Source: Hydrangea macrophylla
Lineage: Eukaryota; Streptophyta; Magnoliopsida; Cornales; Hydrangeaceae
Assembly: GCA_033977485.1 (NCBI GenBank)
Contig: CM066982.1
Span: forward strand, 38,108,218 to 38,172,217
Direction: 5' to 3'
DNA: 64,000 nt
How positions within the stretch are numbered: position 1 is the first letter of the stretch; each line of letters opens with the position of its first letter. Below, piece by piece: positions 1 to 64,000 of the stretch. The translations under genes were made by a program, and so were the position numbers. The notes beneath the pieces are model-generated. The model ran no database searches. It worked only from the letters and a program-made list of their open reading frames with translations, and had not been told where the DNA came from.

Positions 1-2176
1 AACTTCCATGGATGAGTGCTTGAAGAACTTGAAGAACACTTGAAGAAGAAGACCCTTCAAATAAACTTTGATTGCATAATTGAGAATCCTCCAAGAAGTA
101 GACATCACAGTTCATCTCTAATTCTTACTTTTGTATATAGATCTATAAGGTTTGGATCTAGTTTAGTTTTATTTTCTTTGTTAGAACACTCATCTTCTTC
201 CTCTCATGTTCTTCACACACTTACATAGCTATATACAAATCCTCTTTGATTTTTGTTGATAATTCATAATTGGAGATTGATTTTCACTTTGATTTTCAAT
301 TTTGATTTCATTCTTCCATTTAGTTTAGATCCATGCATACATGATTATATATATGTATCTACTTTGAATTATATGATGGTTTGAAAGTTTGATCTATGAG
401 AAGGATGATTCCTATGTTCATACTTTTATCTTGATCATTCCAATGACCTAGAATTCCTATTGAAATTCATCTCCAATAGGATATTTGTACGTCCTTTTGA
501 TCCATGATCTAAATTTCTTCATGGAACTTGAGGGCTAAATTGATTGAAAATCATGATAATCAAGTTGATCCATGAGTTTGATTTCCTAATAAGCCTCAAC
601 CAACACCTAAGATGTTTCTCTTACACTTTAAAATGAACTAGTCAAAATTCAGCAAAACATATTGGTTTTGTCCATAAGATTTGGTCCATCAAAATCCACA
701 GTTTGATGGATTTCAAATTTTCTGGGTAAACTTTGATGAATTAGCTTTCATTTGATCTATTTTGAGAATCATTAGGATCCATATGCTATTTTTAGAAATT
801 TTTGAGAAATTGGTTGACAGATTTGAACATAGTCTCTTTGTACTTGAATTTCAAAAAATCTATGATAGTTATCAATGATTTGCTTTTTGAGGATGATTCC
901 TAATTCATGTATCTATATTCTAATGTAAAATTATGAGCATACGATCGAGTTAAGATTGTTTTCTAAGCGTTTGAAGTTGATACAACTATTCTGGAATTTT
1001 GTAAGTTTAAGTACAATCATGATTATGTATACACAATGGTCATACCTTGATCACTCAACATTAATTGATGAATGAAACTTGGTTTAGAAATCATCTAGGA
1101 TAAATGGATGAGAGATTAAAAGCTTAGATCAACTTGATTAACATGCTTTATGAACTTCTATTATGTTTTGTATTCCTTTGTCAAATGATACCAAATTTCC
1201 AGAATAATAGAATCTGTTTAAAATAATTTTTCAGAGACCTTAAGATCATGATATGTCCGTGGGATTATTTTTGTCATAAACAACCATGAAATAGCTTTCT
1301 TTTGACACCAAATAGAGCTTCATGTGGTTTTTATATATTTAATTATGATTTTTATAAGAATAATGGACAGTCCTGATCCACTGTTCCCAAAACTCTTATT
1401 TCTCGAACTTCAAAAATGCTAATGAGGTCCTATTTTTTGGAAAGAGACATGTATCTAACTTTCTATAAAAGGGTTTGAACCCAGCTCATGTGTTAAGACC
1501 ACTTTTGATAGGATTCATCAGAGGTTGCTGAATCTGGAAATTTGATTGCTTACATCTTTTCCTTGTTTATCATGCATATCATTTGTTTGCTTGTATTTTT
1601 GCAATGCTTGGGTATTCCTTGGTGTGTTAGTGTAGAGAATTAAATGCCGTGGATCTGGACTTTGATTTGTGGGCTTGCCTCGTTTACATGTGGCTTAGTG
1701 CCCATGTGTCGTGTACTACCTCTATCCTTTCTCTTAGAATTTTTTTAGGTTTTCAAATTTATTTTCAATGACACAATTCCTTTAGGATAGTCCTCGTTTA
1801 TGTGCTTATATGTTAGAAACAACTTATCTAGGATTGTTGCATGATTGCATTACATGTTTCCTTTCTTTTCTTTTTGCGACATTGCTTGAGTCAACCCAAT
1901 GTAAGTCTTCTTGTTCCCTTTTGCATATCATGACATGTTTCCTTTATTTACATTGGTCCCAGGCGGGACTAGCCACTGTGAGTATACCTTTCTCTTGTAT
2001 TGCATGTGCATTCGACTGCTATTTGATTTAATCTGTTTAAATGATTTTTATTAGATGTTCTTTTTGCCATGTATATATTATCTAGTATGGTTGAGAAAAT
2101 GACACCTATTATGAATTAAGAACAAGGATATTTAAATCAAGGCCTACTGTTCAGTAGGTCGAGGAGGGGGTGCTGT
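1..2176 (+). repeat. 5' LTR of element H, first part (3' of the LTR start)
   Basis: This stretch aligns almost base for base with 60571-62850, which lies inside the LTR of element I; the first bases AACTTCCATGGATGAGTGCT are identical there. No gene is visible. The short open frames are not shared as proteins with the second copy. The LTR is cut at 2176 by element A and resumes at 10244. The last five bases, GCTGT at 2172-2176, are the target duplication of A. Confidence 0.85.
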
Positions 2177-3050
2177 TGTCACGCCCCAGAGCAGCATAAA
2201 TAGGGAAAAATAAATTTCCTTTATGGGTCCATAGGGAATGACGGGTGAATAACCGCATTGTCATCTAATCAAACCAACAAACACCACGATAGGGAGGATG
2301 CTATTCATAGAACATAACTTATTAACATAATCAGAGGCTACAGCGGAAATATAAAAGGTTTGGAAGCAACAAATGCCCAAGTACCAATTATAAAAGTCTA
2401 CTAAATCTATTACAACAGCTGGCTTAGAGTCTGAAGCCTATAATAATTATAGCAGCAGTACAACAGATAAAAACTAACTATTACAAAGCGGAACTTCTTC
2501 GTCTTCAAGCCTTTAGCTCCACGTCCGGCAAAACATCAGTCTCCCGTCCTCAATACCTGCCAAGCTCTAGACATTGGAATGTCCAGGGCATAAACGCCAT
2601 CAGCTTCGAATACAAAGCTGAGTGAGTACATTAAATAACACTCCTCACCGCTATTGTTCAGCATCTTAAAATGCGGTTAATCTCTTATCAATGACGTCAC
2701 TCACGGACATAGCAGAGGTCTCATTAAACTATGCATGAATTCATCGATAACAAGAAACCGATTAAATGAACTCAATAATAAAGATCATAGTATAAATATC
2801 TCATCACGTATTCACCAAATCCATGCATGTAACCGTACAACCACCCATGCATCTACCTTTACGTCGGGACGCTGAATCCACGACTGAACATTAATCTCAT
2901 CGTATACGTACTCACATTCATACCTCTATCCATCTCTGTATCCATACATCAATACCATATTACAAATCTGTGTCCATTCGTCGATATAATTCTGCCAATC
3001 GGAATCACCCGACTAGGCAGCAGGTCCCACAATCCCTTGATAGGGTTACC

Positions 3051-3232
3051 GGTCGTCTACACGGTACCACCTATCTGTAAACGATAGAACGGCACATCGG
3101 ACGTCTTCAACGATGCGTATACCCTCACTGGTCGTCTACACAGCTGAGAATACATTAGAGCACTAGCCGGACGTCTTCAACGGTACACTGGACGTCTTCA
3201 ACAGTGCATACGCATCACTGGACGTCTTCAAC
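3051..3232. repeat. Degenerate GGACGTCTTCAAC repeats in the A LTR
   Basis: Six related copies start near 3051, 3099, 3129, 3169, 3190 and 3220. Four read GGACGTCTTCAAC and two read GGTCGTCTACAC. The last two are followed by the similar context AGTGCATACGCATCACT or AGCG. The same field recurs in the other LTR near 8588-8769. Function is unknown. The position, about 1.5 to 1.65 kb from the 5' end of the LTR in element sense, would be well inside the transcribed LTR if the promoter lies near 4280. Confidence 0.75.
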
Positions 3233-3784
3233 AGCGAGAGGCGCACTAGGAACTCTAACCATCCCACGTCCACCCGACTCGTCAGCCGTTGATCCCACGG
3301 ATCCAAAGTATACATATCTCATTATTCCACATGAATCACATATCCCATTTCCATCATATCTTCTCATCTCTTCATATCAATATCCCATTTCTCATCAGAT
3401 TCTCTTACCTCTTCACATCACTATCCCATACATGCTGACACATATTGTGAAATGCTCATATACTAAGTACAGGAAATACCACATGCTCTGTATTCAACAT
3501 ATCTACTTATTAATTCGCTATTAACATGCTATCGTGTTCCGTTCTACTATTCAGTTTGACAATTACATATGGCAGCTACTTAACCATTAGAGCATCTCAT
3601 ATCGACAGTTAATAATAAACAGCTCATCTTGTAATATTAACATAAACATCATATAAGGCTAACGTAGTATCATGTTGACTAAGAACATATCCAATATCAT
3701 ATATGGTACAACCATTAACAGCTTGGGTACATTACAACCAGCTCATAACATATAACAATAGATAAACAACATTCTGCTCTTACC

Positions 3785-3933
3785 CAATCGATTGACCAAA
3801 ATGGCAATTGATTGGAAATAATGTCAATCGATTGAACTTAATGGCAATCGATTGATAATAATGTCAATCGATTGAATCTCATGGCAATCGATTGGAAAAT
3901 ATCCAATCGATTGGATCCAATGCCAATCGATTG
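3785..3933. promoter_or_regulatory. CAATCGATTG palindrome array, LTR of A (distal block)
   Basis: Eight copies of the 10-bp palindrome CAATCGATTG (one changed to CAATTGATTG) start at 3785, 3805, 3825, 3845, 3865, 3885, 3904 and 3924. The spacing is 20 bp with one 19, close to two helical turns. The array recurs at 9322-9470 in the other LTR. Regular phasing suggests binding by a dimeric protein, but this is inference. In element sense it lies downstream of the other array and of the TA-rich tract. Confidence 0.85.
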
Positions 3934-4123
3934 AACTCTGTCTTCTTCCTCGAAACTGCTGGTTTTATTATGAAAACGATGGGGTTCCTCTTTCCTCCTC
4001 ATGCACGTTATTATACACACATAAACATCACAAAACAAACCTCTTGAATGAGTTAATAAACTCACCTCTCCCGGCGATCCGTTGACGGCGTCCCGAGCTC
4101 CGCGGCGGCGGCTATGGTGAATT

Positions 4124-4290
4124 CTCTCTCTCTCTTTCTTCTCGGTCTCTCTGTCTGTCTCTTCTTTCTCTCTCTGGTCTCCTCCTCCTCCTCTCCTTCT
4201 TCTTCTCCTTTTCCTCAACCCGAGAGTGTGTGTGTGTGTAATATATATATACAATATATATGTGTGTATATTATATATATGAGAGTATGC
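4124..4290. repeat. CT-rich and GT/TA microsatellite in the A LTR
   Basis: A CT-rich tract (4124-4210) is followed by a GT run and by alternating TA (4228-4290). It recurs at 9661-9827 with small length differences. In element sense the TA-rich part (CATATATATAATATAC around 4270-4285) follows the 4414-4618 motif array and is a possible TATA region for the LTR, though the low complexity makes this weak. Confidence 0.6.
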
Positions 4291-4413
4291 AACTTTCTCT
4301 CCCAAGGCTGCCAAAACTTGGCCCAAGGCCACAAATGAACAAGTATACATAAGGGTTAAGAGTGCCACACGTTCAAAGTTGAAGGAAAGAAGAAAATGTT
4401 TCTCAGGTTATGT

Positions 4414-4618
4414 CAATCGATTGAGACACAAGTCAATCGATTGAGAACATATATTTGTAGTCAATCGATTGGAATAATGTCAATCGATTGGGATGAATGG
4501 CAATCGATTGATAAACTGCCACGTCATGAATTCAGGTCGGTCTGATGGCAATCGATTGAGAACTATGTCAATCGATTGGGATGAATGTCAATCGATTGGA
4601 ATGAATGTCAATCGATTG
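4414..4618. promoter_or_regulatory. CAATCGATTG palindrome array, LTR of A (promoter-proximal block)
   Basis: Nine copies of CAATCGATTG start at 4414, 4434, 4462, 4481, 4501, 4549, 4569, 4589 and 4609. Most gaps are 19-20 bp, with one of 28 and one of 48. The array begins about 80 bp from the 5' end of the LTR in element sense, so it lies in U3, upstream of the TA-rich tract at 4240-4285. The copy in the 5' LTR is 9951-10155, with one unit degraded (CAATTGATTA). Confidence 0.85.
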
Positions 4619-4701
4619 GAAACTCAAACTCACCAAAGACTAAGGAAAGTACAAGGGATATATATATACAATATATATACCTGAAAATACAGGGTATTAC
4701 A

Positions 4702-5858
4702 TCATCCACCACTCATCAAAAGATTTCGTCCTCGAAATCTGAAGCAGTAGCCCCTCAAATAAAAACACAAATCATCTCGGAAGACATACTCTAAAATGCT
4801 CAAGTTCTCGTTTTACATAAATGATCACATCAGCGGCCAAAGGGTTAAGTTCTAAACACGCGATGCAAAGTTATCAACGATCTATAAGTGCTAGGGTTAC
4901 AACTATCAATCCTCTGGTTAGCTATATGAAAATTCGTATGTCGAACTTCGAGAAAAGGTTCTAGGTAGCATAATCTAATCATCTTACAACATCTGAAACG
5001 GCTAGTCTTCGAACACACAAGGTTCCTCCCTCAGGTCAAACTCTACGGTGTGAGGGTTCTAGTGATCAAGTGTTCTAATCTCATCTAAGTAGTAGCGAAG
5101 CGTTGCCGTCTACTCTGGTTTCGAAGATGCTTCACACTGTGTTGACGATGTCTCTACTGCATCATCAGTTGACTGTCTCCTCCCTCTGAACTTCTTGTTA
5201 TGATGGTTAGCGTCCTCGGTCGGCCTCTTGTTGTACACGATATCCTTGTTAACTCCCGTGTTGTCACCATCATCCTTTAGTATGCTGACTTGAAAACGTT
5301 GTGACTCTAACATCGTAGTTGTTGATTCGAACTTCCTCATGTGTCTCCAAATTCTCACGTATTATTAATATAATCATCTCTCGAGGTTGTACCATCCGTT
5401 GAATAGTCATTCTACTTCCACGTACTAATCAAATAGGTTATACAGGACTACATACTGATATCGTGAGTCGTTCTACTACAAAACATCTCGACTAGATAAA
5501 AGTAATAGGCGATCGGTGTCGAAAAGCATTCCTCTGTGATACTCTTTTGAAGTTCTGGTGTTGTCTCTGCGTTACTAGTATCCTCTCCAATAGTTGGCGT
5601 AGTCTTTCGATAGGGAGGCAAATGATGTCTTATAAGGATGCAATAGAAGTCATATGGGATGCAATTGATGTTATAACCATTCTTGGAAACTATTGTCATA
5701 GACGATTATTGATCAGTGCCAAAGGGGTGTTTGGGTATCTACAATTTATGGTGTAGGCTAATCCTCTTACAATCAATCAAATGGATGTAAAACTTCCTTC
5801 AATATCGGGATCATATGTAATACATGATGTAGGTGATAAGTGTTGTACCTTTTGTCCA
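4702..5858 (-). other. Element A region between gag and 3' LTR; no gene recognised
   Basis: In an autonomous Ty3/gypsy element about 4 kb of pol would lie here. Only 1157 bp is present, and no protease, reverse transcriptase or integrase motif was found in any frame. An 82-codon minus-strand frame (5110-5358) is rich in charged residues and has no recognisable domain. The bases next to the LTR (4702-4716) read GATGAGTGGTGGATGA on the minus strand, a purine-biased stretch that could be the polypurine tract. Confidence 0.6.
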
Positions 5859-6998
5859 TCATCCTTGTCTAAGTTGAGACCAAGCACTTGTTCGACAGGT
5901 TCGTCCTTGTGGTACTTGTTGCAACGGAACATTGTGTTGCATCTCTAGTTCTGGACAAAACTTACGGACATGACCAAATTTACCACAGTCAAAACACCGT
6001 ATTCCCCGTCCATTAGATTTCTTTACCGTTCTGCATTCTTGGGAATGGTGTCCCGGTACTCCACAATTGTAGCAGATATCTCGTTCTCTGTGCTGTGTTG
6101 GAGTCGTCATTAGTTTTGATTCTTTCTGGTCGTTTCCCATCCTCTTACGCTTCTGGCGGTTGCATATGTAACTTCTCTCTGTGTTTCCTTGTTGAACTTG
6201 GTTAGCTGCCAACACAACCTGACTGTCTCTTCCTCTCTGATCCATTATGAAAAATTGATCGTTCCCTGGAAATGCTTGATCAAAGTGTTGTCCTTCACTA
6301 ATCTGAGTGTCGTCTTCCAGTTTCGTTGCCATTTCTACCAAAGCTTCGAAAGATTGATCTAAATGTCCTATAGTCATATGACGAATATGCGGAACTAGTC
6401 CTTGATGATATCTTTTGATCTTTCTTCTTGGTGTATCAATCATATGCGGTGCAAATCGTGATAGCCTCTCGAATTGAGTTGTATATTCGGGCACTGTAAA
6501 ACTACCTTGAATTAATTGGATGAACTCCATTTCCCTTTTGTTCTTCTCAGATTCTGGAAAGTACTTTTCTAGAAATCGAATCTTGAATGATTCCCAAGTC
6601 ATCCTTCCTACAGCTTCTTCACCTATCGTAGCTTTCACTGTGTCCCACCAATCTGCTGCTGAGAACGTCAGTTGAAATACGGCCAAATGTCTTTTCTCAA
6701 GGTCAGTACATCCAAGTACCTCAAATATCAATTCTATCTGTCGAATCCATTCCTCAGCTTGCCATGCTCCCGTTAATCCGGTAAAGGTTCCTGGTTGAAG
6801 AGCACGAAATTCCTTTAGCAGCTTGACTCTCGTTTGTCGTACCGGTGCTCCATTGCCGATGACACGATCTGCATGATTTATAACTTGTTCCATGCGACGG
6901 ATGAAAACTCCAATCATTCCTGTTGGATCTATCTCAGGAGGTACTATATCAGATACTCCATTCAGCTGGCCCTGGTTTCCTCGAGTCGTCCTAACCAT
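5859..6998 (-). CDS. gag: Gag of element A (capsid and two zinc knuckles)
   Basis: The 379-residue protein is uninterrupted. Residues about 70-220 form a retrotransposon gag (capsid) domain, with the aromatic block SAADWWDTVKATIG and the pattern WESFKIRFLEKYFP typical of plant Ty3/gypsy capsids. Two CCHC knuckles follow: CYNCGVPGHHSQEC near residue 306 and CFDCGKFGHVRKFC near residue 337. Both have C-x2-C-x4-H-x4-C spacing for RNA binding. The frame stops shortly after the second knuckle with no protease fused to it. The start at 6998 gives MVRTTRG, a usual length before capsid. Gag packages element RNA in cytoplasmic particles. An intact gag without pol suggests it is still used, with enzymes supplied by a related autonomous element. 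Two knuckles suggest a chromovirus relative, but the clade is not certain. Confidence 0.9.
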   Translation of the reverse strand: MVRTTRGNQGQLNGVSDIVPPEIDPTGMIGVFIRRMEQVINHADRVIGNGAPVRQTRVKLLKEFRALQPGTFTGLTGAWQAEEWIRQIELIFEVLGCTDLEKRHLAVFQLTFSAADWWDTVKATIGEEAVGRMTWESFKIRFLEKYFPESEKNKREMEFIQLIQGSFTVPEYTTQFERLSRFAPHMIDTPRRKIKRYHQGLVPHIRHMTIGHLDQSFEALVEMATKLEDDTQISEGQHFDQAFPGNDQFFIMDQRGRDSQVVLAANQVQQGNTERSYICNRQKRKRMGNDQKESKLMTTPTQHRERDICYNCGVPGHHSQECRTVKKSNGRGIRCFDCGKFGHVRKFCPELEMQHNVPLQQVPQGRTCRTSAWSQLRQG

Positions 6999-7688
6999 AA
7001 CGAGTGCTGGTAGGGTTCAGTGTTGCTACCTACAAATGAAAAACTATTCGGTCAGACGCATTCTATCTTACAGCTCAAGCAAAAACATGCGGTAACAAAT
7101 ATATAGTACCACTATATAACACGATCACATCAAGTAATACGAATACCTCACATAAATAATAATATTAACCACAGAGGTCAGTCTACCTATCAGGTACGCT
7201 TAAATGTATCTATGCTCAAGACGAAACTACAACCTCTACGCGTAACGTCAAATCTCAAACATTCTATTTCTATTCTCAAGTTCCAACTACGAGTACCGCC
7301 CAACTAACATGTGAGACCACTCAACTAACATGTGGCTCAAGGTAACAGGACAATCTTATCCTTATCCTCTTTCTATTTCTAGGACATACTGACTGTTCTG
7401 ACATCGCTCAGGAATTCATCAGCGTCTAACATCCAACGGCTCTATATTTAGGATCTCCACCACCACAACTAACTCTCGATGTCTGTTCTCCGCGAACTCA
7501 GCTATCCAAATTCTTATTGGTTCCAACAGTTACCACCTTCCAAAGAAACATCCTCAGACGGATTTTTCCAACCTCTTATCTGCGTGACAAGATAACAGTT
7601 CTATCTCATCTCAGCTAATCCTCATGCTATCGATATTATCTTATAACTCGGGTTCTAATCACAAAAAGACAAGCGGTTAACAACTAAA
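6999..7688 (-). other. Untranslated leader of element A
   Basis: About 690 bp between primer site and gag start. No ORF with recognisable content and no obvious repeats. It would hold packaging and dimerisation signals, but none can be pointed to from sequence. Confidence 0.55.
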
Positions 7689-7706
7689 ACCTAGGCTTTG
7701 ATACCA
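7689..7706 (-). other. Primer-binding site of A, initiator tRNA-Met type
   Basis: On the minus strand the site begins TGGTATCAAAGCC, complementary to the 3' end of plant initiator tRNA-Met (GGCTCTGATACCA) with one mismatch. It starts seven bases from the LTR end (7714). It fixes element orientation and shows which LTR is the 5' one. Confidence 0.85.
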
Positions 7707-7713
7707 AAAATCC

Positions 7714-10238
7714 TGTCACGCCCCGGAGCAGCATAAATAGGGAAAAATAAATTTCCTTTATGGGTCCATAGGGAATGACGGGTGAATAACCGCATTGTCA
7801 TCTAATCAAACCAACAAACACCACGATAGGGAGGATGCTATTCATAGAACATAACTTATTAACATAATCAGAGGCTACAGCGGAAATATAAAAGGTTTGG
7901 AAGCAACAAATGCCCAAGTACCAATTATAAAAGTCTACTAAATCTATTACAACAGCTGGCTTAGGGTCTGAAGCCTATAATAATAATAACAGCAGTACAA
8001 CAGATAAAAACTAACTATTACAAAGCGGAACTTCTTCGTCTTCAAGCCTTTAGCTCCACGTCCGGCAAAACATCAGTCTCCCGTCCTCAATACCTGCCAA
8101 GCTCTAGACATTGGAATGTCTAGGGCATAAACGCCATCAGCTTCGAATATAAAGCTGAGTGAGTACATTAAACAACACTCCTCACCGCTATTGTTCAGCA
8201 TCTTAAAATGCGGTTAATCTCTTATCAATGACGTCACTCACGGACATAGCAGAGGTCTCATTAAACTATGCATGAATTCATCGATAACAAGAAACCGATT
8301 AAATGAACTCAATAATAAAGATCATAGTATAAATATCTCATCACGTATTCACCAAATCCATGAATGTAACCGTACAACCACCCATGCATCTACCTTTACG
8401 TCGGGACGCTGAATCCACGACTGAACATTAATCCCATCGTATACGTACTCACATTCATACCTCTATCCATCTCTGTATCCATACATCAATACCATATTAC
8501 AAATCTGTGTCCATTCGTCGATACAATTCTGCCAATCGGAATCACCCGACTAGACAGCAGGTCCCACAATCCCTTGATAGGGTTACCGGTCGTCTACACG
8601 GTACCACCTATCTGTAAACGATAGAACGGCACATCGGACGTCTTCAATGATGCGTATACCCTCACTGGTCGTCTACACAGCTGAGAATACATTAGAGCAC
8701 TAGCCGGACGTCTTTAACGGTACACTGGACGTCTTCAACAGTGCATACGCATCACTGGACGTCTTCAACAGCGAGAGGCGCACTAGGAACTCTAACCATC
8801 CCACGTCCACCCGACTCGTCAGCCGTTGATCCCACGGATCCAAAGTATACATATCTCATTATTCCACATGAATCACATATCCCATTTCCATCATATCTTC
8901 TCATCTCTTCATATCAATATCCCATTTCTCATCAGATTCTCTTACCTCTTCACATCACTATCCCATACATGCTGACACATGTTGTGAAATGCTCATATAC
9001 TAAGTACAGGAAATACCACATGCTCTGTATTCAACATATCTACTTATTAATTCGCTATTAACATGCTATCGTGTTCCGTTCTACTATTCAGTTTGACAAT
9101 TATATATGGCAGCTACTTAACCATTAGAGCATCTCATATCGACAGTTAATAATAAACAGCTCATCTTGTAACATTAACATAAACATCATATAAGGCTAAC
9201 GTAGTATCATGTTGACTAAGAACATATCCAATATCATATATGGTACAACCATTAACAGCTTGGGTACATTACAACCAGCTCATAACATATAACAATAGAT
9301 AAACAACATTCTTCTCTTACCCAATCGATTGACCAAAATGGCAATTGATTGGAAATAATGTCAATCGATTGAACTTAATGGCAATCGATTGATAATAATG
9401 TCAATCGATTGAATATCATGGCAATCGATTGGAAAATATCCAATCGATTGGATCCAATGCCAATCGATTGAACTCTGTCTTCTTCCTCGAAACTGCTGGT
9501 TTTATTATGAAAATGATGGGGTTCCTCTTTCCTCCTCATGCACGTTATTATACATACATAAACATCACAAAACAAACCTCTTGAATGAGTTAATAAACTC
9601 ACCTCTCCCGGCGATCCGTTGACGGCGTCCCGAGCTCCGCGGCGGCGGCTATGGTGAATTCTCTCTCTCTCTTTCTTCTCGGTCTCTCTGTCTGTCTCTT
9701 CTTTCTCTCTCTGGTCTCCTCCTCCTCCTCTTCTTCTTCTTCTCCTTCTCCTCAACCCGAGAGTGTGTGTGTGTGTAATATATATATACAATATATATGT
9801 GTGTATATTATATATATGAGAGTATGCAACTTTCTCTCCCAAGGCTGCCAAAACTTGGCCCAAGGCCACAAATGAACAAGTATACATAAGGGTTAAGAGT
9901 GCCACACGTTCAAAGCTGAAGGAAAGAAGAAAATGTTTCTCAGGTTATGTCAATCGATTGAGACACAAGTCAATCGATTGGGAACAGATATTTGTAGTCA
10001 ATCGATTGGAATAATGTCAATCGATTGGGATGAATGGCAATCGATTGATAAACTGCCACGTCATGAATTCAGGTCGGTCTGATGGCAATTGATTAAGAAC
10101 TATGTCAATCGATTGGGATGAATGTCAATCGATTGGAATGAATGTCAATCGATTGGAAACTCAAACTCACCAAAGACTAAGGAAAGTACAAGGGATATAT
10201 ATATACAATATATACACCTGAAAATACAGGGTATTACA
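7714..10238 (-). repeat. 5' LTR of element A
   Basis: 2525 bp, TGTCACGCCCC to GGTATTACA on the plus strand, the same length as the 3' LTR and differing at scattered positions (for example GAGCAG versus AGCAG context near 7724, and a degraded palindrome near 10086). The motif arrays are at 9322-9470 and 9951-10155. GCTGT at 10239-10243 is the second copy of the target duplication, after which the LTR of H resumes. Confidence 0.92.
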
Positions 10239-10497
10239 GCTGTAGTCCTACTCGAGCTCCTTCTCCTCTCGTACCAAGACCCCCGAACCTTGTTTCTGGT
10301 GATGAAGGACGAGTAACCTTATTCATTTTTGGGCGAGCCAAACTAAGTTTCCTAATTCTCGATAAAAATTAGGTGGTGACCTTTTGTCTCTAGGACCGCG
10401 TGAGGAAGTTCTAGTTCCTTGAAGTGCGCTCCTTGGATTCGTCCCAGGACACTGTTAAGGAATGCCACGACCCCCTTTTCACATTTCACGGTCAATA
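10239..10497 (+). repeat. 5' LTR of element H, last part
   Basis: Resumes from 2176 after element A and the duplicated GCTGT, and aligns with 62851-63103 of element I. The LTR terminus has decayed: the expected CA end reads TA at 10496-10497. Confidence 0.8.
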
Positions 10498-10500
10498 ATC

Positions 10501-10518
10501 TGGCGACTCGACTAAGGA
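10501..10518 (+). other. Decayed tRNA-Arg type primer-binding site of H
   Basis: Starts TGGCGACTC, like the site of element I at 63107-63124 (TGGCGACTCTGCTGGGGA), with four mismatches in the second half. It is separated from the LTR end by three bases, as in I. Confidence 0.75.
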
Positions 10519-11904
10519 TTTGAATATGAAACTTATGGTTTCTTGTTCTTCGAGGGTTTGACTTGAGCCAATAAATGTCCTTGTTATTAATTCGATAATC
10601 GTGTTGTTTTTGCCTATATTTGCACTTGCATTGTTATTTCACCGCGACTGCTTTAGACCATTGCCTTGAGAGTGGAGGGACCCCTTCCCTCCATTTGTCA
10701 AGAGACTTTGGTAGCATGTAGTCACCGTTAGCCTTGTACCACGTGCGGTATATAGAGCCTATGTGTGAATGACACGCCATCGGGGAGGCGGCCACCCACG
10801 TCACTGAGCTTGCTAATGTACCCTTTATGAGACTAAAACTCGGCCTTTGCATATAATTTCTATAGAACCCTTCAATTAGGATCTTGATTATCATTTTTGA
10901 TTAGGACAATGTGATGAATTATTTGTGTTTGCCTATAAGAGATTATGTGGATGATGAGGACGTGTATGCGAAGACATCATCAAACCTTGTATGGTAGATT
11001 CCTCTAGAGTAGTATGGTCTTTATTCGAACATCTATTCATTATTCGAGGACATTTTTTGAAAAATTTTGAAAATACTTCTTTGAAAAAATCCAAGTCTTT
11101 TGAAATTTTTGGAATATCCCTTTTGAAAAATCGCTTTGAAATTTGCTTTTGCAAAATGCTTCAAAAATTCTCCCTAGATTCTAGAGAATTTCAAAATTCC
11201 TTCTTTGATTATTCAATTTTAAATTCTCCTCTCAGATTTTAGATTTCCTACTTTAGTTTTCAAAAAAATCACGATTTCACACTTTGATGATTCAATTTCG
11301 AACCTTTCCTCTCAGATTTTAAAAATTCAAATTTCCCATCTCGATTTTCAAAAATCATGATTTTACACCTCGGGCATTGATGGTTCAAAAGTAATTTAAA
11401 AAATTACATAAAAAATTCAATTTTGTAAACATGAACCATCAACAATTTAAAAGCTAAAAAAAATCCTTGGATAATGATTGAATTAGTAAGATGATTAGCA
11501 TACTCAGGGAATCCTATGTGTTTATGTGTTGATATGCTAGGTCTAAGCAAGATTAAGGTGCATTGCATTCAGGATAGATTGCATTTCATTTGCATTGCAT
11601 ACACTACATGAGCATTGCATATACAACTCACGAGTGCGATGCTTCTAATATACTTTCGAAAAGAAAATATTTGTTTTCCTCAGAATTTTGAAAAAAAATT
11701 CATTGATTTCTTGGAAAATGTTTTTATTTAAAAAGGAAAAGATTTTCCATCTTTGATTTTCAACCCACTTTTGTAAATACCATTCTTTGAAAATTCTTTT
11801 GCAGTAAAGATACCTGATTATTTGAAAATCCCTAATAAACCAGAGAAGAGAAGATAGGACCAAAAAGTTATACTCCCTCCTGGGTCAGAGCTCCGAATAG
11901 TCGT
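10519..11904 (+). other. Leader of H with AT-rich degenerate repeats; no gene
   Basis: Aligns with 63125-64000 of element I. From about 11040 to 11400 there are degenerate repeats of a unit with TTTGATTATTCAATTT, CTCCTCTCAGATTTTAGATT and AAATCATGATTTCACA, about 70 bp each. No recognisable protein. The very long untranslated region before gag is usual in Tat/Ogre elements. Confidence 0.6.
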
Positions 11905-13193
11905 TTGATTAGATCAGGGTTTGTGGAAGGAACAACCAAGTCGACTAGGGTTGAGGATATGACATACGAAGCCGATATGGAAGCTAGGGTGGCCGTAATG
12001 CAAGCTGCGTTGGATCAGAGCAGAGAACACAATCGAGAAGAACTTTCCACCATGATGAGAATGATTGAGCAGCTGACTAATCTGCCGCCACCATTACTTC
12101 CGGTGCATCATGAGAAAGAAGACTTTGGGGAGACAGTTTAACCAAAGGTTCAGCTAGATCAGGAAACTCAGGACAAGTTAGCTAAGATCGACAAGCTAGA
12201 GAGTGTGATCAGGAAAAGTAAAGGGGTGGATGAGTACTTGTTTAACGTTGAGGGGTTGTGTGACCATCCGAAAGCCAAACTCCTAGAGTAGTTTAAGATG
12301 CCACATATTGAATTCTTCAATGGAACAAAAAATTTGAAGAACCATCTGCGGCTTTATATAGGAACTTTGCAACCCATAAGTATTGGGCCTGACTTCTTCG
12401 CTCTATTGCTTCCAAGAGTTTTGAGTGGGGTAGTACTTTCATGGTACATAATGCTAGAACCAGCCATAACCAGAGATTGGGAGGCATTGGCCAAATCTTT
12501 CATGGCTCAGTATTCGTACAACCAGTCATTTTATATAACTATAAGAGATCTAGAAACCACTAGACAATAGTATAGGGAATCCTTCGCAGGTTTCCTTACT
12601 CGTTGGAGGGCTAAAGCTGGTCAAATGACTAACAAGCTGACGGATAAGGATTAAGTCCGAATGATCATCATAAATCTACAGTCCGTGTACTTAGAGAGGC
12701 TAGAATTACAATCCATTGTGAGCTTTGAACAACTATTTGAAATCAGGGATGGAAAGATCAAGAAAGAGAGCACGAGCAATCGATATAGAAAGACAGAGAG
12801 GCTAGTCTATCATTAGTCTGCTGACATCAACATACTATCTCCTCAGCCTTTTCAGAAAGAGCGTCGAAGCATGGTTAATGTAAGAGGGAATTAGAATTAG
12901 AGGCAGTCGAAAGAGAAAAGAGAATGCTAGAAAAGGGGTGTTTGCAGAAATTGGAACCCAAACCAGAGCCTAATCCACTTCTACCGGGTTTCAAAACTGA
13001 ATTCTATTGTGACTTTCATCAAGGTCGTGGACATAGCATAAATAGATGCTGGAGACTTCACCATGATATTGAAGATTTGATTCAAAAAGGGGTCATATCC
13101 CCTCCTCCTGGTCAGTCAAATGTTCAGAAGAATCCTCTCCCTAATCATAAGGATAACCTACCAAATGTCAATTTCGTGGAAGAAGGGTCTTAG
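11905..13193 (+). pseudogene. gag: Decayed gag of element H (Tat/Ogre type)
   Basis: Plus-strand pieces 11905-12141, 12298-12570 and 12924-13193 are homologous in order to the gag of element C. They hold an N-terminal helical region with MMRMIEQL, a capsid core with VLSGVVLSWYIMLEP and the YSYNQ...VRDLETTRQ-like stretch, and a C-terminal knuckle FYCDFHQGRGHSINRC. In the knuckle the zinc ligands read C-x2-H-x4-H-x4-C, as in C, not the usual CCHC. Several stops (for example at 12139, 12289, 12568 and 12652) break the frame. It is non-functional and clearly older than C. Confidence 0.85.
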
Positions 13194-14114
13194 AGTTATA
13201 ACCCTATGATCTACATTAGATTTTTAGATCAGCTAGCTGTGGATGTTCAGCTCCCAGAAAGTGCTGCAATTTGTATCTTAAGGAATGTAGAAGAAGAAGA
13301 GTGGGTCAAAGAAGCACTAGCATTTGAAGAGGAGATAGCCAACAAAAATCTCACAATTGAATGGTAGGATCCTAATACCATCACTGATGACTTGATCTGG
13401 TATGAAGAAGAAAAGACCATAGAAGCAATCACCGAAGAAGAAAGCACTAAGCCAATAAAAGGATTGGTGAAGTCTTCCAAAAGCCTTGAATTAAAGGATA
13501 ATCCCCGACGATTCTGTGTGGAAAGTCACTACTGGCACTGAAAAGTTGGCCAAAAAACTTGAGTCAATCTGGATCGCCAATGAATCCAACCACTTGACCC
13601 GCTCTGGATGTCATTTTAGAGTTAGAAAATCGTGGAAGAGAAACATGGAATGAAAAATAAGTTGTCAAAGCAAAAGAGGCTGATAAGGGAACCATGAGTG
13701 AAGAAGAAGATGAAATCCTAAAGCAGTTAAAGAAACACAAGCCTGGATCTCAGTATGGGGTTTGCTGATGACCTCTCACAAACACAGACAGGCTATGCTT
13801 GACACGCTCCACTGATTGGATGTTCTGTCAACACTACACCCAAAGATCTATTGAACAAGATCTCTTCAAAGTCTCGCAAGCCTATAATCACATTCACAGA
13901 TGAAGATTTACCATCAGAAGGGGCACACCATAACAGGGCTCTCTACATCACTATACACTGCCTGGGGAATAGAGTACCGGTTTGCTTGATAGATAATGGA
14001 TCATCTTTGAATGTGTGTCCTCTCTAAACAGCTCTCAAAATAGGACTACCTATTTCAGAACTCTTGCCATCAACACAGACTGTGAGGGCCTATGATAATA
14101 CTCAAAGGGCCATC
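13194..14114 (+). pseudogene. pro: Decayed gag-protease linker and protease of H, 5' part
   Basis: After an acidic linker with several stops, the stretch from about 13880 encodes a protease-like segment with VPVCLIDNGSSLNVCPL, in which DNGS corresponds to the aspartic protease active site. It then reads RAYDNTQRA up to 14114. Element C inserted here, duplicating CCATC at 14110-14114. The frame resumes at 43630. The same residues occur in the protease of C at 37237-37890. Confidence 0.8.
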
Positions 14115-16415
14115 TGTGGATATCGCAATTTTCTTACCCACAGCTTTTCTTTTAAAGTTCTTTTAAAATTTCAAATTCAAAACAAATGAGTCACCACTTA
14201 ATTTTTAAAAGGAAAATTAAGAAACCATTTTAAAAGCAACTGATCTTTTGTGAAACCAAAAATTAACTAGGTCCGGGGATTATGGAATGAGAAGGGAAGG
14301 AGCCCATCGGACTAAAACACCCCTTCTCATCCTATCTCGCGATAGGCCTATACTTAACATCCTTTTAATTGAATTACTAATCTAAGCATGCCCTCAACTA
14401 ATACATAGATATACGTATACATTACACAAACATGTCAAAATGGTGCAAAATTACCAATTTACAAAATATCATTCAAAAGCCACGTAATTTAAGTAGCAAG
14501 CAACATGATATGCAATAAAGAACAAGAGAACTTACCTGGGATCCAGTCGCAAATATTAAACGTGCAATGCATGCGATTAAATAAAACATAGGAAAAGAGT
14601 CTCAAATCCACATATATACATGTAAGGCAAAATCTTAATTCTAATGCGTCGCGCATAAAGATCAAGAAAATTGATAAAATCAAGAAATTAAAGTAAGCTA
14701 AGAGGGATTCAAGAAGTCATACCTTAATAGCGCTGCAAAACAAAGGGTTAGTCCACATGGTATGCAAGATATGAAGTTAGAAATAACAATCCTAAATTTC
14801 TAGCTTAAATCTATCAAATATAATTAAATCTAAAGCAACTAAGTCCTAATTACAAGTGTCAAGCCATATGGATGAATATGTACATGAACAAGAAAAAATT
14901 GTGAAATACTCGGTGATTTAGATCACTTAAACTTTGAATTCAAGCTTAACTAATCATTATTGAAACATGGTTTGATCGTTAACTTATGAAAATATCATCT
15001 AGGCCATTATTCACATGATTGATTAAAACTATTGTAGAATTCTAAAAATTGCTGAGAGCAGATCATAACTTTAAAGAAATAAAAAACATGGTTCCCGTGG
15101 TTTGATCTTGATGAATTTTGGACACAAGATGCCTCTATATGTCTAGTTGTTAACCCAAAAAAGAAATCAAAGTTTCAACGGTTGGATCTCAAGGAATTGG
15201 ACAAAAACCAGACATCACTCAGCATTCTACAACCTTCTGTCCAGAGTTCTTGCACGATTTTCTAAAATTAGAAAAAAGATCAGAAAATGATTTGTTCTTT
15301 TTAGGGTGACTTCCTAACACATTAATCTACTTAGAAAAAATTATTTTGGATCACAAATACTTTATTAAGGTTCTGATTTAATTATTTCAAAAGAGTGTTA
15401 CTGTTTTGAAACTCTGGACAGATTGTAGTGACTTCACAAATCTCATGACCAAACCACTCTAAACATGAAATCTCCTTAAAACAAAAATTTTAGTGGTAAA
15501 ACATTGTGTTATTGACACTTTACCGTTGGTTTCATTCTTCGAACTAAAAATCTTTGATCAAAAACAGTTTGTGAACTCACTGTTTTCATTTGTCAAGTTC
15601 AACTTTTATTTGTTAACCACAACTATTAAACCATGAAGTTGGACTCAAACTACACCATTTTCTCCTACCATTTGATGGTCATTGAAGGCTAAAGACCTTT
15701 ATATTTGTAGATTTCAAATGAAGTATGAATGGACTTCATGAAATCTCAAGATAATGAATCTAAACCATAGAGATGGGCTTAGACTCAAACTAATTTCTCT
15801 TACCACTTGATGGTCATTGTAGATGAAGATACGACTAATACTCATGAGCCTTCATGAGTCTCAAGAGAGAAGTACAAACAAACATAGCTAATACCCATAG
15901 GTTTTCAAGGAATATGGAAGAGGATTCCATGAAAAACCTTAAGTTAAATAATCTCAAACCATGGTGGGGGTTTAGATTCATTTACTTGCTCTTATATAAA
16001 GGATGATCAACCTTGACTCTCATGGGGGAGCACAAGCTGACATGGAATCAAGGGATCCAACTCATGAGATTCAAGTGAAGTATGGAAGACTTCCAAGAAT
16101 CTCAAGAGAGAAGTATAAACAAAGAAGAAGAAAAGAAGGAACTAAAAGAAAAAGGCAATTAAAGTTTGCAAGTTCCCTAATAAAACTTCTAAACAAAGGT
16201 TAATCAAAAGACCAAGTAGTTTTAAGATTAGAAGTGCAAAAGAATGAAGAAAAACAACTTGTGGTTAGAGGATCACCTCCAAACTATCCTCAAAGCTTCC
16301 CTCCTTTGAAGATCTTCCAAGCTCTTCTCTCTTAAAAATGTGTTAGTGTGGTGGCAGTTGCTTCTTGTGTATTTTTGTTGTTGTGTATATGTTGTCTATC
16401 CTCCTAAGGAAGATC

Positions 16416-16428
16416 CTCCTTTTATAGA
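16416..16428 (-). promoter_or_regulatory. Probable TATA box of the C LTR (3' copy)
   Basis: On the minus strand the sequence is TCTATAAAAGGAGG, a good TATA match about 690 bp into the LTR. The same box is at 42926-42938 in the 5' LTR, where it would start genomic RNA. The palindrome array at 16555-16641 lies about 130 bp upstream of it. Confidence 0.6.
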
Positions 16429-16554
16429 CAAAATTACCAAGTATTCTCAGTGAATTTGGAGTAAAAGACAGGTGTAAACATCTCATTTGGTGGTACAATA
16501 AGTACTTCCTGAAAACAAACAGACTGTTGCAGAAGGCGGCAGTTAAAAGAATTT

Positions 16555-16850
16555 GCGGCAGTCAGTGGATGCCGGTGCGGCACTCCGTGACAACCGCAAT
16601 GGCAGTCAGTTATTGCCGCGCGGCATCCAGTGAGAGCCATTTAAAAACACCGATTGTCGCGTTTGAGTCAAAATTCCTTTTCCATTTTTGTTGTTTTATC
16701 CGCATACATGTACGTATTGTACCATAAAATACGGACTGTTAAAGCAAACGGCATTCAGAAATTGTCGGCGGCACTTAGTAAGTGTCGGTCCGGCATTCTG
16801 TGACTGCGGTACGGCACTCACTGAGTGCCGCAAACAACTGCCATGTGCCG
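16555..16850. promoter_or_regulatory. GCGGCA-TCAGTGA-TGCCGC array in the C LTR (3' copy)
   Basis: Units of the imperfect palindrome GCGGCANTCAGTGANTGCCGC start at 16555, 16577, 16599 and 16620 (21-22 bp apart). A second group lies at 16749-16850, including CGGCACTCACTGAGTGCCG. Arms CGGCACTCA and TGAGTGCCG are complementary, so each unit is a near-palindrome. The block lies directly upstream of the TATA box in element sense. It recurs at 43064-43150 and 43260-43345 in the 5' LTR. Confidence 0.8.
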
Positions 16851-17113
16851 GTTTTTGTTGAACTTCCCCTTTTTGGGTCTTCCTTTTCTCCTTTTTCTTA
16901 AGGAAACTTATTTTCGAAGATCTTTTCCAAAAGTGATGTTTTATACCTAAATTCTCCTAAATACCTGGTATTTCCTTCTGTGAAAATTTTACCGCGTTTG
17001 GAGAACTTTTGTAAGAGTTTGGAACACTTCGAATCTTTCGGTCGTTGTCATCATCGGATATGGAGGTGACACTCTCCTTAATTCGACGTTTGGCCAAAAT
17101 CAAGGTGTCTACA

Positions 17114-17128
17114 GTCGCCCCTCTTCGA
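17114..17128 (-). other. Polypurine tract of element C
   Basis: Minus strand GAAGAGGGGCGAC directly abuts the 3' LTR. This is the normal place and composition for the plus-strand primer, with two pyrimidine interruptions. Confidence 0.7.
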
Positions 17129-17281
17129 CGGAGCTTGTGGGGCAACACGAACCATAAGCGAACGTCGAAGCCTGTGTGAAGACAGGTCTTTGACCAAACT
17201 GTCAGATTAAAGGGAAAAACAAAATGCATTGGAAAAGGAAGCGAGTGCGCAGAGGAATTCTAATTGATCGTGCTCCATGAT

Positions 17282-17325
17282 GAGCTGCCTACGTATCCCA
17301 TCAGGAATCAGACCAAAGCGTAGTT
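17282..17325. other. Conserved hairpin motif of C, copy 1
   Basis: The plus strand reads GCTGCCTACGTATCCC, then GGAATCAGACC and AAGCGTAGTTC. CTACG and CGTAG can pair, as can TCCC and GGGA-like bases, giving an interrupted stem. Two further copies lie between integrase and the accessory gene at 32651-32693 and 32747-32793. Function is unknown. Confidence 0.65.
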
Positions 17326-17570
17326 CGGGCATGGGGTCAAACACATACAAACACAAATAGTCATACGGATGGATGCACCTATCCTATCGTGATGCGCATG
17401 CCATGTAATGGTGATTCTTGAATAGACCCGGTTATGCAAGCGTCATGCGTATCATGTCTTCCCTACGTATGACGCACATTACGTGACGTGCTAGTCAGAG
17501 AAGATTTACCTAATTCTTGACTGATGCAAAATCTGTTATGGGGTCATGAAAATGCTTTTGATTTGATTTT

Positions 17571-18035
17571 GGGGTTAACGCAAATTTGTTGCGAGAACCG
17601 AGAATGTAAATCTGTTACATTCTCAAAACAAAGGATCGATGTAAATTTGTTACGCAGATCGAAAATATAAATCTGTTATATTCTCAGAACGGGGGTTAAC
17701 GCAAATTTGTTGCGAGAACCGAGAATGTAAATCCGTTACATTCTCAAAACAAAGGATCGAAGTAAATTTGTTATGCGGATCAAGAATATAAATCTGTTAT
17801 ATTCTCAGAACGGGGGTTAACGCAAATTTATTGCGAGAACCGAGAATGTAAATTTGTTACACTCTCAAAATAGAGGATCGGCGTAAATTTGTTACGCGGA
17901 TTGAGAATATAAATCTGTTATATTCTCAGAATGGGGATTAACGCAAATTTGTTGCGAGAACTGAGAATGTAAATCTGTGGCATAAATTTGTTACGCGGAT
18001 CGAGAATATAAATATGCTATATTCCAAAACGAGGT
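17571..18035. repeat. 121-bp tandem repeat in the 3' region of C
   Basis: Units start with GGGGTTAACGCAAATTTG-like sequence at about 17571, 17692, 17813 and 17934, exactly 121 bp apart; the last is truncated. Each unit holds two related halves with GTAAATTTGTTAC and ATTCTC, so the period is likely a doubled unit of about 60 bp. Tandem arrays between pol and 3' LTR are known in Tat/Ogre elements and can seed satellites. Confidence 0.85.
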
Positions 18036-18045
18036 AATCAAAACT

Positions 18046-18345
18046 TCGAAGCCACAGGCTCAAATCTATTCTAGTTTTTTTTTTTTTCGAAATGTAGAGC
18101 CTGCGGGCTTAATTCTATCTTTAATTTCAAGATCTAGAGCCCATAGGTTCAAATCTACCTTAATTTTCAAAAACTGGGGGCCAACGGGCACAAATTTATT
18201 TCAATTTTTTGAAATTTGGAGCCCACAGGATCGAATTTTATTTCAACTTTTTGAAATTTGGGGCCCATAGGCTCGAATTTATCTTAATTTTCAAAATTTG
18301 GAGCCCGCGGGCTCAAATTCATTCTAAAATTTTGAAATTTGTAGC
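18046..18345. repeat. Short tandem repeat with palindromic GAGCCCGCGGGCTC core
   Basis: Six or seven degenerate units of about 40-60 bp each contain a core like GAGCCCACAGGCTC followed by AAATTTATTTCAATTTTTTG. The copy at 18301-18314 is a perfect 14-bp palindrome, GAGCCCGCGGGCTC. No coding content. Confidence 0.75.
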
Positions 18346-18479
18346 CAATTTAAGCCTAAAAACGACCCCAGGGGCCAAAAGTGCAATGAGGGCAAATTTT
18401 GGGGGGCTCAAGTTCAATTTTCGAGACCTGATTTGAATTCTTGGGGAGAAAATGAAGGGTCTTGGAACCGACTTAACCG

Positions 18480-18605
18480 CGGCACACGCGGCTTTTCGCG
18501 ACAGTCAGTGACTGCCGTGTGGCACTCACAGAGTGCCGTTGCGGCACTCAGAGAGTGCCGCGCGGCAATTCACTGAACGCCGCGCACGAAAATCGAGTGC
18601 CGCGT
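18480..18605. promoter_or_regulatory. Palindrome array upstream of antisense accessory gene 1 of C
   Basis: At least five units of the LTR motif are packed here, for example GACAGTCAGTGACTGCCGT, TGGCACTCACAGAGTGCCG and GCGGCACTCAGAGAGTGCCG, at about 21-22 bp spacing. It is the same motif as in the C LTR but lies inside the element, about 250 bp before the first exon of the gene at 18851. A promoter role for the antisense gene is inferred. Confidence 0.75.
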
Positions 18606-18741
18606 TTGAGCAGCAGTGGCTTAAACCGCCGATTTCATTTCATTTCTTTTCATTCTCTCAACTCCCTCTAACCCAAAATCTCTCTAGAGAAAATTTTCCT
18701 CTTCTCTTTTCTTGCTTGGATTGATCTACCGGGGCTCTTAG

Positions 18742-18847
18742 GTTAGTTCTACTCGATCAAAACTCAGATTATTCTCATTATTTTATTGTTTTTCTGAATT
18801 TATTCGTGAATTTAACGCACGGATCTCTCTCTCTCTCTCTTTGACAG
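18742..18847 (+). other. Probable leader intron of accessory gene 1
   Basis: The donor TTAG|GTTAGT follows a pyrimidine-rich leader (18640-18741). The acceptor lies after a CT run, TTTGACAG, three bases before the start codon at 18851. Splice signs are good on the plus strand, although no transcript is available to test them. Confidence 0.55.
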
Positions 18848-18850
18848 ATT

Positions 18851-21800
18851 ATGGCGAGCGGTTCGGGGAGAAAAAATAAGGCCAAGTATACGGCCACTCA
18901 TTATCCTGATGCCACACTCTTGCTCCAGGACCCGGACGAGCATCTATCTGCCCGCACTTCAAGCGCGAGGTAAACGCTCCCCCTTTTCTTTTTAATTTTC
19001 TTCTTTTAGAACTTTATGAATGGAATGCATAATGAATCATAACTTTGAATGTCTCATTTCAAATGCAAATGCCACGCTTGTAGCGTTTTCATACGTTCTT
19101 TATTCAAGATTTTGCATTTCTATATTGCTTCCCATGAACTTTATGAATATTATGCCTGACGAATCACAATTTATTATTATTATTATTATTATTTTTCCCA
19201 TGCTTGTTGAACTTTCGGGCATTCCACCTGTATCAATTCCCTTATTTTTCTTTCGACTTTTCTCAAGGACTTTTGAATGCCATTTGTGTTTAACCAAAAT
19301 TTCAAACACCTCTTGTGAATAAAGAACCTAATGCTTGCGAATTTTCCTTCCCATTTTTCTCAAGATTTATGAATGCGATGCGTTTTAATTGAAATCTTGA
19401 ATATTCCCTAGTGTTTTATTATACTTGTGAATTTTCTTGAGCGTTTCAAACGCCCTTTTATTATTCCAAATTGATTTTGAATGCTTGTGATCATATACTC
19501 CTCTTTGAAACCATGCTTCTTTCGAACCTAAATTTCTTTTGAACTTTCACAAGTTTATATACACATATATTTCAAAAATATGAACAAACTCCTCTCTCTC
19601 TTTTTCTCTTTCTTGAAATCTCTCCAGTACTTTTGAACATTCTCACTTCTTTTATTATTCTGTGAATGACTGCTAAGCTTTATATGAATGAGTGCCATGC
19701 TTGTGAAACTTTCTATGAATATTTTTGAATTTTCCCTTTCTTCCTCTCTCTCTCTCTCTTTTATTCATTCTGATGTCGCTTTTCCTCTATCTCCTTATTA
19801 TCACCTGCTTATATATTATTTTTTGTTGTTCACTTTTATCCAATTACTAACACTGAAACTTGTGGTTCTTTCTTGCAGCTACAGCCCAAGGTGTTAAAGG
19901 GGCATGGCAGTCTCGCTCATGGCTATGAGTGGTACGGGGAGCTCAGTGAGACTGTACAGGTACAGGGGTTCGTCAGTGATGCAGGTTTTGGGGACTTCGT
20001 CAAACTTTTGACGAAGAGCTCCAACGACTTACGGCAGATCCATGCGCTGGAGGAGAGATGGTGGGATACCACCAATACCTTTCACTTTGATTTTTGGGAG
20101 ATGATGATGACTCCCCTGAACTTCAGCATGATTACAGGGATTCTATTCAGGGGAGAGCCCTTACGGTACTTGGATGCGACCAGAGAGTGGGACCAGGTGG
20201 AGGTATTGCTTGGAGCAGTTCCGGAGGAGCCTTTTGTCACGGCAAAGTGGTTCATGGACACATTCCGGGGCAAACCGGACTTTACCGATGAGTAGATGGC
20301 TCGGGGCTTCATGATGTATATGCTGGGGTGCTCCTTGTTGAGCACCAAGGGCGATCGGTTCTCCATCACCGTGGTATCCTCTTTGTAGCACATGGACCAG
20401 ATACATGAGTATGACTGGGCTGGTGCAGGATTAGCCATCCTGTACAAGCATATGGGAGAGATCTCCCGGGACAGGCCGGCTTCTACTGGCGGTTTTTGGA
20501 GGGCGTGGGAGGTACGTCCTTTCTTTTTTTATTTCTATTTTAGTATTTATTATGCTTTCGGATGATCATTTAAACTGTGAGACTCATGACCTCTTTCTCT
20601 TTTCATTCATTGCAGATTTGGTCCCACGAGTACTTTCGCATGATGTCCCCCGAGACACGCAATGTCGACGCCCCCATCATGCCCCAGGGACTGAAATGGA
20701 CGAACGACAGGGTCGGGCGGAAGACTGGGGCACATGATTTTATTTTGTTCAGGAACTTCCTGACGAACCTGAGGGAGCAGCACGTTCGCTGGTAGCCATG
20801 GCTCAGGGCGCTTCCCGAGGCTTCTGCGAGGGTTCGGGCATCGGGTGGATGGGATGAGGCGGCTTATGGATGGGCCAGAGGCCCAGGCATGGTATTTGGG
20901 AGAAAGGGTGACTAGGCAGTCACTGGCGGCTCTGGGATTTTTTGTGCCACACCCTCCTCCAGTTTCTATGAGAGCCACAGATACGCTTCAGGGTAGCGAG
21001 CTCACGGCTGCTCTGGCTGGCTCGGGTATTCATGGCTTCTTGGAGCCTCCCACAGGATACGCAGCTTTCCGTGCTACTAAGCGGATGCCGAACTTCCCTC
21101 TAATGGAAATGACTCGGGTGAGTACAAGATTCCTTCAATCTTTCATGAGTTTCTTTTTAATCTTTATTTATGCTTATATCGTTTTTGCAGCCCGTCCCTG
21201 CCGCTACTCGTCCTCCCGCCTTACCCGAGTGGGATTGGACCATGTCGACTGTCTCGTTCGGCGAGCCCTTCTCAACAACGATCCCCCGGCTCTCACAGGG
21301 TGCCCCTACTATCCCTCTTCATTATGATGTCATCCCGCGTGCTTATGCGGAGGAGGGCTTGACGTATGCCCACAGTGTGCGACAGTGGCTTCTTGGACGA
21401 GAGTGGATGGTAAGAAACTTATTCCAGCTTTTAACTTTAATTTGGGTCATTTTTATCAACTCTCATTCTTGTTTCCTGGTTGGTGGTTTTAGGCTGAGGG
21501 AGCTCGAGTGACTACCGCGGCTCAGCTGAGGGCTCAGGTATTATCTTCACTTTTTATTCTCAAAATCCCATTTGTTCTTCCAACACTTCTTTATTTCGGA
21601 TTCATCCCTTCTTTCTCAAGCGGAGGAGATCAGGGTCTTGTCTTAGTAGGTGGGGCAGCTTCAGCAGCGGCTCCAGCAGTTTGGCATCCCTATCAGTGAC
21701 ATTCCTGGAGACGGCGGTGTCGGACGAGGCATGGGACGAGACGGCAGTAGCGGTGGAGGCAGCAGCAGTGGAGGTAGAGGTAGGGGCGGCGGGAGCGGGA

Positions 21801-21865
21801 CAGAGTCAGAGGAGGAGCCCCTCAGGTGTGTGACCCGCCAGGCTCGAGGCCGGGGTCGAGGCTGA
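18851..21865 (+). pseudogene. Antisense accessory gene 1 of C: plant-mobile-domain-like, with introns
   Basis: Exons can be laid out with canonical junctions: 18851-18969, 19879-20511, 20616-21117, 21191-21409, 21493-21537 and about 21621-21865. Exon 2 encodes LKGHGSLAHGYEWYGEL and a region with a tryptophan and aromatic pattern typical of plant mobile domain proteins (ALEERWWDTTNTFHF). Exon 4 has LPEWDWTMSTVSFGEPF. The C terminus is a Gly/Arg-rich tail ending GRGRG. Breaks: a frameshift near the exon 1/2 junction, stops at 20293, 20386 and 20793, a frameshift before 20845, and stops in exon 6. It runs against the element. Antisense extra ORFs related to plant mobile domain proteins are known in Tat elements. 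The family call is from pattern memory and should be tested by profile search. Confidence 0.65.
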
Positions 21866-22351
21866 TCTCGCTTTCTTCCTTACTTTTTTTTTTTTTTTTA
21901 CTTTTAAGTGTTCTGGGAGGATATATACTTTATTCAGATGATTGTATATACACATACACTTTATTTTGATGGCGGCTTTAGGATAGCTGGTAGGATAGGC
22001 ACTTGGATGTCTTTTATATTTTATTGCTTTTCATTATGCTCATTCACCGTATGTGTGACCATCGCTTGGTCCTTTTATTATGCTGAACCCTCTTTTACAT
22101 TTTCTCTTGCCTGCCGTATGTGGGACCATAGCTTGGTCCCCCTTTTATTTGAGCTTTGAATGCTTCTATCTCTTTTATTTATTTTGAAATGAACAAATGA
22201 ATGAATGAATGGGTGAATGTATGTGGCCACAGCCTGGTTTTGTTGTACGTGCTGCATGATGCGCACGTTTTATTGTTCTTTATTTAGTTTTCTGTTTGCA
22301 GATGGGCTGAAATTGTTACAAATGGTCCCTGGCCAACAAAAAAACTCAGAA

Positions 22352-22480
22352 CGGCACTCGGTGAGGTCTCAGCGGCACTCGGCGAGTGCCACAGCGCCAG
22401 TCAGCAAATGCCGCAACGACACTCACGGACTGCCGCGCAGCACTTCGTTGAGTGCCGTTCTACTTTACTGAATGCCGTCC
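22352..22480. promoter_or_regulatory. Palindrome array upstream of antisense accessory gene 2 of C
   Basis: Units such as GCGGCACTCGGCGAGTGCC, GCCAGTCAGCAAATGCCGC and AGCACTTCGTTGAGTGCCG lie at about 22-bp spacing, the same family as in the C LTR. A TATA-like CATTTATACC (22501-22510) and a CT-rich leader follow, then the start codon at 22570. This order suggests an internal promoter on the plus strand. Confidence 0.7.
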
Positions 22481-22569
22481 TGACTCCAGGCAGATCTACC
22501 TCCATTTATACCCTCTTTTCTTCAAAACTCCGCAAAACAACTACCTTCTTTCATTCTCCCCTCTCTCAA

Positions 22570-23244
22570 ATGGCCCCCGTTAGCTCTCAAATCCTTTTCC
22601 CATGGATGGATACCCGCTCCGGTATCGATAAGCTCAACTTCGAGTGTTCCAGGCTAAACGACCTCTTTTCCTTCCGGCGAATGATTCTAAACAAAAGTTT
22701 GCTTCAAGCCGCTGCCCGATGTTGGGATCCTTCGCTCCACGTCTTCCGTTTCAGTCATCAAGAGATTTGTCCTTTGTTTGAAGAGTTCAGTGCTATCATT
22801 CATACTGACCCTTCCGCAAATCTGACTATTCCTCCGGTGTAAGCCGGGTATGTTCAGGACTTGGCGGCTCTTCTCCATATTTCCCGCGGTGCCGCGGGCT
22901 CTTTTGTTCACGACAGACAGGTCGACTTCGAGCGCCTCTCCTCGGTTTATGCTCTTATTGGGAATCCTTACGACAGCGGGTATCAAGTTATACGGCATAG
23001 CGCTCTATCGATTGCTATGCGTTCTTACTTTCTCTTTCAGTCATCCTTCGACATTCTCATACCGATTACCTGCGGTTTGAGAGAGATGAAGAGTGCAATC
23101 ATGCTGGTTCTTGGCGAGACTCTGATAGGGCTGGATCATGCTCATGTTAACGGGGCCATATTATCCGTCGGGGCACCTTTTGTTCTGCAGATTTGGCTCA
23201 TGGAGCATTTGGACCTCTTTATACACCCTTCCCATCTTCGCGGG
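22570..23244 (+). pseudogene. Antisense accessory gene 2 of C, 5' part
   Basis: Starts MAPVSSQILFPWMDTRSG and continues with KLNFECSRLNDLFSFRRM and QAAARCWDPSLHVFRFSHQE, a pattern I associate with the antisense extra ORFs of Tat/Ogre elements and plant mobile domain-like proteins. One stop (TAA at 22843) breaks an otherwise long frame, and the sense continues to 23244, where element E is inserted. It resumes at 31780. The leader is short and CT-rich. Function is unknown. Related domesticated proteins (MAIN, MAIL1) act in silencing and meristem maintenance, but that role cannot be carried over to this copy. Confidence 0.65.
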
Positions 23245-24140
23245 TGATGTTGTCAGAATCAAGATATAAAAGTATTCTTTACTTTTCAAAGGATTTGCAG
23301 TGTGGAAGTAAAGGTCGAACCCACAGAGATTGATTACTACTGCAACTTAATTTTAAAACCTAAGTCTAATGAATTAGGAAAAACGGATTTTGATTTGGAC
23401 TTAATTAAACTGATAACAATAAAAATAAATTTAAACTATGAAAGCAATTAAAAGTGTTTTTAATGAATGTCTAAGGGAACCTAGGATTGCAAATCCACCA
23501 CTAGTTTCATAATAGGAATATTTATGAATTACTTTAGCTTATTACGTTGGATGAATATGGGGAATTGTAGCTACAAGCCCAATTCCTCCGACAAGAAGAT
23601 AATCATGGTTCAAGCACCAACATAATCCATCTTCGGATAGCACGAATTATCTCACACTAAACTAGGGTTGTGATCTAATCCGTCTAACCTAGGCATGGAC
23701 TATTCGGATACTTGATAGCACAAATCAATAAAGCACCATCACATGTAAACCACCTAAACAAGCACAGCAAGAATAGATCGTTGAGCACATCACAGTCAAA
23801 ATAGATCTAAGACAAGAATAAATTCTGAAAGTAATGATTTAATCAATGTAAGTACGATTTATTTATGAAAATCCTCGGAACATGTGACTGTCATCCATAC
23901 ATAATAAAACTAAAATAAAAGCATAAATAAAACCCTATTACTCCTCTAGGGCTTCATTGAAACCCTAGATCGATGATCTAGCCGTCCATAGAAGTAGTAG
24001 ATAGCAAGAGGTTGATGGAGGAGGCCATGGAAACCCTTGGTCTTCTTCTTCTTCTCCTTGCTTCCCTCCCTTCAATGGCTGGAAATATGGTTGTAGAATG
24101 TGTGTATATTAATTGCCAACCCTCTAATTGAAGTAAAATA

Positions 24141-24152
24141 GAGTTTATATAG
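24141..24152 (-). promoter_or_regulatory. Probable TATA box of the E LTR
   Basis: Minus strand CTATATAAACTC, about 140 bp downstream of the CpG-rich motif array in element sense. The copy in the 5' LTR is at 31312-31323. Confidence 0.6.
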
Positions 24153-24293
24153 ATTTACAACATGTTTTGGAAGCCTTTACAACTCGAAACGGACTGAAAC
24201 TGATGTAATTTACAGTCTGGACGTCGTTTAGCAGTTTCGTTTGCACAGGAGTCTTCAGTATACTGAAATACGCAACTTTGGTTTTTGGGCATA

Positions 24294-24425
24294 TCGCGCG
24301 AGCGGGTCGCGCGAGCGCGACTTTTGGACTTCGCGCGCGCGGATCGCGCGAGCGATTTCTAGGTTCTCGCGCGAGCGGATCGCGCGAGCGATTCTCGGAT
24401 TTCGCGGGCGCGGATCGCGCGCGTG
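24294..24425. promoter_or_regulatory. Paired TCGCGCGAGCG array in the E LTR
   Basis: Eight copies start at 24294, 24307, 24331, 24344, 24367, 24380, 24402 and 24415. They form four pairs with a constant 13-bp step inside each pair and 22-24 bp between pairs. The core TCGCGCGA is an 8-bp palindrome. The array recurs at 31465-31596. It lies upstream of the TATA box in element sense. Confidence 0.88.
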
Positions 24426-24603
24426 ACTTGGATTTTTCAGCTTCTTTACTTCTGCTTTTTCACCCTGTTTATCCTGGTTTAGTTGATTTCTTCCAAAACC
24501 TGTCAGAAACTAGAAAACAGAGTAAAAATATACAAAAACAGGATAAAATGTACTAACAAATGCGCGTTAAGGCGTATGAATTGGATTAGTTCTCTCCCGA
24601 TCA

Positions 24604-26300
24604 CACCCCCAAACCTACATTTTGCTAGTCCTCGAGCAAAACTAAAATAAAAACTACTAATAAAAATCTATTCCATTTTCGTATGGATCACGATTGCATT
24701 TAGCGTATGCAACAAGCCTTTTAAACCCCTAGGTGTCCCTAGTCGGACGAGTGAAGTCTCGTGAGGGTTCTCATCAACAAGTCACCCACAACCATCTTTA
24801 TTACTTATAAATTTAAAAAGAATTGAAAAACAAAACTTTCAATACTCCTTATTATAAAACAATGATTTGAAATAGAATAACGAACAAGAAGAAATGGAAT
24901 CAACCGTCTACCTACGTCATGAAAAACAATCTCAAGCACATGCATCGTATAAATCAATAGAATTTCTCATAAAATTGCACGTGTGTGATATGACAGTCAA
25001 ATGAACACGCGCATGTCATGAACTTGGATTATAACATGGATGACCATCTAACTATGCTTCGACTACGAATCTCACAATGAATTACACTCTCAAATAAAAC
25101 ACTCAGAAACAGGTGTAATTTTTCTAGTATACGTGAACAAAGGAAATATATTTTCAAAACGATAAATGCTCACATATGACTCGAAAAAGACGCATGACAC
25201 GAAAGAACAGTAGTCTCATGGATAAGATGCCAATAATCAAGAAAAATTAATCATTACCATGTTTTAATCCCTCTCCCATCATTTACATATCCGAACCATG
25301 TTTCCTAGGATCAAATAGGACTTTTCAAAGGTTGTAATGTGGCTCAGGCAATGAAAAATGATAGAAAGGATTAATTGGGTAGGTTTACGAATGACATTGT
25401 AAGGCATGTTCGATTTCTTTCATTCATCTCTTCTACCAACTTTATCTTTTCATTCTCTTCTTTTTCATATTTCTTTCATTTTTTTTTTTCATTTTTTTCC
25501 ATTTTTTTTTTATCAACCTTCTTCTTCTTTATTTTTTCAATCTTTTCCTTTCCTTTCGTTGCTTTTTGCATAAGTAATCATCAAAATACAACGCAACTAT
25601 CCCAATAGCATCTTATTTTCTTCTTCTTCTTATACAACACATCGCCTTATCAACACTAAAAGGTGACGAATCTTTCAATGGTGAACTCCAAGTTGGTCAA
25701 GTTGGAGCAAAAACAGGATAACGGTAATTGAAGAAAAAGATGGCATTTTAATGGCTCAAAGGGCGAACTAAGGAAAATTATCATTTATCGATCGGCAGTA
25801 AACAAAGAGGGCCTAAAATCATGTCCTAGGGTGATATGGTTCTTCAATATTTACGACGGAAGATTATTTAGCATGGTAACAAATATTTTAACTTGACTAT
25901 CAACCAAAACAAGAATAATGAGACTAAACAACAAGTAAATGCGCTATTTCAATGAAATTCGACAAACACAAAATGTATTCATAACCCTCTAAAAAGAAAA
26001 GATAGGCTCAAAAGCTTACTGGGTTTAGTCTCCACCTTGTGTTATCTAGAAATCCGAATCATATTCTAGTTCACATCAAACATGTATTCAAATGACTACG
26101 TGCAGTGCATAAGTTTATGTGCAAATCTATGATATAAAACTATGATTCAAATAATACATAACTTAAAACATTTCAACATGACTTCAGTAAATATTTAACC
26201 ACATATTCTCTTGTTTATCATTCTATAACAAATCACATTACATACTAAGAAGTATTAAAATTGCATCGCAAAAACGTCAGTAATATCGTTTATTTAAACA
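24604..26300 (-). other. 3' untranslated region of E, shared with D
   Basis: Starts beside the LTR with a G-rich polypurine tract (GGTTTGGGGGTG on the minus strand, 24604-24615). The reverse complement of 24680-24772 closely matches D 56530-56625 (CCTCACGAGAC, CACTCGTCC, ACCTAGGGGTTTAA, GGCTTGTTGCA). Further matches, such as AGCTTTTGA, occur with D 55380-56130, and a T-rich tract (25440-25570) corresponds to the A-rich tract of D at 55838-55865. No gene. Confidence 0.75.
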
Positions 26301-26831
26301 CACTTATCGAAAAATTTCAAATTTTTTAAAATTTTACATAAAATAATGTGCATGTGTGTGCATACCCCCAAACCTAAACCTTTCATTGTCCCCAATGAAA
26401 CAATAAAACGAAAGAACAGAGAGTAGGTAAGGAAGGAACGATAATACCTCGATCTCGGCAAACACAGAACAGGTGAACACAAAGGAATATGGCAATAAAT
26501 TCAATGTACCTGTTACTACTTAACAATAGAACTAAACAAAAGAAAATGATAAAAATAGCTAAAAGAAAGATAAATAAATTAACCTAAACTAAAAGAACTA
26601 TACTAGATAACAAAATGATGAAAACAAAACAAAGATAAACTGGAAAAGATACCTAATGATATAGAAACCAACAAAGGACTCGATCTAAAAATACCTAAGA
26701 AACAAAAACAGAAAAGTAAAAACCACTAGAACAGGTGTGGGGGAAAGATATAGAAAACAAAAGAAGAAAATGCAAAAATGGGGAAATCGCGCGCGCGGGT
26801 CGCGCGAGCGGCCGTCGCGCGAGCGAATTCC

Positions 26832-26875
<44 letters not shown>

Positions 26876-27242
26876 CTTCGCGCGAGCGAGGTGCCTCGCG
26901 CCCGCGATTCCAGGCGCGAGGAGAACCTGAGGCTCATAATAAAGAAAAACAAAGAAAACCTCCTAAGGCACAAACTCGCGCCAGCGGACCGCGCGAGCGA
27001 GGCCTCGCGCGAGCGGGACGCTCGCGCGAGTTTGGTGTTTTCCATTTTTTTGGCTAAAATTTTGTATATACTATTAAAATAAATTAATTCCAACCCCCAA
27101 ACCTATCCAGAATGTCCAAAACAGACTCAAAAACGACCCAAAAATGACCAAAAACAAGATAAACGGATGAAATAAAGCTTGGGTTGCCTCCCAAGAAGCG
27201 CTAACTTTTACGTCTTCAGCTAGACCGTTCTTAGCACAAGAC
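26301..27242 (-). repeat. E region downstream of gag-protease with second CpG-motif array and poly-T
   Basis: TCGCGCGAGCG copies start near 26787, 26800, 26815, 26878, 26896, 26976, 26989, 27005 and 27022, several again as 13-bp pairs. They surround a T run of about 34 bases (26837-26871). A second G-rich tract like the polypurine tract (GGTTTAGGTTTGGGGG on the minus strand) is near 26366-26381. No gene. In D the corresponding place, before the accessory ORF, also carries motif arrays, so E seems to have lost pol and the accessory gene but kept their control region. Confidence 0.75.
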
Positions 27243-29939
27243 TCATGGAGGCTGAAAATCAGAATTTGTGCCCAATAGGATATCAGGAAGAGCTCGATGG
27301 TAAGCAGAAATAACATTGCTTTGAATTAAATCGATTGACGGTTTGTCATTATGTTCGAATCGATTTCTTACCTTCCGAGTAGATTCCGCATTAGGGTCCA
27401 CGGGATTAGGATTCATCCACTCATCACCGTCCGCTATATTATTTTTCCCACTCACCTTTATTTCTTTGGCAGGCTCAATATTCCGTGTTACCTCACCTTC
27501 CACCTCACATAGGGACTCGTTGTTTTTAGGAGGTTGATCCATAGCATTAAAAACGTTTAATTTTAAGTTCATGTTCCCAAATGACACTTTCATTACCCCC
27601 GTTCGACAGTTAACACGTGCGTTAGCAGTTGCTAAGAATGGACGGCCTAAGATGACAGGAGTATGTTTTCTAGCATCTAGCACGGGTTCAGTGTCAAGGA
27701 CCATGAAGTCGACGGGATAATAGCATTTATCAACTTTAACCAAAACGTCCTCGACGATTCCTCTAGGAACTTTAATAGAACGATCCGCTAATTGTATAGT
27801 AGCGGCCGTAGGTTTTAGTTCACCTAAACCTAATTGTTGATAGACGTGATAAGGTATGAGATTAACACTAGCTCCTAAGTCAAGGAGAGCCCTATGAATG
27901 ATAGTGTCACCTATGACACATGAAATCGTAGGCGTACCAGGATCCTTATACTTTGGAGGAGCGTGTTGAAATATAGAGCTTACTTTTTCCGTGAGAAAGA
28001 CCTTTTTAGGAGTATGACTCCGTATTTTGCGCTTTTGTGTACAAAGGTCTTTTAAACATTTAGCATAAGCGGGAATTTGTTTAATAGCATCGAGGAACGG
28101 AATATTGATTTTAACTTGTTTAAACACCTCGAGTATATCCTCAATTTTTGACTTATTCTTTGTGAAATGTGACGGTCCCTCATCGTTAGGTGGATATGGC
28201 ATTCTCGGAATACAGTTCGTTGGGACCGGTTCATTATCTTTCTTATTTGGATTCACATCCTCACCCCTCTTTTTATTAGAGTTGATATTCATATCCCTCA
28301 CATTCTCATTTGGAATTTTTATTACCTCTTCTTCTCGTGCAGTCAACCTAGTTGAGACAGCGTTTACTTGTTCATTTGACCCCTTAACCTCATATTGTCC
28401 CTTAGGGTTTTGGATTGTTATACTAGGCAACGTCCCCTCGTTTCTACGACTCACTACAGTAGCTAATTGTCCCATTTGGGATTCAAGCTTCGCAATGGAT
28501 TGTGTATGAGAGTGCACTATTTGTGCTTGTGCCTGTACTTGCGTTTCAATAGTCTTAAGGGACGCCAACACCTTTTCCTCAAAAATATTACCCCTTGAAG
28601 GATTCGAATTAGGAGGCGGTTGTTGGTATTGATTTGGTTGAAACTGAGGTCGATATGCATTAGGAAAATTAGTCGCCTCATTAGGGTTATTATTATTATT
28701 TTTCCACGAGAAGTTAGGGTGGTTTCTCCATGGCGCATCCGGATTATTAGTAGTTGCATTATAAGTATTTCGTGGGTATTGTTGAATAGAATTAATGTGT
28801 TGCTCCACGAATTCCGGAAATTGACTCGCCGATGGACATGCAAGTATCGAGTGTGAAGGATCAGAACATAATGCACAAATTTCATGAGCGGGTGGGGCTG
28901 TCGTTTGGTTCATTGTTAAAAGTCGGTCAAGTTTGTTAGATAGTTCTTTTATTTCAATTGATTGACTTGACTCGAATTTTACATCCCTCTTAGGTTGATT
29001 CAGATATCCTTCCGAACGGACAGACACCGTTTGGTGCATCGAATTCTCGCTTAACGTTTCAAACATTTTCCAGGCCTCGTCGGCGCTTTTGTGTAGGAAG
29101 GTTCCCGCACAAACGGCATCGACGGTATTCCTAACAGAGGGAATAAGCCCCTCATAAAAGACCTGAACAAGTTGCCACTTAGGAACTTGATGATGTGGAC
29201 ACGAGCGTAGTAATTCTTTAAATTTTTCCCACGTGTCGTAAAGTGATTCCCCATCTTGCATTACAAAATTGGTTATTGATTTTCTTATCTGATTTGTACG
29301 CATAATCGGGAAAAACTTTTGTAAAAATGCGGTGTGTAAGTCTTCCCATGTTCTAATAGTGTTTGGCTCCAAAGATTGGAGCCAATATTTAGCCTTGTCC
29401 TTTAATGAGAATGGAAAGAGCCGCATTTTTAATTCATCATCAGTAAGATTTTGAATTTTCAAAGTAGAGCATATGTCTTGAAAATCTCCTAAGTGTTTAT
29501 ATGGATCTTCATTTAAACGGCCATGGAAAGATGGAAGCAGCGAGATGGTAGACGACTTTATCTCAAAGTGAGATGCCGTCGCCTCCGGTAATTCAATACA
29601 TGTTTGCGGCGTGTAAGTCGTCGGAATAAAATAATCTTTAAGTGGAGGTGGTGGCGGTATATTAAGATTATTCATATTAGCTCCGTTATTTTGATTGTTA
29701 TTGTTATTTCCACCGTCAGCCATTTTAATCGGTTTAATTTGAAAAGTTCGAGTTTTCCTTATCCGTTCACGGGTACTCTGAATTTCGGCCTCAAACAATG
29801 ACGACGGAATCGGAGTTGATTCGTCGTCTTGCAACCTAGCTCTAGAAGCTTGGGTTGTGGACTTACTAGTTCTTAAGGTACGTTCAAGTTCAAGATCGAA
29901 AGATTTTAAATCTGGTTTGTTTGAACGTGTACCTAACAT
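27243..29939 (-). CDS. gag-pro: Gag-protease of element E, intact
   Basis: 898 residues without a break. An N-terminal extension contains an Asn-rich stretch and PPPPPLKDYFIP. The capsid (about 130-300) has LLPSFHGRLNEDPYKHL and LFPFSLKDKAKYWLQSL, typical of Athila gag. A CCHC knuckle, CALCSDPSHSILAC, is near residue 356. A long Gln/Asn-rich linker follows, then an aspartic protease around residue 686 with LLDLGASVNLIPYHVYQQLG, where D in DLGAS is the catalytic aspartate, and later VILGRPFLATA. The frame ends in an acidic tail with no reverse transcriptase. Gag builds the particle and the protease matures it. The frame stayed open while pol was lost, which implies selection or very recent loss. 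Start chosen at 29939 as the first ATG of the frame. Confidence 0.93.
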   Translation of the reverse strand: MLGTRSNKPDLKSFDLELERTLRTSKSTTQASRARLQDDESTPIPSSLFEAEIQSTRERIRKTRTFQIKPIKMADGGNNNNNQNNGANMNNLNIPPPPPLKDYFIPTTYTPQTCIELPEATASHFEIKSSTISLLPSFHGRLNEDPYKHLGDFQDICSTLKIQNLTDDELKMRLFPFSLKDKAKYWLQSLEPNTIRTWEDLHTAFLQKFFPIMRTNQIRKSITNFVMQDGESLYDTWEKFKELLRSCPHHQVPKWQLVQVFYEGLIPSVRNTVDAVCAGTFLHKSADEAWKMFETLSENSMHQTVSVRSEGYLNQPKRDVKFESSQSIEIKELSNKLDRLLTMNQTTAPPAHEICALCSDPSHSILACPSASQFPEFVEQHINSIQQYPRNTYNATTNNPDAPWRNHPNFSWKNNNNNPNEATNFPNAYRPQFQPNQYQQPPPNSNPSRGNIFEEKVLASLKTIETQVQAQAQIVHSHTQSIAKLESQMGQLATVVSRRNEGTLPSITIQNPKGQYEVKGSNEQVNAVSTRLTAREEEVIKIPNENVRDMNINSNKKRGEDVNPNKKDNEPVPTNCIPRMPYPPNDEGPSHFTKNKSKIEDILEVFKQVKINIPFLDAIKQIPAYAKCLKDLCTQKRKIRSHTPKKVFLTEKVSSIFQHAPPKYKDPGTPTISCVIGDTIIHRALLDLGASVNLIPYHVYQQLGLGELKPTAATIQLADRSIKVPRGIVEDVLVKVDKCYYPVDFMVLDTEPVLDARKHTPVILGRPFLATANARVNCRTGVMKVSFGNMNLKLNVFNAMDQPPKNNESLCEVEGEVTRNIEPAKEIKVSGKNNIADGDEWMNPNPVDPNAESTRKVRNRFEHNDKPSIDLIQSNVISAYHRALPDILLGTNSDFQPP

Positions 29940-30392
29940 AAACTAAAACAAAAGAAAAGAAACTAAAAACAACGACTAACTAAACAAAATAAACAAATAG
30001 CAATCACGCAAATAAGATAACAAGCACTCAACTACTATGATGCATGCAAATTATCCTGTAATGCAATGACCGCGTCAAGCCCAGCGCCCCGGGTTTCCTA
30101 ACTAATGCAGTGCAATTAACCCTAAATTACTGCAAATAGTGCGTCACAGCGCCCTGACTTACAGCGGTTTAAAGCGAATTCCACAAGAAGCAATTTATTT
30201 AATTTTTATTTTTATTTTTATTTGCGTAAGCTCCTTTGATGTAATTAGCTGCTCCACTCGGAAACGTTGACTACAAAATAAAAGAAAAAAATTAGTAACT
30301 ACAAACAAAATGGAAAATAAGAAAAATAAAAACTCATCTAATATTTACGAATTAACTAAACTAAGTTTATAAAACTAAAGGTAGTAATGCAA
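29940..30392 (-). other. Leader of element E
   Basis: About 450 bp between primer site and gag start, A/T-rich. No repeats or genes seen. Confidence 0.55.
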
Positions 30393-30410
30393 TCCCCGGC
30401 AACGGCGCCA
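30393..30410 (-). other. Primer-binding site of E, tRNA-Asp type
   Basis: Minus strand TGGCGCCGTTGCCGGGGA, 18 bases identical to the site of element D, five bases from the LTR. This site is characteristic of Athila elements. Confidence 0.9.
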
Positions 30411-30415
30411 AAAAT

Positions 30416-31774
30416 TGATGTTGTCAGAATCAAGATATAAAAGTATTCTTTACTTTTCAAAGGATTTGCAGTGTGGAAGTAAAGGTCGAACCCACAGAGA
30501 TTGATTACTACTGCAACTTAATTTTAAAACCTAAGTCTAATGAATTAGGAAAAACGGATTTTGATTTGGACTTAATTAAACTGATAACAATAAAAATAAA
30601 TTTAAACTATGAAAGCAATTAAAAGTGTTTTTAATGAATGTCTAAGGGAACCTAGGATTGCAAATCCACCACTAGTTTCATAATAGGAATATTTATGAAT
30701 TACTTTAGCTTATTACGTTGGATGAATATGGGGAATTGTAGCTACAAGCCCAATTCCTCCGACAAGAAGATAATCATGGTTCAAGCACCAACATAATCCA
30801 TCTTCGGATAGCACGAATTATCTCACACTAAACTAGGGTTGTGATCTAATCCGTCTAACCTAGGCATGGACTATTCGGATACTTGATAGCACAAATCAAT
30901 AAAGCACCATCACATGTAAACCACCTAAACAAGCACAGCAAGAATAGATCGTTGAGCACATCACAGTCAAAATAGATCTAAGACAAGAATAAATTCTGAA
31001 AGTAATGATTTAATCAATGTAAGTACGATTTATTTATGAAAATCCTCGGAACATGTGACTGTCATCCATACATAATAAAACTAAAATAAAAGCATAAATA
31101 AAACCCTATTACTCCTCTAGGGCTTCATTGAAACCCTAGATCGATGATCTAGCCGTCCATAGAAGTAGTAGATAGCCAGAGGTTGATGGAGGAGGCCATG
31201 GAAACCCTTGGTCTTCTTCTTCTTCTCCTTGCTTCCCTCCCTTCAATGGCTGGAAATATGGTTGTAGAATGTGTGTATATTAATTGCCAACCCTCTAATT
31301 GAAGTAAAATAGAGTTTATATAGATTTACAACATGTTTTGGAAGCCTTTACAACTCGAAACGGACTGAAACTGATGTAATTTACAGTCTGGACGTCGTTT
31401 AGCAGTTTCGTTTGCACAGGAGTCTTCAGTATACTGAAATACGCAACTTTGGTTTTTGGGCATATCGCGCGAGCGGGTCGCGCGAGCGCGACTTTTGGAC
31501 TTCGCGCGCGCGGATCGCTCGAGCGATTTCTAGGTTCTCGCGCGAGCGGATCGCGCGAGCGATTCTCGGATTTCGCGGGCGCGGATCGCGCGCGCGACTT
31601 GGATTTTTCAGCTTCTTTACTTCTGCTTTTTCATCCTGTTTATCCTGGTTTAGTTGATTTCTTCCAAAACCTGTCAGAAACTAGAAAACAGAGTAAAAAT
31701 ATACAAAAACAGGATAAAATGTACTAACAAATGCGCGTTAAGGCGTATGAATTGGATTAGTTCTCTCCCGATCA
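30416..31774 (-). repeat. 5' LTR of element E
   Basis: 1359 bp, almost identical to 23245-24603. TATA box at 31312-31323 and paired array at 31465-31596. One array unit is altered here (CGCTCGAGCG near 31517-31526). GCGGG at 31775-31779 is the target duplication. Confidence 0.93.
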
Positions 31775-31779
31775 GCGGG

Positions 31780-32184
31780 TCACTTCCTTACGATCGTATG
31801 GAGATTCACAGCTTATTTCATTCTGTCGATGCATGGCTCGGTTGGCTCCAGGGCCTCTCTTCCAGTGATATCTACTGGGTCTGTCCGCAGTGGATTCATC
31901 GCTCTATTGCTGTTCGTCTTCCTGGGTGACCTGGCATCTAGCTGCCGGGCTTGCATGCTACTACTTTCTACATTCTCGATCGGGTGGTCCGCCAGTTTGG
32001 GCTTTTACAGGATACTACTGAATCTGTGACTGCTGATTTTACTAGGGGGTCCACTTTGCGCCCTTCTATTGTGAAGGCTTTCATCGAGGCTTGGCATGAT
32101 AGGGTTTCAGCTCCTTTCCGGAGAATCCCAGCTTCTATTGTGCCCACAACTGAGTACCTTTTTCAGATTCAAACACTGATCTAG
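31780..32184 (+). pseudogene. Antisense accessory gene 2 of C, 3' part
   Basis: Continues the interrupted gene in the same sense after removal of E and one GCGGG copy, with YDRMEIHSLF, VDAWLGWLQGLSSSDIYWV and later FYILDRVVRQFGLLQDTTE. Stops occur at about 31927 and 31938. The frame ends at 32184. The recovered continuity proves that E is a secondary insertion. Confidence 0.65.
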
Positions 32185-32863
32185 AGACAGGCTTGCATTG
32201 ATGAAAGTAAGACAAACAGGACGAAGTTCTTAGAAATTTCCGACAAGTCCTGCCTATCCCTTTACGCTTTTGAATGTGAATTTTTTTTTTTATTTTTAAG
32301 AAGTGTTGTCATCTTTAGGAAAGTTCTAACATGCTTACTCAAAGTGTTCACTCATTCGATTAATCTTTTATGAAAATTTCTCCTTTCAATGTCTTTTCTT
32401 GGCTCTTTACTTTGCTTTTTTTTTTTGCTTAAAGCTTTACTCCTTCTATACCATGAATTCTCATTTGTTTCTTTATAGTACTCATTTCGATAGCCAGGAG
32501 ATCCGGAGATGGGTTTTAGGTAAATATCTAGGTTCTTCGGATAGCAAACGAAGTTTGCCCCTGGTTTTAGGGCTTCGAAGTGGTTCTGGCGTTTGCCTCT
32601 AGTTTAGCACAGATTTTTTTTTAATGGACCGAAGGCTTTGGAGAGCCCGCCTACTTATCCCCAAGTGGGTGTCAGGTCCCAAGTAGTTCGGCTTAAGACT
32701 ACAAAGAAAAGCGCCAATCAGGCAATTATTTACTGACCAAACCGAGTAGGTTGCCTATGTATCCCCTAACGGGAATCAGGTCAAGCGTAGTTCATTGAGG
32801 TAGGAGGCTTTGAAGGAAACGATTTCAAGCAAAATATTTCTTGAGGCGATCGAGGTTAATCGG
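32185..32863. other. C spacer with two conserved hairpin motifs
   Basis: 32185-32640 shows no gene. At 32651-32693 and 32747-32793 are two copies of the motif also found at 17282-17325, such as TTGCCTATGTATCCC, GGGAATCAGGTC and AAGCGTAGTTC. Outer parts CTAC/GTAG and inner parts TCCC/GGGA can pair. The spacer separates the 3' end of pol (minus strand) from the end of the antisense gene (plus strand). Confidence 0.65.
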
Positions 32864-33985
32864 TTACTTAAATTCAACCCCGTCCAGGTCCATGAGATAG
32901 GCCGCCCCTCCAGAGAGGAGAGTCTTTATGATGTATGGCCCGACCCAGTTGGGTTTGAATTTTCCTCTGGGGTTATAAACGGGCACTTTCAGTTTTTTGA
33001 GGACTAGGTCACCCTCAGCAATCTCCCTTGGGCGGACCTTTTTGTTGAAAGCACGAGATTTTCTCTTCTGATATCCACGAGTATGGTTCATTGCGGCCAA
33101 TCTCTTCTCATCGAGCAACATCAACTCCTCATACCTTCCTCGTATCCATTCTAATTTAGTGATTTCACACTCTGCCAAAACCCTAAGAGAGGGTATTTCT
33201 ACTTCGACTGGGAGAACGGCCTCCATACCGTAAACTAGTGAATAAGGTGTAGCTCCTGTAGAAGCCCTTACAGAGGTCCGGTACCCCCACAATGCAAATG
33301 GCAGCTTCTCGTGCCAATCCTTGTATGTATCCGTCATTTTTTGCAAGATTACTTTAACACTCTTATTCGCCGCTTCTACTGCTCCATTCGTCTGAGGCCT
33401 ATACGGGGATGACTGATGGTGAGTGATCTTATACTTTTCTAAGAGCGGGATAACCTCTCCTTGAAAATGACTGCCATGATCGGAGATGAATTCATTCGGG
33501 ACCCCATACCTGCAGATTATGTTTTTCTCGATGAAACTCACCACGTCTTTGGCTTTCAGAGTTGCGTATGAGGCTGCCTCTACCCATTTGGTAAAGTAAT
33601 CGATTGCCACGATTATGTATCGGTGCCCATTGGAAGCCTTCGGAACTATCTCACCAATGATATCAATCCCCCACACGGAAAATGGCCAAGGGGTGGTCAT
33701 GCTATAGAGCTGTGATGGCGGGGTGTGCATTAGATTTGCATGAATCTGGCACTTGTGACACCTTCTAACATATTCATAACAATCTTTGTCCAAGGTTGTC
33801 CAATAATTCCCCTGTCGGATGATCTTCTTTGCCAGCATGTGCCCATTCATGTGGGGTCCACATACTCCATGTATTTCCTCCATCATTCTCTTAGCTTCTT
33901 TCCCATATAGGCACTCCAGATTATACCCGGTGTAGGATTTCTTCCATAGCTTATCTGCATAATCACAAATTGAGCGGAAAATCAT
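32864..33985 (-). pseudogene. int: Integrase of element C
   Basis: 373-residue open stretch. It has an N-terminal zinc-binding segment with H residues near CGPHMNGH and the C pair in CHKCQ, and a catalytic core with WGIDIIGEI (first D), FISDHGSHFQ (second D) and QTNGAVEAANKSV (E), so the D,D-E triad is intact. The C-terminal part has AEGDLVLKK and NWVGPYIIK, the usual integrase tail. It would insert element DNA in the nucleus. The piece itself is open, but the pol polyprotein upstream is broken, so the copy is called a pseudogene. Confidence 0.9.
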
Positions 33986-34173
33986 CGAATCGCCTTTCTG
34001 TCCTTTTCTGAGGCTCCTTCGGGGTATTCTCCTTCTTTAATGAACTTCCACACATCCATATACCACGGTATTTCCCCTTCGTCTTCTATGGCCACGACTG
34101 TCTCAAATGAGGGCTGATTTCTGATTTCTATGGATAATGGGACCATCGTGACCCCAGAGGGGATCTGTATCAT
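33982..34173 (-). pseudogene. Linker between RNase H and integrase of C
   Basis: 63-codon open stretch with MDVWKFIKEGEYPEGASEKDRKAIR, which is the spacer between the second RNase H and the integrase zinc finger in Tat polyproteins. Stops at both ends separate it from neighbours that were once in one frame. Confidence 0.7.
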
Positions 34174-34869
34174 TCATGTCAGGGTTGCTAGGGAATCGGC
34201 TAACTGGTTTTCCTCTCGAGGGAGGTAGTAGAATGATATCTTCTTGAATTGTTCTTTCAAACTCTCCAAATAGTCATGGTATGGCCTCAACTTCTCGTGT
34301 TTCACCCTCCAATCTCCCCGCACTTGGGATATGATCAAATTGGAATCTCCGAACACACCTACCTTTTTAACTTTTAAGGCCAGCGCTGCCTCCATTCCCA
34401 CTATGCATGCTTCATACTCTGCTATGTTATTGGTCGAGTTGTATTTAAGCTTGACGGCCAATGGGGTAGGGGTTCCATCAGGTGCTACAAGGATAACCCC
34501 AACTCCGTAGCCTAGTTGATTGGCAGCCCCATCGAAATACATCCTCCACAGATCTTCCCTTAACTCCATCACTCCTTCGTCAGGGAATTTGAATTCTCCA
34601 TTCTCCCTAGTTTCCATGGCGAAGTCAGCCAGGTACTCGGCAATGGCTCTCCCCTTGATAGACTTGGAGGTGACATATCTGATATCAAACTCTGCTAGCA
34701 TCATGGTCCATCGGGAAATCCTACTGGTCAAGGTGGGTTTTTCAAACAGGTATTTGAGCGGATCCATTCGGGAGATTAAGATCACGGGGAAGGCTAACAT
34801 ATAATGCCTAAGGCGACGGGTACACCAAACTAAGGCCCAACATGCCTTTTCTAAAGGTGAGTATTTCAA
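34174..34869 (-). pseudogene. rnh: RNase H and second archaeal-type RNase H of C
   Basis: The N-terminal part is the end of the usual Ty3/gypsy RNase H (SPLEKACWALVWCTRRLRHY, then a connection-like region with ISRWTMMLAEFDI). From about residue 115 a separate RNase H fold appears, with WRMYFDGAANQ, NNIAEYEACIVG, VFGDSNLIISQV and REENQLADSLA. The D, E, D and D positions of an active site can be recognised. A dual RNase H with this archaeal-type second copy is a mark of the Tat lineage. The open part ends in TGA at 34174. Confidence 0.88.
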
Positions 34870-34935
34870 CTAGTATCCGGTCATCCTTTTGCTCAAATAA
34901 TAAATGGCCTTTTCTACGTGTCCTTCTTCTCCTTC

Positions 34936-35694
34936 TTAGGCCAACATGCATCCCATTAAATCTTCGGTCACAGAAAGGTACAGCAGCAGAGGCTTCCCTG
35001 GTGAAGGGGGTGACTGGACAGGTGGGTTTTGGAGGTAAGTTTTGATCTTATCGAAGGCTTTCTGACACAAGGTATCCCACTCGAACTTCTCTCCATTTCT
35101 GAGTAATTTAAATAGTGGGTCGCAGGTCATGGTGAGTTTTGAGATAAATCGGCTTATGAATTGTATTCTACCCAGGAACCCCCTCAGGTCTTTTTCATTC
35201 TTGGGTGGTTGTATTTCGACTATGGCTTTTATCTTGGTCGGGTCTACTTCGATCCCCCTCTGAGTAATAAGGAACCCTAACAATTTTCCTGTGGTGACTC
35301 CGAAGGTACATTTCTGTGGGTTCAGTCTCATCCTAAACTCCCTTAACCTTCCGAAGAACTTCCTCAGAGCCTCCAAGTGACCTCCAGATTTCACAATCAT
35401 ATCATCCGCATACACTTCCACCTCTTTATGGATCATGTCGTGCAACAATGTGGTAGTGGCCCGCAGATATGTTGCTCCTGCATTATTGAGCCCAAATGGC
35501 ATCACCCTATAGCAGTATGTTCCCCACGACGTGATAAAAGTGGTTTTCTCTCTATCTTCCGGTGCCATCAGGATCTGGTTATAGCCAGAGAATCCATCCA
35601 TAAAGGACAGGAGCTCATGTCCGGCGGTGTTATCAACGACGACGTCGATATGTGGTAAAGGGAAATAATCTTTAGGGCTTGCTTTGTTTAGATC
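34936..35694 (-). pseudogene. rt: Reverse transcriptase palm and thumb of C, start of RNase H
   Basis: Contains FMDGFSGYNQILMAPEDREK, MPFGLNNAGATYLRA and the catalytic YADDMIVKS, followed by LGFLITQRGIEVDP and the thumb/connection FLGRIQFISRFI. YADD is intact. It ends at a TAA (34936), and a TAG follows shortly before the RNase H segment. An in-frame TGA at 35692-35694 separates it from the fingers. Confidence 0.88.
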
Positions 35695-36123
35695 TCAAAA
35701 ATCAACGCAAACCCTAACACGACCATCCTTTTTCGGGACAGGCACTATATTGGCGACCCATTCTGGATACTCAGTGACCATTAAGAATCTGGCTCTTAAC
35801 TGCTTTTCAACCTCCTCTTTGACTTTAAGTGCCCATTTAGGCCGCATTCGCCTCAATTTTTGTTTTACTGGTTTAGAATTTGGGAAAATGGGGATGTGGT
35901 GTTGGACTATCCCTGGATCAATGCCTGGCATATCATTATAAGACCATGCAAAAACATCTTTGAATTCATTTAATAGCTTGATTAATTCTTCGCTTTCTTC
36001 TTTGCCAAGTGTAGAGCCGATAAAGACATTTTGAAGATTATTTTCATTTCCTAGATTAATTGTTAGAGTGTCCTCAATGACTTTACATGCAGATTCATTT
36101 TCTTTTTCAATTAATTTTTGCAA
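35695..36123 (-). pseudogene. rt: Reverse transcriptase fingers of C
   Basis: Has KLIEKENESACKVIED, then FAWSYNDMPGIDPGIVQHH and KPVKQKLRRMRPKWALKVKEE, and ends in PVPKKDGRVRVCVDF with a TGA directly after. These are the usual first motifs of Ty3/gypsy reverse transcriptase. The remnant of H at 59525-59569 corresponds to its first residues. Confidence 0.88.
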
Positions 36124-36153
36124 CTCAAAAGGTATTTCATGATCATCACATTT

Positions 36154-37014
36154 TTAGGCAGAATCAGTCATGCTTTCATTAATTTTCTTCAGAGTGATTA
36201 CAACAGACATGGAAATTGAAAGACGCCTCATTTGGGCCATTACAGACTTTGGGTGTGGGGGAAACCTATCACTAGACTCAAAAACCCACTCTCTCTTGTT
36301 CTCTCCTCTCAGATCGATGATGAAGCGTTCTTCCAGATCCCCAGTCTTGGTAATTTCTTCCATCTCTTCTTTCTCGGCCCTTCCCTTGTCGGTCTCCCTC
36401 TGGTCTTCTTCATCTTCCTCACTCTCGGCAGCTTCCTCCACCAGACCTTCAACGTATTCCCCCTTGGCCTTTCCATGATCTGCTTTCATAACCTCTGTGC
36501 TCCCTTCGCCCAATAGATCTTTCATGACCGAGCCGTCTAACGCACTAATCCAATATTTGGCAGTGACCGACTTGGCAGGCAGCTGCAAGTATGGATCTTC
36601 ATATACAGAAAACTCGTGGGGAAAGAAAATCTCAAACCCTGGCTTTAAACATTTATCTTTCTGGTCCACCCATGGCTCTGGGAAGCCGCAAAAGGGGAAA
36701 TCTTCTCCTTCCTTCATAAAATATCCATTGAGCGTCTTTAGGTAAGGGTCTAGTGGTGCATCGACGGCCTTCTTCTTTTCCTTCTGCCCTTTCTTGGATG
36801 GTTGGTACCCTAGACCATGAGTGTGAGTCTGAGTAGGGATTTTTGGAAATTCTGGTAGGCCTTGGTGGTTCTTTCCCAACTCTAATCGTGGAAAGAAACC
36901 CATTCTCTTCATGATTCCTGCGACTAACGGGCTTGCGTATTGGTCAAAGTAAAGAGGCAGAAATTCTTTTGGCTTTTCTTCTTCAATCATGCCGACGAAC
37001 TCGAACCCTCCCAT
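36154..37014 (-). pseudogene. Region between protease and reverse transcriptase of C
   Basis: 286 codons with LPLYFDQYASPLVAGIMKRM, a conserved basic/hydrophobic block also found in H at 58813-58995, then an acidic linker with many Glu residues, and PHPKSVMAQMRRLSIS. This long spacer is typical of Ogre polyproteins, where an intron has been described between protease and reverse transcriptase. I do not see a clear intron here. Confidence 0.75.
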
Positions 37015-37236
37015 GCTTGCTTCTTTTTCTTGCAGCTGTAATTCTAGAACCGATGCGCTTGACGAAGTTTCAAACGAACGAATCTAGCTATCCCCGAGGA
37101 TGTCGCAGACTTTGCCCTTCCAAACACATTTGACCTTCTGATGAATGGTGGACAGTATGGCACCCAAGCTATCCAACCATAGCCTCCCTAGGAATAAATT
37201 AAAAGAGGCGGGGATGTCGATGATTTGAAATTCGGC

Positions 37237-37890
37237 TTATTTATCCACTAGTCCGATGACTAGATTAAGAGAGATGATACCCATGACTACTCTCTGAGTG
37301 TTGTCATATGCCCTGACCTTTTGTTGGGACGGCACGAAGGACGATTCATCTAAAACCATCCGTTTGGCTGTTCGAAAGGGGCATACATTCAGAGTAGACC
37401 CGTTGTCAACGAGACAAGCGGGTACTGTGTTCCCCAAACATTCAACAGTGACATACAACGACTTGTTGAGCATGGGTCCTCCGGGGGGCGCGTCATTTAA
37501 AGAAAAGGTAATAGCCAAGTTCAGAATTCTGCCAATCATTCCCACGATATCTTCCGGTGCTGTGTTGATGGGAACATCAGATTGGTTTAAGGCATCCAAC
37601 ACTACCTGCCTATGGCGTTTTGATGCTATCAGCAACCCCCAAATGGTGATATTGGCCTGAGTTTTCTTCATCTGCTTTAGAACCCTGTCTTCTTCTTCTT
37701 CTTCATTCATTTTCCCTTTTCGCTTGTCTAACTCCCTCCCTGGATGATCTTCCTCCAGCTCATGCGGTTTAAAGTGTCTGCCTGACCGAGTTAAATGATT
37801 GACTTCCTTCCTTGTCCATAGATTATCAACTTCTGGATCACCCTTCAAGGTATCCTCCACCATCTCTGTTTCTTTGTCGCTCTCGTCCAA
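37237..37890 (-). pseudogene. pro: Protease of element C with acidic linker
   Basis: Acidic/basic linker to about residue 80, then the protease domain with LNKSLYVTVECLGNTVP, ACLVDNGSTLNVCPF (catalytic D in DNGS) and RAYDNTQRVVMGIISLNL, ending at a TAA. It lies in a different frame from gag (shift between 37890 and 37934), so the copy is broken. Confidence 0.83.
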
Positions 37891-37931
37891 AGATCATCTT
37901 CTACCTGGCCCACGCCTCGACCGTTACTCCC

Positions 37932-38114
37932 TTACACCCACCAGTCTGACTGTTCTATTTCGCTCTTCTTCGACTGATCTTCGAAAGCACAGATTGTCGA
38001 ATCCTTGGGCAGCTGGTATGGCTTTCTTGGTGTCCCGGCCTTAGTGATTAGCCTAGACGGATCGAAGGTTGCTTCGTCTATCCCCAAGAAATAAAGGCCC
38101 TGCGGTGGTGGCAC
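37932..38114 (-). pseudogene. Gag-protease linker of C
   Basis: Open 60-codon piece with GLYFLGIDEATFDPSRLITK, in the same frame as gag (38214-39554) and separated from it by one TAA. A further TAA ends it. Confidence 0.65.
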
Positions 38115-38213
38115 AGCTTGATGATTCGGAAGCGGGTTCCTAGTAACATTTGGAGTTTTGGTAGCTGGTTCTGAAATTACTTTGTTATCAATGAGGTTCT
38201 GGATTTCATGCCT

Positions 38214-39554
38214 TTATCTCATACACCGATCCGCTGAGTGACCCTTCTGCTGATGAAATTTGCAGAAGAGGTCCCCTTGGAAATTTGGCGGAAGTGGACT
38301 TGGCAGAGGCCGAGGTTCCAACTGACGGAGATGCCCCTTTGCTAACAGTCTATCGAGGGCAGTTGATAGTGACACTCCCAAATCTGAGAACTTCCTTGGT
38401 GCTTTGTCTCTTCCTCTCCTTGGTGTTATATCAAATCTCCTTTCTGGCCCATTCAGTGCATTGACATCGGTGGGGCCAGAGTGACCCCCCATTTGTCCTC
38501 CGTTGGACCCATAGTTTGGTCTCCTGTACCAGTTTGGTTGCTCTTCTTTCTTGATTACCCCCTCTTGGATCGCATCCTCTATCCTTGTCCCGACATCGAA
38601 AACCTCAGCAAAGGTGTTGATCGACTGGAATCTCATCTTTTCTTGGTACACTGGCTGTAGATTCTTCATCAGCATTCGGATCTGGTCCTTCTCAAACGGC
38701 CTTTGTACCATTTTAGCTGCCTTTCCCCTCCATCTGCTCAGGTATTCGGCGAATGATTCTTTGTTCCCTTGCCTAGTGGTCTCCAAATCTCGGACAGTGA
38801 CATCTAAATCTTGATTGTACTCGTATTGTGCTACAAATGCTTTGATCACTTCCTCCCACACCCTGGTTTTGCTTGGTTCGAGAGTAAGATACCAGGATAA
38901 AGCAGCCCCAGTCAAAGTCTGTTGGAATAGGACTGCCATCATGGTTGTGCTTAGTCCGCTTGGCTGAAAGGCGCCTATGCACATTTGAACATGGCTACGA
39001 GGATTGCCGATCACGTCGAATTTATAAAAAACTGGCATCTTGAAGCCGGCTGGCAGCGTCTCGTGGACTCCGTCGTATAGACCTTCCAACTCCATCAGAT
39101 AGGTATTAACTCCCTGAGCCATGCGCATTACCCTTTCCAACTTCTCTATTTTCTCGGTCCATAACTTCTCTTTCTCAGCTTTCTCTCTGTCTCTGTTGGC
39201 CCGTAGTGCATCAGTCCATTGTGCCTCCTGATCATCGAACCAATCTCCTTCCCCTCCTCCCAAAGGTGGGTCCATAACAGGCAGAATTACAGGTGGTGGC
39301 CGGCGATTCAGCTCTTCTATCATCCCCATCATGCGGTTCATGTTTTTGGCCTGTCGCCTCATCTGCTCCGCTTGTTGTTCTACCAGTGTCCTTAACCCAA
39401 CTATTTCTTCGTTGTTTCTTTCTTCGGCCATGTCAGCGTATTCTCTTCTTACCAGCCTCACCGTGGGATCCCTAAACCACGCTTGATTTGATGTTGATGC
39501 TATTTTTGCCCCTACAACAAATTTTGAAATTTTATTTTTAAACTTTTTGCCCAC
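38214..39554 (-). pseudogene. gag: Gag of element C (Tat/Ogre type)
   Basis: 446 codons. The first residues are basic (MGKKFKNKISKFVVG), followed by a helical region with QQAEQMRRQAKNMNRMMGMI. The capsid core has LTGAALSWYLTLEPSKTRVW and YNQDLDVTVRDLETTRQGN. The C-terminal knuckle FCKFHQQKGHSADRC uses C-x2-H-x4-H-x4-C. The stop at 38214 (TAA) lies immediately after this knuckle, in the same frame as the linker downstream, so it probably arose by point mutation. The corresponding region of H has the same arrangement. Confidence 0.88.
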
Positions 39555-40657
39555 TTTCTTTTGTCAAACAAAGACACATTTTTTTTAAAAGACGTTTTGG
39601 TAAAAAAAAAAACTTTCTTTTATATGTCACACGGATGCAATGCATGTGTGTATGTGTGTGCCTATTCTATATGCCAAAGAAAAGAAAATCCTAATCCTAA
39701 CACATAAACATATAAGCACACAAAATCTTCACCCATGTCAAGTGCGCTAATTTTTCCTCTCATTGTGATCCTACTACCCTCTCAGAGGTTGGATATTCAA
39801 AATTTTTCAAAATTCATTTGAAAAACTTTCCTTGAATGGTAAAAAGATTTTGAAAACAATGCTTGAGATTGCTTTTTGAGAATGAGGATGTTAAACATTC
39901 TTTTACAAAAATAATTTCAAGAATTTTCGAATTTTTCGTTTGAAGATGATCAAGTGAAATATGCCTTAACAAAGGTTAGTTTGGGAATTTTAATTGAAAG
40001 GAGAAAAAGATTTTTTTGTTTTTGAAAGGGTGATCGAAAACCTTGGGGAAAAAATTTGTTTACTTTTAAAAACTCTTTGGGTAGGGGGATCACATGACCG
40101 GATTGTCACCGTACTTTTCATGAACTTGGATACATACAAGGTCAATGATGCTTAGCTAAACATGATATAAGAAATATAATCTTATAATCAAGGTTCGGCA
40201 TGTTCTCCAAATGTCATGGAACATGAGGATAAATTGCTAAAAGGTGATTAAGAGATTATACATCTTTCATCAAGCAAGTATCGTCATCATCTCAAGTAAT
40301 CCCTTCCGGGCATACAAAACTTCCTAGCATATAACCCTAATCAAGAGATGATTTCCTAAGATTGAAAGGTTCTATAGAAACTACTATGCAAAAGCTGGGT
40401 TTTGATCAAATAAGGGACCCTTGACACACATCCGATAGGATGCTTAATATACCAAATCACGGTACGAGATAAAGGGTGATCACACAGTCCCATGATGACT
40501 TGACCGACCGGGTTGCCCCGAACCTCCAAGATCATACTTCCGTGCAATTGACTGGCTGGACATGCAAGTGAAATGAAACAGGCACACAAAGATTAATTAA
40601 TTCAATTAAAAGGATATTTTTCAAGTCTAATCCTCGAGTGAACCCAAAATCAGAATT
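39555..40657 (-). other. Leader of element C
   Basis: About 1.1 kb between primer site and gag. Short open frames have no recognisable domain. No separate ORF1, known from some Ogre elements before gag, could be found. Confidence 0.55.
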
Positions 40658-40707
40658 CTGGTCTGCGAAACCAGAGATTCTGGGTTCGATCCCCAGCAGA
40701 GTCGCCA
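40658..40707 (+). other. tRNA-Arg 3' half at the primer site of C
   Basis: On the plus strand the sequence folds as the 3' half of a tRNA: anticodon stem CTGGT/ACCAG (40658-40662, 40670-40674) with loop CTGCGAA (anticodon GCG), variable bases 40675-40679, T arm CTGGG-TTCGATC-CCCAG (40680-40696), acceptor strand CAGAGTC, discriminator G and CCA (40705-40707). Only the last 18 bases are the normal primer site (minus strand TGGCGACTCTGCTGGGGA); the other 32 bases are extra tRNA sequence. No 5' half or D arm is present, so this is not a tRNA gene. Three bases separate it from the LTR at 40711. Confidence 0.88.
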
Positions 40708-42925
40708 GATTGTGGATATCGCAATTTTCCCTACCCACAACTTTTCTTTTAAAGTTCTTTTAAAATTTCAAATTCAAAACAAATGAGTCGCCACTTAATT
40801 TTTAAAAGGAAAATTAAGAAACCATTTTAAAAGCAACTGATCTTTTGCGAAACCAAAGATTAACTAGGTCGGGGGACTATGGAATGAGAAGGGAAGGAAC
40901 CCATCGGACTAAAACACCCCTTCTCATCCTATCTCGCGATAGGCCTATACTTAACATCCTTTCAAAAGCCACGTAATTTAAGTAGCAAGCAACATGATAT
41001 GCAATAAAGAACAAGAGAACTTACCCGGGATCCAGTCGCAAACATTAAATGTGCAATGCATGCGATTAAATAAAACCTAGGAAAAGAGTCTCGAATGCAC
41101 ATATATACATGTAAGGCAAAATCTTAATTCTAATGCGTCGCGCATAAATATCAAGAAAATTGATAAAATCAAGAAATTAAAATAAGCTAAGAGGGATTCA
41201 AGAAGTCATACCTTAATAGCGCTGCAAAACAAAGGGTTAGTCCACATGGTTTGCTAGATATGAAGTTAGAAATAACAATCCTAAATTTCTAGCTTAAATC
41301 TATCAAATATAATTAAATCTAAAGCAACTAAGTCCTAATTACAAGTGTCAAGCCATATGGATGAATATGTACATGAACAAGAATAAATTGTGAAATACTC
41401 GGTGATTTAGATCACTTAAACTTAAATTCAAGCTTAACTAATCATTATTGAAACATGGTTTGACCCTTAACTTATGAAAATATCATCTAGGCCATTATTC
41501 ACTAGATTGATTAAAACTATTTGGTGAATTCTGAATATTGCTGAGAGCAGATCATAACTTTAAAGAAATAAAAAGCATGGTTCCCGTGGTTTGATCTTGA
41601 TGAATTTTGGACACAAGATGCCTCTGTATGTCTAGTTGTTAACCCAAAAAAGAAATCAAAGTTTCAACGGTTGGATCTCTGGGAATTGGACAAAAACCAG
41701 ACATCACTCAGCATTCTACAACCTTCTGTCCAGAGTTCTTGCACGATTTTCTAAAATTAGCAAAAAGATCATAAATGATTCGTTCTTTTTAGGGTGACTT
41801 CCTAACACATTAATCTACTTAGAAAAAATGATTTTGGGTCACAAATACTTTATTAAGGTTCTGATTTACTTATTTCAAAAGAGTGTTACTGTTCTGAAAA
41901 TCTGGACAGATTATAGTGACTTCACAAAGCTCATGACCAAACCACTCTAAACATGAAATCTCCTTAAAACAAAAATCACAGAGGTAAAACATTGTGTTAT
42001 TGACACTTTCCCGTTGGTTTCATTCAGTTTCAACGATCTGATTTCGAACTAAAAATCTTTGATCAAAAACAGTTGGTGAACTCACTGTTTTCATTTGTCA
42101 AGTTCAACTTTTATTTGTTAACCCCAACTATTAAACCATGAAGTTGGATTTAAACTACACCATTTTTTCCTACCATTTGATGGTCATTGAAGGCTAAAGA
42201 CTTTTATATTTGTAGATTTCAAATGAAGTATGAATGGACTTCATGAAATCTCAAGATAATGAATCTAAACCATGGAGATGGGCTTAGACTCAAACTACTT
42301 TCTCCTACCACTTGATGGTCATTGGAGATGAAGATACGACTAATACTCATGAGCTTTCATGAATCTCAAGAGAGAAGTAGAAATAAACATAGCTAATACC
42401 CATAGGTTTTCAAGGAATATGGAAGAGGATTCCATGAAACCTTAAGTTAAAGAATCCCAAACCATGGTGGGGGTTTAGATTCATTTACTTGCTCTTATAT
42501 AAAGGATGATCAACATTGACTCTCATAGGGGAGCACAAGCTCACATGGAATAAAGGGATCCAACTCATGAGATTCAAGTGAAGTATGGAAGACTTCCAAG
42601 AATCTCAAGTGAGAAGTATAAACAAAGAAGAAGAAAAGAAGGAACTAAAAGAAAAAGACAATTAAAGTTTGCAAGTTCCCTAATAAAACTTCTAAACAAA
42701 GGTTAATCAAAAGACTAAGTAGTTTTAAGATTAGAAGTGCAAAAGAATGAAGAAAAACAACTTGTGGTTAGAGGATCACCTCCAAACTATCCTCAAAGCT
42801 TCCCTCCTTTGAAGATCTTCCAAGCTCTTCTCTCTTAAAAATGTGTTAGTGTGGTGGTAGTTGCTTCGTGTGTATTTTTGTTGTTGTTGTTGTGTATAGG
42901 TTGTCTATCCTCCCAAGGAAGATCC

Positions 42926-42938
42926 TCCTTTTATAGAC
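42926..42938 (-). promoter_or_regulatory. Probable TATA box of the C 5' LTR
   Basis: Minus strand TCTATAAAAGGAGG, conserved with the 3' LTR. This copy would drive genomic RNA of C. Confidence 0.6.
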
Positions 42939-43063
42939 AAAATTACCAAGTATTCTCAGTGAATTCGGAGTAAAAGACAGGTATAAACATCTCATTTGGT
43001 GGTACAATACGTACTTCCTGAAAACAAACAGACTGCTGCAGAAGGCGGCAGTTAAAAGAATTT

Positions 43064-43345
43064 ACGGCAGTCAGTGGATGCCGCTGCGGCACTCCGTGAC
43101 AACCGCAACGGCAGTCAGTGACTGCCGCGCGGCATTTAGTGAGAGCCGTTTAAAAATACCGATTGCCGCGTTTTAGTCAAAAATTGCTTTTCCATTTTTT
43201 TTTGTTTTATATGCATACATGTACATATTGTACCACAAAATACGGACTGTTAAAGCAAACGACATTCAGAAATTGTCGGCGCCACTCAGTAAGTGCCAGT
43301 ACGGCATTCTGTGACTGCCGTACGGCACTCACTGAGTGCCGCAAA
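43064..43345. promoter_or_regulatory. Palindrome array in the C 5' LTR
   Basis: Two groups (43064-43150 and 43260-43345) of CGGCA-TCAGTGA-TGCCG units at about 21-22 bp. The best unit is TACGGCACTCACTGAGTGCC at 43321-43340. Same position relative to the TATA box as in the 3' LTR. Confidence 0.78.
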
Positions 43346-43624
43346 CAACTGCTGTGTGCCAATTTTTGTTAAACTTCCCCTTTTTGGGTCTTCCTTTTCT
43401 CTTTTTTCTTAAGAAAACTTATTTTCGAAGATCTTTTCCTAAAGTGATGTTTTATACCTGAATTCTCCTAAATACCTAGTATTTCCTTCTGTGAAAATTT
43501 TACCGCGTTTTGAGAACTTTCTGAAGAGCTTGGAACACTTCGAATCTTTCGGTCCTTGTCATCATCGGATATGGAGGTGACACTCTACTTAATTCGACGT
43601 TTGGTCAAAATCGGGGTGTCTACA

Positions 43625-43758
43625 CCATCGTGGGAATGATTAAGCTAAAAATTGAAGTTGGACCATTGAACAAAGAAGCTGAATTCCAAGTGATTGATAT
43701 TCTAGCTAGCTTCAATCTGCTATTGGGACGTCTGTGGTAACCTATAAATGATGCAGTC
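43625..43758 (+). pseudogene. pro: Protease of H, middle fragment between C and D
   Basis: Directly continues the sense of 13880-14114: GMIKLKIEVGPLNKEAEFQV, then LASFNLLLGRLW with a stop, the end of the Tat protease domain. It begins with the CCATC duplication of C and ends with CAGTC, the duplication of D. Only about 130 bp of H remain between two large insertions. Confidence 0.85.
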
Positions 43759-44011
43759 TGACAAGTGGGGGTATTTGTAAAATACAACCGCCCAAAAAGA
43801 GGAAAATACACTAGAAAAGTATACAATTCCCCTGTTTATCTGCAGTTTGAATTACAATACTAGTTTCTACACAAATTGATTAAACTATGATAAGTGGTAT
43901 TGTTTTAGTGATTATTTGTGCAGATTATTGCTGCTGTATATAAGAATGAAGAATGTTGATAACAGGAAGTGCTTGGTCCTGATGAAGACAATGCAAAGCT
44001 GAAATACAGTG

Positions 44012-44122
44012 TTCGAGCGATCGAGAAGGTTTCGAGCGATCGACATTTCGATCGATCGAGTGGAGTTCAAGCGATCGAAGTTTCTGGAAGTTCAATCGAT
44101 CGAGAGTTGTTCGATCGATCGA
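44012..44122. promoter_or_regulatory. Paired TTCGATCGATCGA array 1 in the D LTR
   Basis: Six copies of TTCGA(T/G)CGATCGA-like sequence start at 44012, 44031, 44047, 44066, 44091 and 44110, which gives three pairs with 19 bp inside each pair and 16 or 25 bp between pairs. It ends about 70 bp before GCTATATAC at 44191. The copy in the 3' LTR is 57020-57130. Confidence 0.88.
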
Positions 44123-44190
44123 AGATGCCTTTTATCAGATTATTTGCGTATGCAGCAGAAACGGGTTTTGAACCCTAGCATTAGGTTTAG

Positions 44191-44199
44191 GCTATATAC
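44191..44199 (+). promoter_or_regulatory. Candidate TATA box of the D LTR
   Basis: GCTATATAC downstream of array 1, in the same order (array, then TATA) as in the related element E. An alternative, GTATATAAG at 43936, lies upstream of the array, so the true start is uncertain. Confidence 0.45.
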
Positions 44200-44619
44200 A
44201 ATCATTTTGTAAACGTCCAAGAGGACGCAAATACTTTGTTTCATCAGTTTTCATAGAGGATAGAGAGTTTTTCTTTATGGTTTTGTAGGTTTAATCAAGA
44301 TTTACCATTGTAGCTTGGATTCTTGAAGTTTAATAGTAGTTTCTTCGTTCCAGGTTACTTCGTTTTATTTCTGCTTACATTCTGCACTTATTCATTCGTA
44401 GTTTAACCTTTGATATTGTAGTATTACATGCTAGATAAATTAAAATCCTTGATTTTTATAGTTTTAATGAAAATTTTCCAAACAAACATGCCTTTAATGA
44501 ACTTTTACTTTAAAAATAAATCTGAGACTTCCCAGACCATGTCTGAGTAGTCCGGGGTTGGGAAATCGCGATGAAACCGTGATTTCAGACCTCTGCCATG
44601 CAATATCTTTATTCCTGTG

Positions 44620-44739
44620 TTCGATCGATCGAATGTAGTTCGATCGATCGGAACAGAGACATAGTCGAGCGATCGAAGATATTTCGATCGATCGAGAGAT
44701 GACGAAGTTCGATAGATCGAAAGCGCGTCGATCGATCGA
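44620..44739. promoter_or_regulatory. Paired TTCGATCGATCGA array 2 in the D LTR
   Basis: Six copies start at 44620, 44639, 44664, 44683, 44708 and 44727: steps of 19, 25, 19, 25, 19 bp. Because the motif is self-complementary each pair can also form a hairpin with a short loop. The copy in the 3' LTR is 57627-57746. Confidence 0.88.
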
Positions 44740-45406
44740 GACCTCAGATTCTTGAGGACACCTAATACAGTATTCCAAGACTTTCTGCTTTACTGATTCG
44801 TTATCAAACTGTCCCCAAATGCTCAGTTTGTCAAAACAGTCTTTAAACGTTAAGCCTTAAGGCATTTTCTTTCAATACATTTTGCAAACCACCCTCAATG
44901 CTAATACCATTGTAGGTGAGAGTCTTAACTATTGAATTAAACCACCTTTGTGTATTTCAAATTTAATTGTGATGATATAGTCCCGGCCATGAAAGGACTG
45001 TTGATTCTATATCCTTAGAGAAGTACGGGATACTGTAGAAGTTGCTCTCCGTTGAGTTTAATTGCATTTGCATGGTAGATGGTTGAGTCGTGGTGGATTC
45101 GCGTGATCCCAACACTTTCTTTTATTAAGAGAAAACATTTTCAAATCTTGTTTTAGTTAAATAGTTAATCATTAGTTTATTTAATTTAGTTACTTTTAAG
45201 TTTAGTAGTTGTTAATTGTAGAACTTTGTGTTCTACGCCTCTCTTGAAATATTGAATTTTCTTTTCTTTTTGAGTCTAATCTAAGTAATTCATCTCTCAT
45301 CCTTCCCTGTGGGATCGACCTGGTCTTACCAGTTACTACTTGCACGTCTACCTACACTTGGGTATAGCACACAAGCGCACACAGAAAAATATCCGTGTCA
45401 AGTTTT

Positions 45407-45424
45407 TGGCGCCGTTGCCGGGGA
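45407..45424 (+). other. Primer-binding site of D, tRNA-Asp type
   Basis: TGGCGCCGTTGCCGGGGA, six bases after the LTR, complementary to the 3' end of tRNA-Asp. Identical to the site of E. Confidence 0.92.
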
Positions 45425-45538
45425 AGGCGACGATCAATTCCTTAGATTACCTCAGTCTCTCTTCATCTCTTTCTGTTTTTATTTTCTCTTCTTTTCAGTT
45501 CTTTTGGTAAACACTCACCTTGGGGACTCTCCTAGTTC
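45425..45538 (+). other. Short leader of D
   Basis: CT-rich 114-bp leader between primer site and gag start. Nothing else is seen. Confidence 0.5.
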
Positions 45539-48211
45539 ATGTCCAATAATTCTATTGAAGGAATTTTTGGAAATCCTTTCTACCGTTCTGACTCTGATAG
45601 TTCCATTAACCCGATAGCCACTCCAACTGAATCAATGGATGATCATCAGAGTGAAAATGGTGACAATGTTGTGGTACCAATTGATGAGGCGCTACGTCCT
45701 CTTTGCGATCTCATGCAACCAGAACACGCACCTACGCCCTCTTGCATTCAAATCCCACCGCATAATGGCGAATTTCAGTTTTGCAATGGGATGATCCAAC
45801 TGCTTCCCACCTTTCATGGGATGGAAAGTGAGAAAGCGTACTTGCATGTCATAGATTTTGAGGATGTTTGCAAAACATTCTCGCAAAATTGTCCTAGGGA
45901 GGTGACGCATCTAATGTTATTCCCTTTCACTTTGAAAGATAAAGCGAAGGCGTGGCTCCACTCCCTCAAACCTAATTCAATTTTCACCTGGCATGCGATG
46001 AGCACCGCGTTTCTAAAGAAATTCTATCCTACTCGCATGACCACAGACCTTCAACGTCAAATCAATTCCTATAAACAAAAGAGCAATGAAACATTCACAC
46101 AAGCGTGGGAGCGTTTCAAAGATTTGCTTCTCTCGTGCCCACACCATGGGTTTGAGAAATGGCAAACTATCAGCTTCTTTTATCAAGGATTGAATGGTGA
46201 AACGAAGAAGTTGGTAGAAACTATGAGTTCCGGACCATTTCTACGTAAAAACACCGAAGAGGCTGAAGCCCATTTCGAATGGTTAGCCGAATACGCTCAT
46301 GAATGGTCAAATTCTGACAATGTCTCACGCTCACAGATATCCTATGTAGAAGAGAAAAGCCTCTACCAACTAACCAGTGAAGATCACCTCATGACTAAAT
46401 ATGCCGAACTGGCAAAGAAGGTAGAGGAGTTAAGCATGAAAGGAGAGAGCTCTAGGCAAGTTATGCCTGAGGAACCATGCGGCACATGCAGCATGTTGGG
46501 ACATACAACTCAATATTGTCATAATGTGCCATATTTTCAAGAGCAGGCCCCTATGGATATGAATGCCATGCAAGGTTTTCGAGGGGCGGGAAATTCCAAC
46601 AATAACTTTCACAGTAACAATAGATGGAATCACCCCGGTTTTGATTGGAGAAATAATGCTGGGATCCAAAATCACTATCAACAGCAGCCCTACAACAACA
46701 ATCAATATCAAGGGCAAAACAATAGGCCGTCCCATCAATACAATCAAAACAGAACCAATAACTACAACCAAGCTCAACCCTCCAATGCACCACAGACCAA
46801 TACCTATGTGCCTCCGCACAAGAAGGTACAAGAAGAAGAGCCACTTGCTAATGCCAATCTAACGCAGCAACTCATACAGATGATGAGTAGAATGTCTGCC
46901 ACGTTAGAAAGGATAGATGCACGGCAAGAGGGTTCAGGAGGAACATTCCCTTCCCAACCACTTCCGAACCCCAAGGGACATAACAATGGTCCTAACAATC
47001 AAGAACATGCTAAAGCCGTGACTACATTGAGAAGTGGAAAAATTATTGAGAAAAGCATGCCTCTGTCTACACCCGAAGTGTACAAAGAGGAGGAAGTGGT
47101 GGAAAATGAGCTTGAGCAACCATCTACTCAAGAGGAGGAGCCGTCTACTAATGACAGGGCAATAAAGGCAAACATTGAAGCTCCTAGAGTAGAGGAAGAA
47201 GTTGAGCGAAGGCCTGGAAAGGAATCTGTGAAGGATGAACCACCAAAATGCCCTTTTCCTGCACCTTATCCTCAACGGTTGAACAAACCCAAGAATGAGA
47301 CAAAGAATCAGGAGTTTCTGGAATTATTTAAACAAGTCAAAATTAACCTTCCACTCCTAGATGCTATCAAGCAAGTGCCGGCCTATGCAAAGTATCTCAA
47401 AGATATATGCACGGTCAAGAGAAGGCAAAGCGTGAAGAAACATGCTTATGTCGCATGCCAAGAAAGTGCGATCATTCAAAATGAGTTGCCTCCAAAACTC
47501 AAAGATCCCGGTACACCTACTGTCTCATGTAGAATTGGGAATCAAAGGATAGATAACGCACTCCTCAATCTAGGAGCAAGCGTGAACCTGCTGCCATATT
47601 CAGTCTATAAACAGCTAGGGTTGGGTGAACTCAAATCCACTGGAGTCGCTTTGCAATTGGCAGACAGATCTGTGAAGTACCCTAGAGGGGTGTTAGAGGA
47701 CGTCCTTGTCCAAATAGACTCTTTTGTCTTTCCGGTTGATTTCGTGATATTGGACACAGAACCTGTGTCTAATCCTGGTGCACATATCCCGGTTATCTTT
47801 GGACGTCCATTCCTCAACACTATTGATGCCACAATCAAGATTAGGAGTGGTATCATGAGTATCGTATTCGGGAACATGACATTGAATGTCAAAATTTTTT
47901 CTAATCCCCGACCTGAGGAATACGATGATGAGGAAGAAATTCATTACATTGACACGGTCATTGAAGATGAAGTTGACTTGGTCGACTACAAAGATCCTTT
48001 GGAAGTTGTGATGACTCAATTTAGCGATATCTATCAGCCTGCAGAGTCAACTCCATTGGATGCTGACCTGAACCAGACGTGTCTTATGATGGATACGATA
48101 GAGGAGGATAGAGCAGAATGCATGTGGGTAATGCAATATGAACAATTGCCTCCTAAAACTAAGTTGGCAATGCCTTCTAGTTTTCAGTTTTCGGAGTTAG
48201 AATTAAAGTAG
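45539..48211 (+). CDS. gag-pro: Gag-protease of element D, open frame with altered protease active site
   Basis: 890 residues. The capsid (about 80-240) has LLPTFHGMESEKAYLHVIDF and LFPFTLKDKAKAWLHSL. The CCHC knuckle CGTCSMLGHTTQYC is near residue 313. A Gln/Asn-rich linker and an acidic segment follow. The protease near residue 676 reads ALLNLGASVNLLPYSVYKQL, where the related E protein has ALLDLGAS: the catalytic aspartate codon is changed to AAT (Asn), which should abolish cleavage. Later VIFGRPFLNT is kept. The frame ends with TAG at 48209, and pol continues in the same frame, so gag-pol may once have been one polyprotein. Start at 45539 is the first ATG after the leader. Confidence 0.9.
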   Translation: MSNNSIEGIFGNPFYRSDSDSSINPIATPTESMDDHQSENGDNVVVPIDEALRPLCDLMQPEHAPTPSCIQIPPHNGEFQFCNGMIQLLPTFHGMESEKAYLHVIDFEDVCKTFSQNCPREVTHLMLFPFTLKDKAKAWLHSLKPNSIFTWHAMSTAFLKKFYPTRMTTDLQRQINSYKQKSNETFTQAWERFKDLLLSCPHHGFEKWQTISFFYQGLNGETKKLVETMSSGPFLRKNTEEAEAHFEWLAEYAHEWSNSDNVSRSQISYVEEKSLYQLTSEDHLMTKYAELAKKVEELSMKGESSRQVMPEEPCGTCSMLGHTTQYCHNVPYFQEQAPMDMNAMQGFRGAGNSNNNFHSNNRWNHPGFDWRNNAGIQNHYQQQPYNNNQYQGQNNRPSHQYNQNRTNNYNQAQPSNAPQTNTYVPPHKKVQEEEPLANANLTQQLIQMMSRMSATLERIDARQEGSGGTFPSQPLPNPKGHNNGPNNQEHAKAVTTLRSGKIIEKSMPLSTPEVYKEEEVVENELEQPSTQEEEPSTNDRAIKANIEAPRVEEEVERRPGKESVKDEPPKCPFPAPYPQRLNKPKNETKNQEFLELFKQVKINLPLLDAIKQVPAYAKYLKDICTVKRRQSVKKHAYVACQESAIIQNELPPKLKDPGTPTVSCRIGNQRIDNALLNLGASVNLLPYSVYKQLGLGELKSTGVALQLADRSVKYPRGVLEDVLVQIDSFVFPVDFVILDTEPVSNPGAHIPVIFGRPFLNTIDATIKIRSGIMSIVFGNMTLNVKIFSNPRPEEYDDEEEIHYIDTVIEDEVDLVDYKDPLEVVMTQFSDIYQPAESTPLDADLNQTCLMMDTIEEDRAECMWVMQYEQLPPKTKLAMPSSFQFSELELK

Positions 48212-49336
48212 CTACCCAAAGAGCTAAAATACGAATTCCTAGGGACTGGGAAAACCTACCCTGTGATCATTTCATCTGCTTTAACTCATGAACAGGAAGG
48301 TAAGTTAGTGCAAATGCTAACCAAGCATAAGGATGCTATGGGATGGACGATTGCTGACCTCAAAGGCATAAGCCCATCCATATGCACTCACAAGATATAT
48401 CTGGAGGAAGACGCTAGACCTTCAAGGAAAATGCAAAGGCGTCTGAATCCCAACATGCAAGAAGTAGTTAAAAAGGAAGTGCTCAAACTACTTGATGTTG
48501 GGATGATTTATCCGATATCTGATAGTCCTTGGGTTAGTCTAACCCAAGTGGTTCCAAAGAAAGCAGGCATAACGGTCATCCCAAACAAAGATGGTGAATT
48601 GGTACCAACACGTGTTCTCACTGGATGGAGGATGTGTATTGACTACAGAAAGTTAAATACTGTGACCCGAAAGGACCATTTTCCTTTGCCATTCATGGAT
48701 CAAATGCTAGAACGTGTGGCAGGTCACAAGTATTACTGCTTTTTGGATGGATATAGTGGATACAACCAAATTGAAATTGCTCCTGAAGATCAGGAGAAAA
48801 CCACATTCACTTGTCCATTTGGTACATTTGCCTACCGTCGAATGCCATTTGGCTTATGTAATGCACCGGCTACCTTTCAGCGGTGCATGCTAAGCATATT
48901 TAGTGACATGGTCGAAAACATCCTTGAAGTCTTCATGGATGATTTTTCAGTGTTTGGCCATAGCTTTGAAGATTGCCTCAGCAATCTCGAGTAGGTATTA
49001 ATGCGATGTGAGGACAAGCACCTAGTTTTGAATTGGGAAAAGTGTCACTTTATGGTGACCAAGGGAATAGTCCTCGGCCATATAATCTCCGATAAAGGAG
49101 TCAAAGTGGATAAGGCCAAAATCGACATAATCTCAAATCTACATGTCCCCCGTACAGTGAGAGACATCCGTTCATTCTTGGGGCATGCGGGATTTTATCG
49201 TCGGTTTATCCAGAATTCAGTGCAATCTCTCGACCCCTTTGTCAACTTCTTGTCAAAGATGCACCATTCGAGTGGTCAGAGAATTGCCAAAAGTCCTTCG
49301 AGGATCAAAAAGAGCTCCTCACCTCCGCACCTATAA
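48212..49336 (+). pseudogene. rt: Reverse transcriptase of element D
   Basis: In frame with gag after TAG. It has GWTIADLKGISPSICTHKI, LDVGMIYPISDSPWVS, GWRMCIDYRKLN, CFLDGYSGYNQIEIAPEDQ, MPFGLCNAPATFQRCM and VFMDDFSVFG, in which MDD is the catalytic motif. A TAG at 48992 interrupts it. The thumb/connection (LGHAGFYRRFI) follows in frame. A frameshift near 49250-49350 leads into the RNase H frame. Confidence 0.9.
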
Positions 49337-49356
49337 TATAGGCACCCGACTGGAGT

Positions 49357-51093
49357 TTGCCTTTCGAATTAATGTGCGATGCTAGTGATTACGCCATTGG
49401 CGCGGTCCTAGGCCAGAGAAAGGACAAGAAGCCATATGTGATATACTATGCCAGCCGAACTTTAAATGAAGCTCAAATGAATTATACAACTACTAAAAAG
49501 GAGCTGCTGACTGTAGTATTCGCCTTGGATAAGTTTAGGTCTTATCTGATAGGGTCACCAATCGTCTATTTTACAGATCATTCGGCCCTCAAGTATCTAT
49601 TGTCCAAGAAAGACGCTAAACAACGGCTCATTCGCTGGATACTCTTACTCCAAGAGTTCGATATAACGATTAAAGATAAAAAGGGAGTAGAGAATATGGT
49701 CGCTGACCATTTATCTCGGTTAACTTTTGTTGACAACACTGAACCCACATCAATAAAAGACGAATTCCCAGATGAGCAGCTGATGACTGTTTCGGGTTTG
49801 CCCTGGTACACTGATATAGTAAATTATCTTGCCACGGGAGAAACCCCAAGTCATTGGTCCAAACCAGATAGGAAGCGGTTCCTCTCTTTCGCACGTCATT
49901 TCTTCTTCGATGACCCGTACTTATTCAAGTATTGTGCTGATCAGGTCATCAGACGTTGCGTCCCTAATGAGGATATAACTGTAATTTTAGCCTCCTGCCA
50001 CTCTGAAGCGTGTGGTGGCCATTTTTCCTCTCAAAAGACCGCACAAAAAGTCTTATATAGCGGATTTTATTGGCCCACCATATTCAAGGACGCTTATGCT
50101 TTCTGCAAAACGTGCCAACGCTGTCAACAGCTTGGTACAATCTCAAAAAGGAACTCCATGCCCTTAACCCCTATTATCACGATTGAAATATTCGATTGTT
50201 GGGGCATAGATTTCATGGGCCCGTTCCCTAAATCTAATAATTGTGAATACATCCTCCTAGCTGTGGAGTATGTGTCAAAATGGGTGGAAGCAATATCAAC
50301 AAGACGCAATGACCACAAAACAGTGATGTCCTTTCTTAAGGAACACATTCTATCGCGTTTTGGAACCCCAAAAGCCCTAATAAGTGACCAAGGCAAGCAT
50401 TTCTGCAATAGGCCTTTGGAGTCACTCCTCAAGAAATAGGGGGTCAATCACAAAATTGCTCTCGCCTACCATCCACAAACAAACGGGCAAGCAGAGTTGG
50501 CTAACCGAGAAATTAAGCATATTCTTGAAAAGACTGTTAGTTTCAACAGGAAGGATTGGGCTTACAAACTGACTGATGCATTATGGGCTTACCGCACGGC
50601 TTTTAAAACGAATCTGGGGATGTCTCTATATAGGCTAGTTTACGGAAAAGCATGTCATTTCCCTGTAGAAATTGAACACAAAGCTTATTAGGCGACACGC
50701 TCATTGAACTTTGATATTAAAGAGGGAGGGCATCTTCGAAAACTCCAATTGGCTGAATTGGAAGAAATACGTCGAGACACATACGGCAATGATCGATTAC
50801 ATAAGGAAAGGTTGAAGGCTCGCCACGATAGAACAATTTGTCGTAAATCATTCGAGCCGGGGCAGAAAGTCTTGCTGTACGACTCTCGCCTCCACCTTTT
50901 CCCAGGCAAACTCCGATCTCGGTGGACAGGACCGTTCATAGTCAAATCTGTCTTTCCACATGGGGCGGTCGAGCTGATAAACCCCAAGAACGATGCAGTT
51001 TTCAAGGTCAATGGCCAAAGGCTAAAACCGTTCCTGGAAAATTTCCAAACAGAGGCTGAGTTCATCCAACTGGATGAACCCAACTACTCTTGA
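49357..51093 (+). pseudogene. rnh-int: RNase H and integrase of element D
   Basis: RNase [21 protein letters not shown] (catalytic D), [33 protein letters not shown] and ADHLSRL. Integrase: zinc-binding residues in CHSEACGGH and CKTCQRC, core [19 protein letters not shown] and [14 protein letters not shown], giving D, D and E. The C-terminal part has EPGQKVLLYDSRL and RWTGPFIV. TAG stops occur at 50437 and 50689, both in one frame. The end at 51093 fits the usual length. Confidence 0.9.
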
Positions 51094-52509
51094 TCACAAA
51101 CGTTAAGCGTTTCTACACGTTGTTGTTGTATATCTTTACTTTTGATGTTTTTCAATCTTTTAATTCTTTTTATCTTTCTTTACAAGTGATTTCAATTCTA
51201 ATCTGCTGTTGCATATTATCTACCCTATGCAGGCTTTTCAATATGCGGGATGACGACGTTCATTCTATAGGGTCATGGGCTGATTCTGAATATCCGAACC
51301 CACCTTGGACTGCTGACGAGATAGCATTCTGCTTATCTCCTTATCAAAGACCAGGGGCAGATGATGTTGTGGACCTGACCCATGGGTACATCCCTTATGA
51401 TCCTACTCTCCTTCAGATTAATCCCTTTGAGCATATGGACCTTTCTGAAGAAGAAGGAGAGCCAGAAGGGTACGTTGTAGGAGAAGTGGATGACGCACTA
51501 TTGGAGCAATGGGAAAATGATTCCATGTGGGAGCCATGGGAAGAAGAGGACCTACAAGATGTGGTGCCCGAACGCCACAATGCGGTATTCATTTTTGTCG
51601 ATGACTTCCTCGTCATCACAGTGGTTCTTTACATTTATGTGCACCTGAGCTATTTGCTGTTCCGGATTCAATGCCCCTTACCAGCTAGTGCATTTTGGGA
51701 ATCCATGCCAATAGTGAGGTTGGAACTGAGTCACATCTCTTTGTACTTTTGTTTCTGTTCCTTGTTTTTTTCTTTTCGTGTTTAATCCGTGTTTCTTGTG
51801 TTCTGTTATCCTAATTTCGTTTTGTTTGTCTTTTGTTTTTCTTTCTTTGTCCAGGATTGTCACTATGCTTTTCAATGGTATTCCGGTATTCCTTCCACAT
51901 CAACTGATTCATGGTTTTGGGCCCTACATAAGGCCCCCACACACTCCGCCGCAAGAGGACAGTCCGTTGCGCACTTATACTCCTTTATCTGTGTCTCCAT
52001 CCGGATCACCTCTTGCATGGGCTTTCAATTCCTTAGAGAGTTCAGACTCGCTCGATGATGTCCTTGCTGCTTTCCGATTGTTCTGGGAAAGGGAATCATC
52101 ACATTTGGACCCCACTTTTGAAAATTCGGCTAATTATGAAGCGATTGTGGAAGAGGAAATCTTTATGCTCGAAGAATAGTGCTGCATTTCAGTTGTTTCC
52201 GTTCATTTCATCTTTCGTTTATCAATTGGAGTGTAATCCTTGACAGAATTTTATAAGTTTTAGTTTTATTTTTGGTTTTCTTTAGTTAAATAAGGTCTTA
52301 AACACCATTGGGGGTAATAATTGTGCAATATGGAAGCTATTAAAAGGATTTATTTATATCAAATTGCAATTTTCTATTATGAGGCAGCGTTTTTGGCTTA
52401 CATGTCCTGTACTGCATTGTTTTATCATTTTTACTGTATGTCCAGAATAATGTTGGCTAGTTGGGGGTGCATAGTTTACTCATTCTGTGATATCTTTTTA
52501 ATTTCTGGT
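51094..52509 (+). CDS. Two small acidic ORFs between pol and the large accessory ORF of D
   Basis: ORF a runs from ATG 51244 (MRDDDVHSIGSWADSEYPN) into an acidic region with WENDSMWEPWEEEDLQDVV. Its last part, hydrophobic and beyond about 51590, may be intron. ORF b starts at 51865 (MLFNGIPVFLPHQLIHGFG) and ends at 52179. Each start lies just after a good splice acceptor: TATGCAG before 51233 and TGTCCAG before 51856. They may be exons of one spliced transcript or separate products. No domain is recognised. A G-rich tract, TTGGGGGT, follows at 52309-52316. 52320-52509 shows nothing. Confidence 0.45.
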
Positions 52510-52619
52510 TTCGATCGATCGACCTTTCCTCGATCGATCGACGATGTCATATCCTCGAGCGCTTGAACAGTTCTCAATCGATCTAACGTTCGATCGATCG
52601 AAATACCTCGATCGATCGA
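52510..52619. promoter_or_regulatory. Paired motif array upstream of the accessory ORF of D
   Basis: Six copies of the LTR motif start at 52510, 52529, 52554, 52573, 52589 and 52607: steps of 19, 25, 19, 16 and 18 bp, nearly the same plan as array 1 of the LTR. A TATA-like GTATTTAAATG (52626-52636) follows directly, then a CT-rich leader. Confidence 0.85.
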
Positions 52620-52625
52620 GAATTG

Positions 52626-52636
52626 TATTTAAATGA
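52626..52636 (+). promoter_or_regulatory. Candidate internal TATA box of D
   Basis: GTATTTAAATG lies seven bases after the array and about 190 bp before a consensus splice donor. It would start a separate mRNA for the accessory ORF. Confidence 0.45.
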
Positions 52637-52819
52637 GGCGTCCAGCGTACACTTCATCAGTCTCTTCATCTCCCTCACTCTCTCTCAAGCGATCGGCGAC
52701 AGCAGGTTTAGGGCGATTCTCGAGCTTCGGGTCCCATTTTTGAAGGCTTCGGGTCCCACTCCTTCCCCCCTGCATCATTCTCTTCATCGCCCTCATCCCC
52801 TTGGCACACATCTCCCGAG

Positions 52820-53182
52820 GTAAGGCCACGAGCTCCCCCTCTTTCCATTTTCGTTTAAATCTCAATGGGGGTGCCCCCCATTGGTCGTTTGACCATTCTC
52901 TTATTAGTCTTGCTCTTGTTACATGTGTTTTGTTGTTTTCCGTTGCTTTTCCGATTCGTCTTCTCGTTGCTGCGCATCTCTGTGCTCGATCGATCGAGAA
53001 GCTTCGAGCAATCGACAATTCTTGTGTTTCTCGATCGATCGAGAAAATTCGAGCGATCGAAGTCTTGCATTATTCGATCGATCGAAACACGTTCGATCGC
53101 TCGAACTACGGCAGTGGCAGTTTTCTATTTTCTTTTTAGTTTCCTGTTTGTAATTGTCGTTTTCTTTTCTTTTCCATTTCAG
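52820..53182 (+). other. Probable leader intron before the accessory ORF of D
   Basis: Donor CCCGAG|GTAAGG and acceptor TTTCCATTTCAG|G, with the start codon ten bases after the acceptor. A fourth six-copy array (52985-53104) lies inside it. Confidence 0.6.
52985..53104. promoter_or_regulatory. Paired motif array inside the leader intron of D
   Basis: Copies start at 52985, 53003, 53030, 53048, 53073 and 53092: steps 18, 27, 18, 25, 19. Again six copies in three pairs. Confidence 0.83.
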
Positions 53183-53192
53183 GGTGTTCACA

Positions 53193-54665
53193 ATGAACCC
53201 TGTTACAGGGTATCACAGGGAGAAGCCTTTTGACCTAGCCATTCCTGACCCGGTCCCACATCATGGTTTTTGGCATACTCCCGACCGCCAGTGGTTCACA
53301 CGCTACTTCCAGTCCAGGAAGGTCATGATAGAGCGACCACTTGAGACGGCATGGCTCGCTACTCCCTGGTATCTCGCCTGCCTCCGAGCCATGCCACACT
53401 GGTACGATTTTCTCTCTCAGGCGAAGAGAATGAATCTTTCGTGGATTCGCACGGCTTGCGCGACGATGATTAGAGATCCCGATGCCGCTTTCACACTGCG
53501 ATCATTCTTCTGCGGTTAGGAGATTGTGTTCAGTCCGGCTACCGTCTCAGCTGCTCTAGGAGTCCCGGAGGTCCCCGATTGTGTATGCCCGCACCGTGCT
53601 GGCACGCCAGTGCTCTCATCCACTGCTGTTATCCGAGAGCTTACCGGGGATGCTTTACCGAGCTGGGATGGTAAGGCCCTTATTGCTGATGTTTATTTGA
53701 CTGATAATTATCATATGCTCCACCTTGCTTTGAGCAACTGCCTGTTGGTGACCTCCTACCGGGAGAAGATTGCTGCCTGGTATGCTCATGTTTTATATGC
53801 CATCGGGACGGGGTTACCAGTCTGTTTGCCTCGCCTATATATTGACTTCATGAGGCACCCCACTTGCTACATTACTGCCAAGAAGCACCTGAAAGGTGCT
53901 TGGGCCATTCACAGGGTGATCGAGCAGGCTGGCCTCCTTCCCTTACCTAATGATGCGACTTCGCAGGCTCGCAGTCGATTTGGCGAGACAACTTCTCGCC
54001 GTTCAGATGCTCAGAGGAGAAAAAGGAAGGGTAAGGGGAAAGCGAAAGTTGGAGAGAAAAGGAGGAGAGCTGATGGCACCGATATAGAGGGTGCAGCTTC
54101 AGGGACACCGACAGAGGCTAAAGAGCTTGATTCTGACGATGAGGTTGATCCTCTGGTGGAGGTTGCACAGTTTGAGCTGAGACAGCAATCTCAGGCTCAA
54201 ACTCAGGCCCAGGGAAAGTCTTCGTCATCCGTGCCTCTTCCGACGGTTCATGAGCTATTATTGGAGGAGAGGGAGGCTCGGATCAGACTCAAGGGTCGGG
54301 TGGCTCACATGACGACATTACTTGAGGCTATCTTGATTCAGCTGGGGGTTGATCAGTCCTTACATACACCTCCACCTCATGCCACTCCTGCTACCGCACC
54401 AGTTACCACTGACCCACCTCCCGCTACTCCCCATACTGCACATCCTACAGCTGATCCATCCACTTCTGAGACCCTACCACCACATACTGATCCTATTCCA
54501 CCATCGTCCTCGGCGGCACCACCTTCTGTGGAGCCCCCACTTCCACCACCTCCAGTCATCACTGAGAGTGACCCGACGACGGCTAGTACTGTTGCTGAGG
54601 GTGGAGTTGCGGATACATCCGATGCGCCGATCGAGATATTATCAGATGTTGCGGAGGATGTTTAG
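53193..54665 (+). pseudogene. Large accessory ORF of D in the env-like position
   Basis: About 490 codons with one TAG (53517-53519). The N-terminal half has FWHTPDRQWFTRYFQSRKV, AWLATPWYLACLRAMPHWY, EIVFSPATVSAALGVPEVPD and LIADVYLTDNYHMLHLALSN, a pattern I associate with the putative plant transposon protein family found in Athila-like elements. A strongly basic stretch follows (RRKRKGKGKAKVGEKRRRAD), suggesting nuclear location or nucleic-acid binding. Then come an acidic region, a short predicted coiled coil (ELLLEEREARIRLKGRV) and a Pro/Thr-rich tail. No signal peptide or convincing membrane segment is seen, so it does not look like an envelope glycoprotein. The family call needs a profile search. 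Confidence 0.65.
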
Positions 54666-56766
54666 GTCGTGATTTTACGAGTGTTTGGAGAGTTTTGTTG
54701 TATTTTCTTTTTCTTATTTCTATCTCTCTCCTCTTATGTCTTTTGGATTTTAGTTCTGTGGATTATATGTGTATTTTGGCTCTGGTAGTTGTTTAGGTTT
54801 GGTTACATTTTATCACTATTCTGTCCGTTGCATTGTCTTATCTTTCCAGTGATATCTTTATTTATAAGATCATATGCTTATTTTACCTTTGTATGTCTTT
54901 CGTTTGATCTTGGTTGCTTGGAGATTGTATATGTCTTTACAGATTGTTTCGCTTGCAGTCGTTGCGTTGCTTTAGCAGGTGATATCTTTTTATTTATTGT
55001 TGAAAATCCACTTCTGAGGTCATTGCGATTTTCAGTTGGGGGTGGGATTTAAATAGATTATCACCTGAGCATGTTTACGTTATTAGCAATCTAATTTACT
55101 TCATTGCACATTTTGTTATTATGAACTTTATTAGTGGAATACTTTTAAATATTCTCTCTTACTTAACCGCTATCAAGCGATGATACATTCATGTTAATCT
55201 CATCCTTTTACGAATTACATTCACGTGTTTTTCTAGTGTCACTAAGACAAATGCATGTGTTGAACATTCTAGTATCCAACATCCATTTGCACGCATTAAT
55301 AGCTATGCTGAAGACTTAAATAAGAGTTAATACGACTGTTATGCTTTAAGGAATAAATAGTGGAAACTAATGACCCTTAGTGAGCTTTTGAACCCAATCT
55401 TCAATTCTGAGGGAATTGTCACATTAATTCGAGTTATTTTTCTTGAATATTCTTGAAATTCGTTGAATAGTCTCAAAAACATTCTTCATTTAGGCTGTTT
55501 ATTAGAGGAGAACGTTCAGGATTTACCAATTAAAACTCAATGAACACTGAAGTGCTAAAACTAAGAAGTTAAGAAAAGGATTTAAGCCATCGTTATTCAT
55601 GCCTTACCTTTTTCATATACCTGTATCAACATCCAAGAATCTCTTAACTCCATACCGATTAAATATTGCCAATATGGAAGCCCAAAACCCTTCGTCTGAT
55701 ACTCTACCCTCTATAAACTCAATTGCACATCTAATGTGATCAAAATTATTGAAGTATGCGACAAGAAGGGAGTAGTGTGGGAAGGATGTTATAAAAAGAT
55801 TTTTGCAAGGAGATATTGAATATATATCTCCAAGTTAAAAAAAAAAAAAAAAAAAAAGAGAAAAGGAAGGAAGGAGGAGTAAAAAGAAATAAAAGTATAT
55901 GAGAATAGAGGATGGTTGGAATAAAGAAGAAATAAACTAGTCACTATCGCAAGCTAAGGATGTGCAATTCTTGCCTCTCTTATCTTCACTCCACTGAATA
56001 AAAGCCGAAAAGTCAAAGTCTTAATGATTTTTAACGACTTGGTTTGAACATGAACGTGTACTTTGAGTATCCACGGTATTTTGCTCCTCTAGTAAGTAGT
56101 ATTCTTTTCATGAGACTATATTACTCTAAATGTTCGTCCTTTATTGAGTTCGGTGTGAAACACTAGTAGCCAGAACATCACTCTTATCAAAGTTTTCACA
56201 CCATGAGCGATCATGTCTAAACAAGTTTCTGTGAGATGTTCATTTTTGAGTGCAGACCCATGTGAGAATCGAGTTGAATAGTATGATAGTCTAAACAATT
56301 CTTAATAAAGTTGGATGCATAACTGTTGATTTCACACACACACGGATACATGAATGTAATGCATATGTATATTTATCTTGGTGACATGAGGAACATGTGG
56401 ATTTCTTCATGGTTTGTATGAGGTTGATATCTTATGTGAAGCTAAATTTATAGTCGAATGGGAAAGAATGTGTATAAGTTTTTCTATATCTTTTTGAGCT
56501 TAAAAATCTAGAATTTTGTGGGTATATTCACTGCAAACCCTCACGAGACAACACTCGTCCACTAGGGGAACCTAGGGGTTTAACGGCTTGTTGCAATTGC
56601 TTAATGCAACCGCGATTCCTGCGAAAGTGAGTTAGGTAGTGTCTCTTTCTAAATTAGATTAGTTTGAATTAGTTTTATTTTTGTTACTCTAGTCGGTGTA
56701 GTAGTAGCTAGCTTGTTTTATTTTCGCTTTATTGATAGGGACTAGCAATTCGCTAGTTGGGGGTTG
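54666..56766 (+). other. 3' untranslated region of D
   Basis: About 2.1 kb. A G-rich tract, GTTGGGGGTGGG (55036-55047), resembles the polypurine tract and could be a second initiation site. An A run (55838-55860) precedes GA-rich sequence. Block 56530-56625 is conserved with E. The polypurine tract itself is AGTTGGGGGTTG at 56755-56766. No gene; 54789-55052 is an open frame without recognisable content. Confidence 0.7.
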
Positions 56767-58406
56767 TGACAAGTGGGGGTATTTGTAAAATACAACCGCG
56801 CAAAAAGAGGAAAATACACTAGAAAAGTATACAATTCCCCTGTTTATCTGCAGTTTGAATTACAATACTAGTTTCTACATAAATTGATTAAACTATGATA
56901 AGTGGTATTGTTTTAGTGATTATTTGTGCAGATTATTGCTGCTGTATATAAGAATGAAGAATGTTGATAACAGGAAGTGCTTGGTCCTAATGAAGACAAT
57001 GCAAAGCTAAAATACAGGGTTCGAGCGATCGAGAAGGTTTCGAGCGATCGACATTTCGATCGATCGAGTGGAGTTCAAGCGATCGAAGTTTCTGGAAGTT
57101 CAATCGATCGAGAGTTGTTCGATCGATCGAAGATGCCTTTTATCAGATTATTTGCGTATGCAGCAGAAACGGGTTTTGAACCCTAGCATTAGGTTTAGGC
57201 TATATATAATCATTTTGTAAACGTCCAAGAGGACGCAAAAACTTTGTTTCATCAGTTTTCATAGAGGATAGAGAGTTTTTCTTTATGGTTTTGTAGGTTT
57301 AATCAAGATTTACCATTGTAGCTTGGATTCTTGAAGTTTAATAGTAGTTTCTTCGTTCCAGGTTACTTCGCTTTATTTCTGCTTACATTCTGCTCTTATT
57401 CATTCGTAGTTTAACCTTTGATATTGTAGTATTACATGCTAGATAAATTAAAATCCTTGATTTTTATAGTTTTAATGAAATTTTTCCAAATAAACATGCC
57501 TTTAATGAACTTTTACTTTAAAATAAATCTGAGACTTCCCAGACCATGTCTGAGTAGTCCGGGGTTGGGGAATCGCGATGAAACCGTGATTTCAGACCTC
57601 TGCCATGCAATATCTTTATTCCTGTGTTCGATCGATCGAATGTAGTTCGATCGATCGGAACAGAGACATAGTCGAGCGATCGAAGATATTTCGATCGATC
57701 GAGAGATGACGAAGTTCGATAGATCGAAAGCGCGTCGATCGATCGAGACCTCAGATTCTTGAGGACATCTAATACAGTATTCCAAGACTTTCTACTTTAC
57801 TGATTCGTTATCAAACTGTCCCCAAATGCTCAGTTTGTCAAAACAGTCTTTAAACGTTAAGCCTTAAGGCATTTTCTTTCAATACATTTTGCAAACCACC
57901 CCAATGCTAATACCATTGTAGGTGAGAGTCTTAACTATTGAATTAAACCACCTTTGTGTATTTCAAATTTAATTGTGATGATATAGTCCCGGCCATGAAA
58001 GGACTGTTGATTCTATATCCTTAGAGAAGTACGGGATACTGTAGAAGTTGCTCTCCGTTGAGTTTAATTGCATTTGCATGGTAGATGGTTGAGTCATGGT
58101 GGATTCGCGTGATCCCAACACTTTCTTTTATTAAGAGAAAACATTTTCAAATCTTGTTTTAGTTAAATAGTTAATCATTAGTTTATTTAATTTAGTTGCT
58201 TTTAAGTTTAGTAGTTGTTAATTGTAGAACTTTGTGTTCTACGCCTCTCTTGAAATATTGAATTTTCTTTTCTTTTAGAGTCTAATCTAAGTAATTCATC
58301 TCTCATCCTTCCCTGTGGGATCGACCTGGTCTTACCAGTTACTACTTGCACGTCTACCTACACTTGGGTATAGCACACAAGCGTACACAGAAAAATATTC
58401 GTGTCA
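56767..58406 (+). repeat. 3' LTR of element D
   Basis: 1640 bp copy of 43759-45400 with motif arrays at 57020-57130 and 57627-57746. All 12 motif copies keep their spacing. It is followed by CAGCC (58407-58411), the second target-duplication copy with one change. Confidence 0.93.
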
Positions 58407-59569
58407 CAGCCGCCTCCACTTTCCACCATAAAGTCAAGTTTATATAGAAAGAGGATGTGGTGACAATCTTTAGGGACAACTAGATCAAGGAAGAAGGGAC
58501 GAGCCATGGCCCGGTACTACAAGTCCAAACACCAGAAGAAGAAAATGAACTAGGAGGATTCAACTTTGTGGGAATGTTAGATGAAGGAAAGAAACTGTAT
58601 GAGGTTCAGCAAAAGAAGTCCGTTTGGGATCGACTCGGCTATAACAAATATAAGAGACTTCCTGATGCATCTATCTGGGGCAAAGAAATCACTCCATTCA
58701 AGAAAAGGAAGTCATTCATCATCGGATGCGGGTATAGAAAGATGTTTGAGAAAATAAACCAGTTGTCGAAGATCTACATGAAGAAGTAGTACATAATTGA
58801 ATCCCTGAAGTCATGCCATTGTACTTTGACCAATATGCAAATCCTAAAGTAGCTCACATGGTACGAAAGATGAATAATTTCCCTAGAATGGGATTGGGTC
58901 ATTGTCAACAAGGAATAACTGAACTGCCTAACTTACATAAGCAAAAGGATAAATCTGGGCTCGGGTATCAATTGACTGAAGAAGATAAAAAATAGATGAT
59001 AAAAGGAAAAGGGCCAATGGTTGTTTCTGGGCCAAGAATCCTGAAAATTAGTAATAGAAGGTGATGACTTTCCCTTCTATGGTTTTCTTGAACCATGGTA
59101 TGATCCGGCTACCAAGAGCATTAAGCCTAGATTTGAGATTTTTTTCAAGCATGAGTTCTACGACTATGAGGATCAGTTCTTATGTGTTCCACCTGCCAAG
59201 AAAGAAACAAAGGATTGGGCTGATCTAATGACGAGTGATGATTTGAACATACTAATGGGTGAAGAATTGAACATGCTGATGTGCCGAAGAAGCACCGAGA
59301 AATGTGAAAGAAATCAAGCCAATAGAGGGAGCTCTGAACAATTGGGTGATATCAGAAGTCAACAAATCCCCTCCCCCACTCCCCCAGAAGTCTGTAAAGG
59401 CCAATATGAGCCATGATGTTGAGTCTACTTTTGCTTTTGATGTACCCAAAAATGTTAATGAAATGAACAAAGATTTTTCTTACTCTTCTGTGTCTGATGA
59501 TCTTGATTTCAAAATTTCTGAGGATTTGTAAAGATTAATTAAAAATGAAAATGAGTCTGCATGCAAGAT
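58407..59569 (+). pseudogene. Element H: end of protease region and spacer before reverse transcriptase
   Basis: Continues the H polyprotein after D: STFHHKVKF, LGGFNFVGMLDEGKKLYEVQ, MPLYFDQYANPKVAHMVRKM, then an acidic linker and a final KNENESACK, which corresponds to the residues just before the reverse transcriptase fingers of C. Many stops occur. At 59570 the sequence passes without a gap into the LTR of I, so I is inserted inside the pol gene of H. Confidence 0.82.
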
Positions 59570-60129
59570 TGTAGACACCCAATTTTGACCACGCTAATAG
59601 GATTTAGGGTGGAAAACGTCTTGGAGGATTAAATGATGAAAAGTACCTCGTGGAAGGTACTCGACTCCACACAAACGAAAGATTGAACTTCGGAAAGTGA
59701 CTTCAAGCTCAGAAAAGCCCTTTCTATGCATAAATCTTGGTTTTGTCAAAATCCTCTCTCAGAATTCATATTTGCTTAGGGTTATATGAATACAAAGTGT
59801 TCTAAACACATTATTCTAGGTATCCAAAGATTCAATTTCAAAGAAAAGTTCGAAATCGATGCACATTTAAAAGTAATTTTGGAAAATAAGTCATTTGATT
59901 TCAAAAGACGACGAAAGTTCCAGAGGGCTTCCGAACTTCAATTGAACTTCAATTTTCATTTCAAAACCTCCTAGAATATTTTTACACTGAAATTGAACTC
60001 GAAATCTTTCCAACGGTACGTAAACGGACGATTTCAGACACCAAAAAGCATTTTTATGAAAATTAGAGATGCAGTGAACGTAATATTTGAAACAGGATAT
60101 AAGGGCAACTAGGGGATCATGAACAATAC

Positions 60130-60193
60130 GTGGCGGGTCCCATAAAGGGGGTGGCGGGTCCCACCTAAGCTGCCACCTACAAGTTGCCACCTC
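60130..60193. promoter_or_regulatory. GTGGCGGGTCCCA repeats upstream of TATA in the I LTR
   Basis: GTGGCGGGTCCCA starts at 60130 and 60151 (21 bp apart), followed by TGCCACCT at 60171 and 60185. The second type is partly complementary to the first. It lies about 160 bp upstream of TCTATATATATCCC (60352-60365), so this family has a weaker version of the arrangement seen in A, C, D and E. Confidence 0.5.
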
Positions 60194-60351
60194 CATTGAG
60201 CTTTTTGAGTTCTAGACCCTTCTAGAAGCCTTCCACTGCGAGAAAATTGTCAGGAAGTTGCGTTTAGGTACCGAAATGGCCATTTTAACCCTTTTCTGAT
60301 CTCTAAAAATCCTATTTTAACCCTGAAACTTAAGAGTTAAGTTTTCAAAAC

Positions 60352-60365
60352 TCTATATATATCCC
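60352..60365 (+). promoter_or_regulatory. Probable TATA box of the I LTR
   Basis: TCTATATATATCCC, about 780 bp into the LTR, followed by a purine-rich leader. The H copy of this site is outside the window. Confidence 0.55.
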
Positions 60366-63106
60366 ATGCATCTCATATGAGATCATGTTGAAACATCTTG
60401 AAGAAGCTTTATGTACACAATTGAATATACTTGCAAGAGATAAGAATATACTTTCAATTTAAGAGAGATTTCTAGAGAGATAAAGCGAACAATGAATTGA
60501 AAATTTCCATAAAAACTTGTCTCAAGATAATTAGATTAGAGAGATTTTGGACATCAATTGCCTCCCTAAAACTTCCATGGATGAGTGCTTAAAGAACTTG
60601 AAGAACACATGAAGAAGAAGACTATTCAAATCAACTTTGATTGCCTAATTGAGAATCCTCCAAGAGGTAGACATCAGAATTCATCTCTAATTCCTACTTT
60701 TATAGATAGATCTATAAGACTTGGATCTGGTTTAGTTTTGTTTTATTTGTTAGAATAATCATCTTCTTCCTCTCTTGTTCTTCACACACTCGCATAGCTA
60801 GATCCAAGTCTCTTTTGATTTTATTGATAATTCTTAATTAGAGATTGATTTTCACTTTTGATTTTCAATGTTGATTTCATTTTTAGATCCATGCATACAT
60901 GATTATATATATGTATCTATTTTAAATTCTATGATGGTTTGGAAGTATGATCTATGAGAAGGATGATTCCTATGTTCATACCTATCTCTTGATTATTCCT
61001 ATAACCTAGAATTCTTATTTGATTTTCATTTCCAATAGGATATTTGTAAGTCCCTTTGATCCATGATCTATAGTTCTTCATAGAACTTAAGGGTTAAATT
61101 GATTCAAAACCATGACGATTAAGTTGATCTATGAGTTTGATCTCTCTAATAAGCTTCAACCATCACCTAAGATGTTTTCCTCATACTTTAAAAGGAACTA
61201 GAAATTCAGCAAAACAGATTGATTTTGTCCATAAGATTTGTTCCATCAAAACCCATAGTTTGATGGATTTCAAATTTTCTGGGTAAACTTTGATGAATTA
61301 GCTTTCATTCGATCCGTTTTGAGAGCCACTAAGATCTATATAATATTTTTAGAAATTGTTGAGAAATCGGTTGACAGATTTGAACATAGTCTCTTTGTAT
61401 TTTGAATTTCAGAAAATTGTAATAGTCATCGATGATCCACTTTTTGGGGATGATTCCTAACTCATGTATCTATACGCCAGTGTAAAATTGCTAGCATACG
61501 ATCGAGTAAAGATCATTTTCTAAGCGTTTGAATTTGATACAACTATTCTGGAATTTTCTAGATTTAACTACAATCATGATTATGTATACAAAATGGTCAT
61601 ATCTCTATCACCCAACAACAATTAATGAATAAAATTTGGTTCAGAAATCATCTAAGATGAATTTATGAGAGATCAAAAACTTAGATTAACTTGGTTAACA
61701 TGATTCATGAACTTCTATTATGTTTTGCATTCCTTTGTCAAATGATACCAAATTTCCAGAATAATAGAGTTTGTTTAAAATAACTTTTTAGAAACTTTAA
61801 GATCAGGACATGTCCATGAGATTATTTTTGTTATATACTACAATGAAATAGCTTTCTTTTGACACCAAATAGAGCATGTTTAAAACAACTTTTTAGAAAC
61901 TTTAAGATCATGACATGTCAATGGGATTATTTTTGTTATAAACTGCAATAAAATAGCTTTCTTTTGACACCAAATAGAGCTTCACATGATTTCTGTAGAA
62001 TTAATTATGATTTTTATAAAAAATAGTGGACAGTCCTGATCCACTGTTCCCAAAAATCTTATTTCTAAAACATCAGAAATGGTAATGAGGTTTTACTTTT
62101 CGGAGAATTTCCCTAACACATGTATCTAACTTTCTGTAAAAGGGGTTTAACCCAATTCATGTTTAAGACCACTTTTAATAGGATTCATTAGAAGTTGCTG
62201 AATCTGGAAATTGATTGATGACCTCTTCTTCTTATTTTTCATGCATATCATTTGTTTGCTTATATTTTTGCAATGCTTGGGTATTTCTTGGTGTCTTAGT
62301 GTAGATAATTGAACACCGTGGATCCGGACTTCGATTTGTGGGTTTGCCTCATCTACATGTGGCTTAGTGCCCATGTGTCATGTACTATCTCTATCCTTTC
62401 TCTTAGAATTTTTCTACGTTTACAACTTTATTTTCAATGACACAATTCCTTAAGGATAGTCTCCGTTTATGTGCTTATATGTTAGAGACATATTATCAAG
62501 GATTGTTGCATGATTACATTGCACGTTTCCTTTCTTTTGCTTTTTACGACTCCGCTTGAGTCAATCAAATGTGAGTTTTTTTGTTCCCTTTTGCATATCA
62601 TGATATGTTTCCTTTACTTGTATCGGTTCCCGGCGGGACTAACCACTGTAAGTATACCTCTCCCTTGTATTGCATGTGCATCTGACTTCTACTTGATTTA
62701 ATATCTTGACATGATTTTCCTTAGATGTTCACTTTTGACATGTATATATATTATATAGTATGTTAAGGGAAACAACACCAATTGTGAATTAAGAACAAGG
62801 ATATTTGAATCAAGGCCTACAGTTTGGTAGGGCGAGGAAGGGGTGTTATAGTCCTACTTGGGCTACTTCCCTCTCATACCAGGACTCCCGAACCTAGTTT
62901 CTGGTAATGAAGGGCGAGTAATCTTATTCAATTTTGGGCAGTCAAGCTTGGGTTTCCTAATTCCCCATAAAAATTAGGTGGCGAATCTTTGTCTCTAGGA
63001 TCGCGTGAGGAAGTTCTAGTTCCTTGAAGTGTGCTCCTTGGATCCGTCCCAGGACATTGTCAAGGGACGCCAGGACTCCTCTCAACGCGCACCTGGTCCC
63101 ACAATC

Positions 63107-63124
63107 TGGCGACTCTGCTGGGGA
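63107..63124 (+). other. Primer-binding site of I, tRNA-Arg type
   Basis: TGGCGACTCTGCTGGGGA, identical to the first 18 bases of the site of C. The next bases are TTTGAACATG, not the tRNA extension seen in C. Confidence 0.88.
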
Positions 63125-64000
63125 TTTGAACATGAAACTTATGGTTTCTTTTTCTTCATGGCTTTGAGTTGAACCAATGAATATCCTTGTTATTAATTCA
63201 ATAATTGTGTTGTTTCTTCCTGCATTTGCACTTGGATTGTTCTTTCACTATAACAGCTTGAGACCATTGCCTTGTGGGTGGAGGGCCCTCTTTTTCCATT
63301 TGTCAATTGACTTTGGTAGCATGTAGTCACCGTTAGCCTTGTACTACGTGTGGTATATAGAGCCCTTGGATTGCTAATGGACCCTTTATGATACTAAAAC
63401 CCGTACTTTGCATATAGTTTCTGTAGAACCCTTTAATTAGGATCTTGATTATCATCTTTTATTAGGACAATGTAATGAATTATTTACGTTTGCCCGTAAG
63501 GAATGATGAGGACATGTATGCGAAGGCATCATCAAATCTTGTATGGTAGATTCCTCTAGAGTAGTATGGTCTTTATCTGAACATCCAATCATTATTCGAG
63601 GACGATCTTTTGAAAATTTTGAAAATACAAGCATTTCTTTGAAAAACCCAAGTCTTTTGAAAGTTTTGGGAATATCCCTTTTGAAAATTTGCTTTAAAAT
63701 TCACTTTTACAAAATCCTTCCAAAATTCTTCCTAGATTTTAGAGAATTTCAAAATTTCTACTTTGATGATTCAACTTTAATTTCTCCTCACAGATTTTCG
63801 AGGATTTCAAATTTCCTACTTTGGTTTTTAAGAAGAATCATGATTTCACACTTTGATGATTCAAATTCGAAATTTTTCCTCTCAGATTTTAGAAATTCCA
63901 ATTTCATATCTCAATTTTAAAGAATCATGATTTCACACCACAAGCATTGATGGTTCAAAAGTTTTTTTTTTTTTGAAAAATCACAAATCTCCCTCTCAAG
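63125..64000 (+). other. Leader of I, start only
   Basis: Aligns with 10519-11400 of H, including the AT-rich degenerate repeats near the end. No gene before the window end. Confidence 0.6.

What the first reader, a model, noticed from the sequence alone, without database searches (positions are those of the whole stretch)
3785..57746. Four different retrotransposon families each carry arrays of a family-specific palindromic motif near the promoter
A has CAATCGATTG, C has GCGGCA-TCAGTGA-TGCCGC, D has TTCGATCGATCGA and E has TCGCGCGAGCG. The motifs are unrelated in sequence but alike in design: short, self-complementary, 6-17 copies, phased at one or two helical turns, mostly upstream of a candidate LTR TATA box. 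Elements I/H have a weaker 21-bp repeated version. The lineages are a possible chromovirus (A), Tat (C) and Athila (D, E), so common descent of the arrays is unlikely. Convergent evolution of binding sites for dimeric proteins, or hairpins feeding small RNA, are possible explanations. I know of tandem promoter motifs in single families (for example Tnt1), but not of this multi-family pattern.
Basis: partly seen in the sequence, partly recalled or inferred. Interest (0 to 1): 0.88.

Follow-up and report, generated by a model that had tools for sequence, protein, structure and literature searches.

The report
Palindrome arrays at plant retrotransposon promoters
Several plant jumping-gene families each carry their own short mirror-like DNA word, repeated at a regular beat near the promoters of the element, including those of extra genes inside it, which looks like a docking strip for a control protein that each family recognises separately.

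Summary
The arrays are real and far beyond chance. Copies checked keep them: 10 of 10 other A LTRs, 8 of 8 D LTRs, 5 of 5 D interiors. Between D and L053, spacers fall to 33-38% identity, sites stay 88-95%, spacing holds; in C, sites are not better kept than the LTR. L017 shows D's layout with another palindrome. Best reading: clustered sites for a dimeric DNA-binding factor at the element's promoters; its own accessory protein is the leading, unproven candidate. Similar boxes are known in Sireviruses and were called Sirevirus-specific (PMC2829016); VANDAL/VANC is the nearest mechanism (PMC5735166). New variant of a known kind.

The parts
9951..10155 (-). A, 5' LTR upstream array: 9 CAATCGATTG-type sites (8 exact), spacing about 20
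9322..9471 (-). A, 5' LTR downstream array: 8 sites, 20-bp spacing, after TATATA strings at 9816-9784 and a GTGAGT donor-like site at about 9604
   Evidence: intron inferred
3785..4618 (-). A, 3' LTR copies of both arrays (3785-3934 and 4414-4618)
43064..43342 (-). C, 5' LTR: two arrays of 4 and 3 sites, 21-22 bp apart, about 150 bp between arrays; CTATAAAAGG at 42936 chosen as TATA box
16555..16831 (-). C, 3' LTR copies of the arrays
18479..18583 (+). C-type array upstream of antisense gene 1 (PMD-like exon at 19774-20292 +); no TATA-like string found after it
22351..22436 (+). C-type array upstream of antisense gene 2 (TTTATA at 22505; sub-threshold DUF7745/PMD matches at 22288-22839 and 31942-32181, split by the E insertion)
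31462..31596 (-). E, 5' LTR array: 7 CGCTCGCGCGAGCG-type sites, 13/24-bp spacing, TATATAAA at about 31322
24291..24425 (-). E, 3' LTR copy of the array (end by LTR offset)
26784..27032 (-). E, internal sites downstream of gag-protease, 9 sites
44012..44123 (+). D, 5' LTR upstream array: 6 sites [19,16,19,25,19], before TATATA at 44193
44620..44740 (+). D, 5' LTR downstream array: 6 sites [19,25,19,25,19]
57020..57747 (+). D, 3' LTR copies of both arrays
52510..52620 (+). D, internal upstream array: 6 sites [19,25,19,16,18], before TATTTAAAT at 52626
52985..53105 (+). D, array inside the inferred leader intron (GTAAGG at about 52820 to TTTCAG at about 53182): 6 sites [18,27,18,25,19]
   Evidence: intron inferred from splice consensus
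53193..54662 (+). D accessory gene; frame has one stop at 53517-53519; second piece weakly matches PF20167 (E 0.006, 16.9 bits, cut-off 45); basic NLS-like stretch
2177..10238 (-). Element A, chromovirus-like, gag 5859-6998 the only ORF of 100 aa or more in its interior, TSD GCTGT
14115..43624 (-). Element C, Tat/Ogre-like, TSD CCATC, with E nested inside
23245..31774 (-). Element E, Athila-like gag-protease only, TSD GCGGG
43759..58406 (+). Element D, Athila, near-TSD CAGTC/CAGCC

Best explanation
Each array is a cluster of dyad-symmetric binding sites for a dimeric or oligomeric sequence-specific DNA-binding protein. The protein docks at a family-specific spacing beside the RNA polymerase II promoters of the element (the LTR promoter and the internal promoters of accessory genes, sense in D and L017, antisense in C) and turns them on or keeps them free of silencing. 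Shown: the sites, their family-specific sequence and spacing, their persistence in other copies, and better conservation than spacers in A and in diverged D relatives. Inferred: that a protein binds, that the boxes named are promoters, and that the effect is activation or anti-silencing. My preferred, less certain version (about 0.4) is that the factor is the element's own accessory protein (PF20167-type in Athila, a PMD-type protein in Tat), as VANC is for VANDAL; A (gag only) and E (gag-protease only) would then depend on partner elements.
For: Arrays far beyond shuffles and mirror control. Present in all copies looked at: 12 of 12 A loci (2 are the window's own LTRs), 8 of 8 D LTRs, 5 of 5 D interiors. 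Site/spacer identity: A .977/.793 and .993/.760; D interior window-L053 .95/.33 (27 spacer columns) and .88/.38 (16 columns). D's four arrays share the six-site rule although their spacers are unrelated beyond shuffles; in L052 and L053 the leader between the arrays does not align with the window's, yet arrays and spacing persist. LTR and internal sites share the motif in 4 of 4 elements where both were seen (C, D, E, L017; L017's LTR inferred). L017 repeats D's layout with another palindrome, next to a full PF20167 gene (E 7e-26). CpG observed/expected in LTR arrays 1.1-2.8 against .53-.88 in the rest of the LTR.
Against: No binding, transcription or methylation data. In the Tat family sites are not better conserved than the LTR around them (.72-.82 against .76-.82), nor in L006/L008 (.83 against .86); in the close copy L050 intron-array sites are no better kept than spacers (.90 against .92). 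The copies looked at are mostly close relatives (top-scoring hits). A canonical TATA box follows the internal D array in only 3 of 6 elements. For the self-encoded version: no accessory gene recognised in A or E; A's core motif recurs in the tobacco Sirevirus Tnd-1 (PMC2829016), which a host factor would explain; D's PF20167 match is below cut-off; its fold could not be predicted (pLDDT 48.6).
Confidence: 0.68

Rival explanations
1. Sites for ordinary host transcription factors: each family was captured by a different host dimeric factor that activates its promoters. (Overlaps with the general half of the best explanation; it is the rival to the self-encoded version.)
For: Same CAATCGATTG core in an unrelated Ty1/copia Sirevirus, Tnd-1, and in a divergent LTR here; no accessory gene recognised in A or E; Bousios 2010 found PLACE stress-factor matches.
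Against: Two Athila-type elements, D and L017, use different palindromes, each the same in LTR and internal arrays; dense regular arrays of one palindrome are unusual for host enhancers (general knowledge).
Confidence: 0.4
2. Transcribed palindromes act as hairpins that give small RNA or are by-products of host silencing, as proposed for maize Sirevirus LTRs.
For: Eight arrays fold strongly as RNA, z -5.3 to -8.7 against mononucleotide shuffles; Sirevirus palindromes are small-RNA hotspots (PMC5311732, PMC10760457 passages).
Against: Little covariation between arms: paired counts lie near independent expectation, at most 26 against 21.8 of 33 and 14 against 11.0 of 33 in C, 28 against 24.5 of 45 in D (invariant positions say nothing). 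Zero-gap palindromes make poor single hairpins; spacing and position are unexplained. Any palindrome array folds well, so the z-scores do not discriminate.
Confidence: 0.15
3. Neutral tandem-repeat turnover, with sites alike because they were copied recently.
For: Copy number varies (A downstream array 6-12); two sampled arrays look like ordinary tandem units (L006 9129, L010); tandem repeats are common between pol and 3' LTR (PMC11963269).
Against: In diverged D relatives spacers are near random while sites stay; no mirror-symmetric arrays outside the satellite-like repeat; same spacing rule in arrays with unrelated spacers.
Confidence: 0.07
4. The arrays are packaging, dimerisation or integration signals rather than transcription sites.
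For: A's and D's downstream LTR arrays could be in the transcript.
Against: Upstream arrays are outside the transcript if the TATA boxes are used; internal and antisense arrays sit at gene starts.
Confidence: 0.05

Closest known systems
Sirevirus repeated-motif (RM) boxes (Bousios et al. 2010, PMC2829016; section 9 read, other passages seen)
   Same: Short dyad-symmetric motif, 8-32 copies, family-specific, upstream of a TATA box, CpG-rich, extra copies before the ENV-like gene (77 of 79 linker copies)
   Different: Those are Ty1/copia and were called Sirevirus-specific, most with a CGG-CCG core; here Ty3/gypsy Athila, Tat and chromovirus-like elements, other cores, antisense genes, arrays both sides of the promoter, alternating spacing
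VANDAL/VANC anti-silencing (PMC5735166, PMC10398659; passages)
   Same: Family-specific short motif arrayed in upstream regions and introns, rapid copy-number change, related families use different motifs
   Different: DNA transposons; VANC21 motifs are arrayed in one orientation, not palindromic; no DUF1985 match in the accessory pieces scanned
Retand/Tat antisense ORFs and tandem repeats (PMC11963269, PMC7264820; passages)
   Different: In the passages seen no palindrome shared between LTR and antisense-gene promoters is described; C's scanned pieces match PMD, not TRP28
Athila aORF with PF20167 (sunflower, PMC11728184; passages)
   Same: Same domain as L017's and probably D's gene, 3' position, predicted nuclear signal
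   Different: No cis arrays reported in the passages seen

Membership tests
Sirevirus RM boxes | Palindromic motif in at least 8 copies per element | tested here: met
   A, C, D, E counting both LTRs and interior
Sirevirus RM boxes | CGG-CCG core | tested here: not met
   Absent from A and D motifs; present in L017 (CCGGATCGATCCGG); Tnd-1 also lacks it
Sirevirus RM boxes | Host element is a Ty1/copia Sirevirus | tested here: not met
   Ty3/gypsy-type gag/pol domains and PBS types in A, C, D, E
Sirevirus RM boxes | Extra boxes upstream of the env-like gene | tested here: met
   D and L017; 5 of 5 other D interiors
VANC anti-silencing | Family-specific motif arrays in non-coding regions incl. 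introns | tested here: met
   intron inferred
VANC anti-silencing | Element encodes a VANC (DUF1985) protein | tested here: not met
   Pfam scans of the accessory pieces give PF20167/PMD/DUF7745 only
VANC anti-silencing | Protein binds the motif and removes DNA methylation | not testable with these tools
   needs ChIP/EMSA and methylome
Athila (D, E) | Asp-type PBS, long LTR, gag-protease ORF | tested here: met
   no RT tree; E lacks pol and accessory ORF
Tat/Retand-Ogre (C) | Arg-type PBS and antisense ORFs between pol and 3' LTR | tested here: met
   RT tree not made; TRP28 domain not found in the 8 antisense pieces scanned
Chromovirus (A) | Chromodomain integrase | tested here: inconclusive
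   A has gag only; iMet-type PBS and CCHC gag fit

The most novel reading that the evidence does not exclude
Several plant LTR-retrotransposon lineages independently carry a self-recognition promoter system: an element-encoded accessory protein (PF20167 or PMD type, long filed as env-like or unknown) oligomerises on family-specific palindromes at a family-specific spacing beside every promoter of its own family, activating or de-silencing it; protein and motif change together, so families stay separate, and elements without the gene, such as A and E, parasitise the system.
Probability: 0.3. Interest if true: 0.9.

Novelty: new variant of a known kind. Interest (0 to 1): 0.74.

Why it matters
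What the extra genes of Athila and Tat elements do is an open question; a 2026 paper says that whether such ORFs modulate the epigenetic landscape 'remains to be investigated' (PMC12844716, passage). The arrays would supply the missing cis half: a short, defined DNA target next to those genes, with a different target in each family seen. That turns the question into simple binding tests. If the proteins bind, anti-silencing would be a general strategy of plant retrotransposons, not a VANDAL speciality, and would help explain how silenced families reach thousands of copies. Even if the factor is of host origin, the arrays show selection for a multi-site promoter grammar inside retrotransposons (A and D) and contradict the claim that such boxes are Sirevirus-specific.

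Tried and rejected
Protein-database search with D's accessory piece: 7993 candidates scored, none at E 0.001. PDB sequence search at E up to 1: one match at E 0.25, taken as chance. Single-sequence fold of the 381-aa piece: mean pLDDT 48.6, not interpreted. A and D pair patterns in viral contigs: 2 stretches each, not followed. Literal motif search in papers: 98 papers, 20 listed, none on LTRs among those titles. Motif-above-background conservation fails for C and for L006/L008. I/H repeats: not supported. RNA folding z-scores do not discriminate. L006 9129-9349 and L010 5115-5352 pass the strict scan but look like ordinary tandem units with a palindrome inside; without them the sample holds 8 arrays in 6 of 19 stretches. 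L023 was set aside as a satellite (12 palindrome and 15 mirror rows).

Could not be done: copies of C's antisense arrays, of E and of PF20167 genes genome-wide, because the genome search stopped answering.
Full report
WHAT IS THERE. The window is a nest of LTR retrotransposons from a 2.22-Gb genome held as G000 (window at C1:38108218-38172217). Self-comparison, termini, target-site duplications and Pfam give: A (minus; LTRs 2177-4701 and 7714-10238, 98.9% alike; TSD GCTGT; gag only), C (minus; LTRs 14115-17113 and 40711-43624; TSD CCATC; Tat/Ogre-like gag-pol), E nested in C (minus; LTRs 23245-24603 and 30416-31774, 99.7%; TSD GCGGG; gag-protease only) and D (plus; LTRs 43759-45400 and 56767-58406, 98.7%; CAGTC/CAGCC; Athila). 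PBS and lineage names are recalled, not from a call.

ARRAYS IN THE WINDOW. Sites and spacings: A has 9 and 8 CAATCGATTG sites in its 5' LTR, mostly about 20 bp apart. C has groups of 3-4 sites of a 21-bp degenerate palindrome 21-22 bp apart. D has four arrays of six TTCGATCGATCGAA-type sites (0-4 mismatches): LTR upstream [19,16,19,25,19], LTR downstream [19,25,19,25,19], internal upstream [19,25,19,16,18], intron [18,27,18,25,19]. E has pairs 13 bp apart with 23-24 between in the LTR; its internal sites are less regular. The LTR-upstream series of D read backwards is 19,25,19,16,19, nearly the internal-upstream series. The spacers of the four D arrays are about as alike as shuffles (scores within about 2 SD).

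POSITION. D's internal arrays bracket an apparent promoter: six sites, TATTTAAAT at 52626, leader, donor-like GTAAGG, second array, acceptor-like TTTCAG, then ATG of the accessory gene. C has the same motif before two genes on the antisense strand, one with a PMD match (E 4.9e-7, 29.7 bits, below the 34.9 cut-off). E has internal copies after gag. A and D LTRs have one array each side of the chosen TATA-like box; C and E have them upstream; other TATA-like strings exist (C at 43456 and 43211). Splice sites and TATA boxes are consensus readings by eye, not data.

CHANCE. A de novo scan (arms 6, at most 1 mismatch, gap 0-3, at least 4 similar copies in 450 bp) on window + 19 stretches finds 22 palindrome arrays; 10 dinucleotide shuffles give none of that size (two of 3 copies in one shuffle); the mirror-symmetry control gives 1, in the satellite-like repeat of C, which also makes one of the 22. 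The 20 stretches were taken at fixed places (20.0 Mb of 19 contigs, 60.0 Mb of C1); one, L023, is satellite and was set aside. Ten of the 22 arrays lie in 7 of the 19 stretches: L005 TCGACCGGTCGA [22,50,22], L006 D-type plus one tandem unit, L008 D-type, L010 GAGAAATTTCTC, L015 C-type, L017 CGGATCGATCCG twice, L022 C-type and CCAGTCGACTGG. Looser settings add, among others, a CAGATCGATCCG array in L008 with [22,50,22]. So a spacing of about 21 within and 50 between pairs recurs with three different palindromes (L005, L017, L022; L008's word is close to L017's).

OTHER COPIES. A: the stretch between its arrays has 4811 first-look candidates genome-wide, of which 40 were scored; all 12 loci cut out (10 besides the window's own) carry both arrays, with 8-10 and 6-12 exact sites. 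Among 8 rows sites are .977 and .993 identical, spacers .793 and .760, other LTR .893 and .949 (gaps left out). D: 6233 candidates, 40 scored; 8 of 8 other LTRs fetched have both arrays, the downstream one with the same five spacings in 8 of 8 (one has an extra site), the upstream one with 4-6 sites; site/spacer/other .955/.765/.922 and .961/.929/.911. D interiors: 5 of 5 have the upstream array, 4 with six sites and nearly the same spacing, one with five; the 4 that reach it have the six-site intron array. In two (L052, L053) the roughly 330-bp leader between arrays does not align with the window's, yet both arrays persist. Site against spacer identity for window-L053 is .95/.33 (27 spacer columns) and .88/.38 (16 columns); for the close copy L050 it is .99/.89 and .90/.92. 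A canonical TATA box is seen after the internal array in 3 of 6 (window, L049, L050). These copies are mostly close relatives, since the best-scoring hits were taken.

RESULTS AGAINST. For C, sites are no better conserved than their LTR (.72-.82 against .76-.82) although number and spacing largely hold in L015 and L022, whose LTRs are about 75-77% like C's. For L006/L008 motif .83, other .86, spacer .52; D's downstream array against L008: motif .86, spacer .78, other .69.

L017. This sampled stretch holds a gene with a full PF20167 domain (7517-8545 minus, E 7e-26). Upstream lies a six-site CCGGATCGATCCGG array [21,50,21,51,21 in + order], then TTTAAAAG, a donor-like AAGGTATGT, an acceptor-like TTTTTGTAGG and an ATG. 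Downstream, what I read as its 3' LTR (start after a G-run near 5552, Athila-like end near 4200; inferred) has a four-site array of the same palindrome before CTATAAGAGG; 5657-5772, just before it, aligns at 77% with the stretch before D's 3' LTR. Beyond the inferred LTR the stretch has a Ty1/copia RT (2183-3667), which I take as another element; if it were the same element, the Athila assignment would fall. On this reading two Athila-type families share the layout but not the word, and within each the LTR and the gene use the same word. The two accessory proteins share only 29% over 98 residues. With C and E this makes 4 of 4 elements in which LTR and internal arrays match. A divergent LTR-like stretch with A's palindrome (L001-L004) also has arrays either side of a TATATA block, spaced 20/25, and aligns with A's LTR in the arrays only.

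MECHANISM. Dyad symmetry with little arm covariation, regular spacing, loss of spacer similarity with kept sites, and position at gene starts point to double-stranded binding by a dimer that may oligomerise along the array. Family-specific words, next to a gene for a probably nuclear protein (D's carries a basic RKRK...KRRR stretch, read by eye; a sunflower Athila homologue has a predicted NLS, PMC11728184), favour a self-encoded factor. The host-factor rival stays strong because the CAATCGATTG core also occurs in tobacco Tnd-1 (Table 3 of PMC2829016) and because no accessory gene was recognised in A or E.

LITERATURE. PMC2829016 (section 9 and passages) reports palindromic boxes in 13 Sireviruses and says that they are absent from classic retrotransposons. 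PMC5735166 and PMC10398659 (passages) describe VANC. PMC11963269, PMC7264820, PMC11728184, PMC12844716, PMC5311732, PMC10760457, PMC12859917 and PMC13317346 were seen in passages. Bousios 2016 is known only through citations there (not held).

Noticed in passing
window 40652-40711: Beside C's 5' LTR the tRNA-like stretch runs about 57 nt (T arm and an anticodon-arm-like hairpin, by eye), longer than the usual 18-nt primer-binding site.
   Followed up: no
window 46046-46152 (-): Rfam snoR71 match, 48.5 bits against cut-off 40, inside D's gag region.
   Followed up: no
window 17571-17983 and L023: C's 121-bp tandem repeat is 77-78% like (best rows) a 60-bp satellite filling L023 (C19 at 20.0 Mb), so the satellite and the Tat element share a repeat.
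   Followed up: partly
window 26835-26872: 38-nt poly-T run between E's internal sites.
   Followed up: no
L006 2912-4407: About 1.5-kb solo-LTR-like insertion with a six-site D-type array and a TATAAATAG box, inside a pol-like stretch.
   Followed up: partly
window 19774-21324 (+): Antisense, apparently multi-exon gene in C with a sub-threshold plant-mobile-domain match; no TRP28, which PMC11963269 reports for most Retand elements.
   Followed up: partly
L011 8616-8695, L013 1583-1691: CCTGGG..CCCGAGG palindromes every 29-30 bp in two stretches that align with each other.
   Followed up: no
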